64,000 nt of DNA, taken from positions 1,116,001 to 1,180,000 of the forward strand of contig NZ_CP075583.1 in NCBI RefSeq assembly GCF_023509035.1, given 5' to 3'. Below the pieces are notes generated by a model. It did no database searches. It was given only the letters and a program-made list of their open reading frames with translations, and had not been told where the DNA came from. Each line of letters starts with the position of its first letter. Positions within the stretch are counted from its first letter, which is position 1. This document shows positions 1 through 64,000 of this stretch, piece by piece. Position numbers and translations under genes: made by a program. Source of the stretch: Janthinobacterium lividum. Its GTDB lineage: Bacteria; Pseudomonadota; Gammaproteobacteria; Burkholderiales; Burkholderiaceae_D.

Positions 1-31
1 CCCACCAGTTCGACAAGCGGTGAGTGGTGGA

Positions 32-147
32 TGCCTGACCAAAGCTGCTGCGCGTCGCGCTTTGCAGCCGGCGATGCTCACCGTGCTAGAGCACGGTTGC
101 GCTTCTCGGCCACAAATCGCTGCCGCTCGCTATGGTTTTGTCAGGCA
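32..147. repeat. 116-bp dispersed palindromic-ended repeat, copy A
   Basis: This element aligns without gaps to 25554-25669, with 95 of 116 positions identical. Its ends are perfect 8-bp inverted repeats (TGCCTGAC / GTCAGGCA). It contains a hairpin at 81-96 (CCGTGC, loop TAGA, GCACGG) and a GCTGC/GCAGC stem nearer the left end. No ORF fits it. It lies just past the 3' end of ubiX. It resembles a MITE-like or structured intergenic repeat family; the family name is unknown to me. Confidence 0.8.
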
Positions 148-178
148 TCGTGACGTGCGTAGTTGGTGATGTAGTCTG

Positions 179-793
179 TTAGTTTGTTGCTGACTGGTCT
201 GATGCTTTCAAACCATTCCACCGCGGCGCCAGGCCGTGCTCGATGCCGAGCAAGTCGATGACGCGCGCCACCGTATGGTCGACCATTTCCGCAATGCTCT
301 GCGGGTGGTGATAAAAGCTCGGTAAGGGCGGGAAGATGATGCCGCCCATTTCGGTCACGGCTGTCATATTGCGCAAGTGCGCCAGGTTGAACGGCGTTTC
401 GCGCACCATCAGGATCAGGCGGCGGCGCTCCTTGAGCACCACATCGGCTGCCCGCGTAATCAAATTATCCGACAAGCCATGTGCCACGGCCGCCAGCGTC
501 TTCATTGAGCACGGCGCGACGACCATGCCATCCGATTGAAACGAGCCACTGGCGATACTCGCGCCGATGTCGCGCAGCTTGTGTACCACGTGCGCCTGCG
601 CTTCGATTTCCTTGCGCCCTACGCCCGTTTCCTGGTGCAGGGTCAGTACGGCTGCATCCGACAAGACCAGATGCGTCTCGACGCCGGGGATGGCGACGAG
701 CAATTGCAGCAGCCGCAAGCCATACACGGCGCCCGTGGCGCCCGTGATGGCCACGACGATACGGCGCGGCCGCTGCTGTTGGCTATCAGGCAT
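179..793 (-). CDS. ubiX: UbiX flavin prenyltransferase
   Basis: The product (204 aa) belongs to the UbiX/Pad1 flavoprotein family, which prenylates FMN to make the cofactor for the UbiD decarboxylase of ubiquinone synthesis. The N-terminal Rossmann motif [10 protein letters not shown] (about residues 16-25), the central [11 protein letters not shown] segment and the late [13 protein letters not shown] segment are all typical. Length is normal for the family. The ATG overlaps the last 8 bases of grxD upstream, so the two genes are probably co-transcribed and translationally coupled. The C-terminus runs to just before dispersed repeat copy A. No ubiD is visible in the window. Confidence 0.93.
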
Positions 794-1097
794 CCAGCAG
801 GGACTTCAGTTCGCCCGATTCAAACATTTCATTCATGATATCGGAACCACCGATGAACTCGCCTTTGACATACAGCTGCGGAATGGTTGGCCAGTTCGAG
901 TAATCCTTGATGCCCTGGCGCACTTCCGGGTCATCCAGCACGTTGACGGTGGCGATGTTTTCGACGCCGCATGCTTTCAGGATCTGGATGGCGCGGCCGG
1001 AAAAGCCGCACTGCGGGAACTGGGCAGTGCCCTTCATGAACAGCACGACTGGCGTGCTCGTCACGGTTTCTTTGATCCAGGTTTGTACGTCGCTCAT
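786..1097 (-). CDS. grxD: Monothiol glutaredoxin, Grx4 type
   Basis: A 103-aa cytoplasmic monothiol glutaredoxin that carries and delivers [2Fe-2S] clusters. The active-site signature CGFS starts at Cys30, and the cis-proline segment WPTIPQLY follows near residue 69; both are diagnostic of the Grx4/GrxD class. Length is standard. The start is preceded by an AGAGGCAG ribosome site. An AT-rich region with TATAAA on the minus strand lies about 40 bases upstream and is flanked by a 7-bp inverted repeat. The gene overlaps ubiX by 8 bases. Confidence 0.95.
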
Positions 1098-1125
1098 AGC
1101 TGCCTCTGATGGGTAAATAAATAGA

Positions 1126-1154
1126 TGCCGTCATTTTATAAGAAAACGACGGCA
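1126..1154 (-). promoter_or_regulatory. Putative grxD-ubiX promoter with flanking inverted repeat
   Basis: TGCCGTC (1126-1132) and GACGGCA (1148-1154) form a perfect 7-bp inverted repeat around an AT-rich spacer that reads TTATAAAA on the minus strand, about 40 bases before the grxD start. The position suits a -10 region with an overlapping operator. No -35 hexamer is clear and the regulator is unknown. Confidence 0.35.
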
Positions 1155-1253
1155 CGGGTATGCGCTCAAGTCATAAATCGGACAAGTCAGCCACGTAGAA
1201 GTTTATAACTGCTTGCCCAGGCAGATGGATTGTGCCGCGCCCACGTATTTGCC

Positions 1254-1673
1254 TCAGGCAATGACGGCTGTATAGCCGTGTTTGGCATAAAACGCCACCG
1301 CGCGGCTATTTACCACGCGGGTGGACAGGTGCACAGCCTGGTAGCCATGCCGGCGCGCCTGCGCTTCCACATGGGCCAGCAGGGCAGCGCCCACGCCGGT
1401 GGCGCCGGGGCGCGCATACATGCGCTTGAGTTCTGCCGTGGCGCTGTCCGCTTCGCCCAGCGGCCGCAGGGCGGCGCAGCCCAGCAGGGCGCCGGCGCCG
1501 TCGCGGGCCAGGTAAAAGCCGCCGCGCGGCGTTGCCGCTTCGACATCGAAGGAAGAACGGCCACTGTCGCCGTTGATGCGCAGCAGCACATCCGATAATT
1601 CGTCGAGCAGCAGCTTGGCATCCAGGCTGGCGGCGTCCACCGCCAGGATGACGAGGTCATGCCTGGCGGCCAT
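1254..1673 (-). CDS. GNAT-family N-acetyltransferase
   Basis: A 139-aa protein of the GCN5-related acetyltransferase fold. The acetyl-CoA pyrophosphate-binding loop is visible as RPGATGVGAALLAHVE (R/Q-x-x-G-x-G/A type, about residues 88-103). It is followed by the C-terminal segment NSRAVAFYAKHGY typical of motif B. The substrate cannot be told from the sequence. It starts 4 bases after the tex stop codon, so it is probably the second gene of a tex operon. The start at 1673 gives full domain coverage. Confidence 0.85.
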   Translation of the reverse strand: MAARHDLVILAVDAASLDAKLLLDELSDVLLRINGDSGRSSFDVEAATPRGGFYLARDGAGALLGCAALRPLGEADSATAELKRMYARPGATGVGAALLAHVEAQARRHGYQAVHLSTRVVNSRAVAFYAKHGYTAVIA

Positions 1674-1677
1674 GGAC

Positions 1678-4026
1678 TTAGCCGCGCAGCTTGGCGAACG
1701 CGGCGGCCATGCTGCCAGCCGGCTCGGGGGCGTTGCGCGACTGCGACTGGTGCTGTGCCATGCTGCGGCGGTCGTTGCGGTCGCCTTTTTGCTCGGGCTT
1801 GCTGCCCGGCTGCGGCGCGCTGTCCGTCAGGCGCATGGTCAGCGCGATGCGCTTGCGCTTTTCATCGACTTCCAGCACCTTGACGCGCACGACCTGGCCA
1901 GCCTTGACCACCGTGTGCGGGTCCTTCACAAACGTGTTCGACAGGGCCGAGATGTGCACGAGACCATCCTGGTGCACGCCGATATCGACAAAGGCGCCAA
2001 AGGCGGCCACGTTGGTGACCACGCCCTCGAGAATCATGTCCGGGCGCAAGTCGCGGATTTCTTCCACGCCTTCCTTGAAGGTGGCGGTGGTGAATTCCGG
2101 ACGCGGGTCGCGGCCCGGCTTTTCCAGTTCCTTCAAGATGTCGGAAATGGTCGGCACGCCAAACGTTTCATCCGCATATTTTGCGGGGCTGAGGGTTTTC
2201 AGCAGGGCCGTTTCGCCGATGACGGCCTTGATATCCTTCTTGATATCGGCCAGGATCTTTTCCACCAGCGGGTACGATTCCGGGTGGACGGCCGAGGCGT
2301 CCAGCGGGTTTTCGCCGCCCATCACGCGCAAGAATCCCGCTGCCTGTTCGTACGTTTTGTCGCCCAGGCGCGGCACAGCCTTCAGGGCCGCGCGCGAGGT
2401 GAACGCGCCCTTCATGTCGCGGTAGGTGACGATGCTTTGCGCCACGCTGGCCGACAGGCCGGACACGCGCGCCAGCAGGGGCGCCGACGCCGTGTTCACA
2501 TCCACGCCCACGGCGTTGACGCAATCTTCCACCACGGCATCGAGCGAGCGGGCCAGCTGGCTTTGGCTCACGTCATGCTGGTACTGGCCCACGCCGATCG
2601 ATTTCGGGTCAATTTTCACCAGTTCGGCCAGCGGGTCTTGCAGGCGGCGCGCGATCGATACGGCGCCGCGCAGCGACACATCCATGTCCGGCAACTCTTT
2701 CGAGGCGAATTCGGACGCCGAATACACCGACGCGCCCGCTTCCGAGACGACGATCTTCGTCATCTTCGCTTCCGGATGCTGCTTGATCAAATCCTGCGCC
2801 AGTTTATCGGTCTCGCGCGAGGCCGTGCCATTGCCGATCGAAATCAGCGACACATTGTGCTTGGCGGCAAGACGGCCCAGGGTGTGCAGCGAGCCATCCC
2901 AGTCATTCTTCGGCTGGTGCGGGTAGATCACGGCCGTGTCGACGACTTTACCGGTGGCATCGACCACCGCCACTTTCACGCCCGTGCGCAGGCCAGGGTC
3001 GAGGCCCATGGTGGCGCGCTGGCCGGCCGGCGCGGCCAGCAGCAGCGCCTTCAAATTGGTGGCAAAGACGTTGATGGCGTCGAGTTCCGAGCGCTCGCGC
3101 AGCGCGCCCATCAGTTCCGTTTCCAGGTGCATGAAGCTTTTTACGCGCCAGGTCCAGCGCGCCGTATCAAGCAGCCACTTGTCGGCCGGACGGCCGAGGC
3201 TCTTGATGCCGAAGCGGGCAGCGATGCGGCCTTCGCACGGGTTGTGCGGCGCATCCCATTTCGGTTTTTCCGCTTCCGTGTCCAGGCGCAGGGTGACGTC
3301 GAGGATACCTTCGCGGCGGCCACGCAACAGGGCCAGCGCGCGGTGCGAGGGGACTGTGGAAATGGTTTCCGAGTAATCGAAATAATCGGCGAATTTTTCG
3401 CCTTCGTCCTGCTTGCCTTCCACCACTTTCGATTCGACGATGCCATGTTCCTGCACGTATTCGCGCAAGGTTTGCAGCAAGGTTGCGTCTTCGGCGAAAC
3501 GCTCCATCAAAATCTGGCGCGCGCCATCGAGGGCCGCCTTGGTGTCGGCCACGCCCGGGTTGTTGCCGTCGGCACTCGTAAACGCGTCGCGCAGGAACTT
3601 GCCCGCTTCCATTTCCGGCGTCAGTTCCGGATTGTCCAGCAAGCCGTCGGCCAGCGGCATCAGGCCCGCTTCGATGGCGATCTGCGCCTTCGTGCGGCGC
3701 TTCTGCTTGTACGGCAAATACAAATCTTCCAGCCGCGTCTTGTCTTCCGCGTGCATGACGGCGTCGAGCAGCTCGGGCGTCATCTTGTTCTGTTCCGTGA
3801 TCGACGCCACGATGGCGGCGCGCCGCTCTTCCAGCTCGCGCAGGTAGCGCAGGCGCTCTTCGAGCAGGCGCAGCTGGATATCGTCGAGGCCGCCGGTCGC
3901 TTCCTTGCGGTAACGGGCGATGAAGGGCACGGTGGCGCCTTCGTCGAGCAGTTCGATGGCGGCGGCAACCTGCACCGGTTTGGCGGCAAGTTCAAGGGCA
4001 AGACGTTGTTCGATAGTGGGCAGCAT
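1678..4026 (-). CDS. tex: Tex-family RNA-binding transcription accessory protein
   Basis: A 782-aa Tex/YhgF protein. Domains in order: N-terminal Tex helical region with [17 protein letters not shown], a YqgF/RNase-H-like domain ([16 protein letters not shown]), a helix-hairpin-helix region ([17 protein letters not shown]), and an S1 RNA-binding domain near the C-terminus ([20 protein letters not shown]). Tex proteins bind nucleic acid and affect transcription and stress tolerance. I chose the ATG at 4026 (MLPTIEQRL) over an in-frame ATG at 4065: the family begins there and a GGAA-containing ribosome site precedes it. The C-terminal tail is short, basic and polar, as usual. Confidence 0.93.
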
Positions 4027-4119
4027 GGTTGTTTCCAGAGCGATCAAGCCTGGAATGATACGCAATCGGCGCGATTGCGCAATCTTGACAGCGCAAATGG
4101 ACTGTGCGTTGACAACAGC

Positions 4120-4500
4120 TTAACGGGGTGACAGCAGCGGGGCCGGCAGCAGCGGGCTGGCGGGTGGCGGCGGCGCCGGCCTCTGCGGCGTGACGGATTT
4201 GCCAAAGGCATTGCCCATGCGGTGTTCGAGGGCGGCGCGGTTGTACAGGCCCAGCTGGTTCGATGGGCGCTGCATGGTCGCTTCCGCACCGGACAGGGCG
4301 GGTGGCTGACGGTTCACGGTGTTGCTGTTCGGTAATAATTTTTCATTCAAGCAAGATATGGATTGGGTGCGCTTGCCATTCACTTCCACTTCCACGCAGC
4401 CCTTCTCCGGCGCGGCGGCCTTGACGACGACGGTGTGCTCGTCCGCCTGCGCGGGCAGGGTGGCGCAGGCCAACAGCAACAGTGATAACAGGCGTGCCAT
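4120..4500 (-). CDS. Small secreted protein of unknown function
   Basis: A 126-aa protein I do not recognise. It has a clear signal peptide (MARLLSLLLLACATLPAQA, cleavage about residue 19), then a short charged domain with two cysteines (about residues 35 and 50) that could form a disulfide. The tail is rich in proline (PAPPPPASPLLPAPLL). The likely location is the periplasm or surface. It is transcribed divergently from the cell-surface-signalling operon, and the two share the 4501-4693 region. Involvement in that system is only a positional guess. Confidence 0.6.
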   Translation of the reverse strand: MARLLSLLLLACATLPAQADEHTVVVKAAAPEKGCVEVEVNGKRTQSISCLNEKLLPNSNTVNRQPPALSGAEATMQRPSNQLGLYNRAALEHRMGNAFGKSVTPQRPAPPPPASPLLPAPLLSPR

Positions 4501-4587
4501 GGCGGCTCCCGGAGCGGTGGAGAAGCGCTCAGCATAGCAAGGTCATATGTCGCAGCGATGACACAGGCGGACATGCAGGCTTGCGCC

Positions 4588-4605
4588 ATGTCATGCAGTT
4601 GTCAT
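4588..4605 (+). promoter_or_regulatory. Pho-box-like direct repeat upstream of the STN operon
   Basis: ATGTCAT, four bases (GCAG), then TTGTCAT: two 7-mers with an 11-bp period. Each differs from the Pho-box half-site CTGTCAT at one position. It lies in the divergent region before the STN/sigma/anti-sigma genes. Similar pairs on the opposite strand precede tpsA and tpsB. PhoB binding is inferred, not shown. Confidence 0.4.
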
Positions 4606-4622
4606 TTTATGAAGCTACCATC

Positions 4623-4638
4623 TTGCCATTCTGCAGAC
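4623..4638 (+). promoter_or_regulatory. Partial match to the tpsA/tpsB promoter block
   Basis: TGCCATTCTGCAGAC here matches 12 of 15 positions of the tpsB upstream block ending in GCAGTC (20791-20805). A TTATGA also lies 5' of it (4607). The CTGTC element found 14 bases downstream at tpsA and tpsB is not conserved here. It may be an autoregulatory site of the ECF sigma, or chance. Confidence 0.3.
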
Positions 4639-4693
4639 AACATTGCAGTCAAGACACTTCATGAGCAGGCTTTTTCGTTGATTTCCCTGGAAA

Positions 4694-5419
4694 ATGACAC
4701 GAACCCACCGCCGCACCGCAACGGGCAATGCCCTGGCCTTGTCCGCTTGTTTGCTGATGACATTGATGACATTCGTGCGGCCGGCAGCGGGTGCGGACGG
4801 TGCTGACGCCGCCGCGCACGCGACCATGCGCTTTGACTTGCCTGCCCAGCCGCTCGATGCGGCCCTGGTGGCGTTTGGCGAAGTGACGGGGTATTCCGTG
4901 CTCGTCAGCAGCCAGCTGGCGGCCGGCAGGGTGGCTGCGCCCGTGCGTGGCGACTACACGCCGGCCGAAGCGCTGCAGCGCTTGCTGGTGGGCACGCAGC
5001 TGGGCGCGCGCTTCAGCGGCAGCAACGCGTTTACCCTGCTGGCGCTGGCCGATGCACCCGTGGCGCCGGCGCCCGTGCCGGCCGAAGCCGTCCCTGCCGC
5101 GCCGCCCTTGCAAGGTTACGCGGCCGTCCTGCAGCGCTCGCTCACGCGCGCCCTGTGCCGCTTGCATCCGGACGCCTTCGGCCGCTACCGCCTGGCCTTC
5201 CAGCTGTGGCTCGATGAGCGGGGCAAGGTGCGCGCCGTGCATGTGCTCGAGTCGAGCGGCGTGGCGCAGCGCGACCGTGCCGTGCTGCAACGCCTGCGCA
5301 GCCTGCTGATGGATGGCGCGCCACCGGCGGGCCTGCCGCAGCCACTGACGATTTTACTGACGCCGCGCCCCGACCCAGGCGCCGATTGCGCGCCCTACCT
5401 CCTGGCCGGGGCGCCCTGA
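4694..5419 (+). CDS. STN and TonB-C domain periplasmic signalling protein (VreA-like)
   Basis: A 241-aa exported protein. Residues 1-34 form a signal peptide. About 44-112 (MRFDLPAQPLDAALVAFGEV onward) form a secretin/TonB short N-terminal (STN) domain, the part of TonB-dependent transducers that talks to FecR-type anti-sigmas. After an Ala/Pro linker, about 135-230 look like a TonB C-terminal domain (FQLWLDERGKVRAVHVLESSG). There is no beta-barrel, so it is not a receptor. This architecture matches VreA of the P. aeruginosa PUMA3 system. It is followed after 2 bases by the ECF sigma gene and then the anti-sigma gene, supporting a role as signal transducer. The Shine-Dalgarno sequence is weak (CTGGAAA). 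Confidence 0.85.
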   Translation: MTRTHRRTATGNALALSACLLMTLMTFVRPAAGADGADAAAHATMRFDLPAQPLDAALVAFGEVTGYSVLVSSQLAAGRVAAPVRGDYTPAEALQRLLVGTQLGARFSGSNAFTLLALADAPVAPAPVPAEAVPAAPPLQGYAAVLQRSLTRALCRLHPDAFGRYRLAFQLWLDERGKVRAVHVLESSGVAQRDRAVLQRLRSLLMDGAPPAGLPQPLTILLTPRPDPGADCAPYLLAGAP

Positions 5420-5421
5420 GC

Positions 5422-5979
5422 ATGTCGGAATTACTCAAAACCACCTTGCGCAAGCTGTTCCTGGAACGCTATGGACAGTTTCGCCGCCACCTGCAGCGCC
5501 GCCTGGGCTCGGAAGACCTGGCCAACGACGCGCTGCATGAAACGTACTTGCGGGTGGAACGGATGAACGCGCCCGAAGCAATCAGCTATCCATCCGCCTA
5601 CCTGATGCGCATCGCCATCAACATTGCGGAAGATCAACGCCGCGACAATGCGCGCCTGCTCAGCCTGCCGGATATCGACGACTTGTACGAGATGGCCGAT
5701 GAATTGGCCGACCCGGCCCGCACCTTCAGCGCGCGCGCCGAGCTGGAGGAGCTGGAACGGGCCTTGCAGGAGTTGCCGAAACGCCGGCGTGCCATCGTCA
5801 TCGCCGCCCGCGTCGATCAATTGCCGCACCGCGACATCGCCGAGCGCTTCGGCATTTCCGCCCGCACGGTGGAGAAGGAATTGCGCGCCGGCTTGGAACA
5901 TTGCTGCGAGCGCATGGGACGCGATTTCATTCAGCGCTTCGGTCCCGGCGCGGGAAAAACGTCTAAACATCATGACTGA
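5422..5979 (+). CDS. ECF RNA polymerase sigma factor, FecI-like
   Basis: A 185-aa sigma-70 family factor of the extracytoplasmic-function class. The region 2 helix includes DLANDALHETYLRVERM and the segment SYPSAYLMRIAINIAEDQRR. The C-terminal region 4 shows the helix-turn-helix DIAERFGISARTVEKELRAGLEHC, typical of FecI relatives. I placed the start at 5422 (MSELLKTTL), 2 bases after the STN gene stop, rather than at an in-frame start at 5386 inside that gene. The end overlaps the anti-sigma start by 8 bases. It probably drives the tpsA and tpsB promoters downstream. Confidence 0.92.
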   Translation: MSELLKTTLRKLFLERYGQFRRHLQRRLGSEDLANDALHETYLRVERMNAPEAISYPSAYLMRIAINIAEDQRRDNARLLSLPDIDDLYEMADELADPARTFSARAELEELERALQELPKRRRAIVIAARVDQLPHRDIAERFGISARTVEKELRAGLEHCCERMGRDFIQRFGPGAGKTSKHHD

Positions 5980-6919
5980 ACAAGCGGAAGACGACATGAG
6001 TGTCATCCAGAAGGAAGCGCAAGCGTGGGTCGTGCGCCTGGCCTCAGGCCAGGTCAGCGAGCGCGATGCGCAAGTGTTTCGCCACTGGTGTGCGCGCAGC
6101 CGCAAGCATGCCAACGCGTTTGCCGAGGCGCGCGCCGTGTGGAGCGCGATGGCGCCGGCCGCGCGCGCCGTCAAGCGGGCGCAGGCGCCTGTCAACACGG
6201 CGCGGCGCGCCTGGCTGGGCGGCGCCGTGGCTGCCTCGCTGGGCTTGCTGGTGCTGCGCCCGCCAACGGACCTGTGGCCGGCCGTGGCGGGCCTGGGCGC
6301 CGACTATGCCACGGGCACGGGCGAGCAGCGCGAAGTGGCGCTCGACGGCGGCGTGCTGGTGCAGATGAATACGCAGACGCGCCTCGACGCGGCGCCCCTG
6401 CAGGATGGTGCCGCGGCGCTGGTGCTGCTGGCGGGCGAGGCGGAATTCCAGGCTGGCCTGCGCGGTGCGGCGCGCCTGCGCGTGCAGGCGGGCGACGGCA
6501 CGGTGTCGACCGGCAGCGCGCGCTTCAATATCCGGCTGTTCGGCCAGGAAGTATGCGTGACCTGCCTGGCGGGCCGCCTGCGCGTGGCGCAGGCTGGCAA
6601 CGATGCGGAACTGGCTGCCGGCCAGCAGCTGCGCTACCGGCCCGAGCATTTCGGCATCGCGCGCGCGGTGGCGAAGAGCGATGTCAGCGCGTGGCGCCAG
6701 CGCCTGCTGGTGTTCAAGCAAAGCACCCTGGCCGAGGTGGTGGACGAGGTGAACCGCTACCGTCCCGGCAAGCTGATCCTCAATGGCGACGCGCTGAAAC
6801 TCACGCGCGTGCAAGCGAGCTTTTCGCTCGACCGCCTAGACGACGTGATCGCCCTGATCCAGGATGCGTATGGCGCGCGGGTGACGCGTTTGCCGGGCGG
6901 CATCGTGCTGTTTGGCTGA
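5972..6919 (+). CDS. FecR-type anti-sigma factor
   Basis: A 315-aa inner-membrane sigma regulator. The cytoplasmic N-terminus (DUF4880-like, QAWVVRLASGQVSERDAQVF with HWCARSRKHANAFAEARAVW) would bind the sigma. One transmembrane segment lies near residues 75-93 (WLGGAVAASLGLLVL). A periplasmic FecR domain follows, and a C-terminal STN-like segment (STLAEVVDEVNRYRPGKLIL) would contact the STN protein. The start at 5972 overlaps the sigma stop by 8 bases. An alternative ATG at 5996 has a better GGAAG ribosome site, so the start is uncertain by 8 codons. Confidence 0.9.
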   Translation: MTEQAEDDMSVIQKEAQAWVVRLASGQVSERDAQVFRHWCARSRKHANAFAEARAVWSAMAPAARAVKRAQAPVNTARRAWLGGAVAASLGLLVLRPPTDLWPAVAGLGADYATGTGEQREVALDGGVLVQMNTQTRLDAAPLQDGAAALVLLAGEAEFQAGLRGAARLRVQAGDGTVSTGSARFNIRLFGQEVCVTCLAGRLRVAQAGNDAELAAGQQLRYRPEHFGIARAVAKSDVSAWRQRLLVFKQSTLAEVVDEVNRYRPGKLILNGDALKLTRVQASFSLDRLDDVIALIQDAYGARVTRLPGGIVLFG

Positions 6920-6941
6920 GCGTCAAGGCGGGGCGCCAATT

Positions 6942-6959
6942 ATGACATTTTCATGACCT
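6942..6959 (-). promoter_or_regulatory. Pho-box-like direct repeat upstream of tpsA
   Basis: On the minus strand this reads AGGTCAT, GAAA, ATGTCAT: two 7-mers with an 11-bp period resembling the CTGTCAT half-sites of Pho boxes. It lies immediately 5' of the GCAGTC/CTGTC promoter elements and is shared, at the same offset, with the tpsB upstream region. Confidence 0.4.
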
Positions 6960-6962
6960 TTT

Positions 6963-6992
6963 GCAGTCCCGGACCTTGTTCCCTGTCAATGC
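6963..6992 (+). promoter_or_regulatory. Putative ECF-sigma promoter of the giant exoprotein gene
   Basis: GCAGTC (6963-6968), 14 bases, then CTGTCAATGC (6983-6992). The same two elements with the same 14-base spacing occur before tpsB. Together with the preceding 23 bases, the 29-base left block matches the tpsB block at 22 positions without gaps. The geometry suits an ECF promoter (-35 GCAGTC, -10 CTGTC). It would leave a leader of about 100 bases before the ATG at 7094. Confidence 0.55.
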
Positions 6993-7093
6993 TGCTGGAA
7001 GCCGCGAATCAGTGCCTGCCGCCCGCCCCCGTGCGTGCCGCGCGCCGCCTCGCGATATCGGTCAGCAACGGAACATGAAAAGGGAATGTCGCC

Positions 7094-10000
7094 ATGCAGC
7101 GAAGCAAGTCGGTCACGAAACACGCATCCTCCTCCGCCATGGCGGGCAACCGGACCGGTCGCCCGGTGCGATTGAAACCGCTGGCGCTGGCTATCGCCAT
7201 GCTGCTGCAGGCGGGTGGCGCGCAGGCGCAGCAGCCGTTCAGCGGCGCCTGGTTTGCCGGCAAGGGCGCGCAGCAGGGCACGGCCGCCGCCACGGGACGC
7301 TTGCCGAATGGCCAGCCGGCAACATCGCTGAATAATCCTTTGCTCCAGCAGCAAAAGGCCGAAGGCAAGCTGCAGCAATCGCTGAACAACCTCTTGCTGG
7401 CCGCGCGCGGCATCGCCGCCGAGCAGGCGGTGCAGGCGGCCGCGCGCCAGGCGGCGCTGGCCGCCGGTGGAGCACCCGATGGCCTGGTCAAGGGCGGCTT
7501 GCAGGTCGACAGCAACAGCCTGACGGCGGGCTGGCTCAACGCCCAGGCGCCCGTGCAGACTCAGGCCGACGGCAAGACCATCGTGAAGGTCGTGCAGACG
7601 GACGACAAGGCGATCTTGAACTGGGAAAGCTTTAACGTCGGCAAGAACACCACCCTGCAGTTCGAGCAGAAATCGCACTGGGCCGTGTTGAACCGCGTGA
7701 ACGATCCGCTGGCACGCCCCAGCCAGATCCAGGGCCAGATCAAGGCCGACGGCACGGTGATGATCGTCAACCGCAACGGCATCGTGTTTACGGGCAGCAG
7801 CCAGATCGATACGCGCAACCTGGCGGCGGCCGCCATGGGCATGAGCGACAGCCAGTTCAAGAGCGGCTTGTATGGCAAGGCGCAGGGTGCGGGCGCCGTG
7901 CCGACCTTTGCGAATGATTTGCTGCTGGGCCAGAATGCCTACACGCATGGCGCGGCCGAGGCGGACGTCGTCGTCGCCGCCGGCGCGCGCATCGACACGC
8001 GCAAGCCGCAGACGGTCACCGAGGGCGGCGGCTATGTGCTGCTGGCCGGGCGCAGCGTCGAGAATGCGGGCGCCATCACCACGCCGAATGGCCAGACCAC
8101 CCTGGCGGCAGGAGACGCCATCGCCGTGCGCCAGGGCATGGGCACGGACAAGAACCAGTATTCGAGCACGCGCGGCAATGAAGTCGAGATGCTGCGCGTG
8201 GCCGGCAGCAGCGCCGGCAGCGTCGTCAACAACGGCTTGATCCAGGCGGCGACGGGCGACATCACGCTCAGCGGCAATAGCGTACGCCAGGATGGCGTGC
8301 TGTTGTCGAGCACCACCGTCAACGGCCGCGGCACGATACACCTGGCGGCGGCGGGCGAGAACGCCGGCGTCACCCTGGCGCGCGGCAGCGTCAGCGCCAT
8401 CCTCATCGATGACAACGGCGCCACGGCGCTGGACGTGCAGCGCGATACCTTGCTGAAAGACACGGGCAAGGGAACGGACACGCCGCAGGACCGGCGCGAC
8501 CAGTCGCTGGTGCGCATCGTCTCCGCCGGCAACATCGAGTTCGAAGGCGATTCGCTGACCCTGGCCACGGGCGGCCAGGTGCTGGCCGATGCGGCCCGCC
8601 GCAGCCACGTGGCGCGCGGCGCCGCCATCGACGTTTCCGGCGCCGTCGGCGTGAAGGTCGACATGAGCAGCAACAATGTGCTGATCAATGTGCAAGGCAA
8701 CGAGCAGCGCGATGCACCGGGCAGCCGTGACGCCAAATACCTGAACAACAGCGACGTGTGGGTCGACCGCCGCGACCTGGTGCTGGTGCCAGCCGGCACC
8801 AACGGCTACGCCACGGACCGCTGGTACACGGCCGGCGGCTTGCTGGAAGTGAGCGGCTACCTGAACACCAGCGGCCACGGTATCGGCGAGTGGGCGGCCC
8901 AGGGCGGCACTGTGGGCTTTGGCGGCGGCGAAGTGGTGACGCAGGCTGGTTCGCGCATCAATATCGCCGGCGGTTCGCTGGACGTGCAGACGGGCATGGT
9001 CAAGCAGACGTGGCTGAAGGGGGCCGATGGCGCGATGTATAAGCTGAGCACGGCTCCCGGCGACAATCTGTACACGGGCCTGTATCGCGGCTATGAAAGC
9101 ACGCATGCGCGCTGGGGCGCGAACACGACGGAAACCCACGCGAATGCCTTGATCGGTCCCCGCGAGCGCCTGGAAAATGGCTATACGGTGGGCCGCGATG
9201 CGGGCCGTTTGATCGTTTCCACGGGTGCCGCCGTGCTGGAAGGCGACATCGATACGTCCGCGTTTCAGGGTGAACGCCAGCAGCGCAAGCGCGATGAAGG
9301 CATGGATAGCTACAAGCAGTCGCAGACGGCGGCGGCGCGCGCCGGTCAATTGATTGTGGGCAAAATGACGCCCGTCTTCGATCCCAAGGCGGGCCAGTTG
9401 CGCGACAGCCCGCAAGCCGTGCTGCAAAACGTCGAGATCGGCAAGGCGGTGCCCATCGCCGATGGCCAGTTGCTGAGCGAAGCCTTGCCGGCCGCGCGCA
9501 GCAAAGCCTTGCAGCTCGACGCGGACTGGCTCAATGGCCTGGAACTGGGCGCGCTCAATATCTATGCCTACGACAAGCTCGACGTCAATGCCGACGTGCG
9601 CGTGGCCGATGGCGGCGACATCGCCCTGCACGCCACCGACGTGGCCATCAAGGCCAATGTCAGTGCGCGCAGCGGCAGTATCGCCGCCGGCAATATGGTG
9701 TCGCGCTATCAGTCCAGCGGGAGCGCCACGTGGCTGGATGCGCCCGTGTCGCCCGAAGGGCGTCCCGCTGGCCCGGCCGGCTTGCGCGTGGCGCCCGGCG
9801 TGCGCCTCGATGCGCGCGGCCTGTGGAGCAATTTGGAACTGGAACCGGGCGCCGTTGCTGGCTTGCCGTATGTGAATGGCGGCAAGGTCACACTGAAAAG
9901 TTCGGGCGGCATCGAACTGGCCGGCGGCAGCGTCATCGACGTCTCGTCCGGCGCCGCCCTGATGAGCAATGGCAGCCTGCAAGGCGGGCGCGGCGGCGAC

Positions 10001-13000
10001 ATCACCCTGGCCGTCGACTTGCCGCGCGAAAAAACGCCGACGGGCGCCTTGCTCAAGCTCGACGGCGAGTTGCGCGGCCACGGCGTGAAGGGCGGCGGGC
10101 GCCTGACGATCGACAGCGGCACGGCCGTCAGCATCGGCGGCAAGCTGCAGGGTGGCGACGTGCTGCCAGGGGGCAGCAGTGCCCCCGTCGGCCTGCGCCT
10201 GAACGATGATTTTTTGATCGCCAAGGGCGAGAAGATTCCCTTCGATTTCGCGCTCACACTCAGCCTGATCAAGCCGGGACAGACCTTGAGCCAAGTTGTG
10301 ACGGCGGACGTGTCGTCGCAGAAACCGCTCGTCGTGGCGGCCAGCGTGGTGGTGCCGCCGGGCGCGAGCTTCTTCATCAACGGCACGACATATCTCCAGG
10401 GCGGTTCCATCGTTCCAGCCGGCAGCGTGGTAACGGCCATCAATGGCCTCACCACGGGTTTCGTGGTCTCGGCGGCGGCCTTTCCGAACGGCTTGCCCAT
10501 CGTGCCGATAACGACGCAGTATGCGGCCGGCAGCATCGCCGCCGCCGACGTGCACGCGCCGCGTGGCGTGTTGCTGCCGACCGGCACCATGCTGGGGCGC
10601 GACGTTGCCGTGCAGCCCATGCTGGCGCTGGACGCCAATCTGTTCCAGAGCGGCTTTGCCGACTATGCCGTCACGGGCCGTGACGGCGTCGCGGTGGTCA
10701 AGGATGCGCATATCGACGTGAGGATGCCTGTGCTGCGCTTCAAGCCCGCCACCGGCCACACAGTGGCGGGCGGCACCGATCCGGATGCCGCGCTGGAAGT
10801 GTGGACGCCGCAGCTGTACCAGGAGGACGCGCGCAAGGGCCAGCTGACGCAGCGCGCCGGCGCCGACCTGACGCTGACGGCCGGCAGCCCGTACGTGAAG
10901 GGCGCCCTGGCGGTGGCGCAAGGCGCCGTCGTCACCGTCGATCCGGGCCGCCAGATCAGCATGACGAGCAATGGCCAGGTCAGCATCGATGGCCGCCTCG
11001 ACGCCTGGGGCGGCAAGATCGCCGTGCTGCCCGGCACGCTTGGCACGGGCAGCGATGCGGATGTGCCGAACGGCAAGGGACAAGCCACGTCGATCTGGAT
11101 CGGCGAACACGCCGTGCTCGACGTGGCCGGCCGCGCCACCGTCGCCACCGACATGCGCGGTGGGCGCTATGGCCGCGCCGACAAGGGCGGCAGCATCGAA
11201 ATCGGCGCCCGCTACAAGGCCGACGCCGCCAGCGTCGATGCGGCCGATGCCTTTGTCGTCGTGCGCCCGGGCGCACTGCTCGACGCCAGCGGCGCGCAAG
11301 CCACGCTGGACTTGCCGAAGCAGGGCGCCGTCAACGTGGCCGGCAGCGGCGGCCTGATTTCCCTCAGTTCGTACAACGGCATCTATGCCGACGGCACCCT
11401 GCGGGCGCTGGCCGGTGGCGCCGGGGTGGCCGGCGGCACCCTGGCGATGGCCTTGGACACGCCCAATTACGGCCAGGTGAACCGCCTGACGCTGCAAGGC
11501 GATAGCGTTGACAATGCGGTGCGGGTGCCGCGCGAATTCGTGCTGGCGCAAGTGCAGGGCGAGAGCGTCTTGCCGGCCGGTTTGCGCGCGGGCCAGCAGG
11601 ATGAAGCCTTGCGCTACGGCAGCGCGCGCCTGGGCGTCGACCGCGTGCAGGCAGGCGGCTTCGACAACCTGGCCATGCATGTGAACGGCATGCTCAGCGT
11701 GGCAGGCGACGTCAAGCTGGCGCTGGGCCAGAGCCTGCGCCTGAGCGCCACATCGCTGGGCCTGGCGCAGCCGCAGCAACAGCCGCAGCCGCAGCCGGCT
11801 GCGGAAGGCCAGGACAAGGTGCCAGGCCTGGCCAGCCAGGTACATCTGGCGGCGCCGTATGTGCGCCTGGGAACGGCCGCGCGCGCGGAGAAAGATAACT
11901 ACATCGTGCCCAATGCCGTGAAAGGGTCGAAAAACTCGGGCAAGGGGCGCGGCATGCTGGGCGTGCCGCTGGTGGCCGATGGCTCCCTGCTGCAGATCGA
12001 TGCGGGCATGCTCGATCTCGCGGGCGAGGTCAACATGGGCACGCGCGGCGAGATCGTGCAGAGCAGCGGCAAGCCGCTGGCCGTCGAACGCGATGCCTTC
12101 GAACAGCTAACCCTCAACAGCCGCGGCGACTTGCGCATGTCGAACAACGCCGCCCTGTACCAGCCGGGCAACGCCACTCTGGTCGCGGCGCAAATCTATC
12201 CGGCCACGGGCGACAGCGGCATGGTCACGGTGGGCCAGAGCAGCCGGGTCGACGAATACGGCAACGTGCGCGTCACGCTCGATCCGCTGCGCACCCTCAC
12301 CGTCGAGCGCAGCGCCGGCAGCGCCACGCCGAACCAGCCCTATTCCGTGTTTGGCAGCCTGAGCCTGGTTGCGCCCACCATCAACCAACACGGCGTGCTG
12401 CGCGCGCCGCTGGGCAAGATCACCCTGGGCGCCGAAGGCTTTGAAGCCTACACGGGCCATGTCAATCTGCTGCCAGGCAGCCTGACGTCGGTCAGCGCAA
12501 AAGGCTTGACGATGCCGTATGGCGGCACGCTTGATGGCCTTAGCTACCTGTACGACGGCAACGATGTCGTGTTCAAGGGCGTGGGCAACGGCCCCGAGAT
12601 CGCCTTGACGGGCGCTGCCATCGACGTGCAAGCCGGCGCCGTGCTCGACCTGTCGGGCGGCGGCATCTTGACGGGTGCGGCTTTCCTGGCCGGACGGGGC
12701 GGCTCCACCGATGCGCGCCTCAATCCGCTGGTGCAGATGAAGCCGAGTGGCGGCTTCACCTTGCCCGGCTTGAATACCAATCCCGTGTACGCCATCATTC
12801 CTGGCGTGCAGCCGGACGTGGCGCCTTTGATGGCCGAGCAAGGCGCGGGCAAGCCTGCCGTGGGACGCCAGATCACCATCGCCGCGGGCGTGCCGGGCCT
12901 GGCGGCCGGCACCTACACCCTGCTGCCATCGAATTTCGCCTTGTTGCCGGGCGCCTTCCGCGTGGAATTGAATGGCCTGGCCGGCGCCGGCGCCGTCGAG

Positions 13001-16000
13001 GCGGGCGGCACGGTGGCCATGCGCAACGGTTCGTATGCCACGGCGGCGCAGATGGGCATCGCCGGCACGGCCATCCGCGACGCCGTGCCCAGCCAGGCTA
13101 TCCTGACGCCGGCCGACGTGCTGCGTAGCTATTCGCAATACAATGAAACGGGCTATGCCGCCTTTGCCGTGGCCCAGGCCACGCGCGACGGCGTGCCGCG
13201 CGCCATGCTGGAACGCGACGCCAAGGGCGTGCGCGTGCAGCTGATCGCTCCAGCCCTGCACAGCGTCGAGAATAACCACACGCCATTGATGATGGATGGC
13301 AGCGCCCTGTACACGCCGGCCGAGGGCGGCTTCGGCGGCTCGCTGCTGCTGGGCACGGGTGCCCATGCGGGTACCCGCTACGAAGTGCTGGGCGACGGCA
13401 CGGCACCGTTGGCGGACTTCAATGGCGTCTCCGTGCACGCCTCGCAGATCAACGCCTTTGGCGCCCAGCGCGTGGGCATCGGCGGTTTGCCGCGCGTCAC
13501 CTACAGCGATATCGGTACGGGCAGCAACCAGCGCGCCAATATCGCCGCCGTCAACGAATCGGCGGGCGGCATCGTGCTGCGCGACGGCGCCGTGCTGAAG
13601 GCGGCCGAAGTGTTTCTGGTGACTACGAAAACCAACGACGGCATCTTCCTCGAGCAGGGATCGGGCATCAATACGCTGGGCCGCGGCAAGGCGGCCTGGG
13701 ACTCGCGCGATGGCTATGTTTACCAGCCGATGGGCAGCGTGCTGGCCGTCTCTAACGGCTGGCTGGACATGTTGCCGGCCGTGCGCACGCCGTCCGATTC
13801 GGATGGTCCCGGCATCATCGACATCGGCGCGTGCGCGAAGACGATAGTCGCCTGCGGCGGCACGACTTCGCTGTATTCGGAAGGCACGATCGCCGCCGTG
13901 ACGGAGCGCGCCTTTACCCTGCGCGACAACGTGCGCTACGGCACGCGCAACTTGGTGCTGGCGATGGGGGCTATCAATATCGGCAGTGAAGCTGCGCTGG
14001 CGGACGCCCGCGCCCGCGGCGCCCTGCCGGACGGCCTGGCGCTGAACCAGGGCGTGCTCGACCGCCTGCTGCGCGGCGATACCAGTACGGGTGCACCGGC
14101 GCTGGAAAGCCTGGGCTTGACGGCGCGCAACTCCTTCAATTTCTATGATTCTGCGCAACTGTCGACCATCGATGCGGCCACGGGCAAGTCGTCGCTGTCG
14201 CGCCTGGTGCTCAATACACCCGCCATCTACGGCTATGGCGGCGCCGACGCGCTGGCGCGCATCCACACGGACACTCTCGTGTGGCAGGGTGCGACGAATG
14301 CGCCCGGCGCCGTCGTCGCGGCTGGCCCCGGCACGGGCAGCGGCCGCCTGCAGGTTGATGCCAAGCGCATCGAGTTCGGTTTCACGGCGGACAGCCGTCC
14401 CGACACCATCCACACCCTGGACCGTTTGATACTGGGCTTCGGCCAGGTGGCGCTGAATGCCAGCGAGCAAGTCGCCGCCAACAACAAGGGCAGCCTGTCC
14501 GTCTACCAGTCGCAGGGCGCCTGGGATACGGCCATCAACGGCTACCGCTACAGCGGTGGCAATGTGCTGATCAACACGCCGCTGCTGACGGGTGCGGCCG
14601 GTTCCGTCAACCGCATCACGGCGGGCGGCGAGCTGAAGGTGAGCGCGCCGGCAGGCGCGGCCGCCGCCACGCCGACGAATGCGGCGCTGGCCGGCGCCCT
14701 GGGCGCCGAAGTGGCGCTGAGCGGCAACAGCGTCAGCGTGGATACGTCGGTGGTCTTGCCAAGCGGAAAATTGACCCTGTCGGCCGAGCGCGATGTGCTG
14801 CTGGGCGACAAGGCCAAGCTGGACCTGGCGGGCCGCAAGATCGATTTCTATGACACCAGCAAGTACAGCTGGGGTGGCGACGTGATACTCGACAGCCGCG
14901 AGGGCGACGTGCGCCAGGCGGCCGCTTCCGTGATCGACGTGTCGGCCGTGAACAACCGCGCCGGCAAGCTGAGCGTGATCGCCACGGGCGATGCGGCCGG
15001 CACGGCCGACTTGCGCGGCACTTTGCTGGGCGGCGCCAGCGGCAGCTATGACGCGGGCGGCACGCAGGTGCCCTACGCGGCCGGCGGCGTGGAGATCCGC
15101 GCCCAGCATCTCGGCGACTTTGCCGGCCTGAACCAGCGCCTGAACACGGGCAAGGTATTCGGCAGCCGCAGCTTCCAGCTCAAGCAGGGCGACCTGGCCA
15201 TCGGCGACGAGGTCAAGGCGCGCGAAGTGAGCGTGTCCGTCGATGGCGGCAGCTTGACGGTGAACGGTCGCATCGACGCCAGCGGCGAGCAGGTGGGCAG
15301 CATCCGCCTGGCTGGCCGCGATGGCGTCACCATCAAATCCGGCGCCGTGCTCGACGCGCATGGCACGCTGTTGCGCACGGACAGCTACGGGCAAGTGATC
15401 GAGGCGCCGAACCGCGCCGTGATCGAACTCGCTGCGCCTGGCGGACGCCTGACCCTGGAAAATGGCGCACGGCTGGACCTGCGCAGCGGAGACAAGGGCG
15501 GCAACTACGGCAGCATCGACCTGAACGCGCGCCGCCTCGGCGGCGCCACGGGCGACGATATCGATATCGATGCGGCTGGCGCGCTGAACATCGCCGGTGC
15601 GCGCACGATTAACGTCAACGCCTTCTGGCAATACAAGGATGCGCCGGCCGGCGCCGGCAAGGATGCGGACGGCCGCAGCTATCAGAGCATCAACCAGGCC
15701 TATCTGGACGAGAAACACGGGGACAGCCAGGCCTTTATGGTAAAGGCGCTGGCGAATGGCAACTTGATGAACAGCAAGCTGCGCGGCTTGCGCGGCGATG
15801 CCAACGCTTTCCACCTGCGCCCTGGCGTCGAGATCGTCAGCGCCACGCCGGGCGGCGACCTGCATGTCGACGGCGACATCGACCTGTCCGGCCACCGCTA
15901 CGACGGCGTCAATCCGCTGGCGCGCCTGAGCGGCGTGTACGGCTCGGGCGAGGCCGGTGCGCTGGTCGTGCGCGCCGGTGGCAAGCTCAGCGTCTTTGGC

Positions 16001-19000
16001 AGTATCACGGATGGCTTCGATACCCGCACCCTGCCTGTCACGCCGGACGACCAGGGCTGGCAACTTGTGAAGGGCCGCCTGCCGTGGGGCGGCGAGGTCG
16101 TCGTGCCGCAAGCGGGCCTGGTGACACTGGCCGAAGACACGTATTTCGTCTCGGGCACGAGCGTCAATTTCGCCGTGCCGATGAAGCCGATGCAGTTGCG
16201 CGGCGGCACCTTGCTGGCGGCGCCCGCCACCTTGACGGCGGAGTTGACCTTGCCTGCCGGTAGTGTGCTGGGCGGCGCAGTGCGCAACGCCGACGGCAGC
16301 GTGCTGTACGCGGCTGGCACCGTCTTGCCGAAGGCGCTGACTTTATCGAGCGGCATGCAGCTCGATCCCGGCCTGCGCCTGCCTGGCGCGGCCAAGGTGG
16401 CGGCCATGGTATGGCCGGCGAATGTCGCCTTGCCCTTCCCGGAAGGCAAGCCGCGGGACACGGGCGATAGTGTCAATCTCGTCAACGGCGTGGTGCTGGC
16501 CTCGGCGCTGGCGCTGGACAAGGGCAGCGTGCTGCCCGCCGGTACGCTGGTCAAGCTGCCTGGAGACGCGACCATGGTGGCGCTGCGCCCTGCCGACGGG
16601 GCGGGCCGCCAGGGTCGCAACCTGGCGCTGGCGCCCATGCTGGCCCAGGGTTCGCAAGCGTGGTCGCTGCGCCTGGTGGGCGGCGCCGATACGGCCGCCG
16701 CCGATACGCGCGCGCTGCGGCCGCATGCGAAGGATGCCCACCTGATGCTGGCCGATACGCATTACGGCATGGGCGCTGCCCGCGAGTTAATTCCAGGCAC
16801 CGGCTTACCCGGACAATACATATGGGGCGACGATGCCGCCCAGATTGGGCAGGAACCGGGCACGCCGATCGATATGAGCCAATTTCCCAATGAACAAGAC
16901 CTTCTTGACTACAACGACTGGGGTATTGGCGTGCTCGTGGTCAAGATCGCCGATGGCACGCCGCCCGAATACAGGGACGTGATTGCGCCGGCGCGCCAGC
17001 CCTTGCTCAGCGTGCTGCGCACGGGCACGGGCGACCTCGATTTGCTGGCTGCCGGCGATTTCGACATGCGTTCGCTGTACGGCGTCTACACGGCGGGCAC
17101 GCAGTCGGCCTCGCCGCTGGTCGATGGCAAGGATCTGTTCAATCTGCCGCGCGGCCTGAGCGCCAAGGGCAAGTTGCTCGGCGCGCTCGATGACAATTTG
17201 ACGCGCTTCGTCGATGGCGGCAGCGAGAGCCTGTACCGCGCCTGGTATCCCGAGCACGGCGGCAACCTGCTGTTGCGCGCCCAGGGCGACGTCAAGGGCG
17301 ACACGGTGGGCACCGCACTCACCCGCCGCGAGGATGCCATCGGCACCTTGAACGCGCAGCAGGACACCAGCGACATCGGCACCTGGTTGTGGCGCCAGGG
17401 TAGCGGCAGCACGGGCGCGGGCGTGCCGACGGCATGGTGGATCAACTTCGGCACCTATGTCGCGCGCCCCGAAGGCGGCGACCTGTTTGCCGGCCAGCCT
17501 ATCGTGTCGGGTTTTACGGGCATCGGTACCCTGGGTGGCGGCAATGTGCTGCTGCAGGCGGGCGGCGACGCCGGCATGCTGACCTCGCGCGCCGATCCGG
17601 GCGGCGCATACACGCCGCGCAGCCAGGGCCTGAACGTGGCCGTGGGCAGCACGGGCAGGGTGACGCCGGACGGCAAGCTGCTGCTGACCGGTGGCGGCGA
17701 CCTCGACATCCGCATCGGCGGCGGCCTCAACCCTGTCGCCGCGGTGCGCAGCTTCGATGCCAACAGCGACTTCCCGAATGCCGATACGCGCTTCGAGCGC
17801 CAGTATCCCACGCTCAACAGCACCTTCACGAATCTGCGCGGCGCGCTGCGCATGGAGGCGGGCGCCGTGGGCGGCGTCGAGCTGCGTTTCGACCGCGCCG
17901 ATCCGAAGGAATCGCGGCCGTATGAAACCTATACGGCGGGCACGGCCATCGCCAGCGGCGGGCCTATCCTGGTGCCGGGCGATAGCGGCGTGCGCATCGA
18001 TGCGCGCGGCGACCTGGTGCTGGGCGGCACGGCCGATGCGGGCCGCGTGAAGCAGCTGGCCAACGGTTCGCCGTTCAACTACCAGGGTGTGGAGCGCAAG
18101 GGCGAGGGCTGGAGCTGGTTCTCGCTGTGGACGCCGGCCACGGCCATCGACCTGTTCAGCGCCGGCGGCAATCTGACGCCGACGTCCGCCTGGATCAATG
18201 CGGCGCCGGGCGACAACCACGCGCCAACGGATGGGCGCTTCATCATGCCGTCCGTGCTGCGCGCCGTGGCCGCCAGCGGCAGCCTGTATTACGGCAATGC
18301 CAGCCTCGGCCGGGAGGGCGAGAATGGCAAGGTCGAGATGCCGCAAAACGGCGTGATCCTGGCGCCGTCGCCGGTGGCGCCGCAATTTGTCAGGACGGGC
18401 ACGGGCCAGCTGGAAATGCTGGCGGCCGATTCCATCCATGCGGCCGGCTATCCGATCACGCCGTCGGGCGCCGATCCACGCCTGTTGCCCAACCCGTTCA
18501 ATCCCGGCTTCGTCGGCGCCCTGGACAAGGTCTGGTACGGTTTGCTGCCGCTGCATAACGTCAGTGCGAATGCGCTGGCGCCCGGTGCATTGAAATGGTT
18601 TGGTGCGACGCCGAATGGCGCCGGCGACGCCACGCAGCAGCTGTATCCGTTATTCAGCATGACAGCGCCGACGGTGTCGGACTATGTGCCGCTGGGCCAG
18701 GTGCCCGCGCATTTCTATGCCAACAGCGGCGACATCGTTGGCCTGCGCACGGGCGGTATCGTATACCGGGGGACACTGAAAGGTGAAACGGGTCCGCTGG
18801 GCGTGTGGTACGAGGGCGGCGGCGCCGTGGCCGTGCGCGCCGGACGCGACATCGTCAATTCCGGTACGCCGCTCGGCAGCGTCGAGGGCGTGCCGGAAGG
18901 CGCGGCGGGATGGACCAGCCAGGGCTTTGCCGGCCGGCCCGACTATCCGGACAAGCCGGTCGTCTCCGGCGTCTCGTCGGCGCGCGGCAACCTGTTCGTG

Positions 19001-20773
19001 CATCGCAATGCCGCCGACGTCTCCGTCGTCAGCGCCGGGCGCGATATCCGCTACAGCACCTTCTATGTGGCGGGACCGGGCCAGTTGAACGTGAGCGCCG
19101 GGCGTGACCTGTACATGGCCGACAAGGCGGAATTGCGCAGCCTCGGCGCCATCGTCAACGCCGGTACCGGCGCCAGCGGCAATGGCGCCGGCATCAGTGT
19201 GGCCGCCGGCGTGGGCCGCAATGGCCCCGACTATGCAGCCTTCGCGGCGCGCTACCTGGACCCGGCCAAGCTGGCGGACCCAGGCCGGCCGCTGGCCGAC
19301 CAGGTCGGCAGCGCCGTGTACGTCTACGGCGGCAAGCTGACCCTGGCTGACTGGCTGCGTGGCCAGTTTGGCTACAAAGGCGACGAGGCGGGCGCATCCG
19401 CCTTCCTCGGCACGAAGCAGGCTGAACTGGAGAAGGCTGGCCAGCAGACGGGCGGCGTGCGGCGCGACCTGGCGCGCGAATATGCACTGGTCAGCCAGCT
19501 GCACCTGGTGAACTGGCTGACGACGCGCTTTGGCGGCGACAGCAGCCTGGGCATCCGCTTCGACCCGGCCACCGATGCGCGCAGCTTCTTTGCCGCCTTG
19601 CCGAAGGAACAGCAGCAGGTGTACCTGAGCAATGTCTACTTTGCCGAATTGAAGGCGGCCGGGCGCGAATACAACGATCCGGACGGCATGCGCCGCGGCA
19701 GCTACCTGCGCGGCCGCGAAGCCATTGCCACCCTGTTCCCGTCGCAGGACAAGGCGGGCAAGAAGATCGAGTACAAGGGCGACCTGACGATGTTCAGCAG
19801 CGCGCTGTACACGGTCAATGACTACGAGGGCATTTACACCAAGAGGCCGCTGGCGGGCGTGCGCTACCTGAGTCCGCAGGAATGGGCCGAAGCGGGTCGT
19901 CCGACCGTCAACGTGCCGCACGTGATCGTCAACGATGCCGGGATCCACACCGACTTCGGCGGCGATATCGGCATCACGGTGCCGGGCGGGCGCGCGCTGA
20001 TCGGCGTCGATGGCGGCTATGCGCCGGGCGAAGGTTCGGGCGTGCTGACGCAGGGGGCGGGCGAGATCCAGATGTATGCGAAAGACAGCATCCTGCTGGG
20101 CCAGAGCCGCATCTTCACCACCTTCGGTGGCAACATCCTGGCCTGGTCGGCCACGGGCGACATCAATGCGGGCCGTGGCACCAAGTCCACCGTCGTCTAC
20201 ACGCCGCAGCGCCGCACCTACGACAGCATCGGCCTGGTCAGCCTGTCGCCGAGCACGCCGAGCACGGGCGCCGGTATCGCCACTCTGAACCCGATTCCGG
20301 AGGTGCCGCCCGGCGACATCGACCTGATCGCCCCGCTGGGCAGCATCGACGCGGGCGAGGCGGGCATCCGCGTCTCGGGCAACGTCAACCTGGCCGCGCT
20401 GCAGGTGGTGAACGCGGAAAACATCCAGGTCCAGGGCAAGTCGGCGGGCATGCCGACGATCGCCTCGGTGAACGTGGGCGCGCTCAGCAATGCCAGCGCG
20501 GCCGCGACACAGGCCGTGGGCGCGGCACAGGAGGTGCTGCAGCGCGAACGGGCCGCCACGCGCCAGGCGCTGCCGTCGCTGTTCACGGTGAAAGTGCTGG
20601 GCTTTGGCAACGAGCAGGCGGACGAAGCCGGGGTAGGCAAGCACCAGGGTGGCGAGCCGCAAGCGTCCAGCTACCAGCCTGCCGGCGTGGTGCAGGTGCT
20701 GGGGGCGGGGCCTTTGACGGCGCCGCAGCTGCAGGCGCTTACGCCAAACGAGCGGCGCGGACTGCAACCGTGA
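7094..20773 (+). CDS. Giant two-partner-secretion exoprotein (TpsA, DUF3739 filamentous haemagglutinin family)
   Basis: A 4559-aa exoprotein, about a fifth of the window. An extended N-terminal signal region ends near AQAQ (residue about 46). The TPS secretion domain follows, with the hallmark VNRNGIVFTG segment (about residues 223-232; usual motif NPNGI). The body is repetitive Gly/Ala/Asp/Val-rich sequence expected to fold as a right-handed beta-helix. The C-terminal part (from about 4230: YEGIYTKRPLAGVRYLS, GGDIGITVPGGRALIGVDGG) fits the DUF3739 family. Only two cysteines are present, C2247 and C2254. There is no toxin-like C-terminus or immunity gene, so CDI activity is unlikely. A good ribosome site (AGGGAA) precedes the ATG. 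The TpsB partner lies downstream. It is probably a surface-displayed or released adhesin or matrix protein; the ligand is unknown. Confidence 0.93.
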   Translation: MQRSKSVTKHASSSAMAGNRTGRPVRLKPLALAIAMLLQAGGAQAQQPFSGAWFAGKGAQQGTAAATGRLPNGQPATSLNNPLLQQQKAEGKLQQSLNNLLLAARGIAAEQAVQAAARQAALAAGGAPDGLVKGGLQVDSNSLTAGWLNAQAPVQTQADGKTIVKVVQTDDKAILNWESFNVGKNTTLQFEQKSHWAVLNRVNDPLARPSQIQGQIKADGTVMIVNRNGIVFTGSSQIDTRNLAAAAMGMSDSQFKSGLYGKAQGAGAVPTFANDLLLGQNAYTHGAAEADVVVAAGARIDTRKPQTVTEGGGYVLLAGRSVENAGAITTPNGQTTLAAGDAIAVRQGMGTDKNQYSSTRGNEVEMLRVAGSSAGSVVNNGLIQAATGDITLSGNSVRQDGVLLSSTTVNGRGTIHLAAAGENAGVTLARGSVSAILIDDNGATALDVQRDTLLKDTGKGTDTPQDRRDQSLVRIVSAGNIEFEGDSLTLATGGQVLADAARRSHVARGAAIDVSGAVGVKVDMSSNNVLINVQGNEQRDAPGSRDAKYLNNSDVWVDRRDLVLVPAGTNGYATDRWYTAGGLLEVSGYLNTSGHGIGEWAAQGGTVGFGGGEVVTQAGSRINIAGGSLDVQTGMVKQTWLKGADGAMYKLSTAPGDNLYTGLYRGYESTHARWGANTTETHANALIGPRERLENGYTVGRDAGRLIVSTGAAVLEGDIDTSAFQGERQQRKRDEGMDSYKQSQTAAARAGQLIVGKMTPVFDPKAGQLRDSPQAVLQNVEIGKAVPIADGQLLSEALPAARSKALQLDADWLNGLELGALNIYAYDKLDVNADVRVADGGDIALHATDVAIKANVSARSGSIAAGNMVSRYQSSGSATWLDAPVSPEGRPAGPAGLRVAPGVRLDARGLWSNLELEPGAVAGLPYVNGGKVTLKSSGGIELAGGSVIDVSSGAALMSNGSLQGGRGGDITLAVDLPREKTPTGALLKLDGELRGHGVKGGGRLTIDSGTAVSIGGKLQGGDVLPGGSSAPVGLRLNDDFLIAKGEKIPFDFALTLSLIKPGQTLSQVVTADVSSQKPLVVAASVVVPPGASFFINGTTYLQGGSIVPAGSVVTAINGLTTGFVVSAAAFPNGLPIVPITTQYAAGSIAAADVHAPRGVLLPTGTMLGRDVAVQPMLALDANLFQSGFADYAVTGRDGVAVVKDAHIDVRMPVLRFKPATGHTVAGGTDPDAALEVWTPQLYQEDARKGQLTQRAGADLTLTAGSPYVKGALAVAQGAVVTVDPGRQISMTSNGQVSIDGRLDAWGGKIAVLPGTLGTGSDADVPNGKGQATSIWIGEHAVLDVAGRATVATDMRGGRYGRADKGGSIEIGARYKADAASVDAADAFVVVRPGALLDASGAQATLDLPKQGAVNVAGSGGLISLSSYNGIYADGTLRALAGGAGVAGGTLAMALDTPNYGQVNRLTLQGDSVDNAVRVPREFVLAQVQGESVLPAGLRAGQQDEALRYGSARLGVDRVQAGGFDNLAMHVNGMLSVAGDVKLALGQSLRLSATSLGLAQPQQQPQPQPAAEGQDKVPGLASQVHLAAPYVRLGTAARAEKDNYIVPNAVKGSKNSGKGRGMLGVPLVADGSLLQIDAGMLDLAGEVNMGTRGEIVQSSGKPLAVERDAFEQLTLNSRGDLRMSNNAALYQPGNATLVAAQIYPATGDSGMVTVGQSSRVDEYGNVRVTLDPLRTLTVERSAGSATPNQPYSVFGSLSLVAPTINQHGVLRAPLGKITLGAEGFEAYTGHVNLLPGSLTSVSAKGLTMPYGGTLDGLSYLYDGNDVVFKGVGNGPEIALTGAAIDVQAGAVLDLSGGGILTGAAFLAGRGGSTDARLNPLVQMKPSGGFTLPGLNTNPVYAIIPGVQPDVAPLMAEQGAGKPAVGRQITIAAGVPGLAAGTYTLLPSNFALLPGAFRVELNGLAGAGAVEAGGTVAMRNGSYATAAQMGIAGTAIRDAVPSQAILTPADVLRSYSQYNETGYAAFAVAQATRDGVPRAMLERDAKGVRVQLIAPALHSVENNHTPLMMDGSALYTPAEGGFGGSLLLGTGAHAGTRYEVLGDGTAPLADFNGVSVHASQINAFGAQRVGIGGLPRVTYSDIGTGSNQRANIAAVNESAGGIVLRDGAVLKAAEVFLVTTKTNDGIFLEQGSGINTLGRGKAAWDSRDGYVYQPMGSVLAVSNGWLDMLPAVRTPSDSDGPGIIDIGACAKTIVACGGTTSLYSEGTIAAVTERAFTLRDNVRYGTRNLVLAMGAINIGSEAALADARARGALPDGLALNQGVLDRLLRGDTSTGAPALESLGLTARNSFNFYDSAQLSTIDAATGKSSLSRLVLNTPAIYGYGGADALARIHTDTLVWQGATNAPGAVVAAGPGTGSGRLQVDAKRIEFGFTADSRPDTIHTLDRLILGFGQVALNASEQVAANNKGSLSVYQSQGAWDTAINGYRYSGGNVLINTPLLTGAAGSVNRITAGGELKVSAPAGAAAATPTNAALAGALGAEVALSGNSVSVDTSVVLPSGKLTLSAERDVLLGDKAKLDLAGRKIDFYDTSKYSWGGDVILDSREGDVRQAAASVIDVSAVNNRAGKLSVIATGDAAGTADLRGTLLGGASGSYDAGGTQVPYAAGGVEIRAQHLGDFAGLNQRLNTGKVFGSRSFQLKQGDLAIGDEVKAREVSVSVDGGSLTVNGRIDASGEQVGSIRLAGRDGVTIKSGAVLDAHGTLLRTDSYGQVIEAPNRAVIELAAPGGRLTLENGARLDLRSGDKGGNYGSIDLNARRLGGATGDDIDIDAAGALNIAGARTINVNAFWQYKDAPAGAGKDADGRSYQSINQAYLDEKHGDSQAFMVKALANGNLMNSKLRGLRGDANAFHLRPGVEIVSATPGGDLHVDGDIDLSGHRYDGVNPLARLSGVYGSGEAGALVVRAGGKLSVFGSITDGFDTRTLPVTPDDQGWQLVKGRLPWGGEVVVPQAGLVTLAEDTYFVSGTSVNFAVPMKPMQLRGGTLLAAPATLTAELTLPAGSVLGGAVRNADGSVLYAAGTVLPKALTLSSGMQLDPGLRLPGAAKVAAMVWPANVALPFPEGKPRDTGDSVNLVNGVVLASALALDKGSVLPAGTLVKLPGDATMVALRPADGAGRQGRNLALAPMLAQGSQAWSLRLVGGADTAAADTRALRPHAKDAHLMLADTHYGMGAARELIPGTGLPGQYIWGDDAAQIGQEPGTPIDMSQFPNEQDLLDYNDWGIGVLVVKIADGTPPEYRDVIAPARQPLLSVLRTGTGDLDLLAAGDFDMRSLYGVYTAGTQSASPLVDGKDLFNLPRGLSAKGKLLGALDDNLTRFVDGGSESLYRAWYPEHGGNLLLRAQGDVKGDTVGTALTRREDAIGTLNAQQDTSDIGTWLWRQGSGSTGAGVPTAWWINFGTYVARPEGGDLFAGQPIVSGFTGIGTLGGGNVLLQAGGDAGMLTSRADPGGAYTPRSQGLNVAVGSTGRVTPDGKLLLTGGGDLDIRIGGGLNPVAAVRSFDANSDFPNADTRFERQYPTLNSTFTNLRGALRMEAGAVGGVELRFDRADPKESRPYETYTAGTAIASGGPILVPGDSGVRIDARGDLVLGGTADAGRVKQLANGSPFNYQGVERKGEGWSWFSLWTPATAIDLFSAGGNLTPTSAWINAAPGDNHAPTDGRFIMPSVLRAVAASGSLYYGNASLGREGENGKVEMPQNGVILAPSPVAPQFVRTGTGQLEMLAADSIHAAGYPITPSGADPRLLPNPFNPGFVGALDKVWYGLLPLHNVSANALAPGALKWFGATPNGAGDATQQLYPLFSMTAPTVSDYVPLGQVPAHFYANSGDIVGLRTGGIVYRGTLKGETGPLGVWYEGGGAVAVRAGRDIVNSGTPLGSVEGVPEGAAGWTSQGFAGRPDYPDKPVVSGVSSARGNLFVHRNAADVSVVSAGRDIRYSTFYVAGPGQLNVSAGRDLYMADKAELRSLGAIVNAGTGASGNGAGISVAAGVGRNGPDYAAFAARYLDPAKLADPGRPLADQVGSAVYVYGGKLTLADWLRGQFGYKGDEAGASAFLGTKQAELEKAGQQTGGVRRDLAREYALVSQLHLVNWLTTRFGGDSSLGIRFDPATDARSFFAALPKEQQQVYLSNVYFAELKAAGREYNDPDGMRRGSYLRGREAIATLFPSQDKAGKKIEYKGDLTMFSSALYTVNDYEGIYTKRPLAGVRYLSPQEWAEAGRPTVNVPHVIVNDAGIHTDFGGDIGITVPGGRALIGVDGGYAPGEGSGVLTQGAGEIQMYAKDSILLGQSRIFTTFGGNILAWSATGDINAGRGTKSTVVYTPQRRTYDSIGLVSLSPSTPSTGAGIATLNPIPEVPPGDIDLIAPLGSIDAGEAGIRVSGNVNLAALQVVNAENIQVQGKSAGMPTIASVNVGALSNASAAATQAVGAAQEVLQRERAATRQALPSLFTVKVLGFGNEQADEAGVGKHQGGEPQASSYQPAGVVQVLGAGPLTAPQLQALTPNERRGLQP

Positions 20774-20778
20774 GTTTT

Positions 20779-20796
20779 ATGAACATTTGATGACAT
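20779..20796 (-). promoter_or_regulatory. Pho-box-like direct repeat upstream of tpsB
   Basis: On the minus strand this reads ATGTCAT, CAAA, TGTTCAT. The first 7-mer is close to a Pho-box half-site and the second is degenerate. It is in the same position relative to GCAGTC as the pair before tpsA. Confidence 0.33.
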
Positions 20797-20799
20797 TCG

Positions 20800-20829
20800 G
20801 CAGTCGTCGCGCGCGGCGGCTGTCTAAGC
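20800..20829 (+). promoter_or_regulatory. Putative ECF-sigma promoter of tpsB and the energy module
   Basis: GCAGTC (20800-20805), 14 bases, then CTGTCTAAGC (20820-20829), matching the elements before tpsA in sequence and spacing. It lies just after the exoprotein stop codon and about 87 bases before the tpsB start. tpsB and the genes after it may therefore be co-regulated with the exoprotein from their own promoter. Confidence 0.55.
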
Positions 20830-20915
20830 ATCAGTAGATCAGCATTAGCAGTGAAAAATACGCCGGCCCAGCGCCGCAACACAGGGCAACCGTTTGATTT
20901 TAAGGTGAATGGAAG

Positions 20916-22554
20916 ATGCGTGAGATGAAAAAACAGGGCAAGGGGGCAGCACCCGCGGCACCCGCGACTGCCTTGACGATGCTGTGCCTGGCCATGCTGG
21001 CGTTGCCCGGCATGGCACGCGCGCAGGACGCGGTTCCGGCGGCGGCCCCCGTGGCCGCGCCGGAACGGCAAGTGACGATCGAGGAATACCTGGTGCGCGG
21101 CAATACCGTGCTCGATGCGCGTGCCATCGAAGAGGCGGTCACGCCCTTCCTGGGGCCGGGCCGCACCCTGAAGGACGTGGAAGGGGCGCGCGACGCCCTC
21201 GTTGCGGCCTATCAGGCGCGCGGCTACCAGTCCGTCTACGTGGACTTGCCGGAGCAGCAGGTGGAGCAGGGCGTGGTGGTGCTGCAGGTGAGCGAAACCA
21301 AGGTGGGGCGCTTGCGCGTGGTCGGCGCCCAATACAACTCGCCGCTCGACGTGCGCCAGCAAGTGCCGGCCCTGACGGAAGGCAAGGTGCCCGACTTTAC
21401 GCAGGCGCAAGTGGAACTGACGGCCCTGAACCGCGGACCCAAGCGCCAGGTGATGCCGCTGGTCAAGCAGGGCAGCCTGCCCGGCACCATGGACGTGGAC
21501 TTGAAAGTGGAAGACAGCAGCCCATGGCGCGCCAGTGTGGGCTTGAACAACGATTACAGCGCCGATACCAAAAAATTGCGCAGCAGCATGTCGGTCGGTC
21601 ACGACAACCTGTGGCAGATGGGACATAGCGCCACCATCAGCTTTTTTCGGCACGCCGGGCGACCTGAACCAGACCAAGGTATGGTCCGCCTCGTATGTGG
21701 CGCCGATCGGCACGCAGGGCTGGAGCGTGGAAGCGACCGGCTATCAATCGAACAGCAACGTGGCCAGCACGGGCGGCACCAGCGTGCTGGGCAAGGGCCA
21801 CGCGCTGGGCATGAAAGTCAATTACACGGTGCCCAACAGCGGCATCTGGTGGCACAGCTTTTCTGCCGGCATCGATTTCAAGGATAACCAGGAAGCGCTG
21901 CAATTGAATGGCGCCGGCTCCAGCATTCCCCTGAAATACGTGCCGTTCAGCGTGGCCTACAACGGCTTTGCGCAGACGGACGCGGCGACGTATGGCCTGG
22001 GACTGTCGCTGGTGGCCGGCACGCGCGCCGCGTTCGGCTATGGCAGCGACAGCGCCGCCTACGACAACAAGCGCTACAAGGCCTCGCCCAGCTTCCTCGT
22101 GCTGAAGGGCGACGCCAACGTTACCACTACCCTGGGCAGCGGCGCGCAGCTGCATGGCCGCATGTCGGGCCAGCTGGCCGACGCGGCGCTGGTCTCGGGC
22201 GAGCAGATGGCCGCCGGCGGCGCCAATTCCGTGCGCGGCTACCTGTCGGCCGAAGCGACGGGCGATTACGGCGTGTCGGGCACCGTCGAATGGCGCACGC
22301 CCCAGCTGACGTATTTCAGCCGCCTGGAAAACTGGCGCTTGTTTGCCTTTGCCGATGGCGCGCGCCTGCGCCTGCGCGACCCGTTGCCGGAACAGAAAGA
22401 CCTGTTCGGCCTGGCCTCCGTGGGCGTGGGCAGCAGTTTCCAGTTCCTGCGCTACCTGAATGGCCGCATCGATTTTGCTTACCCGCTGCGCGATGGCCCG
22501 CGCACGCACAAACACGTGCGCCGCATCAATTTCAACCTGTCGGCCAGCTACTGA
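20916..22554 (+). pseudogene. TpsB outer-membrane transporter (ShlB/FhaC family), frameshifted
   Basis: The partner transporter that would export the giant exoprotein across the outer membrane. A signal peptide (cleavage near ARAQD) is followed by a POTRA-type region (ERQVTIEEYLVRGNTVLDAR onward). A 16-strand barrel region then includes the conserved GGANSVRGYLSAEATGDYG motif of the Omp85/TpsB superfamily. The reading frame breaks at a run of six T (21642-21647). With five T the frame continues as SFFGTPGDLNQTKVWSAS into the second half, giving 545 aa, a normal TpsB length. A sequencing error is the likeliest cause; slipped-strand phase variation is possible. Intact function is expected if the run is really five. 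Confidence 0.88.
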
Positions 22555-22610
22555 CGGGCCAGCTCACCAGCACTGCACTTTTTTAGACTTTTCTTCGGAG
22601 AATCACTGTC

Positions 22611-24401
22611 ATGCAACGTTTTCGACGTCTCTTATTCTTGCTCACGATCCTGGGCACGCTCGTTCCCGGCCTGGCGCATGCCTGGTGGCAGCCCGACTGG
22701 GCTTACCGCAAACCCGTCACCGTCGATGCCGGCCCGAAGGCCGGCGCCGTCGGCGGCGATCCCGGCCGCATTCCCGTGCTGCTGCGCTTGCATTCGGGTA
22801 ACTTCAACTTTGAAGGCGTCAGCGACAACGGCGCCGACCTGCGCTTCGTGGCGGGCGACGACAAGACGGTGCTGAACCACCAGATCGAGCAATTCAACCC
22901 GCTGCTGGGCATCGCCCTGATCTGGGTCGACGTGCCGGCGCTGAGCGCCGGAACACCGCAAAAATTGTGGATGTACTACGGCAATCCGAAGGCGCCCGCT
23001 TCCGGCAATGGCCAGCGTACGTTCGATCCCGACTACAGCCTGGTGTACCACTTCACCGAGCCTGGCGTACCCTCGCGCGACAGCACCGCCTACGGCAATC
23101 ATGCCCAGACGGCCGTGCCGGCGCTGGACGGTTCCGTCATCGGCGCCGGCGCCCGCCTGGGTACGGCGCCTTTGATGCTGCCCGCCTCGCCTTCGCTGGC
23201 GCTGGCCGCCGGCGCGCCATTCACCTTTTCCGCCTGGGTGCGTCCCGACAACCTGGGCGCGCGACAAGTGCTGTATGCACGCCGCGACGGCGCCAGTGAA
23301 TTGCTGATCGGTATCGACCAGGGCGTGCCGTTCGTGCAGGTGAATGGCCAGCGCAGCAAGCCCGGCCAACCGATCCAGGCCGCGCAATGGTCGCACCTGG
23401 CCGTGAAAGCCGATAAAAACAATGTGGCCCTGTATGTGGGTGGCCGTCCGGCCGTGTCGCTGGCCACCGCGCTGCCGGCCTTCACCACGGCCGCGTCGGT
23501 GGGCGCCGATGCGTCGCCGGCCGCCTCCGGCGCCGACACCCTGGCCAACTTTACGGGCGCCATCGACGAGCTGCGCCTGTCGCGCACGGCCCGTCCCGAT
23601 GCGCTGCTGCTGGCCGACGCCGTCTCGCAAGGTTCCGAGTCGCGCCTGGCCGTGTTTGGCCCAGATGAACAGCAGGCCGGCAAAAGCCATTTCGGTTTCA
23701 TCATCGCCGCCATGCCGCTCGACGCCTGGATCGTCGTCGGCGTACTGGGCCTGATGATGGTCTTGTCGTGGATCATCATGATCGGCAAGGGCCGCAGCTA
23801 TGGCGCCATCGCGCGCGCCAATGCGCAATTCATGCAGTCGTTCCACGAAGCGGCCGGCGCGCCGCTGGACCACCTGGCGCGCAACGGCAAGCTGAGCGCT
23901 TCCGTGAAGACGGATTCCTCGCTGTGGCGTCTGTACGACGTGGCCATCGACGAGATGCGCCGCCGCCATGACCGCGGCTATGACATGAGCGCCGTCTCCA
24001 ACGCGACGATCGGCGCCATCCGTGCCGCCATGGATGGCGTGATGGTGCGCGAAAGCGAGCGCATGTCGAAACGCATGATCTGGCTCTCGACCACCATCGA
24101 AGGCGCGCCGTATGTGGGTCTGTTCGGCACCGTGATCGGCATCATGCTGGTGTTCGTCGTCGCTGCCATGGCGGGCGCCGTGGATATCAACTCGGTGGCG
24201 CCGGGCATGGCGGCTGCGCTGCTGTGTACTGCCGCGGGCCTGGGCGTGGCGATTCCCGCCCTGTTCGGCTACAACTGGCTGTCCTCGCGTTCGGACGCCA
24301 TCGTCGCCGACATGGCCGTCTTCGTCGATGAATTTGCCACGCGTCTGGCTGAAGAGCAGGGCGACGGACGCCAGATGCGTCCCGCGCTGCATCAGGCGTG
24401 A
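22611..24401 (+). CDS. DUF2341/LamG-like domain fused to an ExbB/MotA/TolQ proton-channel domain
   Basis: A 596-aa inner-membrane protein. A signal peptide (1-24, ending LAHA) is followed by a periplasmic DUF2341-like domain (about 25-135: WWQPDWAYRKPVTVDAG, LWMYYGNPKA). A concanavalin-A/LamG-like domain follows (about 165-345: FTFSAWVRPDNLGARQVLYA, AIDELRLSRTARPD). The ExbB part starts with a first membrane helix near 368-393. A cytoplasmic stretch and two more helices near 500-523 and 533-558 carry the conserved GLFGTVIGIM and AAALLCTAAGLGVAIPA segments. With ExbD it would form a proton-driven motor energising the adjacent TonB. A ribosome site (TTCGGAGAA) lies about 10 bases upstream. The fused carbohydrate-binding-like domain is the unusual part. 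Confidence 0.9.
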   Translation: MQRFRRLLFLLTILGTLVPGLAHAWWQPDWAYRKPVTVDAGPKAGAVGGDPGRIPVLLRLHSGNFNFEGVSDNGADLRFVAGDDKTVLNHQIEQFNPLLGIALIWVDVPALSAGTPQKLWMYYGNPKAPASGNGQRTFDPDYSLVYHFTEPGVPSRDSTAYGNHAQTAVPALDGSVIGAGARLGTAPLMLPASPSLALAAGAPFTFSAWVRPDNLGARQVLYARRDGASELLIGIDQGVPFVQVNGQRSKPGQPIQAAQWSHLAVKADKNNVALYVGGRPAVSLATALPAFTTAASVGADASPAASGADTLANFTGAIDELRLSRTARPDALLLADAVSQGSESRLAVFGPDEQQAGKSHFGFIIAAMPLDAWIVVGVLGLMMVLSWIIMIGKGRSYGAIARANAQFMQSFHEAAGAPLDHLARNGKLSASVKTDSSLWRLYDVAIDEMRRRHDRGYDMSAVSNATIGAIRAAMDGVMVRESERMSKRMIWLSTTIEGAPYVGLFGTVIGIMLVFVVAAMAGAVDINSVAPGMAAALLCTAAGLGVAIPALFGYNWLSSRSDAIVADMAVFVDEFATRLAEEQGDGRQMRPALHQA

Positions 24402-24414
24402 GGGGCGCATAACC

Positions 24415-24825
24415 ATGGCCACCTCCGCCAAGTTTACCCCCCGCAAGCGTAGCGGCGGCATCAACATCACGCCCTTCGTCGACGTGCTGCTGGTGGTGCT
24501 GGTGATCTTCATTTTGACCAGCAATGCCAGCATTCCCGGCATCAAGGTCGACCTGCCCAAGGCCAGCTCGGCCATGGCACTGGAAAAACCGAAGACCAAG
24601 GCCATCACCATCGACAACGCGGGCCAGGTCTTCCTCGACGCCTATCCCGTCACCCTGCCCGAACTGGAAGAGCGCCTGCGCACGGAAAAGGCCCTGACGC
24701 CCGACTTCCCCGTGATCGTGCGCGGCGATGCCGCCGTGCAATACGCGAAAGTGGTTGAAGTGCTGGACTTGCTGCGCCGCATAGACCTGAACCAGGTGGG
24801 CCTGGTGACCGGCAAGCCGGCATGA
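24415..24825 (+). CDS. exbD: ExbD/TolR biopolymer transport protein
   Basis: A 136-aa partner of the ExbB fusion. It has a short basic cytoplasmic N-terminus (TPRKRSGGINITPFVDVLLV), one transmembrane helix carrying the proton-path aspartate (FVD), and a periplasmic domain (VFLDAYPVTLPELEERLRTE, VIVRGDAAVQYAKVVEVLDL). The start at 24415 (MATSAKF) sits 13 bases after the preceding gene; an upstream in-frame start at 24328 would lie inside that gene. It ends 10 bases before tonB, so translation is tightly coupled. Confidence 0.94.
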   Translation: MATSAKFTPRKRSGGINITPFVDVLLVVLVIFILTSNASIPGIKVDLPKASSAMALEKPKTKAITIDNAGQVFLDAYPVTLPELEERLRTEKALTPDFPVIVRGDAAVQYAKVVEVLDLLRRIDLNQVGLVTGKPA

Positions 24826-24835
24826 GGAGCGCAAG

Positions 24836-25552
24836 GTGAAGCGTGACGACATGATGAAGATGCCTGCCTCGGAATCGTCGGGCGCGGAGCAGTGGTGGCG
24901 CCGCTGGGGCGGCGTGGCCGGCGGCGTGCTGCTGGCCGGCGCGCTGGCCGCGCTGGTCTGGTATTTGCTGTCGGACACGGCCGCGACCAAGCGCGAAGTG
25001 GCGGCGCCGCCGATGCTGATGCTGCCCCCTCCGCCGCCACCGCCGCCGGAACCGGAAAAACTGCCGGAACCGACGCCCGACAAGGTGGTGCCGGAAGTGT
25101 CGGAGCCGGAACCGACGCCGGCTGACAAACCCATGGATGACGCGCCGGAAAGCCCGTCGCCGGACAAGGGCGACCCCGTCACCATCGACGGTGCGGCGCA
25201 GGCTGGCAGCGACGCCTTTGGCATCCAGGCCGGGCGCGGCGGCGGCATGACGGGCGGCGGTGGTGGCGGCGGACTCGGCGCGGGATCGTATGGCCGCTAT
25301 GTGGCCAACGCGCTGCAGCTGGCCTTTGCCCGCGACCCGCGCACGCGCCAACTGGCGTTTAGCGACATCCGCGTCGACCTGTGGCTCGATGCGGAAGGCA
25401 AGACGACGAAAGTGCAGCTGGTGCAAGGCACGGGCAATGCGCAGACGGATGAGCAAGTGCTGGCCATGGTGCGCGACTTCCGCGCCGACGAGCGGCCACC
25501 GGCGTCCCTGCGTTTCCCGGCCCGCGTATCCATTAAAGGCCGGCGCCCGTGA
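24836..25552 (+). CDS. tonB: TonB-type energy transducer
   Basis: A 238-aa TonB-like protein with a GTG start, supported by AGGAG eight bases upstream. One transmembrane segment lies near residues 22-46 (GGVAGGVLLAGALAALVWYL). A proline-rich periplasmic spacer (eight consecutive prolines, then EPEKLPEPTPDKVVPE) and a glycine-rich stretch follow. A C-terminal TonB domain (about 142-236: VDLWLDAEGKTTKVQLVQGT) completes the protein. It completes a private ExbB-ExbD-TonB set. The outer-membrane client is not obvious: there is no classical TonB-dependent receptor in the window. The STN protein, TpsB or the porin could be partners. Confidence 0.92.
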   Translation: MKRDDMMKMPASESSGAEQWWRRWGGVAGGVLLAGALAALVWYLLSDTAATKREVAAPPMLMLPPPPPPPPEPEKLPEPTPDKVVPEVSEPEPTPADKPMDDAPESPSPDKGDPVTIDGAAQAGSDAFGIQAGRGGGMTGGGGGGGLGAGSYGRYVANALQLAFARDPRTRQLAFSDIRVDLWLDAEGKTTKVQLVQGTGNAQTDEQVLAMVRDFRADERPPASLRFPARVSIKGRRP

Positions 25553-25553
25553 A

Positions 25554-25669
25554 CACCCGACCAAACCTGCTGCGCGTTGTGATTTGCGGCCTGCGATGCT
25601 CACTGTGCATGCGCACAGCTGCGCTTCTCAGCCACAACTCACTGCCGCTCGCGACGGTTTTGTCAGGCG
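25554..25669. repeat. 116-bp dispersed palindromic-ended repeat, copy B
   Basis: Same length as copy A (32-147), gap-free, 95 of 116 identical. The internal hairpin is kept by a compensatory change: CTGTGC, loop ATGC, GCACAG (25603-25618), against CCGTGC/GCACGG in copy A. It starts 1 base after the tonB stop codon and ends near the porin promoter region. Confidence 0.8.
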
Positions 25670-25686
25670 TTCTTTACGACATTCAT

Positions 25687-25692
25687 TATAAT
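25687..25692 (+). promoter_or_regulatory. Possible -10 hexamer of the porin gene
   Basis: A perfect TATAAT lies 17 bases before the porin ATG, directly after repeat copy B. TTGTCA at the right end of the repeat resembles a -35 box, but the 21-base spacing is longer than usual. If real, the repeat supplies part of the promoter and the leader is very short. Confidence 0.3.
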
Positions 25693-25709
25693 TTTTACCG
25701 AAAGAAGCG

Positions 25710-27446
25710 ATGAATTCCTTATTTTCTCCCTCACAGCGTATGCGCCGCCTTCCGCTGGCGCTGGCTGCCTTGGCCCTGAGTGTGGCGGCAGGCGCAGCGC
25801 AAGCCCAGACTGCACCGGCCGACAGCACCATGGTCAAACTGATCCGCGGCCTGATCCAGAGCGGCGCCCTGAACAAGGATGCCGGCGAAGCGTTGCTGGC
25901 CCAGGCGCAGAGCGAAGCGCTGGCCGCGGCGCAAGCCCGTCCGGCCGCAGCGCCGGCGGCCCTGGCGCAGGTACAGCCGGGCGACGTGCGTGTGCCGTAT
26001 ATTTCGCAAACCGTGCGCGAGCAGATCCGCGACGAGATCAAGGGCCAAGTGCTGGCCGAAGCGAAGGCGGGCGGCTGGGCGGCGCCAAATGAAACGCCGG
26101 CCTGGACCAAGCGCATCCGTCTGGAAGGCGATGTGCGCGCGCGCTACGAATCGCGCTATTACGACATGGCAAACAGCAATATCGAGATCGACTGGCGCTC
26201 GCTCAACAGCGGCAGCGGCTACGACGTCAATTCGAACACCAACCTGGCCCTGCCGGCCTTGCTGAACACGCGCGAAGACCGCAAGCACTTGTTGCGCGCC
26301 CGTGCCCGCCTGGGCATCCTGGCCGACATTTCCGACAGCACGCAAGCGGGCATCCGCCTGGCCAGCGGCAATGACGACAGCCCGGTGTCCACCACGCAAA
26401 CCCTGGGCGGCGGACTGGGCAAGAAAAACATCTGGCTGGACCAGGCCTGGCTGTCCTACCAGCCCGCATCGTGGCTGAAACTGACGGCGGGTCGTTTCGA
26501 TAACCCGTTCGTCTCCGGCGACGAACTGTTTTCCAGCGAACTCAATTTCGACGGCATCGCCGCCAAGGTGCAGCAACCGGTCGGCGACAGCAAGGACGTC
26601 ACCGTGTTCGGTACGCTGGGCCTGATTCCGCTCGAGTATTCGTCCGACAATGCGCCGAGCCGCAGCCAGGCAAAAATATCCAGCGAGAACAAATGGCTGC
26701 TGGGCGCGCAAGTGGGCGCCTCGTGGAAGATCAACAGCGACCATCAATTGCGCGGGGCGCTGGCCTACTACAACTTCCGCAACATCAGCGGCGAGTATTC
26801 GCAGCCGTGCGCGCTGTACGCGGGCGCCGATGGCTGCAGCACGGACTGGTCGCGTCCGTCGAGCATGCAAAAGGGCAATAGCTTGATGCTGCTGCGCAAT
26901 ATCGCCCTGAACCCGCTGGACCCGGCGAATACGCCGCAGGCGCAATTCGTGGGCCTGGCGTCGAAATTCCGCCTGGCCAATCTGAATGCGCGCTGGGATA
27001 GCAAGGTGGCCGGGGGCACGGACTTGCGCATCGAAGGCGATTATGTGCGCAACATGGCCTACGACAAGAATGCCATGTGGGCGCGCGCCAAGGGCGGCAT
27101 CATGAACAACTTCGGCGGCACGGGCGGCGTCTCGCAAGCCGATTTCAGGAGCGGCGGCAATGCCTACATGCTGCAGGCGACCCTGGGCAAGGCCAGTCCG
27201 GCGGCGCGCGGCGACTGGAACGTGCTGCTCGGCTACAAGCGCATCGAGCCGGATGCCTTGCCTGACGCCTACAACGATTCCACCTTCCACCTGGGCGGCA
27301 CGAATGCGCGCGGCTACTACCTGGGCGGCGCCTATGCGCTCGACAAGAATACCTGGCTCAATGGCCGCTGGACGTCGAGCCGCGAAGTGTTCGGTTCGGC
27401 GCTGTCGATCGACACCCTGCAAATCGAACTGAACGCGCGTTTTTAA
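25710..27446 (+). CDS. Putative outer-membrane porin (Porin_5 type)
   Basis: A 578-aa protein with a signal peptide (cleavage near AQAQ, about residue 34) and an Ala/Gln-rich helical N-terminal segment. A long beta-strand-rich region starts at WTKRIRLEGDVRARYESRYY. Alternating aromatic strands (WLDQAWLSYQPASWLKLTAG, LQIELNARF at the end) and a C-terminal Phe are typical of outer-membrane barrels; the pattern fits the putative-porin family. It carries a GAAAGAAG ribosome site. It follows tonB across repeat copy B and precedes a coiled-coil protein 6 bases later. A role as the outer-membrane part of the TonB module is inferred from position. Confidence 0.8.
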   Translation: MNSLFSPSQRMRRLPLALAALALSVAAGAAQAQTAPADSTMVKLIRGLIQSGALNKDAGEALLAQAQSEALAAAQARPAAAPAALAQVQPGDVRVPYISQTVREQIRDEIKGQVLAEAKAGGWAAPNETPAWTKRIRLEGDVRARYESRYYDMANSNIEIDWRSLNSGSGYDVNSNTNLALPALLNTREDRKHLLRARARLGILADISDSTQAGIRLASGNDDSPVSTTQTLGGGLGKKNIWLDQAWLSYQPASWLKLTAGRFDNPFVSGDELFSSELNFDGIAAKVQQPVGDSKDVTVFGTLGLIPLEYSSDNAPSRSQAKISSENKWLLGAQVGASWKINSDHQLRGALAYYNFRNISGEYSQPCALYAGADGCSTDWSRPSSMQKGNSLMLLRNIALNPLDPANTPQAQFVGLASKFRLANLNARWDSKVAGGTDLRIEGDYVRNMAYDKNAMWARAKGGIMNNFGGTGGVSQADFRSGGNAYMLQATLGKASPAARGDWNVLLGYKRIEPDALPDAYNDSTFHLGGTNARGYYLGGAYALDKNTWLNGRWTSSREVFGSALSIDTLQIELNARF

Positions 27447-27452
27447 GGAGCC

Positions 27453-28145
27453 ATGATGTTGATACTCAACAAAACGCGCTTGCCGGTTTTGCTGCTGATG
27501 CTGCTGGCCGGTGGCGCAGTCCAGGCGCAGGGACAGAAGGGGCAAAGCATGGAAGAGCGCCTGCGGGCCGAGTTGCGCAATGTCACGGCGCAATTGCAGC
27601 AGACGCGCGGCGAGCTGGAATTGCTCAAAGCGAAGGGTGTGCCTGCCGCCAAGGCCGCACCAGCCGCCGCGCCCGCCAGCGATGGCTTGAAAAAGGAGCT
27701 GGCGCGCAGCCAATCGCAACTGGCGCAGGAGCGCGCGCAGCGGGAAAAACTGGGCGAGCAGCAACAGCGCAGCGCCACCGCCGCGCAAGAGGCAGCCGCC
27801 AACCTGGCGCAGTACCGCCAGGCCAGCGAGCAGCTGGCCGCCACGGGCAAGCAACTGGAAGCGGAGCGTGCGCGCCTCGACGGCGAAGTGACGTCCCAGC
27901 GGGGCGCCCTGGCGCGCTGCGAAAGCAAGAATGCCCAGCTGTATGTGACCGGGCAGGAAATCCTGCAAGCGTATGAAGGGCTCGATGTGCTGGGCGTCAT
28001 GCAAGCGCGCCAGCCGTTCGCCGCGCAAAGCCGGGTCAAGCTCGAGGAAATCGCGCAGCAGTACGGCGACCAGCTGTACCAGGGCCGCTTTGATGCGCGT
28101 CAAACAAGTGACACGCCGGCTACTCCCGCGCCGGCACCCCAATAA
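27453..28145 (+). CDS. Periplasmic coiled-coil protein
   Basis: A 230-aa exported protein of unknown function. A signal peptide (to about AQA, residue 25) is followed by a long predicted coiled coil rich in Gln, Ala, Glu and Arg (about 30-165: EERLRAELRNVTAQLQQTRG, LARSQSQLAQERAQREKLGE). The C-terminus is a conserved-looking helical region (GLDVLGVMQARQPFAAQSRV) with a Pro/Thr-rich tail. A strong AAGGAG ribosome site precedes the ATG. It is 6 bases after the porin and certainly in its operon. It might span the periplasm between the inner-membrane motor and the outer membrane. Confidence 0.75.
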   Translation: MMLILNKTRLPVLLLMLLAGGAVQAQGQKGQSMEERLRAELRNVTAQLQQTRGELELLKAKGVPAAKAAPAAAPASDGLKKELARSQSQLAQERAQREKLGEQQQRSATAAQEAAANLAQYRQASEQLAATGKQLEAERARLDGEVTSQRGALARCESKNAQLYVTGQEILQAYEGLDVLGVMQARQPFAAQSRVKLEEIAQQYGDQLYQGRFDARQTSDTPATPAPAPQ

Positions 28146-28159
28146 TTTTACTTTCTGAA

Positions 28160-28666
28160 ATGAATGGAATGACGATGGAAAACACCACCAATAACTTGCT
28201 GACCACCCTGAATGCGGAACAAACGGCCGAGGCCATCAAGGCGGCCGGCTGCGCCGTGACCAGCATCGAACACGACGGCGTCGTGCGCCTGCACAGCGCC
28301 AGCCATGGCATCGGCTTTCAGGTGCTGTGGGGTAACGAAGCATCGCCTGGCCAGTACGCGGATCTGACCCTGAGCTGCCCGCTGCGCGTGCAGGGCGGCG
28401 ACTTGCCGGCCGGCTTGCTGGCCGAATGGCACCGCAGCAAGCGTTTTGCCCGCGTGGCCCAGCATGGTGATTTCGTCGTGCTGGAAATGGATGTGCTGGT
28501 CGCCGGTGGCGTCAGCAAGGAGTACCTGAATATCAATCTGCAACTGTGGACGCAGATGATGGGCCAGTTCTTCTTGTTTTTGCGCAACTTTACGCCGGCC
28601 GATACGAGCACCGCACCGGTAGTCGAGGCCGCCAGTGTGGCAGAAGAAGAAACTGTACCGGCCTGA
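28160..28666 (+). CDS. YbjN-domain protein
   Basis: A 168-aa cytoplasmic protein resembling the YbjN family (bacterial sensory-transduction-like fold also seen in CesT-type chaperones). It begins with helical NLLTTLNAEQTAEAIKAAGC, has a central sheet region (VVRLHSASHGIGFQVLW) and ends with an acidic tail (EAASVAEEETVPA). Three ATGs lie close together (28160, 28169, 28175). The third has the best ribosome site (GGA six bases upstream), so the protein may be 5 residues shorter. The function is not known. It follows the coiled-coil gene by 14 bases and ends before a strong terminator. Confidence 0.7.
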   Translation: MNGMTMENTTNNLLTTLNAEQTAEAIKAAGCAVTSIEHDGVVRLHSASHGIGFQVLWGNEASPGQYADLTLSCPLRVQGGDLPAGLLAEWHRSKRFARVAQHGDFVVLEMDVLVAGGVSKEYLNINLQLWTQMMGQFFLFLRNFTPADTSTAPVVEAASVAEEETVPA

Positions 28667-28673
28667 CAAGCTG

Positions 28674-28718
28674 GCCAAAGGCGGTGAAAAAAGGCCCATG
28701 ACGGGCCTTTTTTGCCGC
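28674..28718. terminator. Strong rho-independent terminator
   Basis: A hairpin AAAAAAGGCCC - ATGAC - GGGCCTTTTTT, extended by flanking GGCGG/CCGCC. It is symmetric, so it can stop transcription from either strand. It closes the accessory operon after the YbjN-like gene. Confidence 0.85.
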
Positions 28719-28866
28719 CTGCGGGTCCCAAGTGTCGCATTAAATACTTATTTTTTAGGCATCGCGCATTAAAACTGCTCAAAGAGCGTGTGTGAATCAA
28801 GCCAGCAACGGCTGTATGGCGGATAATATTGCCTGTTGCCGATTTGGATAAGACCTTTACACAAAA

Positions 28867-31800
28867 ATGCGCCCCATGGATTTTACCCGCGACGAAACCA
28901 GTGAAACCCCAGTTGCCCCGGCCAGCGCGCCGGGAGCGCCTTTGCCGTATGCCGTCGCCACCTGGTTGCAGCGGGTGGAGGCTGCAGCCCATCCAAAGGC
29001 TGTGCTGACGATTGCCGAGCCGGACCCGAAACTCAACCAGCATCGATTGATCTACGTGCTGGCGCCTACCAGCGGTGGCCGTCACGTTGCCCTGTGCCTG
29101 TACAAGGCGCGGCTGCGGCCGAATGGCGATGTGGCGGCGGCTAGTCCCATCAGCGAAATCTTTTCCCTGCTGTCGGCGCCGCCCACGTTTTTGACGCCAG
29201 CCGACGAAGACCTCGTGCGTTTCTTCGTGGCCATGCGCAGCGGGCAGAATTCGCAGACGGGCAGCGCCACGGAGCCGAAGGGCAAGGTGGGCGCGGCCCT
29301 GCTGAAAATGCTGGCCGAGCAGGATAAATTATTGTGGGCCAATTCCTGGGCCGATGTGGGCAATGGCCTCGTGTACCCGTTGAAGGAAGGTCCCGTGCGT
29401 CCCGCGCGCCTGTTCTGGCGCGACGAAGGCAAGACCATGCGCCTGGGCTGGCAAGTGGACCCGCCGGAAGGCGCGAAGCACCATGGCGCCGACCAGATCG
29501 ACTACATGTTGCCCACCGATCCGCCGTGGTACATCGACAACCTGTCGTGCGGCGTGCTGGAACTGAATCAGGGCGGCTCCGACATTTCCCTGGCCGACTT
29601 GCAGGCGCTGGTGGCGCAGGCGCCGCCTTTGAGTGCGAACGACAAGGTGCGCGTGTCGCAACTGCTGCTGGCGCAGGGTTTGCAGCACTTGATGCCGCTG
29701 CCGCAGCCGTTGCCGCAGCGCTTGCGCAAGGACGTGCCGGCGCAACCGGTCTTGCTGCTCGATAGCGCCATGCTGGCCGATGGCAGCGCGCAGCGCTGGA
29801 GCGATTTCGCCGTACTGTCCTACGACTACGATGGCGAGCGCGTCTCGTTCGACCCGTCGCAGCGCGTGGTGCGGCAAGTGGGCGAGGTGACGGAAATTAT
29901 CCAGAGAAATACGGTCGATGAAGCGCGCGCGCTGGCCACCCTGGCCGAGCTGCAATTCAAGAAGCCGGGCTCCGCTCCCTTGAGCGGCTTGAAGGGCGCC
30001 TTACTGCTGCCTTCCCAGGCGGAATGGCTGCGTTTTGCCGAGTCCGGCATCGACGCCTTGCTGAAGCAGGGCTGGATCGTGGAAAAGACGGCCAAGTACC
30101 GCTACGACGTGAGCGACGTGGGCGACTGGTACGCGGAGATCGACGACCAGGACCCGGACAGCGGCAACGCCTGGTTCGAGCTGGAACTGGGCATCGTCGT
30201 CAACCATGAGCGCGTGCCGCTGCTGCCCGTGCTGGTGCAACTGATCCGCAACGCGCCCAACGATTTCAATCCGAAAGTCATCGAAGCGCATGCCGACGAT
30301 GATCAGATGCTAGCGACCTTGCCGGACGGCACGCGCGTCGCCCTGCCGTGGGGCAGGGTGCGTCCCATCCTGAACACCCTGGGCGAACTATATTTCAGCG
30401 ACAAGATCAAACATGCCGTGCGCATGTCGACCCTGGACGCGGCGCGCCTGGAAGAGCTGGCGCGCGGCCTGGAAATGCAGTGGACGGGCGGCGAGCAGCT
30501 ACGCACCATGGGACGCAAGCTGAGCCAGTTCGGCTCCGTGCAAAAAGTGGCGGCGCCAGCCGGCTTGCAAGCGACCCTGCGCGATTACCAGGCCGATGGC
30601 CTGGCGTGGATGCAATTCCTGCGCGACCATGACCTGGCCGGCATCCTGGCCGATGATATGGGCCTGGGAAAAACCGTGCAAACCTTGGCGCATATCCTGG
30701 TGGAAAAGGAAGCGGGCCGGTTGACGCATCCGGCGCTGGTGATTGCACCGACGAGTTTGATGGGCAACTGGCAGGACGAGGCGGCCAAGTTCGCGCCCAG
30801 CCTGAAGGTGCTGCTGCTGCAAGGCAAGGACCGCGCGCAGCAATTCGACCAGATCGATCAATGCGACCTGGTGCTGACGACGTATGCGCTGCTGCCGCGC
30901 GACGAGGAAACCTTGCGCGAGCACGATTTCCACCTGGTCATCCTCGACGAATCGCACTACATCAAGAATACGCGCAGCAAGGCGGCGCAAAGCGCGGGCC
31001 TGCTGCGCGCGCGCCACCGCCTGTGTTTGTCCGGCACGCCGCTGGAAAATCATTTGGGCGAATTGTGGTCGCAATTCCACTTCTTGCTGCCGGGCTTGCT
31101 GGGTGACGAAAAGACGTTTAACACCCAGTTTCGCCACCCGATCGAGCGCCAGGACGACCCGCTGCGCCGCATGCTCCTGAACCGCCGCATCAAGCCTTTC
31201 CTGCTGCGCCGCACGAAGGACAATGTGGCCAAAGAGCTCCCGCCGAAGACGGAAATGGTGCGCAAGGTGGAGTTGACGGGGCCGCAGCGCGACCTGTATG
31301 AAACCGTGCGTCTTGCGATGGATCAAAAGGTCCGCGAAGAAATCGACAAGAAGGGCGTGGCGCGCAGCCAGATCGTCATCCTGGAAGCGCTGCTGAAACT
31401 GCGCCAGGTCTGTTGCGACCCCCGCCTGGTGAAGTCCTTGCCGGCGAAGAAGCAGTCGGCCGGTTCGGCCAAGCTGCTCGACCTGATGCAGATGGTGGAA
31501 GACTTGCTCGACGAAGGGCGCAAGATCCTCGTCTTCTCGCAATTTACCAGCATGCTGGAATTGATCGAGGAAGAACTGGAATCGCGCGACATTCCCTACG
31601 CCTTGCTGACGGGCGAGACGAAAGACCGGGGCGCGCAAGTGGCGGCCTTCCAGCAGGGCGCCGTGCCCATCTTCCTGATCAGCCTGAAGGCGGGCGGCGT
31701 GGGCCTGAACCTGACGGCCGCCGACACGGTCATCCACTACGATCCGTGGTGGAACCCGGCGGCGGAAAACCAGGCCACGGACCGCGCCTGGCGCATCGGC

Positions 31801-31978
31801 CAGGACAAGCCCGTGTTCGTCTACAAATTGATTGCGAAGGGCACCCTGGAAGAAAAATCCAGCTGCTGCAGCAAAAAAATCGGAGCTGGCGCAATCGATC
31901 CTGGCCGAAGGCGAGTCGCAGAAGATGGCCCTCACTCAGGAAGATTTGCAGCAGATTTTTGCCCCGCTGGAAGATTAA
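28867..31978 (+). CDS. SNF2-family DNA-dependent ATPase, frameshifted near the C-terminus
   Basis: A RapA/SNF2-like superfamily 2 ATPase, about 1037 aa when repaired. After an N-terminal domain of about 560 residues come helicase motif I (DDMGLGKTVQ), motif II (DESH), motif III region (CLSGTPLENHLGELW), and the C-terminal lobe with motifs V-VI (SLKAGGVGLNLTAADTVIHY, TDRAWRIGQ). Two runs are each one A short: A5 at 31853-31857 and A7 at 31873-31879. Adding one base to each gives EEKIQLLQQKKSELAQ and a stop at 31976-31978. As written, the frame runs on to 32229 with a scrambled tail. Both changes look like homopolymer errors. The cellular role is unknown; a second SNF2 gene lies at 61842. Confidence 0.85.
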
Positions 31979-32027
31979 CGCTGCAGCACGCTTATACTTG
32001 GCGATTCTTTCTTGCCAGGTATAAAGC

Positions 32028-33162
32028 ATGCTGCCCTTTCTCCTCCTGCTGCTTGCCGGCGTCATCCTCATGGCGCTGCGCTTCGTCCAGTTGCGCCGCG
32101 CCCTGCTGCGCGCGCGGGCGGGCGAAGCGCAGTTCCGCCTGCTGGCCGAACACGGCCGCGACGCGGCCTTCCTGCTTGATGCCACGACCCTCGAATTGCT
32201 CTACATCAGCCCCGCCGCGCAACGCCTGACGGGCCATGACCTGGCCGCCTTGCGCGAACACGCGGCGCGCCTGGCGGCGGACTTGCCGGCCCGGCTGCAG
32301 CGCTGGCGCGATGGCGATATCAGCCGTTTGACCCTGTTGCGCGAAGTGGAGTTGCCGCATGCCGACGGCCATCCGCTGGCGCTGGAAATCAGCTCGACCA
32401 TCGTTCCGTCCGCGGCGGCGATGGGGCGGGGGCGTCACCGTGGTGGGCACGGTACGCGACGTCAGCGCTGCCCAGGCGCAGGAAGCCGAACGGGAAAAGG
32501 AGCAAAAACGCTTCGCCTCGATGCTGTCGCATGAATTCCGCACGCCGCTGGCCACCATCGACGGCGCCATTCAGCGCCTCGTTTCGACATCGCAGGACGC
32601 TGACGAGGCCACGCGCAAGCGCTACGTGAAAATCCAGACGGCCGTCGACCGTTTGTTGTCCATGATCGACGACTATCTCTCACCTGAACGCATGGCGGCC
32701 ATCGGCCGCGAGCGGGCAGCCGACGGCATCGCGCCGCTGGCCTTGCTGCAGCAGGCGGCCGCCACCGTGCCGGCCAGCCACCGCGTGCAGCTGGAACTGG
32801 ACGAGGACTTGCCGGCCAGGCTGCGCTGCGACGTGCCCGGCATGGCCCTGTGCCTGAAAATCCTGCTGGACAATGCCGTCAAGTTCAGCCCACCAGGCAG
32901 CGCCATCACCGTGTCGGCCAGGCTGGTGCCCGAGGGCGGCGTGGCGCTGTGCGTGCGCGATGCGGGCCCCGGCTTGCGGGAAGAAGAACTGGCGCAGTTG
33001 TTCGAAAAAGGAAGCCGTGGACGCTATGCGACGCATCCAGGCGCGGGCCTGGGCCTGTACATGGCGCGCGCCGTGGTGGACGTGCATGGCGGGAGTTTGC
33101 AGGGGCATAATCTGCCCGAAGGTGGGGCCGTTTTCCGGATTTGGCTGCCGCTTCCTGTCTAG
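32028..33162 (+). pseudogene. PAS-domain sensor histidine kinase, frameshifted
   Basis: A two-component sensor of 377 aa when repaired. There is one N-terminal transmembrane helix (MLPFLLLLLAGVILMALRF), a PAS domain (about 36-150: FRLLAEHGRDAAFLLDATTL) and a HisKA dimerisation helix with SHEFRTPL. The ATPase lobe shows the N box (LLDNAVKFSPPG), G1 (RDAGPGL) and G2 (GAGLGLYMARAVVDVHGG). The frame shifts in the G-rich stretch 32423-32432 (G4, C, G5). One fewer G restores VTVVGTVRDVSAAQ in frame with both halves. It lies 138 bases upstream of the response regulator on the same strand, its likely partner. The signal is unknown. Confidence 0.85.
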
Positions 33163-33300
33163 ACAAGGAAAAGCCTTGCTTCCGCTGAAGGCAACCGTGA
33201 TAATTCCTTGACGTAAACCTATTGTGCCGTCCATCATGGTGTAGAAGTGCATGGCATGGTTTGCCCTCGGTATGCTCACTAACGGAAGAATGGCGTAGCA

Positions 33301-33981
33301 ATGACGAAAATACTGATCGTCGAAGACAATCTCGACTACGCCGAAGACATGGCGGAGTTCCTCGTTGAGCTCGAACACGAAGTCCATATCACCAGCTCCG
33401 CTGGCGGTATGTGGACGGCGCTCAGCCATGGCAATGTCGGCGTGGTCGTACTGGACCTGGGCTTGCCCGATGAAGATGGCTTCAACGTCATCCCCCGCAT
33501 GCGCCAGCTGTATCCGCAAATCGGCGTGCTGGTGCTGACGGGGCGTGTCGCTTTCGACAGCCGCATCTTGGGCTTGCGTCTGGGCGCCGACCACTATCTG
33601 ACCAAGCCGATCAAATTCCCTGAACTTGCCGCCCACATCGAGGCGCTCGACCGTCGCGTCGGGCCGCAAGATCCCGTGCCCGAGCCGGGCAAGTGGACCT
33701 TGAAAGTAAGCGCTCGCCAACTTGAATTGATGGGGGCCGTTATCGCCTTGACGGAAAAGGAATTCAACTTCCTGCACCTCCTGACCATCAATACCCGCCC
33801 CGTACCGCGCGACGTCATCGTGGCTGGCATGGGCGGCGAAGATCCCGATGCGGGCCGCAGAGTCGACATGCTCGTGTACCGGCTGCGCAAGAAAGCCAAG
33901 ACGGGCCTGGGCCAGGACTTGCCGCTGCGCAGCGCGTATGGCGAGGGCTACAGCCTGTCTGCCAGCTTTAACCTGTCCTGA
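33301..33981 (+). CDS. OmpR/PhoB-family response regulator
   Basis: A 226-aa regulator. The receiver domain has the acidic pair E8/D9, phosphoacceptor Asp52 (VVVLDLGLPDEDG) and the conserved Lys in LTKPIKFPEL. The C-terminal winged helix (about 130-224: LTEKEFNFLHLL, VDMLVYRLRKKAKTGLGQDL, SAYGEGYSL) is of the OmpR/PhoB type. It pairs with the upstream PAS kinase. The gap of 138 bases between them has no clear terminator. The target genes are not evident. Confidence 0.9.
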   Translation: MTKILIVEDNLDYAEDMAEFLVELEHEVHITSSAGGMWTALSHGNVGVVVLDLGLPDEDGFNVIPRMRQLYPQIGVLVLTGRVAFDSRILGLRLGADHYLTKPIKFPELAAHIEALDRRVGPQDPVPEPGKWTLKVSARQLELMGAVIALTEKEFNFLHLLTINTRPVPRDVIVAGMGGEDPDAGRRVDMLVYRLRKKAKTGLGQDLPLRSAYGEGYSLSASFNLS

Positions 33982-34022
33982 TGACCTTGTTGCGCCGCCC
34001 GCAAGGGGCTGGTGCAATAAAA

Positions 34023-34034
34023 GGGACAGAGTAG
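34023..34034 (+). repeat. 12-bp RAYT-associated repeat, copy 1
   Basis: GGGACAGAGTAG. One of four related 12-mers (consensus about GGGWCAGAGTCG) flanking the transposase gene: two upstream in this orientation, two downstream inverted. Confidence 0.6.
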
Positions 34035-34064
34035 ACCGCTTTTTTCAGCATTTCAAATAAAACA

Positions 34065-34076
34065 GGGTCAGAGTCG
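34065..34076 (+). repeat. 12-bp RAYT-associated repeat, copy 2
   Basis: GGGTCAGAGTCG, 60 bases before the transposase start. Its inverted counterpart at 34951-34962 differs at one of 12 positions. Confidence 0.65.
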
Positions 34077-34135
34077 CGCCTTGCGCGTGCAAGTGTGTAA
34101 AATCAAGGCCTTAGCCTATATTTTGCGATTCTGCC

Positions 34136-34843
34136 ATGGCCCGTTTGCCTCGCCTCATCATCCCTGCACTGCCCCATTGCGTGATACAGCGCGGCAGCAA
34201 CCGCCAGCCCGTGTTCCAGGATGCGGCGGACTACGCGCAATTCTTGTCCTGGCTGAAAACGGGGGCGAAAATGTTCAAGGTGGCCGTCCACGCCTACGTT
34301 TTATTGCCAGATCAGCTGCATTTATTGGCCACGCCCAGCGATGCCACCGGCCTGGGGCAGCTGATGCAGTGGCTGGGACGCTATTACGTGCCGTATTTCA
34401 ATCAAAAATACGGCCGCGAAGGCGCTTTGTGGCAGGGACGCTACAAAACCTCCGTGATCGATCCCGATAATTTCTTCCTCACTTGCTGCCGCTATCTGGA
34501 ATGTGTGCCCGTGCAAACGGGCCTGGCGGGCCAGGCGCTCGATTACAGTTGGTCCAGCTATGCCCACCATGCCGGTGTGCGACCCGATCCCGTCATCACC
34601 GACCATGCGCTTTACTGGGCGCTTGGCAACACGCCGTTTGACCGCGAGGCGGCCTATCTGCGCCTGTTCGAGCAAGGCCTGGGCAGCAGCCAGGTAAAAA
34701 CCGTGGAACAGGCTGTATTGAAGGGCTGGCCGCTGGGTTCCGACGCGTTCAAGCAGGCGCTGGAGCAGAAAATGCAGCGGCAAGTACTGCCTGCAAAGCG
34801 GGGCCGTCCCCGCAAAATCGTGGCGGACGCGGCCGCTAATTAA
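34136..34843 (+). CDS. REP-associated tyrosine transposase (RAYT/Y1 family) with altered HUH motif
   Basis: A 235-aa protein of the Y1/IS200-like RAYT family. Family landmarks are present: HCVIQRGSNRQPVFQD near the start, YFNQKYGREGALWQGRYKTS, a probable catalytic Tyr120 (CCRYLECVPV, family form RYIELNPV) and DYSWSSYAHHAG. The metal-binding HUH motif, usually MPNHVHLL, reads LPDQLHLL here: Gln60 replaces the first His and only His62 remains. The C-terminus is basic and ends with AT-hook-like KRGRPRKI. It is a single-copy gene between flanking 12-bp repeats, without insertion-sequence ends. It could be a domesticated or inactive relative. An IS200 element is less likely. Confidence 0.85.
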   Translation: MARLPRLIIPALPHCVIQRGSNRQPVFQDAADYAQFLSWLKTGAKMFKVAVHAYVLLPDQLHLLATPSDATGLGQLMQWLGRYYVPYFNQKYGREGALWQGRYKTSVIDPDNFFLTCCRYLECVPVQTGLAGQALDYSWSSYAHHAGVRPDPVITDHALYWALGNTPFDREAAYLRLFEQGLGSSQVKTVEQAVLKGWPLGSDAFKQALEQKMQRQVLPAKRGRPRKIVADAAAN

Positions 34844-34902
34844 AAAGCATTCGCATTTAAAACAAAAAATGGTCTCTTTTCGCGCTTTTATTGAAATTGC
34901 TT

Positions 34903-34914
34903 CGACTATGTCCC
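34903..34914 (-). repeat. 12-bp RAYT-associated repeat, copy 3 (inverted)
   Basis: On the minus strand this reads GGGACATAGTCG, close to upstream copy 1 (GGGACAGAGTAG). It lies between the transposase and gltB. Confidence 0.55.
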
Positions 34915-34930
34915 TATTAAATATTTAGAG

Positions 34931-34962
34931 CGACGGAATCGAATTTAATTCGACTCCGACCC
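34931..34962 (-). repeat. 12-bp RAYT-associated repeat, copy 4, with adjoining REP-like hairpin
   Basis: 34951-34962 on the minus strand reads GGGTCGGAGTCG. Overlapping it, 34933-34957 can fold: CGGA, TCGAA, loop, TTCGA, TCCG with one A/C mismatch. Such hairpins next to a RAYT gene are typical REP substrates. It sits about 75 bases upstream of gltB and so may lie in its promoter or leader. Confidence 0.55.
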
Positions 34963-35037
34963 TAATTGTTGTGGTTGAGTTTTTTGTTGCGTTGCACTAC
35001 TCTAGTTTTTCGATAGTCATATGCAGCGGAGAAGCCC

Positions 35038-38000
35038 ATGAAAGCGCAAGGCCTGTACGACCCAGCCAATGAACACGATGCCTGCGGCGTCGGTTTCGTC
35101 GCCCATATCAAGGGCAACAAGACCCATTCGATCGTCGAACAGGGTTTGCTGATTCTGAAAAACCTCGATCACCGGGGCGCCGTGGGCGCCGATGCGCTGA
35201 TGGGTGATGGCGCCGGCATCCTGATCCAGATTCCCGACCAGTACTACCGCGAAGAAATGGCCAAGCAGGGCGTGGAATTGCCGCCGCCTGGCGAATACGG
35301 CGTGGGCATGGTCTTCTTGCCGAAAGAACACGCGTCGCGCATCGCTTGCGAACAGGAAATCGAACGCGCCGTGCGCATCGAGGGACAAGTCGTACTGGGC
35401 TGGCGCAACGTGCCCATCGATACGGACATGCCGATGTCGCCTACCGTGCGCGCCAAGGAACCGGTCATCCGTCAGATATTCATCGGCCGCGGCCCGGACA
35501 TCATGGTCACCGACGCGCTCGAGCGCAAACTGTATGTGATCCGCAAATCGTCGGGCCACGCCATCCAGGCCTTGAAGCTGTTGCACGGCAAGGAATTCTT
35601 CGTGCCGTCGATGTCGGCGCGCACGATTGTGTACAAGGGCTTGCTGCTGGCCGACCAGGTGGGCGTGTACTACAAGGACTTGCAGGATGCGCGCTGCATC
35701 TCGGCCCTGGCCCTGGTGCACCAGCGTTTCTCGACGAATACCTTCCCCGAATGGCCGCTGGCCCACCCGTACCGCCTGATCGCGCACAATGGCGAGATCA
35801 ACACGGTGAAAGGCAACTTCAACTGGATGCGCGCGCGCGAAGGCGTCATGAAGTCGGCCGTGCTGGGCGACGACCTGCAAAAACTGTTCCCCTTGATCTA
35901 TGAAGGCCAGTCCGACACGGCGTGCTTCGACAATGCGCTGGAACTGCTGTTGATGGCCGGCTATCCGATCGCCCAGGCGATGATGATGATGATTCCGGAA
36001 GCGTGGGAAAACCACACGACGATGGACGACAACCGCCGCGCCTTCTATGAATACCACGCGGCCATGATGGAACCGTGGGACGGCCCCGCCGCCATGGCGT
36101 TTACGGATGGCCGCCACATCGGCGGCACCTTGGACCGCAATGGCTTGCGTCCGGCCCGCTACATCGTCACGGACGACGATCTGGTGGTGATGGCGTCGGA
36201 ATCGGGCGTGCTGCCGATTCCCGAGTCGAAAATCATCCAGAAATGGCGCTTGCAGCCTGGAAAAATGTTCCTGATCGACCTGGAAGCGGGCCGCATCATC
36301 GACGACCAGGAACTGAAAAACACCTACGCCAACGCCAAGCCGTACAAAGCGTGGATCAACTCGGTGCGCATCAAGCTCGACGAGATCAAGATGGCCGAAG
36401 GCCAAGCGAAACAGGACCGCGCCCAGGGCGAAAAAGAGCAGCCATCGTTGCTGGACCGCCAGCAGGCGTTCGGCTATACGCAGGAAGACTTGAAATTCCT
36501 CATGGCGCCAATGGCCGTGGCCGGCGAAGAAGCGACGGGCTCGATGGGCAATGACTCGCCGCTGGCCGTTATGTCGAACAAATTGAAGCCTTTGTATAAC
36601 TACTTCAAGCAGCTGTTCGCGCAAGTGACGAACCCGCCGATCGACCCGATCCGTGAAGCGATGGTGATGTCGCTGGTGTCCTTCATCGGTCCGAAACCGA
36701 ACTTGCTGGACACCAACAACGTTAACCCGCCGATGCGCCTGGAAGTGGCGCAGCCCGTGCTGGGCTTTGACGACATGGCGCGTTTGCGCAACATCAGTGC
36801 GCATACGGGCGGCAAGTTCAAGTCGTACGAACTGGACATCTGCTACCCGCTGGCCTGGGGCAAGGAAGGTGTGGAAGCCTGCCTGGCCTCGCTGTGCGCG
36901 GAAGCCGTCGACGCCGTCAAGTCGGGCCACAACATTTTGATCGTCTCGGATCGCGCCATCTGCGCCGACCAGGTGGCGATCCCCGCGCTGCTGGCCACCT
37001 CCACCGTGCACCAGCACCTGGTGAGCAAGGGCTTGCGCGCCTCCACCGGCCTTGTCGTGGAAACGGGCTCGGCCCGCGAAACGCACCACTTCGCCTTGCT
37101 CGCTGGCTATGGCGCGGAAGCCGTCCATCCGTATCTGGCCATGGAAACCCTGGTCGAGATGGCGCACGGCTTGCCGGGCGACCTGTCGGGCGACAAGGCC
37201 ATCTATAACTACACCAAGGCCGTAGGCAAGGGCTTGATGAAGGTCATGTCGAAGATGGGCATTTCGACGTATATGTCGTACTGCGGCGCGCAAATCTTCG
37301 AAGCCATCGGCCTGAACAAGTCGCTGGTGGACAAATACTTCAAGGGCACGGCCTCGAACGTGGAAGGCATCGGCGTGTTTGAAGTGGCGGAAGAAGCGCT
37401 GCGCCTGCACGCGCTGGCCTTCGGCAATGATCCCGTGCTGGTGGACAAGCTCGACGCAGGTGGCGAGTATGCGTTCCGCGTGCGTGGCGAAGACCATATG
37501 TGGACGCCGGATGCGATTGCAAAGCTGCAGCACTCCACGCGCAGCAACAATTTCTCCAGCTATAAAGAATACGCGCAAATCATCAACGACCAGAGCCGTC
37601 GCCACCTGACCCTGCGCGGCCTGTTCGAGTTCAAGCTCGATCCGACCAAGGCGATCCCGCTCGACGAAGTGGAACCGGCCAAGGAAATCGTCAAGCGTTT
37701 CGCCACGGGCGCCATGTCGCTCGGCTCGATCAGCACGGAAGCGCACGCGACCCTGGCCGTGGCCATGAACCGCATCGGCGGCAAGTCGAACACGGGTGAG
37801 GGCGGCGAAGATCCGAACCGCTACACGCAGGAATTGAAGGGCATCCCGATCCGCCAGGGCGACACCATGGCTTCCATCGTGGGCGCCGAGCAGATCGTCG
37901 TCGATATTCCGCTGCAGGAAGGCGATTCCATGCGTTCGCGCATCAAGCAGGTGGCGTCGGGACGTTTCGGCGTCACGGCTGCCTACCTGAACTCGGCCGA

Positions 38001-39738
38001 CCAGATCCAGATCAAGATGGCGCAGGGTGCGAAACCGGGCGAAGGCGGCCAGTTGCCGGGCCATAAAGTGTCCGAATACATCGCAAGCCTGCGTTTTTCC
38101 GTGCCGGGCGTGGGCCTGATTTCGCCGCCGCCGCACCACGACATCTATTCGATCGAAGACTTGGCGCAGCTGATCCATGACTTGAAGAACGCCAATCCGC
38201 GCGCCTCGATTTCCGTGAAACTGGTGTCGGAAGTGGGCATCGGCACGGTGGCCGCCGGCGTCACCAAGGCGAAAGCCGACCACGTGGTCGTCGCCGGCCA
38301 TGACGGCGGCACGGGCGCGTCGCCCTTGTCGTCCGTGAAACATGCGGGCACGCCGTGGGAGTTGGGTCTGGCAGAAACGCAACAAACCCTGGTCTTGAAT
38401 GGCTTGCGCAGCCGTATCCGCGTGCAAGCCGACGGCCAGATGAAGACGGGCCGCGACGTGGTCATCGCCGCCTTGCTGGGCGCCGACGAGATCGGTTTCG
38501 CCACGGCGCCGCTGGTGGTCGAAGGCTGCATCATGATGCGCAAATGCCACTTGAATACGTGCCCGGTGGGCGTGGCAACGCAAGATCCGGTGCTGCGCGC
38601 CAAGTTCTCGGGCAAACCCGAGTATGTCGTCAATTACTTCTTCTTCGTTGCCGAGGAAGCCCGTCAATTGATGGCGCAGCTGGGCATCCGCACCTACGAT
38701 GAACTGATCGGCCGGGTCGACTTGCTGGATAAGTCGAAGGCGATTTCGCACTGGAAGGCGCAGGGCCTGGACTTCTCGGCCATCTTCTACAAGCCGGAAA
38801 CGCCGGATGGCCAAGCCTGCCGCCACGTGGAGTTCCAGGACCATGCGCTGGAAAAGGCGCTGGACCACAAGCTGATCGCGCAAGCGCGCGCAGCGCTGGA
38901 AAAGGGCGAGCGCGTCTCCTTCATCTCGCCCGTGCGCAACCTGAACCGCACGGTAGGCACCATGCTGTCCGGCGAAGTGGCGAAGAAATATGGCCACGCC
39001 GGTTTGCCGGACGACACCATCCACATCCAGTTGCAAGGCACGGCGGGCCAGTCGGCCTGCGCCTTCCTGGCGCACGGTATCACGATCGACCTGGTGGGCG
39101 AGGGTAATGATTACGTGGGCAAGGGCTTGTCGGGCGGACGCATCATCGTGCGGCCGAATACGGAATTCCGCGGCTGGGCCGTGGACAACATCATTATCGG
39201 CAACACGGTGCTGTACGGCGCCATCGCCGGCGAAGCCTTCTTCAATGGCGTGGCCGGTGAACGCTTTGCCGTGCGCAACTCGGGCGCCACCACGGTGGTC
39301 GAGGGCCTGGGCGACCATGGCTGCGAATACATGACGGGCGGCACGGTTGTTGTGTTGGGCAACACGGGACGCAACTTCGCGGCCGGCATGTCGGGCGGCA
39401 TCGCCTATGTGTATGACCCGGCCGGCGACTTTGCCAGCAAGTGCAACACGGCCATGGTCGGCCTGGACAAGGTCGTGTCCGCAGCGGAACAGCATCTCGA
39501 CCGCGATGCCTGGCATACGCAGCACCGCGATGGCGTGCCGGAAGCGGACGAGGTCATCCTCAAGCGCCTGATCGAGCGTCACTTCAAGCACACGGGCAGC
39601 ACCCGCGCCCGCGTCCTGCTGGACGACTGGGCCGCGGCGCGCGGCAAGTTCGTGAAAGTCTTCCCGAACGAATACAAGCGCGCGCTGATTGAGATGGCTG
39701 CCGATGCCGCCATGGAAGTACAAGCCGTCGCCGCCTGA
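35038..39738 (+). CDS. gltB: Glutamate synthase (NADPH) large subunit
   Basis: A 1566-aa GOGAT alpha subunit, which converts glutamine and 2-oxoglutarate to two glutamates. The class II amidotransferase nucleophile is Cys16 ([14 protein letters not shown]) after a short propeptide. The FMN/glutamate synthase domain includes GGEDPNRY and [15 protein letters not shown]. The 3Fe-4S cysteines lie in [20 protein letters not shown]-terminal GXGXG beta-helix ends the protein ([20 protein letters not shown]). Length is normal. The ribosome site GGAGA precedes the ATG. gltD follows after 79 bases. Confidence 0.97.
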
Positions 39739-39770
39739 GCCAGCTAAGCTCATTGCCAAATGAATGACCA

Positions 39771-39791
39771 GGGAGCGGCCCGGCCGCTCCC
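39771..39791 (+). promoter_or_regulatory. Intercistronic hairpin between gltB and gltD
   Basis: GGGAGCGGC, loop CCG, GCCGCTCCC: a perfect 9-bp stem without a following T run. It is unlikely to be a full terminator. More likely it is an mRNA-stabilising or attenuating structure setting the gltB:gltD ratio. Confidence 0.5.
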
Positions 39792-39817
39792 CGCCAGCCT
39801 AATACAAAGGAACTATC

Positions 39818-41281
39818 GTGGGTAAAATTACCGGCTTCATGGAATTCAAGCGCCAGGACGAACACTATCTGGAGCCTGCCGCGCGCCTGAAGAACTACAA
39901 GGAATTCGTGCTGCACCTGTCGGACGCGCAAGCGACCGTGCAGGGCGCGCGCTGCATGGATTGCGGCATTCCCTTCTGCACCACGGGTTGCCCCGTGAAT
40001 AACATCATTCCCGACTGGAATGACCTGGTGTACCGCGGCGCTTACCGCGAAGCGCTCGACATCTTGCATTCGACGAATAACTTCCCGGAATTTACGGGCC
40101 GTATCTGCCCGGCGCCGTGCGAATCGGCTTGCACTCTGGGCATCCACGAAGATCCGGTCGGCATCAAGTCGATCGAACATAAAATCATCGACATGGGCTG
40201 GGAGCACGGCTGGGTCACGCCGCAGCCGGCCCCTTTCAGCACGGGCAAGAAAGTGGCCATCGTCGGTTCCGGCCCCGCCGGCCTGGCGGCGGCGCAGCAG
40301 CTGGCGCGCGCCGGCCATGCCGTCACCGTGTTTGAAAAGAGCGACCGGGTCGGTGGTTTGCTGCGTTATGGCATTCCCGACTTCAAGATGGAAAAGTCGC
40401 ATATCGACCTGCGCGTGAAACAGATGGAAGCCGAAGGCGTGGTCTTCCGCACCAGCGTGCTGGTCGGCAAGGATTTTCCTGCCCACGTGAACAACTGGGC
40501 CAAGGAAACTATTTTCCCGGAAGACCTGGAAAAAGAATTTGACGCCGTCATCATGGCCGGCGGCGCCGAGCAGCCGCGTGACTTGCCCGTGCCGGGCCGC
40601 GAACTGAAAGGCGTGCACTTCGCCATGGATTTCCTGCCGCTGCAAAACAAGGTAAACGCGGGCGACAAGCTCAAGGACCAGATCAAGGCCACGGGCAAGC
40701 ACGTGGTGGTGATCGGCGGCGGCGACACGGGTTCCGACTGCGTCGGCACCTCGAACCGCCATGGCGCCGCCTCGGTGGCCCAGTTCGAACTGATGCCGCA
40801 GCCGCCGGAACAGGAAAACAAGCCGCTGGTCTGGCCGTACTGGCCAACCAAGCTGCGCACCTCTTCCTCGCATGAGGAAGGCTGCGAGCGCGACTGGGCC
40901 GTGGCCACCAAGCGTTTCGAAGGCAAGGGCGGCAAGGTGGAAAAGCTGATCGCCTGCCGTGTCGAATGGAAGGACGGCAAGATGAGCGAAGTGCCGAACT
41001 CGGAATTCGAGATGAAAGCGGACCTGGTCTTCCTGGCCATGGGTTTTGTTTCACCAGTGCAACAAGTGCTGGAGGCGTTCGGCGTCGATACGGATGCGCG
41101 CGGCAATGTCAAGGCGACAACGGATGGCGCAGGCTGCTACCAGACTTCGGTCGCCAAGGTGTTTGCGGCCGGCGACATGCGCCGTGGCCAGTCGCTGGTG
41201 GTGTGGGCCATCCGCGAAGGGCGCCAGTGCGCGCGCGCCGTCGATGAGTTCCTGAGGGGCGCATCCCTGCTGCCACGCTAA
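39818..41281 (+). CDS. gltD: Glutamate synthase small subunit
   Basis: A 487-aa FAD-dependent GOGAT beta subunit that passes electrons from NADPH to GltB. The N-terminal 4Fe-4S region has [15 protein letters not shown] and [14 protein letters not shown]. The FAD site is [18 protein letters not shown] and the NADPH site [13 protein letters not shown]. The end ([20 protein letters not shown]) is conserved. The start is a GTG with AAAGGA eight bases upstream. It is co-transcribed with gltB. Confidence 0.96.
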
Positions 41282-41309
41282 AAAACGAGCATTTGTTCGT
41301 TTTTGCCAG

Positions 41310-41348
41310 GGCCACGGCGCGGATTGCGACGTGGCCTTTGTTATTTTT
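41310..41348 (+). terminator. Probable terminator after gltD
   Basis: GGCCACG (41310-41316) pairs with CGTGGCC (41330-41336), followed by TTTGTTATTTTT. This separates gltBD from the Mla operon. The rest of 41349-41527 is AT-richer and must hold the mla promoter, but no convincing -35/-10 pair stands out. Confidence 0.65.
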
Positions 41349-41527
41349 ACTTATCAAGTCAACAGCTGCGAATGTCATCGGGCAGGGACGTGATGTGGCG
41401 GCCGAATTTCTACTACAATATCTGACTTTCAATTCATTAGTGTTGTATTCTTCCCCTTTACGGGGCTTTCCCAAGGGGTGTCTCAGCAGAGGTTGGCGTT
41501 TCTGCACTACAATACGCCATTAAAATA

Positions 41528-42349
41528 GTGAGCTTCGTCGTGCCAAATCTTGTTGAGATCCGTGATTTACACTTTGCCTATGGAGAACGTTCGATTTTAT
41601 CGGGCCTTCAAATGGATTTCCCACGTGGAAAAGTTGTGGCCGTCATGGGTGGCTCCGGCAGTGGCAAGACGACCGTATTGCGCCTGATCGGCGGGCAGTT
41701 GCGTCCCAGTTCCGGTTCCGTGAATGTCGACGGCCAGATCGTGCATACGCTGGCGACCGACGAGTTATATCAAATGCGCCGCAAGATGGGCATGCTGTTC
41801 CAGCACGGCGCCCTGTTTACGGACTTGACGGCGTTCGAGAACGTGGCGTTCCCCCTGCGCGAACACACGGATTTGAATGAAGAGCTGATCCGCACCCTGG
41901 TGCTGATGAAGCTGCACGCCGTCGGATTGCGCAATGCGGCGCAATTGAAGCCGGCCGAGATTTCCGGCGGCATGGGCCGCCGCGTCGCCCTGGCGCGCGC
42001 CATCGCGCTCGACCCCGAACTGATCATGTACGACGAGCCGTTCGCCGGCCTGGACCCGATTTCCATGGGCGTGACGGCCAATTTGATCCGCAATCTGAAC
42101 GATGCGCTGGGTTCCACGTCTATCCTGGTATCGCACGACGTGAAGGAGTGTTTCGCCATCGCTGATTATGTCTATTTTCTGTCATCGGGCAAGATTGTGG
42201 CGCACGGCACGCCGGCCGAGATGGCTGTGTCGACGCATCCGTACGTCAAACAGTTCGTCAATGCCGAGGCCGATGGCCCCGTGCCCTTCCATTATCCGGG
42301 CAAGTCGCTGGCCGACGACCTGGGCCTGAACACGGGAGCGGGCCGATGA
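41528..42349 (+). CDS. mlaF: Mla phospholipid transport ATPase
   Basis: A 273-aa ABC ATPase of the MlaFEDB complex that maintains outer-membrane lipid asymmetry. Walker A is GGSGSGKTT. The signature region reads EISGGMGRRVALARAIALDP (MlaF-type, lacking the classical LSGGQ). Walker B is LIMYDEPFAGLDP and the switch His lies in SHDVKE. The GTG at 41528 gives full length; a second GTG at 41540 could be used. It overlaps mlaE by 4 bases. Confidence 0.95.
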   Translation: MSFVVPNLVEIRDLHFAYGERSILSGLQMDFPRGKVVAVMGGSGSGKTTVLRLIGGQLRPSSGSVNVDGQIVHTLATDELYQMRRKMGMLFQHGALFTDLTAFENVAFPLREHTDLNEELIRTLVLMKLHAVGLRNAAQLKPAEISGGMGRRVALARAIALDPELIMYDEPFAGLDPISMGVTANLIRNLNDALGSTSILVSHDVKECFAIADYVYFLSSGKIVAHGTPAEMAVSTHPYVKQFVNAEADGPVPFHYPGKSLADDLGLNTGAGR

Positions 42350-43131
42350 TCGCGCGCTTCCTGGCGGCGATCGGAGCATGGTTGCGGTTGTCAGTACAAG
42401 ACCTCGGCTTTGCCGTGCGTTCGTTTTTTATCATCATCGCCTCGTCGGGCGGCCTGTGGCGCCGTCCGGGCCTGGTAATCGAGCAACTGTTTTATCTCGG
42501 CAGCCGTTCGGTGGTGATCATCGCCGTCTCTGGCCTGTTTGTCGGCATGGTGCTGGGTTTGCAAGGCTATTACACACTGAGTACCTTTGGCGCGACGCAG
42601 TCGCTGGGGCAGTTGGTGGCGTTGTCCTTGATGCGTGAATTGGGTCCGGTCGTCACGGCGCTGCTGTTCGCGGGCCGCGCCGGCACCTCGCTGACGGCGG
42701 AAATCGGCCTGATGAAGGCGGGCGAGCAATTGTCGGCCATGGAAATGATGGCCGTCAATCCGATCCAGCGCGTGCTGGCGCCCCGTTTCTGGGCCGGCGT
42801 GATCGCCATGCCTATCCTGGGTGGCATTTTCACGGCCGTCGGCGTCATCGGCAGCTATCTGGTCGGCGTGGTGCTGATCGGCGTCGATGAAGGCTCGTTC
42901 TGGTCGCAGATGCAGGGTGGCGTGAATGTCTGGAAAGATATCGGCAATGGTACTTATGTCAAAAGCATGGTCTTCGGCATCGCGGTGACCTTCATCGCGC
43001 TGTTCCAGGGGTACCAGGCACAGCCGACGCCGGAAGACGTGTCCGGCGCCACCACGCGCACGGTGGTCATTTCGTCGTTGATGGTGTGGTGGCTCGATTT
43101 CATGATGACGGCGTTGATGTTTAGCAAGTAA
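42346..43131 (+). CDS. mlaE: Mla phospholipid transport permease
   Basis: A 261-aa integral inner-membrane MlaE/YrbE permease with about five to six hydrophobic segments. The family sequence LMRELGPVVTALLFAGRAGT and the later MKAGEQLSAMEMMAVNP are characteristic. It starts inside the mlaF stop (ATGA overlap) and precedes mlaD by about 80 bases. It forms the membrane channel of the MlaFEDB transporter. Confidence 0.95.
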   Translation: MIARFLAAIGAWLRLSVQDLGFAVRSFFIIIASSGGLWRRPGLVIEQLFYLGSRSVVIIAVSGLFVGMVLGLQGYYTLSTFGATQSLGQLVALSLMRELGPVVTALLFAGRAGTSLTAEIGLMKAGEQLSAMEMMAVNPIQRVLAPRFWAGVIAMPILGGIFTAVGVIGSYLVGVVLIGVDEGSFWSQMQGGVNVWKDIGNGTYVKSMVFGIAVTFIALFQGYQAQPTPEDVSGATTRTVVISSLMVWWLDFMMTALMFSK

Positions 43132-43210
43132 TTGCCGATCAGCGACAAACAGCGGGCCTGAGCAAGATGTTGCGCAGGCGGCAGCAAGTAAAAATTATTT
43201 AGGATTGTTT

Positions 43211-43681
43211 ATGCAACGTAAATCTTTGGATGTCTGGGTCGGCTTGTTCGTCTTGCTGGGTGTGGCGGCAGTGATGTTTCTGGCGTTCAAGGCTGGCAAT
43301 ATGAGCTCGCTGTCTTTCAGCAAGACGTATACCATTAGTGCCAAGTTCGACAATATTGGCGGCCTCAAGCCGCAGGCGCCCGTCAAGGGTGCTGGCGTGG
43401 TGGTGGGGCGCGTGGCGGAGATCCGGTTTGACGACAAGACTTACCAGGCGCTGGTGAAACTCGACATCGAAGATGGCTATAAATTTCCGAAAGACAGCTC
43501 GGCCAAGATTTTGACGGCCGGTTTGCTGGGTGAGCAATATATCGGCCTGGAAGCAGGCGGTGATTTGGCGAACCTGGCAGAGGGCGACAAGGTCGCCCGT
43601 ACTCAATCGGCCACAGTGCTGGAAGACCTGATCAATCAGTTCATCTACAGCAAGGCAGCGGAAGGAAAGGACAGCAAATGA
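43211..43681 (+). CDS. mlaD: Mla periplasmic MCE-domain lipid-binding subunit
   Basis: A 156-aa MCE protein anchored by one N-terminal helix (DVWVGLFVLLGVAAVMFLAF) with a periplasmic MCE domain (YTISAKFDNIGGLKPQAPVK, GLLGEQYIGLEAGGD). Length is typical for MlaD. I chose the ATG at 43211; a TTG six bases earlier is in frame but less likely. It overlaps the next gene by 4 bases. Confidence 0.95.
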   Translation: MQRKSLDVWVGLFVLLGVAAVMFLAFKAGNMSSLSFSKTYTISAKFDNIGGLKPQAPVKGAGVVVGRVAEIRFDDKTYQALVKLDIEDGYKFPKDSSAKILTAGLLGEQYIGLEAGGDLANLAEGDKVARTQSATVLEDLINQFIYSKAAEGKDSK

Positions 43682-44562
43682 GCGAGTCGACCAAGAAATC
43701 CCAAGGCAGTCTGGTACGTATCGGCCTGGCCCTGGCCATCGCCGCCAGCGTGAGCGCCTGCGCTACTGGCACCAATCCGCGCGACCCGCTGGAAGGGTAC
43801 AACCGCGCCATGTTCAAGTTCAACGACACCGTCGACCAGGTCGCCCTGAAACCGGTCGCCACGGCCTACAAGAAGGTCACGCCGTCGTTCGTGCAAACGG
43901 GCGTGGGCAATTTCTTCGGCAACTTGTCCGATGTGTGGAGCGCCGTGAACAACTTGCTGCAAGGCAAGGGTGAAGCGGGCCTGCAAGACGTCGTGCGCGT
44001 CAGCATGAACTCGACCTTCGGACTTCTCGGCCTGCTCGACATCGCGTCGCAGGCGGGCATTCCCAAGCATAACGAAGACTTTGGCCAGACCCTGGGCTGG
44101 TATGGCGTCCAGCCTGGTCCGTACGTGATGCTGCCGCTGCTGGGCCCATCGACCGTGCGCGACACGGCGGCCCTGCCGCTCGATATTGCGGGCGACCCAT
44201 GGCGCTACAAGGATCCGGTCAATGTGCGTAATATCGGCACGGTGACACGCGTGGTCGACAAGCGCGCCGCGCTGCTCGACGCGACCAACCTGATGGAAGC
44301 GGCCGCGCTGGACCGCTATGAATTCATCCGCGATGGCTTCCTGCAGGCGCGCGAAAGCAAGGTTTTCGATGGCGATACGGACCGCCGCGACCGCAAAGTG
44401 CCAAAAAACGACACCAGCGATTATGAACCGGCCTATGAGGTGCAACCGCAGGCTGTCCCAGCGGAAACGCCGCCTGCGACGGCAGCGGCCGATGTGGCGC
44501 CGGCTGGCCTCGTAACATCTGGTAGCAATACCGTGGCTTCCGAGGCAAAGCCTCAGGAGTAA
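43678..44562 (+). CDS. mlaA: MlaA/VacJ outer-membrane lipoprotein
   Basis: A 294-aa lipoprotein with lipobox SVSAC (Cys about residue 28). The VacJ core reads RDPLEGYNRAMFKFNDTVDQ, NSTFGLLGLLDIASQAGIPK and GPYVMLPLLGPSTVRDT. It removes misplaced phospholipids from the outer leaflet and hands them to MlaC. A Pro/Ala/Glu-rich C-terminal tail extends beyond the conserved domain. Unlike in E. coli, mlaA is inside the mla operon here, a betaproteobacterial arrangement. Confidence 0.95.
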   Translation: MSESTKKSQGSLVRIGLALAIAASVSACATGTNPRDPLEGYNRAMFKFNDTVDQVALKPVATAYKKVTPSFVQTGVGNFFGNLSDVWSAVNNLLQGKGEAGLQDVVRVSMNSTFGLLGLLDIASQAGIPKHNEDFGQTLGWYGVQPGPYVMLPLLGPSTVRDTAALPLDIAGDPWRYKDPVNVRNIGTVTRVVDKRAALLDATNLMEAAALDRYEFIRDGFLQARESKVFDGDTDRRDRKVPKNDTSDYEPAYEVQPQAVPAETPPATAAADVAPAGLVTSGSNTVASEAKPQE

Positions 44563-44634
44563 ACTCTGGTACAGGAACACCACGGCTGCGATCAACGCCA
44601 GCCGGTGCATAGCAACACCATGAAAGGTAGAACC

Positions 44635-45270
44635 ATGAAAATGATGAAACAACTGCTGGCGATGGCCACCATCGCCTTTGCCACCGCCGCCCAGGCCGCC
44701 CCCGCCTTGGAAGCGCCGGACGTATTGGTCAAACGCATCAGCCAGGACGTGATCGACACGGCCAAGGCCGACAAGGCCATTCAGGCTGGCGATATCAAGC
44801 GCGTCACCGAATTGGTGGAAAGCAAGATCCTGCCATACGTGGATTTCCAGCGCATGACGGCGCTGGCCGCCGGCCGCTTCTGGCGCGACGCCACGCCGGA
44901 TCAGCAAAAGCAGCTGGCCGCGGAATTCCGCACCCTGCTGATCTACACGTATTCGGGCGCCCTGTCGCAGATCAAGAACGAAACCGTGGAATTCAAGCCG
45001 CTGCGCGCCGATCCTAGCGATACGGAAGTGGAGGTGCGCTCGCAGGTGAACGTGGCGCGCGGCGAACCTGTGCCCCTCAACTATCGCGTGGCGAAAACCC
45101 CGACCGGCTGGAAGATCTATGACATCAACGTGCTCGGCGCGTGGCTGGTGGAAACGTACAAAAGCAGCTTTGCCAGCGAGATCAGCAAAGGCGGCGTCGA
45201 TGGCCTGATCAAGACCCTGGCCGCGAAAAACAAGGCCCTGGCCAGCCGTCCCGCTGTCAAAGCCAAATAA
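44635..45270 (+). CDS. mlaC: MlaC periplasmic phospholipid carrier
   Basis: A 211-aa exported protein (signal peptide ending AQAAPA) of the Ttg2D/MlaC family. The conserved core is VESKILPYVDFQRMTALAAG, FWRDATPDQQKQLAAEFRTL and the late WKIYDINVLGAWLVETYKSS. It shuttles lipid between MlaA and MlaFEDB. The start at 44635 (MKMMKQLLAM) follows an AAAGGTAG ribosome site; an upstream in-frame ATG at 44605 is less suitable. Confidence 0.95.
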   Translation: MKMMKQLLAMATIAFATAAQAAPALEAPDVLVKRISQDVIDTAKADKAIQAGDIKRVTELVESKILPYVDFQRMTALAAGRFWRDATPDQQKQLAAEFRTLLIYTYSGALSQIKNETVEFKPLRADPSDTEVEVRSQVNVARGEPVPLNYRVAKTPTGWKIYDINVLGAWLVETYKSSFASEISKGGVDGLIKTLAAKNKALASRPAVKAK

Positions 45271-45322
45271 TCGGCTATCATATAGCTCCTGAACCAGCTC
45301 CAGACCAGCGCAGCCCGACGCC

Positions 45323-45670
45323 ATGCCCGACTCTCTCGACACCTTGCAGTCCCTGACTTCCCTGACCGTGCACAATGCCACTTCGGCATTGGAGCAGGGT
45401 CTGGACGCCATCCGCTCGGGTCAGACGAAGTTTGATTTGCGCAACGTCAAGGCCGTCGATTCGGCAGCCGTCTCCGTCATGCTGACGTGGCAGCGCGCCG
45501 CGCAGGATGCCGGCGGCGTGCTGGAGCTGAAAAACCTGCCGAACAACCTGAAAAACCTCACCAAGCTGTATGGCGTCTGCTCGCTCGTTTCGAGCACCCT
45601 GAGCGCCGACGACTGCGCCAGCACCGGCGGCCACGCCGAACGCAGCCCGTCCGACCTGCATCATCATTGA
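45323..45670 (+). CDS. mlaB: MlaB STAS-domain subunit
   Basis: A 115-aa cytoplasmic STAS protein. The core reads LTVHNATSALEQGLDAIRSG, FDLRNVKAVDSAAVSVMLTW and LELKNLPNNLKNLTKLYGV. It regulates and stabilises MlaF. The short tail ends in HHH. It is the last gene of the mla operon, 52 bases after mlaC. Confidence 0.9.
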   Translation: MPDSLDTLQSLTSLTVHNATSALEQGLDAIRSGQTKFDLRNVKAVDSAAVSVMLTWQRAAQDAGGVLELKNLPNNLKNLTKLYGVCSLVSSTLSADDCASTGGHAERSPSDLHHH

Positions 45671-45764
45671 TCCTGTCCCACTCCCCGCATCAGTAGTAGC
45701 TTTCAAGCCGGCAGGCCAGCAGCGCCGCCGGATTGATCTCCAAGTGTTCCACGAATTTTCCAAC

Positions 45765-45770
45765 TATAAT
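45765..45770 (+). promoter_or_regulatory. Possible -10 box before the ABC-2 exporter
   Basis: A perfect TATAAT in the 203-base gap after mlaB, about 100 bases before the ATPase gene. No convincing -35 at 16-18 bases is seen, so this is weak. Confidence 0.25.
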
Positions 45771-45873
45771 TGACTGTTGCGCTGTCCTCGCTTGAAGGCG
45801 GCGCCCTGCACCGGCCTGGATGTCTCCGGCAACTGGCGCATCACACCAGACGCATTACACTTGAAACAAGCAC

Positions 45874-46791
45874 ATGACCGCAATTCAAATAACGAATGTA
45901 GAAAAGAGCTATAAATCGCTCAAGGCGCTGGGCGGCGTGTCGCTGGCCATCGAGGAGGGCGAATTTTTCGGCCTGCTCGGCCCGAATGGCGCCGGCAAGA
46001 CCACCCTCATTTCCATCATCGCCGGCCTGATACGCCCCGACGCGGGCACTGTCAAGATCCATGGCCACGATGTGGTCACGGACTTCCGTAATGCGCGCCG
46101 CAACCTGGGCGTGGTGCCGCAGGAGCTGGTGTTTGACCCGTTTTTCACCGTGCGCGAAACCCTGCGCCTGCAGTCCGGCTATTTCGGCCTGCCGAACAAC
46201 GACAAGTGGATCGACGAGGTCATGGAAAACCTCGACCTGACCGGCAAGGCCGACACGAATATGCGCGCCCTGTCCGGCGGCATGAAGCGCCGCGTGCTCG
46301 TCGCCCAGGCGCTGGTGCACAAGCCGCCCGTCATCGTGCTCGATGAGCCGACTGCCGGCGTCGACGTGGAACTGCGCCAGACCCTGTGGAAGTTCATCTC
46401 GCGTCTGAACCGCGAAGGCGGCCACACGGTCGTGCTGACCACCCACTACCTGGAAGAGGCGCAAGCCATGTGCCAGCGCGTGGCCATGCTGAAAACCGGC
46501 AAGGTGGTGGCGCTCGACACCATGTCGGCCCTGATCCGCCGCATCTCCGGTTCGCAGCTGCAGGTGCACCTGAAACACGGCGCCTTGCCGGCCGACCTGC
46601 AGCACTTGGTACTGCACCCGGAAGAACAGCAGGCGCCGAACAAGTTCAGCCTGCGCGTCAACGAATACAGCGAAGTCGAGAAAATCCTCGCCCGCCTGCG
46701 CGAAGCGGGCGCCGAGATCGATGAAATGCAATTGCAACAAGCCGACCTGGAAGATATCTTCTTGCAGATCATGGATAAAGGTACCGTATGA
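45874..46791 (+). CDS. ABC-2 type exporter ATPase (YadG-like)
   Basis: A 305-aa ABC ATPase. Walker A is GPNGAGKTT, the signature LSGGMKRRVLVAQAL, Walker B VIVLDEPTAGVD and the switch His in TTHYLEEAQ. The C-terminal extension (about 220-305) is typical of drug or polysaccharide exporter ATPases. It overlaps the permease gene by 4 bases. The substrate is unknown. The pair between mla and murA is a common Burkholderiales context, suggesting an envelope role. Confidence 0.9.
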   Translation: MTAIQITNVEKSYKSLKALGGVSLAIEEGEFFGLLGPNGAGKTTLISIIAGLIRPDAGTVKIHGHDVVTDFRNARRNLGVVPQELVFDPFFTVRETLRLQSGYFGLPNNDKWIDEVMENLDLTGKADTNMRALSGGMKRRVLVAQALVHKPPVIVLDEPTAGVDVELRQTLWKFISRLNREGGHTVVLTTHYLEEAQAMCQRVAMLKTGKVVALDTMSALIRRISGSQLQVHLKHGALPADLQHLVLHPEEQQAPNKFSLRVNEYSEVEKILARLREAGAEIDEMQLQQADLEDIFLQIMDKGTV

Positions 46792-47549
46792 TTTCGACAG
46801 GATTTCGCACCCTCGTCTACAAAGAGACGCTGCGCTTCTGGAAAGTGGCGACGCAAACCGTGGCCGCGCCCGTGCTCACGTCTATGCTGTACCTGCTGGT
46901 GTTCGGCCATGTGTTGGATGGCCGCGTGGAGCCGAGTCCCGGCGTCAGCTACACGGCCTTTTTGATTCCCGGCCTGGTGATGATGAGCGTGCTGCAAAAC
47001 GCCTTCGCCAATTCCTCGTCCTCGCTGATCCAGTCGAAGATCACGGGCAACCTGGTGTTCGTGCTGCTCACTCCCCTGTCGCACTGGGAAATCTTCTCGG
47101 CGTATGTACTCGCTTCCGTTGCGCGCGGCCTGGCCGTGGGCTTTGGCGTGTTTGCCATCACTTGCTGGTTCGCCGACCTGTCGTTTGTCGCGCCCCTGTG
47201 GATCGTCGTTTTCGCCTTCCTGGGCGCCGCCATGCTGGGCACCATGGGCCTGATCGCCGGCATCTGGGCCGAGAAATTCGACCAGTTGGCCGCCTTCCAG
47301 AACTTTCTGATCATGCCGGCCACCTTTTTGTCGGGCGTGTTCTATTCGATCCACTCGCTGCCCCCGTTCTGGCAGTCGGTATCGCACCTGAACCCCTTCT
47401 TCTACATGATCGACGGCTTCCGCTATGGCTTCTTCGGCGTATCCGACGTCAGCCCGTGGCTCAGTCTTTCCATCGTCGCCGGCTTCCTCGTGATCCTGGC
47501 GCTGGCGTCGATCCGCCTGTTGAAAAGCGGCTATCGTTTGCGCCACTGA
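46788..47549 (+). CDS. ABC-2 type exporter permease (YadH-like)
   Basis: A 253-aa inner-membrane permease with six predicted helices. It carries the ABC-2 signatures PGLVMMSVLQNAFANSSSSL and FLSGVFYSIHSLPPFWQSVS followed by LNPFFYMIDGFRYGFFG. It pairs with the preceding ATPase (ATGA overlap). The substrate cannot be inferred. Confidence 0.9.
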   Translation: MISTGFRTLVYKETLRFWKVATQTVAAPVLTSMLYLLVFGHVLDGRVEPSPGVSYTAFLIPGLVMMSVLQNAFANSSSSLIQSKITGNLVFVLLTPLSHWEIFSAYVLASVARGLAVGFGVFAITCWFADLSFVAPLWIVVFAFLGAAMLGTMGLIAGIWAEKFDQLAAFQNFLIMPATFLSGVFYSIHSLPPFWQSVSHLNPFFYMIDGFRYGFFGVSDVSPWLSLSIVAGFLVILALASIRLLKSGYRLRH

Positions 47550-47595
47550 TTGCGGCACATCACATCACTACATTATTCAATATCAAGGACTTATC

Positions 47596-49087
<1,492 letters not shown>

Positions 49088-49099
49088 CAAGGAATGAGC

Positions 49100-49769
49100 A
49101 TGAACGGATCGAACACGGGCGACAATTCGCAGCTGATACTGGCGCTCTCGAAAGGCCGCATTTTTGAGGACACCATGCCGCTGCTGGAAGCGGCCGGCAT
49201 CAAGGTACTGGAAAACCCGGAGACCTCGCGCAAGCTGATTTTGGCGACCAACGATCCGGAACGTGCGCGTCATCATCGTGCGCGCCAGCGACGTGCCGAC
49301 CTACGTGCAGTACGGCGCGGCCGATTTCGGCGTGGCGGGCAAGGATGTCTTGCTCGAGCACGGCGGTGAAGGCCTGTACCAGCCGATCGACCTGAATATC
49401 GCCGCCTGCCGCATGTCGGTGGCGGTGCAGGCCGGTTTTGACTACGAAAAGGCCGTGCACCAGGGTGCGCGCTTGCGCGTGGCCACCAAGTTCGTGCACA
49501 CGGCGCGCGAGCATTTCGCCGCCAAGGGCGTGCACGTCGACCTGATCAAGCTGTATGGCTCGATGGAGCTGGCGCCCCTGGTGGGCCTGTCCGACGCCAT
49601 CGTCGACCTGGTCAGCACGGGCAGCACCCTGCGCGCGAACAACCTCGTCGAGGTCGAGCACATCATGGAAATTTCGTCGCGCCTGGTAGTCAACCAGGCT
49701 GCGCTCAAGCTCAAGCGCGAGCGCTTGCAGCCGATCATCGAGGCGTTTGAACGCGCTTCGCAAGTCTAG
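49100..49769 (+). pseudogene. hisG: ATP phosphoribosyltransferase, short form, frameshifted
   Basis: HisG catalyses the first step of histidine synthesis. The short form needs HisZ, not seen here. The first half reads [20 protein letters not shown]; the second half resumes in another frame with [20 protein letters not shown] and ends [20 protein letters not shown]. One extra base in CCGGAAC (49256-49262) causes the break. Removing one G or A gives DP(D/N)VRVIIV and 222 aa, the normal short-form length. The start at 49100 has AAGGA at the right distance; an ATG at 49094 is in frame. All other his genes except hisE are intact, so an error in the sequence is likely. Confidence 0.9.
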
Positions 49770-49793
49770 ACACTCAGTAGCAGAAAGCCGATT

Positions 49794-51119
49794 ATGCCGA
49801 TACAGATACGCAAGCTCGATTCAAGCCAGGATGGTTTCCAACAATCGCTCGACACCTTGCTGGCGTTCGAGGCGGGCACCGATGCAGCGATTGAAACGTC
49901 GGTCGCGAAAATCCTGGCCGATGTGAAAACGCGCGGCGACGCCGCCGTACTGGAATACACCAACCGTTTCGACCGCATCCCGCATGGCGGCGCGGCGGAA
50001 ATGGCGGCCTTCGATATTTCGCAAGCCGAATTGCAGGCGGCCCTGAACGGCTTGCCGTCGGCGCAGCGCGAAGCGCTGCAGATCGCCGCGCAGCGCATCC
50101 GCGCTTTCCACGAACGCCAGCGCGAGGAATTGCGCGGTTTTAGCTACACCGAGCCCGATGGCACGGTGCTGGGCCAGAAGATCACGCCGCTGGACCGGGT
50201 CGGCATCTATGTCCCGGGCGGCAAGGCAGCGTATCCATCGTCCGTGCTGATGAACGCCATTCCCGCGCATGTAGCGGGCGTGGGCGAAATCATCATGGTG
50301 GTGCCGACGCCCGATGGCGTGAAAAACCAGATGGTGCTGGCCGCCGCGGCGATTGCCGGCGTGACGCGCGTGATCACCATCGGCGGCGCGCAAGCCGTCG
50401 GCGCGCTGGCCTACGGCACGCAGACGATTGCCGCCGTGGATAAAATCGTCGGTCCCGGCAATGCCTATGTGGCTGCGGCCAAGCGCCGCGTGTTCGGCAT
50501 CGTCGGCATCGACATGATCGCCGGGCCGTCCGAAATCCTCGTGCTGTGCGACGGCACGACGGACCCCGACTGGGTCGCGATGGACCTGTTTTCGCAGGCC
50601 GAGCACGACGAGCTGGCGCAAGCGATTCTGTTGTGCCCCGACGCCGACTATATCGCGCAAGTCGAAGAGAGCATCGCCAAGCTGCTGCCGACGATGCCGC
50701 GCCAGGCCACCATCAGCACCTCGCTGCAGGACAGGGGCGCGCTGATCAAGGTGCGCAGCATGGAAGAAGCGTGTGAAATCGCCAATGCCATCGCCGCGGA
50801 ACACCTGGAAATCTCGGCGGAAAACCCGCAGCAGTGGGCCGAGCAGATTCGCCACGCGGGCGCCATGTTCCTGGGCCGCTTCTCGTCCGAATCGCTGGGT
50901 GACTATTGCTGCGGTCCCAATCACGTGCTGCCGACCTCGCGCACGGCGCGCTTTTCGTCGCCGCTGGGCGTGTATGACTTCCAGAAGCGTTCGTCCATCA
51001 TTCATGTCAGCGAGGCTGGCGCGCAAACCCTGGGCCGTGTCGCCGCCACCCTGGCGTATGGCGAAGGCTTGCAAGCGCACGCGCGCAGCGCCGAGCTGCG
51101 TTTGAAGCCGCAGCCATGA
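49794..51119 (+). CDS. hisD: Histidinol dehydrogenase
   Basis: A 441-aa zinc enzyme that oxidises L-histidinol to histidine in two steps. Landmarks are [63 protein letters not shown] and the late [20 protein letters not shown]. Length is standard. It is 24 bases downstream of hisG and overlaps the following methyltransferase by 4 bases (ATGA). Confidence 0.97.
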
Positions 51120-52048
51120 CGAATATGGCGGATCAGCCGGACTGGGTCAACCGGGTCTATTGCGAAGACGCGCTGGCGGGGCTGGCGCGCATTCCCGATG
51201 GCTCGGTGGACCTGATCCTGACGGATCCGCCGTACAACCTGGGCAAGGATTACGGCAATGCCTCGGACCAGCAGTCGGTGGCCGACTACCTGCGCTGGAC
51301 AGAACAGTGGATCGATGCGGCGCTGCCCAAGCTGAAAGCCAACGGCAGCCTGTATATCTTTCTGACCTGGCGCTATTCGCCGGAGATCTTCGTCATGCTG
51401 AAACAGCGCATGGCGATGATGAATGAAATCATCTGGGACCGCCGCGTGCCGTCCATGGGCGGCAGCGTGCGCAGCTTTTCATCGGTGCACGACACCATCG
51501 GCTTCTTCGTTAAGCGCAAGGATTACTACTTCGACCTTGACGCGGTGCGCATCGCCTACGACGCGGTCACCAAGAAAGCCCGTTCGCGCTCGATCTTCAT
51601 CGGCGCCAAATGGCTGGAAGTGGGCTACAACCCGAAAGACTTGTGGAGCGTGTCGCGCCTGCACAAGGAGCACCCCGAACGGGCCGATCACCCGACGCAA
51701 AAGCCGCTGGAAATTATCGAGCGCATGGTCAAGGCTTCGTGTCCGCCCGGTGGCGTGGTGCTTGACCTGTTCATGGGCAGCGGCACCACGGCCCTAGCGG
51801 CGAAGCGCTGCGGGCGCGCTTTCGTCGGCTTCGAATTGAATCCCGATTATTGCACCATCATTGAACAGCGCCTGGCGGCATTGACGCAGGAGCTGGCCGC
51901 GCCGGCCGCGACTAAGCCCGCCAGGGCGGCAGCGAAGAAAGCGGCGGCTGTCAAGAAACCGGCTGCCGTGAAAAAGCCGCCCGCCGTGAAAAAAGCACCG
52001 GCCCGCAAGGCGCGCAGCGCCGCCGTGCCGGAAGACGTCGTCATTTAG
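51116..52048 (+). CDS. Orphan DNA methyltransferase with histone-H1-like tail, inside the his operon
   Basis: A 310-aa beta-class amino-methyltransferase (N6-adenine or N4-cytosine). Motif IV DPPY (residues 37-40, [15 protein letters not shown]) comes before motif I ([20 protein letters not shown], about 215-234). [20 protein letters not shown] lies between. The C-terminal 60 residues are an Ala/Lys/Pro tail with repeats such as [20 protein letters not shown], resembling histone H1-like DNA-binding tails. No restriction endonuclease is adjacent. It overlaps hisD by 4 bases and is 33 bases before hisC, so it is expressed with histidine genes. The recognition sequence cannot be read from the protein. 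Confidence 0.9.
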
Positions 52049-52081
52049 TCTCCATTTAATTCCATCAGGAGTGTTTGCAGC

Positions 52082-53176
52082 ATGTCTTTCCTCGATCAGT
52101 TAATCAGCAACACCGTGCGGTCCGATGTGCGGGCCGTCAAAAGCTACCTGGTAGCCGATGCCAGCGGATATATCAAACTCGATGCGATGGAAAACCCGTA
52201 TCCGCTGCCGCAGCATCTGCGCGAGGAACTGGGCGCGCGCCTGGCCGGCGTGGCACTGAACCGCTATCCGCCATCCTACGCCAGCCTGCAGGCGGCCATC
52301 TGCGCCAAACTCGGCGTGCCCGCCGGCTATGAGGTCATGCTGGGCAACGGCTCCGATGAACTCATTTCCATCCTGGCCATGGCCTGCGCCCACCAGGAGC
52401 CGGGCAAGCGCGCCGTGTTGCTGGCGCCCGTGCCGGCCTTCGTCATGTATGCGCGCTCGGCGCAGTTTGCCGGCATGGATTTCGTCGGTGTGCCGTTGAA
52501 GCCGGACTTCAGCCTGGACATGCCGGCCATGCTGGCGGCCATCGAAGAGCACCGCCCGGCGCTGGTGTTCCTCGCCTATCCGAACAACCCGACGGGCAAC
52601 CTGTTTGCCAGCGCCGATATCGAACGCATCCTCGCCGCCCTCGGCGACACGGGCATCGCCGTCGTCGACGAAGCCTACGAGCCGTTCGCGCAGCACAGTT
52701 TCATGGGTCGCCTGCCCGAATTCGAGAACCTGGTGGTGATGCGCACCGTGTCGAAACTGGGCCTGGCCGGCATACGCCTCGGCTATATGTCGGCCGCGCC
52801 GGCCTTGCTGGCGCAATTTGAAAAAGTGCGTCCGCCGTACAATGTGAATGTGCTGACGCAGGCGGCGGCCGAATTCGCGCTCGAGCACCTCGACGTGTTG
52901 AATGCCCAGGCGGCATTGCTCAACAGCGCGCGCGACGACCTGGCGCTGCGCCTGGCGGAGCTGCCCGGCGTGACGGTATTCCCCTCGAAGGCAAATTTTC
53001 TTCTGATTCGTGTGGCTGATTCCGACGATGTTTGCGCAAAACTGCTTGCCCGCAGGGTTTTAATTAAAAATATGAGTAAAATGCATGCTGCGCTGGCCAA
53101 TTGCCTGCGCATCAGCGTCAGCACCCCGGAAGAGAATTCCCTTTTTTATGATGCCTTCAAGGCATCCCTCGTTTAG
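52082..53176 (+). CDS. hisC: Histidinol-phosphate aminotransferase
   Basis: A 364-aa PLP-dependent class I/II aminotransferase. The substrate-binding [10 protein letters not shown], the AYPNNPTGN motif, the VVDEAYEPF segment and the Schiff-base lysine in [14 protein letters not shown] are all present. The C-terminal Arg motif is [14 protein letters not shown]. The ribosome site CAGGAG lies about 10 bases upstream. It converts imidazole-acetol phosphate to histidinol phosphate. Confidence 0.96.
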
Positions 53177-53195
53177 CCTATCGCCAGAGCCTCCC

Positions 53196-53786
53196 ATGAA
53201 CCGCACCGCAGAAATCACGCGCAACACCAATGAGACGCAAGTTCGCGTCGCCCTCAATCTGGATGGCACGGGCCAGCAGAAGCTGAACACCGGCGTGCCC
53301 TTCCTCGACCATATGCTGGACCAGATCGCCCGTCACGGCTTGATCGACCTGGATATCGAAGCGACGGGCGACGTGCATATCGACAACCACCATACGGTGG
53401 AAGACGTGGGCATCACGCTGGGTATGGCCGTGGCCAAGGCCATCGGCGACAAGAAGGGCATCCGCCGCTATGGCCATGCGTACGTGCCGCTGGACGAGGC
53501 GCTGTCGCGCGTGGTGCTCGATTTCTCGGGCCGCCCGGGCATCGAATACCACATCCCGTTTACGCGCGCCATGATCGCCGGCTTCGACGTCGACCTGACC
53601 CTGGAATTTTTCCGCGGCTTCGTCAACCATGCAGGCGTGACCTTGCATATCGACAATTTGCGCGGCACGAATGCCCACCATCAATGCGAAACCGTGTTCA
53701 AGGCCTTTGGCCGCGCGCTGCGCATGGCTGCCGAGCTCGACGAGCGCGCCGCCGGCATCATTCCATCGACCAAGGGCAGCCTGTAA
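53196..53786 (+). CDS. hisB: Imidazoleglycerol-phosphate dehydratase
   Basis: A 196-aa monofunctional dehydratase. The Mn-binding histidine motifs [14 protein letters not shown] and [17 protein letters not shown] are present. [13 protein letters not shown] near the start and the end IPSTKGSL are conserved. No HisB phosphatase domain is fused, as usual for betaproteobacteria. The start at 53196 ([10 protein letters not shown]) was preferred over in-frame starts inside hisC. Confidence 0.96.
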
Positions 53787-53821
53787 GCGCCCGCGAACCA
53801 CTGTAGATTCCGAGATCAAAC

Positions 53822-54460
53822 ATGAATAAAATTGTGGTGGTGGATTACGGCATGGGCAACTTGCGCTCGGTGGCGCAAGCGCTGCGTGCCGTGGCGCCGG
53901 AAGCCGACGTGCGCATTTCCGGCCTCGCTGCCGATATCGACAGCGCCGACCGCATCGTCTTGCCGGGCCAGGGCGCCATGCCCGACTGCATGCGCAGCCT
54001 GCGCGAATCTGGCGTGCTGGAAGCGCTGCTGCGCGCCGCCGACAGCAAGCCCGTGCTGGGCGTGTGCATCGGCGAGCAAATGCTGTTCGACGGCAGCGAA
54101 GAGGGCGACGCGGCCGGTCTGGGCTTGCTGCCAGGCAAAGTCGTGCGCTTCCAGCTCGACGGCCAGATGCAGGAAGACGGTTCGCGTTTCAAGGTGCCGC
54201 AAATGGGCTGGAACCAAGTGCGCCAAACGGCGTCCCATACGATGTGGGATGGCATAGACGACAATGCGTATTTTTACTTTGTGCACAGCTATTTTGCTCA
54301 ACCTCAAGAGGCGGCGCACACGGTGGGCGAGACTATCTATGGCGCGCCGTTCGCTTGCGCCGTCGCTCGTGATAATATTTTCGCGACACAGTTTCACCCT
54401 GAAAAAAGCGCTGCCGCTGGCTTGCAGCTGTACAAGAACTTTGTTCACTGGCAACCCTGA
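53822..54460 (+). CDS. hisH: Imidazole glycerol phosphate synthase, glutaminase subunit
   Basis: A 212-aa class I glutamine amidotransferase that supplies ammonia to HisF. The nucleophile elbow is [12 protein letters not shown] and the catalytic His/Glu pair is in [12 protein letters not shown]. The N-terminus [20 protein letters not shown] is typical. It precedes hisA; HisF, its partner, is encoded two genes downstream. Confidence 0.96.
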
Positions 54461-54529
54461 CCTACCTTTTGATGTACCTTCGTGGCCTTTCCGGCTTCGC
54501 TCCTCACTCACTCTGACACCACACTGACC

Positions 54530-55303
54530 ATGCTGCTTATTCCCGCCATCGACCTGAAAGACGGTCACTGCGTACGCCTGAAACAAGGCGATATGGAACT
54601 TGCCACCGTATTTTCCGAAGACCCGGCCGAAATGGCCCGCCATTGGCTGATGCAAGGCGCGCGCCGGCTGCACCTGGTCGACCTGAACGGCGCCTTTGCC
54701 GGCAAGCCGAAGAACGAAGGCGCCGTCAAGGCCATCCTGAAGGCCGTGCAGGATTTCGCCGTGGAAAACGACATCGAGGAAATCCCCGTGCAGCTGGGCG
54801 GCGGCATCCGTGACCTCGACACCATCGAGCGCTATCTCGACGCCGGCATCACCTACATCATCATCGGCACGGCGGCCGTGAAAAGCCCCGGTTTCCTGCA
54901 CGACGCCTGCGGCGCCTTCCCTGGCCACATCATCGTCGGCCTCGATGCCAAGGATGGCAAGGTGGCAACGGATGGCTGGAGCAAGATGTCGGGCCACGAA
55001 GTGATCGACCTGGCGAAAAAATTCGAAGCCTACGGCGTTGAATCCATCATTTATACGGACATCGGCCGCGACGGCATGATGGGCGGCATCAATATCGAAG
55101 CCACCGTCAAGCTGGCGCAAGCCGTCAAGATTCCCGTCATCGCCTCGGGCGGCCTGCACAATATCGGTGACGTGGAAGCGCTGTGCGCGGTCCAGGCCGA
55201 AGGCATCGAAGGCGTGATCTGCGGCCGTTCCATCTATGAAGGCACGATCGACCTGGCGCAGGCGCAAGAGCGCGCCGACGAATTGACCGACGCCGCCGTT
55301 TAA
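54530..55303 (+). CDS. hisA: ProFAR isomerase
   Basis: A 257-aa TIM-barrel isomerase. The N-terminal strand [20 protein letters not shown] carries the catalytic Asp. [20 protein letters not shown] and [16 protein letters not shown] are the phosphate-binding loops. The start at 54530 (MLLIPAID) is preferred over an upstream in-frame start at 54482. It shares ancestry with hisF, which follows after 58 bases. Confidence 0.96.
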
Positions 55304-55361
55304 GCCAGCCCGGCCGGGTGTGCGCGTGCATGCCCGGCCTGGCGACAATCTGGATACCATC

Positions 55362-56123
55362 ATGCTTGCAAAACGTATCATCCCCTGCCTCGACGTGACC
55401 AATGGCCGCGTCGTCAAAGGCGTCAATTTCACGGAATTGCGCGACGCCGGCGACCCGGTGGAAATTGCTCGCCGTTATGACGAGCAGGGCGCCGACGAAA
55501 TCACTTTCCTCGACATTACCGCGTCCAGCGACAACCGCGGCCTGATCTTCGACATCATCGAAGCCGTGGCGTCGCAAGTGTTCATTCCGCTGACCGTGGG
55601 CGGCGGCGTGCGCGTGGTGGAAGACGTGCGCCGGCTGCTCAACGCGGGCGCCGACAAGGTCAGCATCAACACCTCGGCCGTGACGAATCCGCAACTGGTG
55701 TTTGAGGCATCGCAAAAGCATGGCTCGCAATGCATCGTCGTCGCCATTGATGCCAAGCAGGTGTCGCCCGGCAAGTGGGAAGTGTTTACCCATGGCGGGC
55801 GCACTGCCACCGGCCTGGACGCGTTCGAATGGGCGCGTAAAATGGAAAGCCTGGGGGCCGGAGAAATCTTGCTCACCAGCATGGACCGCGACGGCACCAA
55901 GGTGGGTTTCGACCTGGGCCTGACGCGTGGCGTGTCCGATGCCGTCAGCATTCCCGTGATTGCCTCGGGCGGCGTAGGCGGCTTGCAGGATCTGGTCGAT
56001 GGTATCAAGGTGGGCCGCGCGGACGCCGTGCTGGCCGCCAGCATCTTCCATTATGGCCAGCACACGGTGCAGGAAGCCAAGCGTTTCATGGCGCAGCAGG
56101 GCATTCCCATGCGCCTGGCGTAA
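55362..56123 (+). CDS. hisF: Imidazole glycerol phosphate synthase, cyclase subunit
   Basis: A 253-aa TIM-barrel cyclase. The opening [20 protein letters not shown] contains the catalytic Asp; the second catalytic Asp is in [34 protein letters not shown] and [17 protein letters not shown] are phosphate-binding loops. The start at 55362 matches the family; an in-frame start at 55320 lies upstream. Confidence 0.97.
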
Positions 56124-56157
56124 CTACAGGCAGTAAATACAAGCAGGGTAGAAGAAC

Positions 56158-56595
56158 ATGCAAAACGGAACCATCGTAGCAAGCAATGCCAAGTGGCTGA
56201 AAAAGGTCAAATGGGACGAGCACGGCCTGGTGCCCGTGATCGCGCAGGAAGCGGGCAGCAATGACGTGCTGATGTTTGCCTGGATGAACCGCGACGCGTT
56301 GGCGCGCACGGTGGAGCTGGGTGAAGCCGTGTACTGGAGCCGTTCGCGCAAGAAATTGTGGCACAAGGGCGAAGAGTCCGGCCACACGCAAAAGGTGCTG
56401 GAAATCCGCCTTGATTGCGACGAGGACGTGGTCTTGCTGAAAATCGAGCAAGCCGGCGGCATCGCCTGCCATACGGGCCGCCATTCGTGCTTCTTCCAGA
56501 AATTCGAAGGCGATGAAAAAACGGGAGAATGGCAGATCACCGACCCCGTCCTGAAAGACCCTGACACGATTTACGCGGAAAGCAAGAGCAAATGA
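56158..56595 (+). CDS. hisI: Phosphoribosyl-AMP cyclohydrolase
   Basis: A 145-aa zinc/magnesium hydrolase. Signature segments are [38 protein letters not shown], the metal-binding [13 protein letters not shown] and [10 protein letters not shown]. It is separate from hisE, as usual in Burkholderiales, but overlaps it by 4 bases. Confidence 0.96.
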
Positions 56596-56962
56596 GTGAA
56601 ACCTTGAAGCGCCTGGCCGCCGTGATCGAATCGCGCAAGCCGGCCAACGGCGGCGACCCCGCCACGTCCTATGTCGCGCGCCTGTTTGCCAAGGGCGATG
56701 ACGCCATCCTGAAAAAATCGGCGAAGAGGCCACGGAAACGGTGATGGCCGCCAAGGATGCGCGGCGCGACAACGATCCGTCGAAGGTCCTGTACGAATGC
56801 GCCGACCTGTGGTTTCACTCGCTGGTGATGCTGGCGCAGTTCGACCTGACGCCGCAGCAGGTGCTCGACGAGCTGGCGCGCCGTGAAGGCTTGTCGGGCC
56901 TCGAAGAAAAGGCGGCGCGCAAGGATGCGCTGCGCGACGCTGGCGAAACAGACAAACACTGA
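56592..56962 (+). pseudogene. hisE: Phosphoribosyl-ATP pyrophosphatase, frameshifted
   Basis: HisE removes pyrophosphate from PR-ATP. The reading frame starts [20 protein letters not shown] and breaks at a run of six A (56712-56717). With seven A it continues [16 protein letters not shown] into the second part ([20 protein letters not shown]), giving 123 aa, a normal length. It overlaps hisI by 4 bases and precedes hinT by 15 bases. A homopolymer deletion in the sequence is the most likely cause. Confidence 0.9.
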
Positions 56963-56977
56963 CCTACTGGAGCGTGC

Positions 56978-57349
56978 GTGGATAACTGCATTTTCTGCAA
57001 GATTGCTGCAAAACAAATTCCTTCGTCTATCGTGTATGAAGACGAGGACTTGCTGGCCTTCAAGGACATCAACCCGGCCGCCCCCGTGCATCTGCTGTTG
57101 ATCCCGAAGCGCCACGTGGCCAGCCTGTCCGACTGTGATGACAGCCATACGGAAATACTGGGCAAGCTGCTGCGCCTGGCGCCGAAGCTCGCTGCCGAGT
57201 TCGGCTGCGCCGTCACGTATGAGGCCGATGGCACGCCTGCCGGTGGCTTCAAGACCATGATCAACAGCGGCCCGAACGGCGGTCAAGAGGTGTATCACCT
57301 GCACATGCATGTGTACGGCGGTCCCCGCCCCTGGCGCGGCCAGCACTGA
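56978..57349 (+). CDS. hinT: HIT-family purine nucleoside phosphoramidase
   Basis: A 123-aa HIT protein. The N-terminal [19 protein letters not shown] has the family cysteines, and the catalytic histidine triad is HLHMHVYGG. It starts with GTG. It follows hisE and precedes tatA, a conserved Burkholderiales arrangement. It probably hydrolyses AMP-lysine-type phosphoramidates. Confidence 0.93.
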
Positions 57350-57428
57350 TTTCGCCGTACGCCGGGTTCGCGTGTATCTACCGGCATTGGTTGACGCTAT
57401 TCGGGCACCGTCCCGCAAGGAGAATGTG

Positions 57429-57665
57429 ATGGGTTCATTGAGTATTTGGCACTGGGTGATCGTTCTGGTCATTGTGATGCTGGTCTTCGGCACCAAGAAA
57501 CTGGGCAATATCGGCGGTGATATCGGCAAAGCCGTCAAAGGTTTCAAGGATGGCGTCAAGGGCGACGATGACGCCGCGGCAGCCAATACCCCTCCTGCTG
57601 CGCCATCGCAAGTGGCCGATAAAAGCACCATCGACGTCGAGACGAAAGAGAAAAGCAAGTTCTGA
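57429..57665 (+). CDS. tatA: Twin-arginine translocase subunit TatA
   Basis: A 78-aa TatA. One N-terminal helix ([15 protein letters not shown]) is followed by the hinge [20 protein letters not shown] and an amphipathic helix. The tail is acidic and alanine-rich. The ATG at 57429 has AAGGAG seven bases upstream. It forms the translocation pore with TatB and TatC. Confidence 0.95.
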
Positions 57666-57713
57666 TAGCGTGGCGGGGCGCTTGCCTCGTCCGGTAACAG
57701 CCCTTGTCCGCTT

Positions 57714-58247
57714 ATGATCGATCTCGGTCTCTCTAAAATCGCCATCATCGGCGTGGTTGCGTTGATAGTCATCGGCCCTGAAAAGCTGCCGAGAGTGGCG
57801 CGCATGGCCGGTACCCTGTATGGCCGCGCGCAACGCTACCTGAACCAGGTGAAATCCGAAGTCTCGCGCGAAATTGAAATGGAAGAGCTGAAAAACCTGC
57901 AGAAGGAAGTGCAGGATGCGGCCCATTCCGTCAAGCAAAGCGTGGAGAAATCCATGCATGGCGTGGAAAACTCGATTTCCGGCAACCTGGCCGAGGTGGA
58001 AAACGCCTGGCGCGGCGATGCAAGCGCGTATGAGGGGCATCACGACGCCCATGAAGCCATGCTGCGCGCTACCAACGATGACCTGGCCCGCAAGGCGCGC
58101 GAATTCCGCCGCAAGAAGCTGGTGCGCAATTCCGCCATCCCTGGCTGGTACAAGCAGCGCCATGGCGGCAAGCAGCACGTGCAGTCGGCGGCTGCCCGCG
58201 TGGCGCGTTTCCGTCCGCGCGCCAGTTCCTCCTCCTTTTACTCATGA
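57714..58247 (+). CDS. tatB: Twin-arginine translocase subunit TatB
   Basis: A 177-aa TatB. The N-terminal IDLGLSKIAIIGVVALIVIG helix with PEKLPRVARMAG is the family hallmark. A long helical region and a basic tail (ARVARFRPRASSSS) follow. It receives substrates with TatC. It overlaps tatC by 4 bases. Confidence 0.95.
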   Translation: MIDLGLSKIAIIGVVALIVIGPEKLPRVARMAGTLYGRAQRYLNQVKSEVSREIEMEELKNLQKEVQDAAHSVKQSVEKSMHGVENSISGNLAEVENAWRGDASAYEGHHDAHEAMLRATNDDLARKAREFRRKKLVRNSAIPGWYKQRHGGKQHVQSAAARVARFRPRASSSSFYS

Positions 58248-58999
58248 GTAGCAAATCCCCGGTGGAAGAAACTTTTATCTCGCATCTGGTCGAGCTGCGC
58301 AACCGCCTGGTCAAGGCCTCGATCGGCATCGCCGTCGTCTGCGCCGTGCTGTTTTACTGGCCCGGCCCCTCGCATATCTACGATTTTATTGCCGCGCCGA
58401 TGATCGCCTCGCTGCCGGCCGGCTCGAAAATGATCGCCACCGGCGTCATTTCACCGTTCCTGGTGCCGATGAAAGTGACCTTGGTGATCGCCTTCATCGT
58501 TGCCTTGCCCTGGGTGCTGTACCAGATGTGGGCCTTCATCGCGCCCGGCTTGTACACGCATGAAAAGCGCCTGATCGCGCCGCTGGTCATTTCGTCTTCC
58601 CTGCTGTTCATCGCCGGCGTGGCCTTCTGCTACTTCTTTGTCTTTGGCCGCGTCTTTCACTTCATCAGCGACTTTTCGCCGTCGTCGATTGCCGTCACGC
58701 CCGATATCGAAAACTACCTCGATTTCGTCATGTCGATGTGCCTGGCCTTTGGCGCCACCTTCGAGGTGCCCGTGGTGGTGGTGATCCTGGTGCGCATGGG
58801 CCTGGTCAGCATCGCGAAACTCAAGGAAATACGTCCCTACATCATCGTCGGCGCCTTCGTGATTGCCGCCATCGTCACGCCGCCGGATGTGGTCAGTCAG
58901 TTCTCGCTGGCCATCCCGATGTGCTTGCTGTTCGAGTTGGGCTTGCTGGTGGCGCCCATCTTCGTCAAGGCCACCCAGGCGCCGGAAGAAGCGTCCTAG
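58244..58999 (+). CDS. tatC: Twin-arginine translocase subunit TatC
   Basis: A 251-aa six-helix membrane protein that recognises twin-arginine signal peptides. Conserved FISHLVELRNRLVKASIGIA, the first periplasmic loop, PWVLYQMWAFIAPGLYTHEK and the central FCYFFVFGRVFHF region are present. It is the last gene of the operon, with a terminator about 40 bases after it. Confidence 0.96.
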   Translation: MSSKSPVEETFISHLVELRNRLVKASIGIAVVCAVLFYWPGPSHIYDFIAAPMIASLPAGSKMIATGVISPFLVPMKVTLVIAFIVALPWVLYQMWAFIAPGLYTHEKRLIAPLVISSSLLFIAGVAFCYFFVFGRVFHFISDFSPSSIAVTPDIENYLDFVMSMCLAFGATFEVPVVVVILVRMGLVSIAKLKEIRPYIIVGAFVIAAIVTPPDVVSQFSLAIPMCLLFELGLLVAPIFVKATQAPEEAS

Positions 59000-59035
59000 A
59001 CGACAGCAAGATACTGCAAGCACTATACGCAGGCA

Positions 59036-59071
59036 AAAGCCGCTGACCTCCCTCGGGAGCAGCGGCTTTTT
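59036..59071 (+). terminator. Terminator of the tat operon
   Basis: AAAGCCGCTG pairs with CAGCGGCTTT, with an inner CTCC/GGAG stem around a CTCG loop, followed by T5. Confidence 0.85.
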
Positions 59072-59218
59072 CATTGGGCAGGCGCTTGGTGAGCATTTAC
59101 TGCATGCGCTTCCCCTTGCTGGAAAATCGGCAATTGCCAGTGAGGAGTGCGGTGGCGCCTGCCTTCCCATGAGCTTAATGGACCGGGACGCCGGTGGTTT
59201 GCGGTGGCGCAAACGGAT

Positions 59219-59246
59219 GCAAAAAGGGCGCCGCGGCGCCCTTTGC
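59219..59246 (-). terminator. Terminator of the DUF885 gene
   Basis: A perfect palindrome AAAGGGCGCC-GC-GGCGCCCTTT lies 21 bases past the stop codon; on the minus strand it ends in T5. The 148 bases between this and the tat terminator hold nothing I can recognise. Confidence 0.8.
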
Positions 59247-59266
59247 AAGGTGATGTTGCGTACCGC

Positions 59267-61129
59267 TTAATTCATCAGTTCCTTGATGACTTTCACGGGC
59301 GCGCTGCCGTAGCTGAGGAATTGCTCATGGAAATCCTTCAGCACGAATTTGCTACCCAGCGCTTGCTTGCGTTGTTCGCGCAAGTCCATGATCTCGCTGT
59401 AACCGCTGAAATAGCTGGTCAGTTGCACCGAGCTGAGCTGCACGCGGCGCCATTTCTCTGTTGCTTCACGCTTGGTCTGGAAGGCCTGGCGCGTCAGCAG
59501 GTCGAGCGCCTGTGCTTCCGTCATGCCCAGCACGTGCACGCTATAGTCGAGGATGGTGTTGGTGACGCTGCGCAAGTTCCACTTCGAATACATCAGCCAC
59601 ATTTCCGGCGCGTTATTGCCATAGCCCGATTCGAGCATCATGCGTTCGCCATATACGGCCCAGCCTTCGATCATGGCGCCGTTGCCGAAGATGGATTTGA
59701 CCAGCGAGGGTGACTTGTTGGCATACACGAGCTGCGTGTAGTGGCCGGGGATGGCTTCGTGGATGTTCAGGATCTGCAAGATCCAGTGGTTGTACTCGCG
59801 CAAGCTGCTTTCCGCCTGTTCCGCCGTTTCGCCATCGAGTGGCGTCACGTTGTAATAGGTGCGGTCCTGCGGGCGATACGGGCCGGGAGCCTCGATGCTG
59901 GCGCCCGCCACGCCGCGCTGGTAGGCGGGCGTTTCACGCACGACCAGGGGCTTTTTCGGGTCCATCGTCAGCAGGTTGTGGCTGCTCACCCATTCCTGCA
60001 ATTCCGGGATCTGGCGGCGGATTTCCGGTACGAAATCGGCGGGCGCAACGTGATTGCTGGAGAGCTTGTCGATCACCATGCCGATCTTCGCCGTGCGGTC
60101 CGCCGGCTTGGCCGTGGCGCCCATGGTTTTCACCCACAGTTCGTCGGACAGGCTATCCATGTGCTCGAGCAGCGTTTCGCGCGCCGCCAGGGCTTTCTGG
60201 TACATCTGCTCGGCGCTCACGCTGGCTTGGATATCGTAGGCAAATTTCTGTTCATACAAATCCTTGCCGATGCGGAAGGAACGCGCGTTGCCGTTCTGTG
60301 CCAGCGCGGCATCCTGTTCCGTCAGCCAGGCCGCATAGCCCTGCACGGCCGTGCGAGCCGCGGCGATGCGCGCGTTGTACAGCTGTTTTTCCGTCGGCGT
60401 CAGGATGGAGCCCTGTGCCGTCTTGTTCAGGTCGTCAAGCACGCTGAGCACGCCGGCGCTCTGGGCGATGGCCAGCTGCGTGTGTTCGCGCGTGGGGTTG
60501 ACGATGCTGGCGCGGGCGGCCGCATAGTATTGCGGCACGGTGGCGATGCGCTTGAGCAAGGTGCGCAGGCGCTGCGGCTGGGCCGCGTACTCCGTATTCA
60601 GGATGAAGTCGATCGAGCCGGCCACGTTGTACTGGGCGGGATTCCATTCGAATTCGCGGAAGGTGGTCAGATACCAGCGGTCCGATTGCAGTTTATTCGT
60701 CAGCAAGGCCAGGTCGGTACGTTGCTTGTCCGACATTTTGCTGGCATTCAGCTTGCCGAACTTGCCCAGCCATTCTTCGATGAAGGCCAGTTGCTTCTGG
60801 CGGCTGGCCGCGTCGGGAATGCTCAGGTTGGCGGCGCCATCGTACTTGCCGACCGAAATCGCGCTTTCCGGGTCCAGGCGCCACAGGGCCGTGAGGAACT
60901 GGCCACTCAGGTTATTCATGGAACGATCGCTGCTGTTTTCGCTGGCGACGGCGGCGACCGTGGCTGCCGTGGCGGCGCTGACGACGGCCGCCTTCTTGGC
61001 GACGATTTTTTTCTTGCTGCTGCTGGTGCTGGCCTTGCCGTTTTTCTGCGGCTTCTTGGCGGCGCTGGCCGGTGTCAGGGTAAAGGCCATCATCAATGCG
61101 GCGAGCGCAACTTTATTTTTTATTGGCAT
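59267..61129 (-). CDS. Exported DUF885-family peptidase-like protein
   Basis: A 620-aa protein with a signal peptide (to about TPASA, residue 23), then a Lys/Ser/Ala-rich linker (KKPQKNGKASTSSSKKKIVA), then a DUF885 domain. The probable zinc motif is HEAIPGHY, with a downstream glutamate in GWAVYGERMMLESGYG. Such proteins resemble M2/M32-like metallopeptidases. The likely location is the periplasm. The substrate is unknown. It is monocistronic, with its own terminator. An AT-rich region (TTATATTATAAG on the minus strand) about 55 bases upstream could be the promoter. Confidence 0.85.
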   Translation of the reverse strand: MPIKNKVALAALMMAFTLTPASAAKKPQKNGKASTSSSKKKIVAKKAAVVSAATAATVAAVASENSSDRSMNNLSGQFLTALWRLDPESAISVGKYDGAANLSIPDAASRQKQLAFIEEWLGKFGKLNASKMSDKQRTDLALLTNKLQSDRWYLTTFREFEWNPAQYNVAGSIDFILNTEYAAQPQRLRTLLKRIATVPQYYAAARASIVNPTREHTQLAIAQSAGVLSVLDDLNKTAQGSILTPTEKQLYNARIAAARTAVQGYAAWLTEQDAALAQNGNARSFRIGKDLYEQKFAYDIQASVSAEQMYQKALAARETLLEHMDSLSDELWVKTMGATAKPADRTAKIGMVIDKLSSNHVAPADFVPEIRRQIPELQEWVSSHNLLTMDPKKPLVVRETPAYQRGVAGASIEAPGPYRPQDRTYYNVTPLDGETAEQAESSLREYNHWILQILNIHEAIPGHYTQLVYANKSPSLVKSIFGNGAMIEGWAVYGERMMLESGYGNNAPEMWLMYSKWNLRSVTNTILDYSVHVLGMTEAQALDLLTRQAFQTKREATEKWRRVQLSSVQLTSYFSGYSEIMDLREQRKQALGSKFVLKDFHEQFLSYGSAPVKVIKELMN

Positions 61130-61297
61130 AGTTTATCTCTTGAATATTTTGTTGTTTGTCCTAATCAGAAAATAATAAACTTATAATATAAGTAACAAAC
61201 AACTATTGAAAGGTTGGCCTTGCTTGCCTGGGCGGCCCAAAGATTAGCATTAATTGCCGCCGCTGCGCAGTTTTTTGCGCCGGGAGCGCGCGCGGCG

Positions 61298-61786
61298 CTA
61301 GACGACGATGGCGCTGCCGCGCAGCATGTCCTGGTGGCGCGCATTGATGGCCGCCACGGCATCCTTGCCGCGCGCCATGCTGGTAGCGTGGATTTCGATG
61401 TCCTGCGTGTAGCGCTGGCTGACGCGCACCGTGTAGGACTGGAACAGCCAGCTCCAGAAGTTCGTTTCATAGACGGCTTCATCCATGTCGCGCCATTTGA
61501 CGACCGTGAGTTTCTTTTTCCACGGCAAGATGCCGGACGCCAGCCACACGCCAGCCTCGTCGTAGTACAGCTGATAGCTGCGTATCGTCAGCAGGCGGTA
61601 GGCGACGATCAGGGCCGAGCCGATCAGCACGACGAAAGCGGCGCGCGCGTTGTACTTGAAGGCGAGCGGCAGGGCGGCAAAAAACAGCAGCACGGCGATG
61701 ACGAAGGTGCTGACGTAGGCGGTCCAGGATTTGCCGCACAAAAAGGTGGCGCGCTGGCCGGCGCTGGTGGCGATATAGTCGGTCAT
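61298..61786 (-). CDS. Membrane protein with a bacterial PH-like domain
   Basis: A 162-aa protein. Two hydrophobic helices (about 22-45 and 48-66: WTAYVSTFVIAVLLFFAALP, AAFVVLIGSALIVAYRLL) are followed by a cytoplasmic domain (YQLYYDEAGVWLASGILPWK, WRDMDEAVYETNFWSWLFQS, HATSMARGKDAVAAINARHQ). This arrangement is typical of small bPH2 membrane proteins. The function is unknown. It lies 55 bases downstream of the SNF2 ATPase gene and may be co-transcribed. Confidence 0.65.
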   Translation of the reverse strand: MTDYIATSAGQRATFLCGKSWTAYVSTFVIAVLLFFAALPLAFKYNARAAFVVLIGSALIVAYRLLTIRSYQLYYDEAGVWLASGILPWKKKLTVVKWRDMDEAVYETNFWSWLFQSYTVRVSQRYTQDIEIHATSMARGKDAVAAINARHQDMLRGSAIVV

Positions 61787-61841
61787 GGCGTGGCAGAGAA
61801 ACAGGGAGAAAGGATCATCGCATGGAACGCGGCTTCGCCGT

Positions 61842-64000
61842 TCATTTTTTCAAGCCCTCCTGCAGCATGCCCAGCATGTCATTGGCCGACATGCGCGCGG
61901 CCGCGTCGCTGCCTTCCAATAAACTGTCGGCCAGGTCGCGCTTGTGCTGGTGTAATTCGACGATGCCTTCCTCGATCGTGTGCTTGGCCACCAGGCGGTA
62001 GATGGTGACGGGGCGCAATTGCCCCATGCGGTGGGCGCGGTCCGAGGCCTGGTCTTCCACGGCCGGATTCCACCACGGATCCATGTGGATCACGTAATCG
62101 GCTGCCGTCAAATTGATGCCCATGCCGCCCGCTTTCAGGCTGATCAGGAAGACATCGCCTTCTCCCGCCTGGAAGGCATCGACCCGGCGCTTGCGTTCCT
62201 GCATGGGCGTGCTGCCGTCGAGATACTGGTAGCTGACGCCGTGCTGCTCCAGGTGCTTGCGGATCAGGGTCAAGTGGTCGACGAACTGGCTGAAGACGAG
62301 CACCTTGTGGCGGTTTTCCAGCAAACCCGACAGCAATTGCGCGAAGGCCGCCAGCTTGCTGCTGGCCAGGCCCAGTTCCGGCGCCACCAGTTGCGGATTG
62401 CAGCAGGCGCGGCGCAGCTTCATGATCTCGGCCAGGATCTGGATGGCTTTTTTCGACGCCGGCCCTTCTACCATCGCCAGCTTTTCCAGCGCTTCGCGGC
62501 GCAAGGATTCGTACAGCGCCGTTTCCTGTGGCGACAGTTCCACTTCCAGCACGATTTCCGTGCGCGACGGCAATTCCGACAGCACTTGCGTCTTGGTGCG
62601 GCGCAGGATGAACGGCGCGATCAGGCGGCGCAGCCGCAGGCGCGCGCCAGCCGCCGCCCGCTTGTCCTGATCCTTTTCGATGGGTCCGGCGAAGCGCAGG
62701 TTGAACTGATCGAGGGTGCCCAGCAAACCGGGGTTGATGAAGCGGAACAGATTCCACAATTCGCCCAGATGATTTTCCAGCGGCGTGCCGCTGGCCACCA
62801 TGCGGAAATCCCCTTGCAAGGCCATCACGGCTTGCGAGCGCTTGGTGGCGCCATTCTTGATGGCCTGCGCTTCATCGAGCACGATGGTATGCCAGCGCAC
62901 GCCGGCAAACATGGTGGCTTCCTGCTGCAGCAAGCCATAGCTGGCCACCACCACGTCGAACGGTTGCAATGTTTCCAGCATGTCGGCGCGGTCGCCGCTG
63001 CCGAACAGTTTGATATTCAAGGTGGGCGCGAAGCGCTGCGCTTCGCTGATCCAGTTCATGCACACGGACGTGGGGGCGACGACGAGGGTGGGGCCGTTCG
63101 GCGCGCGCGCCAGGATCAGGGCCAGCGCCTGTAAGGTCTTGCCGAGTCCCATGTCGTCGGCCAGGCAGGCGCCCACGCCCCAGTGCGCCAAGCGCGCCAG
63201 CCATTGGTAGCCGGCCAGCTGGTAGTCGCGCAAGTCCGCCTGCAGGGTGCTGGGCAACTGCGGTTGAAAGTCGTCGAGGGCGCGCAGGCGCAGCAAGTGT
63301 TCGCGCCACAATTTGTCGGCCTTCACGCCGCCCGCGTCGTTGGCCAGCTCTTCCAGCGCGAAGGCGGCCAGCGGGTGGATGTGCACGCCATCGGCATGCG
63401 CCTCGCCATACGCGGCCAGCTCCGACAACCGGCGGTACAATTCGTCGCTCAGGGCCAGGAACTGGTTGTCGCCCAGGGCCACGAAGCGGCTTTTATTGTT
63501 CTGCATCAAGTCGAGCAGGGCGCGCAAATCCATGACCTTGTCTTCATCGATCTGCACTTCGCCGCTGGCGGCAAACCAGTCTTTTTCGCTCTTGATATTC
63601 AGGCGCATCTGGCCGCTGTCGATACGTTTCGACACGCGCATGGTTTCGCCTTCGGGCCACGCCAGTACGATGCCCTCTGGGTCCAGCGCCTGCAATTCCA
63701 CCAGCAGTTGCAGGCCCAGGGCAGGCTGGCCCAGCAGCCACTCGCCATGCTCTTCTTCCGCCTCTTCCAGCACCAGGCAACGACCGATGAGCTGGCGCTG
63801 CGCCTCGCGCTCCGCGTTCAGGTCGCGCCGCGCCTGCACGGCCCGGCCCGCCACGTCGGCAAACACGCTTTCGGCGCCGCTGCCGGGCGCGTAATAGGCG
63901 CCGTTGTCGAGCAAAGGGCGCACGAGGATCTGCATTTTCAGACCCTGCTGGTAGGGCAGCAAGTGCACGTGCAGGCGGTGGTCGGCCGTGATCGCTTCCG
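61842..64000 (-). CDS. SNF2-family DNA-dependent ATPase, 5' end outside the window
   Basis: At least 719 codons are visible; the frame stays open to the window edge, so the N-terminus is missing. A possible GTG at 63968 is probably internal. Helicase landmarks: DDMGLGKTLQALALILA (motif I), VLDEAQAIKNG (motif II, DEAQ), ASGTPLENHLGELWNLF (III), and in the second lobe YLDGSTPMQERKRRVDAFQ, SLKAGGMGINLTAADYVIHM, DRAHRMGQLRPVTIYRLVAK. DEAQ rather than DESH and the different N-terminus distinguish it from the SNF2 gene at 28867. It looks RapA/HepA-like and may act in transcription or chromatin-like remodelling. Confidence 0.88.
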   Translation of the reverse strand, partial: EAITADHRLHVHLLPYQQGLKMQILVRPLLDNGAYYAPGSGAESVFADVAGRAVQARRDLNAEREAQRQLIGRCLVLEEAEEEHGEWLLGQPALGLQLLVELQALDPEGIVLAWPEGETMRVSKRIDSGQMRLNIKSEKDWFAASGEVQIDEDKVMDLRALLDLMQNNKSRFVALGDNQFLALSDELYRRLSELAAYGEAHADGVHIHPLAAFALEELANDAGGVKADKLWREHLLRLRALDDFQPQLPSTLQADLRDYQLAGYQWLARLAHWGVGACLADDMGLGKTLQALALILARAPNGPTLVVAPTSVCMNWISEAQRFAPTLNIKLFGSGDRADMLETLQPFDVVVASYGLLQQEATMFAGVRWHTIVLDEAQAIKNGATKRSQAVMALQGDFRMVASGTPLENHLGELWNLFRFINPGLLGTLDQFNLRFAGPIEKDQDKRAAAGARLRLRRLIAPFILRRTKTQVLSELPSRTEIVLEVELSPQETALYESLRREALEKLAMVEGPASKKAIQILAEIMKLRRACCNPQLVAPELGLASSKLAAFAQLLSGLLENRHKVLVFSQFVDHLTLIRKHLEQHGVSYQYLDGSTPMQERKRRVDAFQAGEGDVFLISLKAGGMGINLTAADYVIHMDPWWNPAVEDQASDRAHRMGQLRPVTIYRLVAKHTIEEGIVELHQHKRDLADSLLEGSDAAARMSANDMLGMLQEGLKK

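What the first reader, a model, noticed from the sequence alone, without database searches (positions are those of the whole stretch)
4588..28145. Complete cell-surface-signalling-controlled, TonB/ExbB/ExbD-equipped two-partner secretion locus
One continuous plus-strand locus encodes an STN/TonB-C periplasmic transducer, ECF sigma, FecR anti-sigma, a 4559-residue TpsA, its TpsB, a DUF2341-ExbB fusion, ExbD, TonB, a porin and a coiled-coil protein. Two-partner secretion is usually described as needing only TpsA and TpsB, with no inner-membrane energy. A dedicated proton motor and sigma circuit suggest energised secretion, release or surface remodelling of the exoprotein. From established knowledge, P. 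aeruginosa PUMA3 (VreA/VreI/VreR) controls PdtA/PdtB with ExbB2/ExbD2. The present locus appears to be a compact relative with much larger cargo; function is inferred.
Basis: partly seen in the sequence, partly recalled or inferred. Interest (0 to 1): 0.85.

Follow-up and report, generated by a model that had tools for sequence, protein, structure and literature searches.

The report
Phosphate-linked secretion locus with motor
This bacterial gene set pairs a giant exported surface protein with a membrane motor and a porin and looks switched on by phosphate hunger; the kind of locus is already known, but what the motor does there is still an open and now more testable question.

Summary
The locus is real: VreA-, VreI- and VreR-like regulators, a 4559-aa TpsA with C-terminal DUF3739, TpsB, DUF2341-ExbB, ExbD, TonB, Porin_5 and a coiled-coil protein, in a Janthinobacterium-like chromosome. 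It is not "complete": tpsB is split by a frame break at a T run; three other Janthinobacterium records have it open. The kind is known (PUMA3/Pdt, reported with ExbBD in Janthinobacterium in 2009). What I add is how tight the set is: in 370 class genomes, 23 of 23 with DUF3739 also have DUF2341 and full-length Porin_5; in 80 of 80 named loci found through ExbB alone, tpsB lies directly upstream. The sigma circuit is optional (seen near the locus in 2 of 23). Best reading: a phosphate-starvation surface machine whose motor acts on the outer-membrane hub. Energised secretion stays possible and untested. "Much larger cargo" is not supported (4217 aa in P. aeruginosa PA7).

The parts
4589..4605 (+). 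pho-box-like direct repeat TGTCAT-N5-TGTCAT, no mismatch, 89 bp before the vreA-like ATG
   Evidence: 2 sites with up to 1 mismatch in 64 kb; expected 0.15; 0 of 100 shuffles with 2
4694..5419 (+). VreA-like periplasmic transducer: STN domain and TonB/TolA-like C-terminal domain
   Evidence: C-terminal domain related by profile to the TonB of the locus
5422..5979 (+). ECF sigma factor (VreI-like); ATG at 5422 in the ORF listed from 5386
5972..6919 (+). FecR-type anti-sigma (VreR-like); ATG at 5972 in the ORF listed from 5624
6942..6958 (-). pho-box-like site, one mismatch, 136 bp before tpsA but in the opposite orientation
7094..20773 (+). TpsA exoprotein, 4559 aa, intact; TPS domain aa 149-413, DUF3739 aa 4345-4455, C-terminal signature VKVLGFG at about aa 4499-4505
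20916..22554 (+). tpsB split over two frames: POTRA_2 part in the frame of 20916-21887, most of the ShlB barrel in a frame ending at 22554; frame switch near the T run 21642-21647
22611..24401 (+). ExbB/TolQ-type motor subunit with periplasmic DUF2341 and lectin-like (Laminin_G_3) domains
24415..24825 (+). ExbD (ATG at 24415 in the ORF listed from 24328)
24836..25552 (+). TonB (GTG start as listed; ATG possible at 24851)
25710..27446 (+). Porin_5 protein (PA0696 type): predicted 16-strand barrel with N-terminal periplasmic extension
27453..28145 (+). coiled-coil protein with signal-peptide-like start (PA0697 position)

Best explanation
A Janthinobacterium copy of the PUMA3/Pdt-type system. The wider family is a class of two-partner secretion whose core is tpsA, tpsB, DUF2341-exbB, exbD, tonB and Porin_5, nearly always with a coiled-coil protein. 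Phosphate starvation turns it on, through PhoB and, in this lineage, also the VreA/VreI/VreR relay. TpsB exports TpsA, whose conserved C-terminal strand leaves last. The ExbB-ExbD-TonB motor, with lectin-like periplasmic heads on ExbB, acts on the outer-membrane hub (TpsB, the TpsA tail, the stalked porin), so that the surface fibre can serve phosphorus scavenging. Shown here: the genes, their linkage, the positions of pho-box-like sites, one hub with several cargos. Inferred: PhoB control in this organism, the phosphorus role, and (weakest) what the motor touches and in which direction it works.
For: Core set: 23 of 23 DUF3739 genomes of 370 have DUF2341 and full-length Porin_5; tpsB directly upstream of exbB in 80 of 80 named loci, ExbD in 79, TonB and Porin_5 in 76, the other four cut by contig ends. 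One DUF2341 match but 1-6 DUF3739 matches in each of 10 named genomes; the own genome has 1 and 3. Phosphate: two pho-box-like sites in the window, before vreA and tpsA; 8 of 16 such sites in 29 stretches of other class genomes lie in start windows that are 1.33% of the sequence; PstS-like family X at the locus in 20 of 23; published PhoB binding and Pi-limitation proteomics for PdtA, PA0696 and PF16930 proteins (PMC4971064, PMC9769906, PMC5082522; passages). Hub: C-terminal TpsA signature in 40 of 58 tails against 35 of 11600 shuffled tails; Porin_5 model closest to stalked porin OmpM1; motor part closest to TolQ.
Against: No experiment or complex model shows contact of the motor with TpsB, TpsA or the porin. 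Family X is absent from this genome (without a positive control) and matched none of the 80 named loci. Pho-box-like sites at tpsB starts of the named loci are few (2 of 9 and 5 of 106 sites; expected 0.08 and 0.91), and only 10 of 29 class stretches have one even with two mismatches. The tpsA site of the window is in reverse orientation. The Porin_5 model has low confidence (pLDDT 61.9) and no phosphate-selective porin is among the 50 fold matches listed. DUF2341 also occurs in 6 genomes without DUF3739. tpsB is split in this sequence.
Confidence: 0.45

Rival explanations
1. Energised secretion or release: the motor is part of TpsA export itself, pulling, releasing or re-orienting the giant exoprotein through TonB contact with TpsB or the TpsA tail; phosphate is only the trigger.
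For: exbB sits next to tpsB in 80 of 80 named loci even where no tpsA match lies in the fetched stretch; one hub with several TpsAs; the conserved last strand of TpsA; short N-terminal extension of TpsB, so perhaps no plug helix (median 24 residues in 97 members against 56.5 in 8 outgroup TpsBs, a rough estimate).
Against: Type V translocation works without external energy, also in vitro (PMC5422565, passages). POTRA_2 is over cut-off in 192 of 370 class genomes, DUF3739 in 23, so most such systems manage without this motor.
Confidence: 0.25
2. Energised uptake: TpsA catches a phosphorus-bearing ligand and the motor drives its entry through Porin_5, in the manner of HxuA/HxuB with HxuC.
For: Porin_5 is always present; Pho signature; PstS-like neighbour in many members; HxuABC as a precedent for a TPS protein feeding a TonB-dependent transporter (PMC5422565, passage).
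Against: Porin_5 is predicted as a 16-strand porin without plug, not a 22-strand TonB-dependent transporter; no universal TonB-box-like motif (71 of 101); several TpsAs per hub.
Confidence: 0.17
3. The motor genes are only co-regulated neighbours and have no physical part in the TPS pathway.
For: No direct evidence of contact; published tpsA, tpsB, tonB-homologue and PA0696 mutants (vreI overexpressed) showed no phenotype in zebrafish embryos (PMC2729926, passage).
Against: 80 of 80 adjacency across beta-, gamma- and alphaproteobacteria and 23 of 23 co-occurrence.
Confidence: 0.08
4. About this copy only (not exclusive with the others): the system is decaying in this strain and does not work, because tpsB is broken and the two other tpsA genes are broken too.
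For: Frame break in tpsB; one and two frame switches in the tpsA copies near 4.48 and 4.50 Mb; the genome has one DUF2341 match, so no second hub was seen.
Against: tpsA of the window is open over 4559 codons; the tpsB break is at a homopolymer, where sequencing errors are common; copies in two other Janthinobacterium genomes are long open frames.
Confidence: 0.35

Closest known systems
PUMA3 (VreA/VreI/VreR) with PdtA/PdtB, ExbB2/ExbD2/TonB4, PA0696, PA0697 of Pseudomonas aeruginosa
   Same: Regulator trio, TPS pair, ExbB/ExbD/TonB, Porin_5-type and coiled-coil proteins in the same order after tpsB (L167); pho-box-like sites at vreA and tpsA. The 2009 paper already reports PUMA3 clusters with TPS, ExbBD and PA0696 homologues in Janthinobacterium sp. 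and others (PMC2729926, passages)
   Different: Here trio, tpsA, tpsB and motor form one run; in P. aeruginosa the hxc secretion genes, lapA and phdA lie in between (PMC2729926, PMC7035377, passages). tpsB is split here. TpsA 4559 against 4217 codons (PA7)
HxuA/HxuB/HxuC of Haemophilus influenzae
   Same: A TPS exoprotein that works with a TonB-energised outer-membrane channel (PMC5422565, passage)
   Different: Here the channel is a porin-like Porin_5, and the motor has its own genes in the locus
OmpM1 stalked porin of Veillonella parvula
   Same: Best fold match of Porin_5 (E 4.4e-16, TM 0.74 by target length, 16% identity); 16-strand barrel with N-terminal periplasmic extension
   Different: No SLH domain found by Pfam in Porin_5; trimer and stalk are not shown here; model confidence is low
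TolQ / ExbB motor subunits
   Same: Membrane part matches TolQ best by sequence (137 bits against 73 for exbB) and by fold
   Different: Below both equivalog cut-offs; about 350 extra N-terminal residues with DUF2341 and lectin-like domains

Membership tests
PUMA3 cell-surface signalling | Periplasmic VreA: STN domain plus TolA/TonB-like C-terminal domain, no barrel | tested here: met
PUMA3 cell-surface signalling | vreA-sigma-anti-sigma gene order | tested here: met
PUMA3 cell-surface signalling | pho-box sites before vreA and tpsA | tested here: met
   the tpsA site is on the opposite strand
PUMA3 cell-surface signalling | PhoB-dependent expression and sigma-dependent tpsA transcription | not testable with these tools
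   only sequence sites seen; published for P. aeruginosa (PMC4971064, passages)
PUMA3 cell-surface signalling | Hxc-type type II secretion genes, lapA and phdA in the cluster | tested here: not met
   none between 4588 and 28145; genes beyond 52 kb of the window were not scanned; these are neighbours in P. aeruginosa, not parts of the signalling trio
Two-partner secretion (type Vb) | TpsA with N-terminal TPS domain | tested here: met
   PF05860 E 4.3e-19
Two-partner secretion (type Vb) | TpsB with POTRA and ShlB-type barrel in one gene | tested here: not met
   both domains present but in two frames; one frame in relatives
FhaC-type TpsB | N-terminal plug helix H1 before POTRA 1 | tested here: inconclusive
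   extension short, median 24 residues (97 of 100 usable) against 56.5 in outgroup (8 of 18 usable); no structure was made of TpsB
TonB-dependent transporter | 22-strand barrel with N-terminal plug in the operon | tested here: not met
   Porin_5 family, 16 predicted strands, no plug
ExbB or TolQ equivalog | score over the NCBIfam equivalog cut-off | tested here: not met
   tolQ 137.4 of 221, exbB 72.6 of 206.2; it does pass the Pfam MotA_ExbB cut-off

The most novel reading that the evidence does not exclude
DUF3739-type systems are a separate, motor-driven class of two-partner secretion: a TpsB without plug helix, a TolQ-like motor with lectin heads, TonB and a stalked porin form one envelope-spanning machine that grips the conserved C-terminal VxVLGFG strand of its giant clients and works them mechanically during phosphate starvation.
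Probability: 0.25. Interest if true: 0.82.

Novelty: new member of a known kind. Interest (0 to 1): 0.5.

Why it matters
Two-partner secretion is described as needing no external energy (PMC5422565, passages). In the sample here a whole subclass never appears without a proton motor and one particular porin, and the same set is seen from beta-, gamma- and alphaproteobacteria to an uncultured Anaeromyxobacter record. That turns exbB2-exbD2-tonB4 and PA0696, called uncharacterized or of unknown function in 2020 (PMC7035377, passage), into parts of a defined machine tied to phosphate starvation, with deletion tests that can tell energised secretion from energised uptake.

Tried and rejected
Rejected or left open. 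(1) Recoding in tpsB: not pursued, because three other Janthinobacterium copies are one frame. (2) Phosphate-selective porin: Pfam gave a weak Porin_O_P match (8.1e-4, below cut-off), but OmpM1, MOMP, DcaP and general porins fill the 50 rows of the fold search and no OprP/OprO is among them; the PDB sequence search with the porin profile gave one weak, unrelated hit. (3) A universal TonB-box-like motif in Porin_5: 71 of 101 sequences, 3 of 10100 shuffles, absent in 30, so only a hint. (4) Family X in this genome: no match (no positive control in that call); family X and Y profiles also gave no match in the 80 named loci. (5) Pho-box-like sites at tpsB starts of the named loci: few. (6) Fold matches of the ExbB periplasmic part to clostridial neurotoxin receptor-binding domains, an arabinanase and a trans-sialidase reflect a widespread jelly-roll fold and say nothing on function. 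(7) A simple virulence role: published mutants had no effect in zebrafish (PMC2729926, passage). (8) My note says that all 16 PDB hits of family X are phosphate-binding; recounted, 13 of 16 are named so.

Paper searches: all in the open-licence PMC library. DUF3739 is in 0 papers there. Faure et al. 2013 and 2014 were seen only as citations. Papers were seen as passages (PMC2729926, PMC5422565, PMC4971064, PMC12505986, PMC7035377, PMC9769906, PMC10628300, PMC5082522), with one whole section of PMC5082522.
Full report
What is there. The window is bases 1116001-1180000 of a single 6.26-Mb contig. Its ExbB fusion is 94% identical to proteins named Janthinobacterium (P0019, P0032) and 97% to Janthinobacterium sp. 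FT68W.

One correction. TpsB is not an open gene in this sequence. POTRA_2 and the first part of ShlB are in one frame, the rest of ShlB in another; the switch lies near a run of six T at 21642-21647. Three other Janthinobacterium records have tpsB as one frame (L134, L135, L136: 549, 543 and 548 codons between stops). The same genome has two more vreAIR-tpsA loci near 4.48 and 4.50 Mb whose tpsA genes show one and two frame switches, while the DUF3739 matches of FT68W (2) and SUN073 (5) lie in open frames of 3868-4553 codons. Sequencing error and real loss cannot be told apart from here.

How tight is the set? Three Pfam families were searched in the same 370 class genomes. DUF3739 is over cut-off in 23 (a 24th, G197, has a weak match), DUF2341 in 29, Porin_5 matches at E up to 0.001 in 54, of which 24 are full-length with E below 1e-100. 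All 23 DUF3739 genomes have DUF2341 and full-length Porin_5 (hypergeometric 2e-31 and 1e-35, kinship ignored). DUF2341 without DUF3739 occurs in 6 genomes, mostly in proteins of other lengths. The 24th Porin_5 genome, G345, has TPS-domain, TpsB, ExbB, ExbD, TonB and coiled-coil matches in the same stretch. Stretches around these loci were mapped with profiles grown from the window's proteins: of the 23 genomes, 23 have ExbB, ExbD, TonB and Porin_5, 22 TpsB (the G298 contig ends upstream of tpsA) and 21 the coiled-coil protein; exbB-exbD-tonB-Porin_5 is one same-strand run in 23 of 24 genomes with G345 included (G086 counted with an exbB cut by a contig end; not so in G008). POTRA_2, a general TpsB marker, is over cut-off in 192 of the 370. 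In the window's own genome none of the three other POTRA_2 matches lies within 100 kb of a MotA_ExbB match.

A second sample was drawn through ExbB alone. tpsB lies directly upstream of exbB in 80 of 80; ExbD is found in 79, TonB and Porin_5 in 76, the missing four being cut by contig ends; the coiled-coil gene in 72, absent also from three Stenotrophomonas loci and from L193. The records include Janthinobacterium, Cupriavidus, Variovorax, Burkholderia and relatives, Achromobacter, Pseudomonas with P. aeruginosa PA7, Stenotrophomonas, Luteibacter and Dyella, Bradyrhizobium and other alphaproteobacteria, and an uncultured Anaeromyxobacter.

The regulator trio is optional. Sigma and FecR profiles match near the locus in 2 of 23 class genomes and in 32 and 35 of 80 named loci (10-kb flanks, so lower bounds). 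One hub, several cargos: ten named genomes have one DUF2341 match each and 2, 5, 1, 1, 6, 1, 1, 1, 2 and 3 DUF3739 matches (the six of L146's genome include fragments). The TpsA open frame of P. aeruginosa PA7 is 4217 codons, so the cargo here is not much larger.

Phosphate. TGTCAT-N5-TGTCAT with up to one mismatch occurs twice in the window (0.15 expected; 0 of 100 shuffles had two): at 4589-4605, 89 bp before vreA, and at 6942-6958 before tpsA, there on the opposite strand. The two other vreA copies have two-mismatch sites within about 100 bp of a possible start; by themselves these are weak. In P. [quoted passage not shown] In 29 stretches of other class genomes, 8 of 16 such sites fall in same-strand windows at starts of family X, tpsB or exbB that make up 1.33% of the sequence (expected 0.21; 5 of 29 stretches); with two mismatches 20 of 80 (expected 1.06; 10 of 29 stretches). 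In the named loci the excess at tpsB starts is small: 2 of 9 and 5 of 106 sites (expected 0.08 and 0.91). Family X, an exported-looking protein of about 500 residues beside tpsA or tpsB, is in 20 of 23 class genomes. Its profile, from 13 of the 21 sequences, matches 16 PDB sequences at E up to 1, 13 of them named phosphate-binding or PstS, the others a periplasmic substrate-binding protein, an alkaline phosphatase and Sll0540; only three reach 0.002. PBP_like_2 matches 4 of the 13. X was not found in this genome nor in the 80 named loci, so it belongs to the lineage without the trio. Family Y, of PEP-CTERM type in the member scanned, is in 13 of 23. Published proteomics fits: PdtA and PA0696 are among the most enriched P. 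aeruginosa proteins under Pi limitation, with OprO and OprP (PMC9769906, passages); a PF16930 protein depends on PhoBR and is one of the most abundant in the P-starved P. putida BIRD-1 exoproteome, and P. fluorescens SBW25 secretes a phosphate-binding protein alongside a large exoprotein with an adhesion-type domain (PMC5082522, passages and section 8).

Anatomy. Porin_5 is predicted as a 16-strand barrel without plug, with a helical N-terminal extension (mean pLDDT 61.9). Its best fold match is OmpM1 of Veillonella, a trimeric porin with a periplasmic stalk that serves as tether and nutrient channel (PMC10628300, passages). The ExbB fusion (pLDDT 83.8) has two beta domains before the membrane part, and the membrane part matches TolQ best. 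The Thr pair and the ExbD Asp that I recall as the proton path are present. The C-terminal domains of TonB and VreA match each other's profiles. TpsAs carry a C-terminal strand of the type VxVLGFG (40 of 58 tails by a strict pattern, 35 of 11600 shuffled tails, once in 137099 residues elsewhere; the 58 include four pieces of L179), in several the very last residues. The TpsB N-terminal extension is short, which may leave no room for a FhaC-type plug helix; the estimate is rough and the outgroup small.

Reading. Established: genes, linkage, site positions. Strong inference: a phosphate-starvation system. Open: what the motor moves. Options are secretion or release of TpsA, uptake through the porin, or mechanical work on a combined hub; I favour the last, in the service of phosphorus scavenging, at 0.45. 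Published tpsA, tpsB, tonB-homologue and PA0696 mutants did not change zebrafish lethality with vreI overexpressed (PMC2729926, passage); exbB2-exbD2-tonB4 were called still uncharacterized in 2020 (PMC7035377, passage).

Known or new. The locus type is known, Janthinobacterium included (PMC2729926, passages), and DUF2341 on ExbB-type proteins has been noted as of unknown function (PMC12505986, passages). In the open-licence papers searched I saw no statement of the obligate set, of the C-terminal signature or of pho-box sites beyond PUMA3; subscription papers were not read.

Noticed in passing
own genome, L131-L133 (4462000-4521999): Two further vreAIR-tpsA loci without tpsB or motor, each tpsA with frame switches, and each followed by another ORF that matches the sigma profile.
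   Followed up: partly
L094 about 1700-8140 (G119) and L097 about 7900-10800 (G133): Second DUF2341-ExbB, ExbD and TonB sets without TPS or Porin_5 matches; in L094 the upstream ORFs read like V-type ATPase subunits (from the residues only, not scanned).
   Followed up: no
L091 about 8400-17600 (G102): ORFs that read like type II secretion genes next to a second exbB-exbD-tonB set and a short TPS-domain protein, reminiscent of hxc beside pdtA (not scanned with families).
   Followed up: no
L193: A record titled Bacillus subtilis SK7B5 carries this Gram-negative locus (ExbB 61% identical); probably contamination or a wrong label.
   Followed up: no
L082 4324-6829 and like stretches in other class loci: PstS-like family X and PEP-CTERM-type family Y side by side next to tpsB or tpsA in the lineage without the regulator trio.
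   Followed up: partly
window 34136-34843: IS200-like transposase (Y1_Tnp) ORF downstream of the locus.
   Followed up: no
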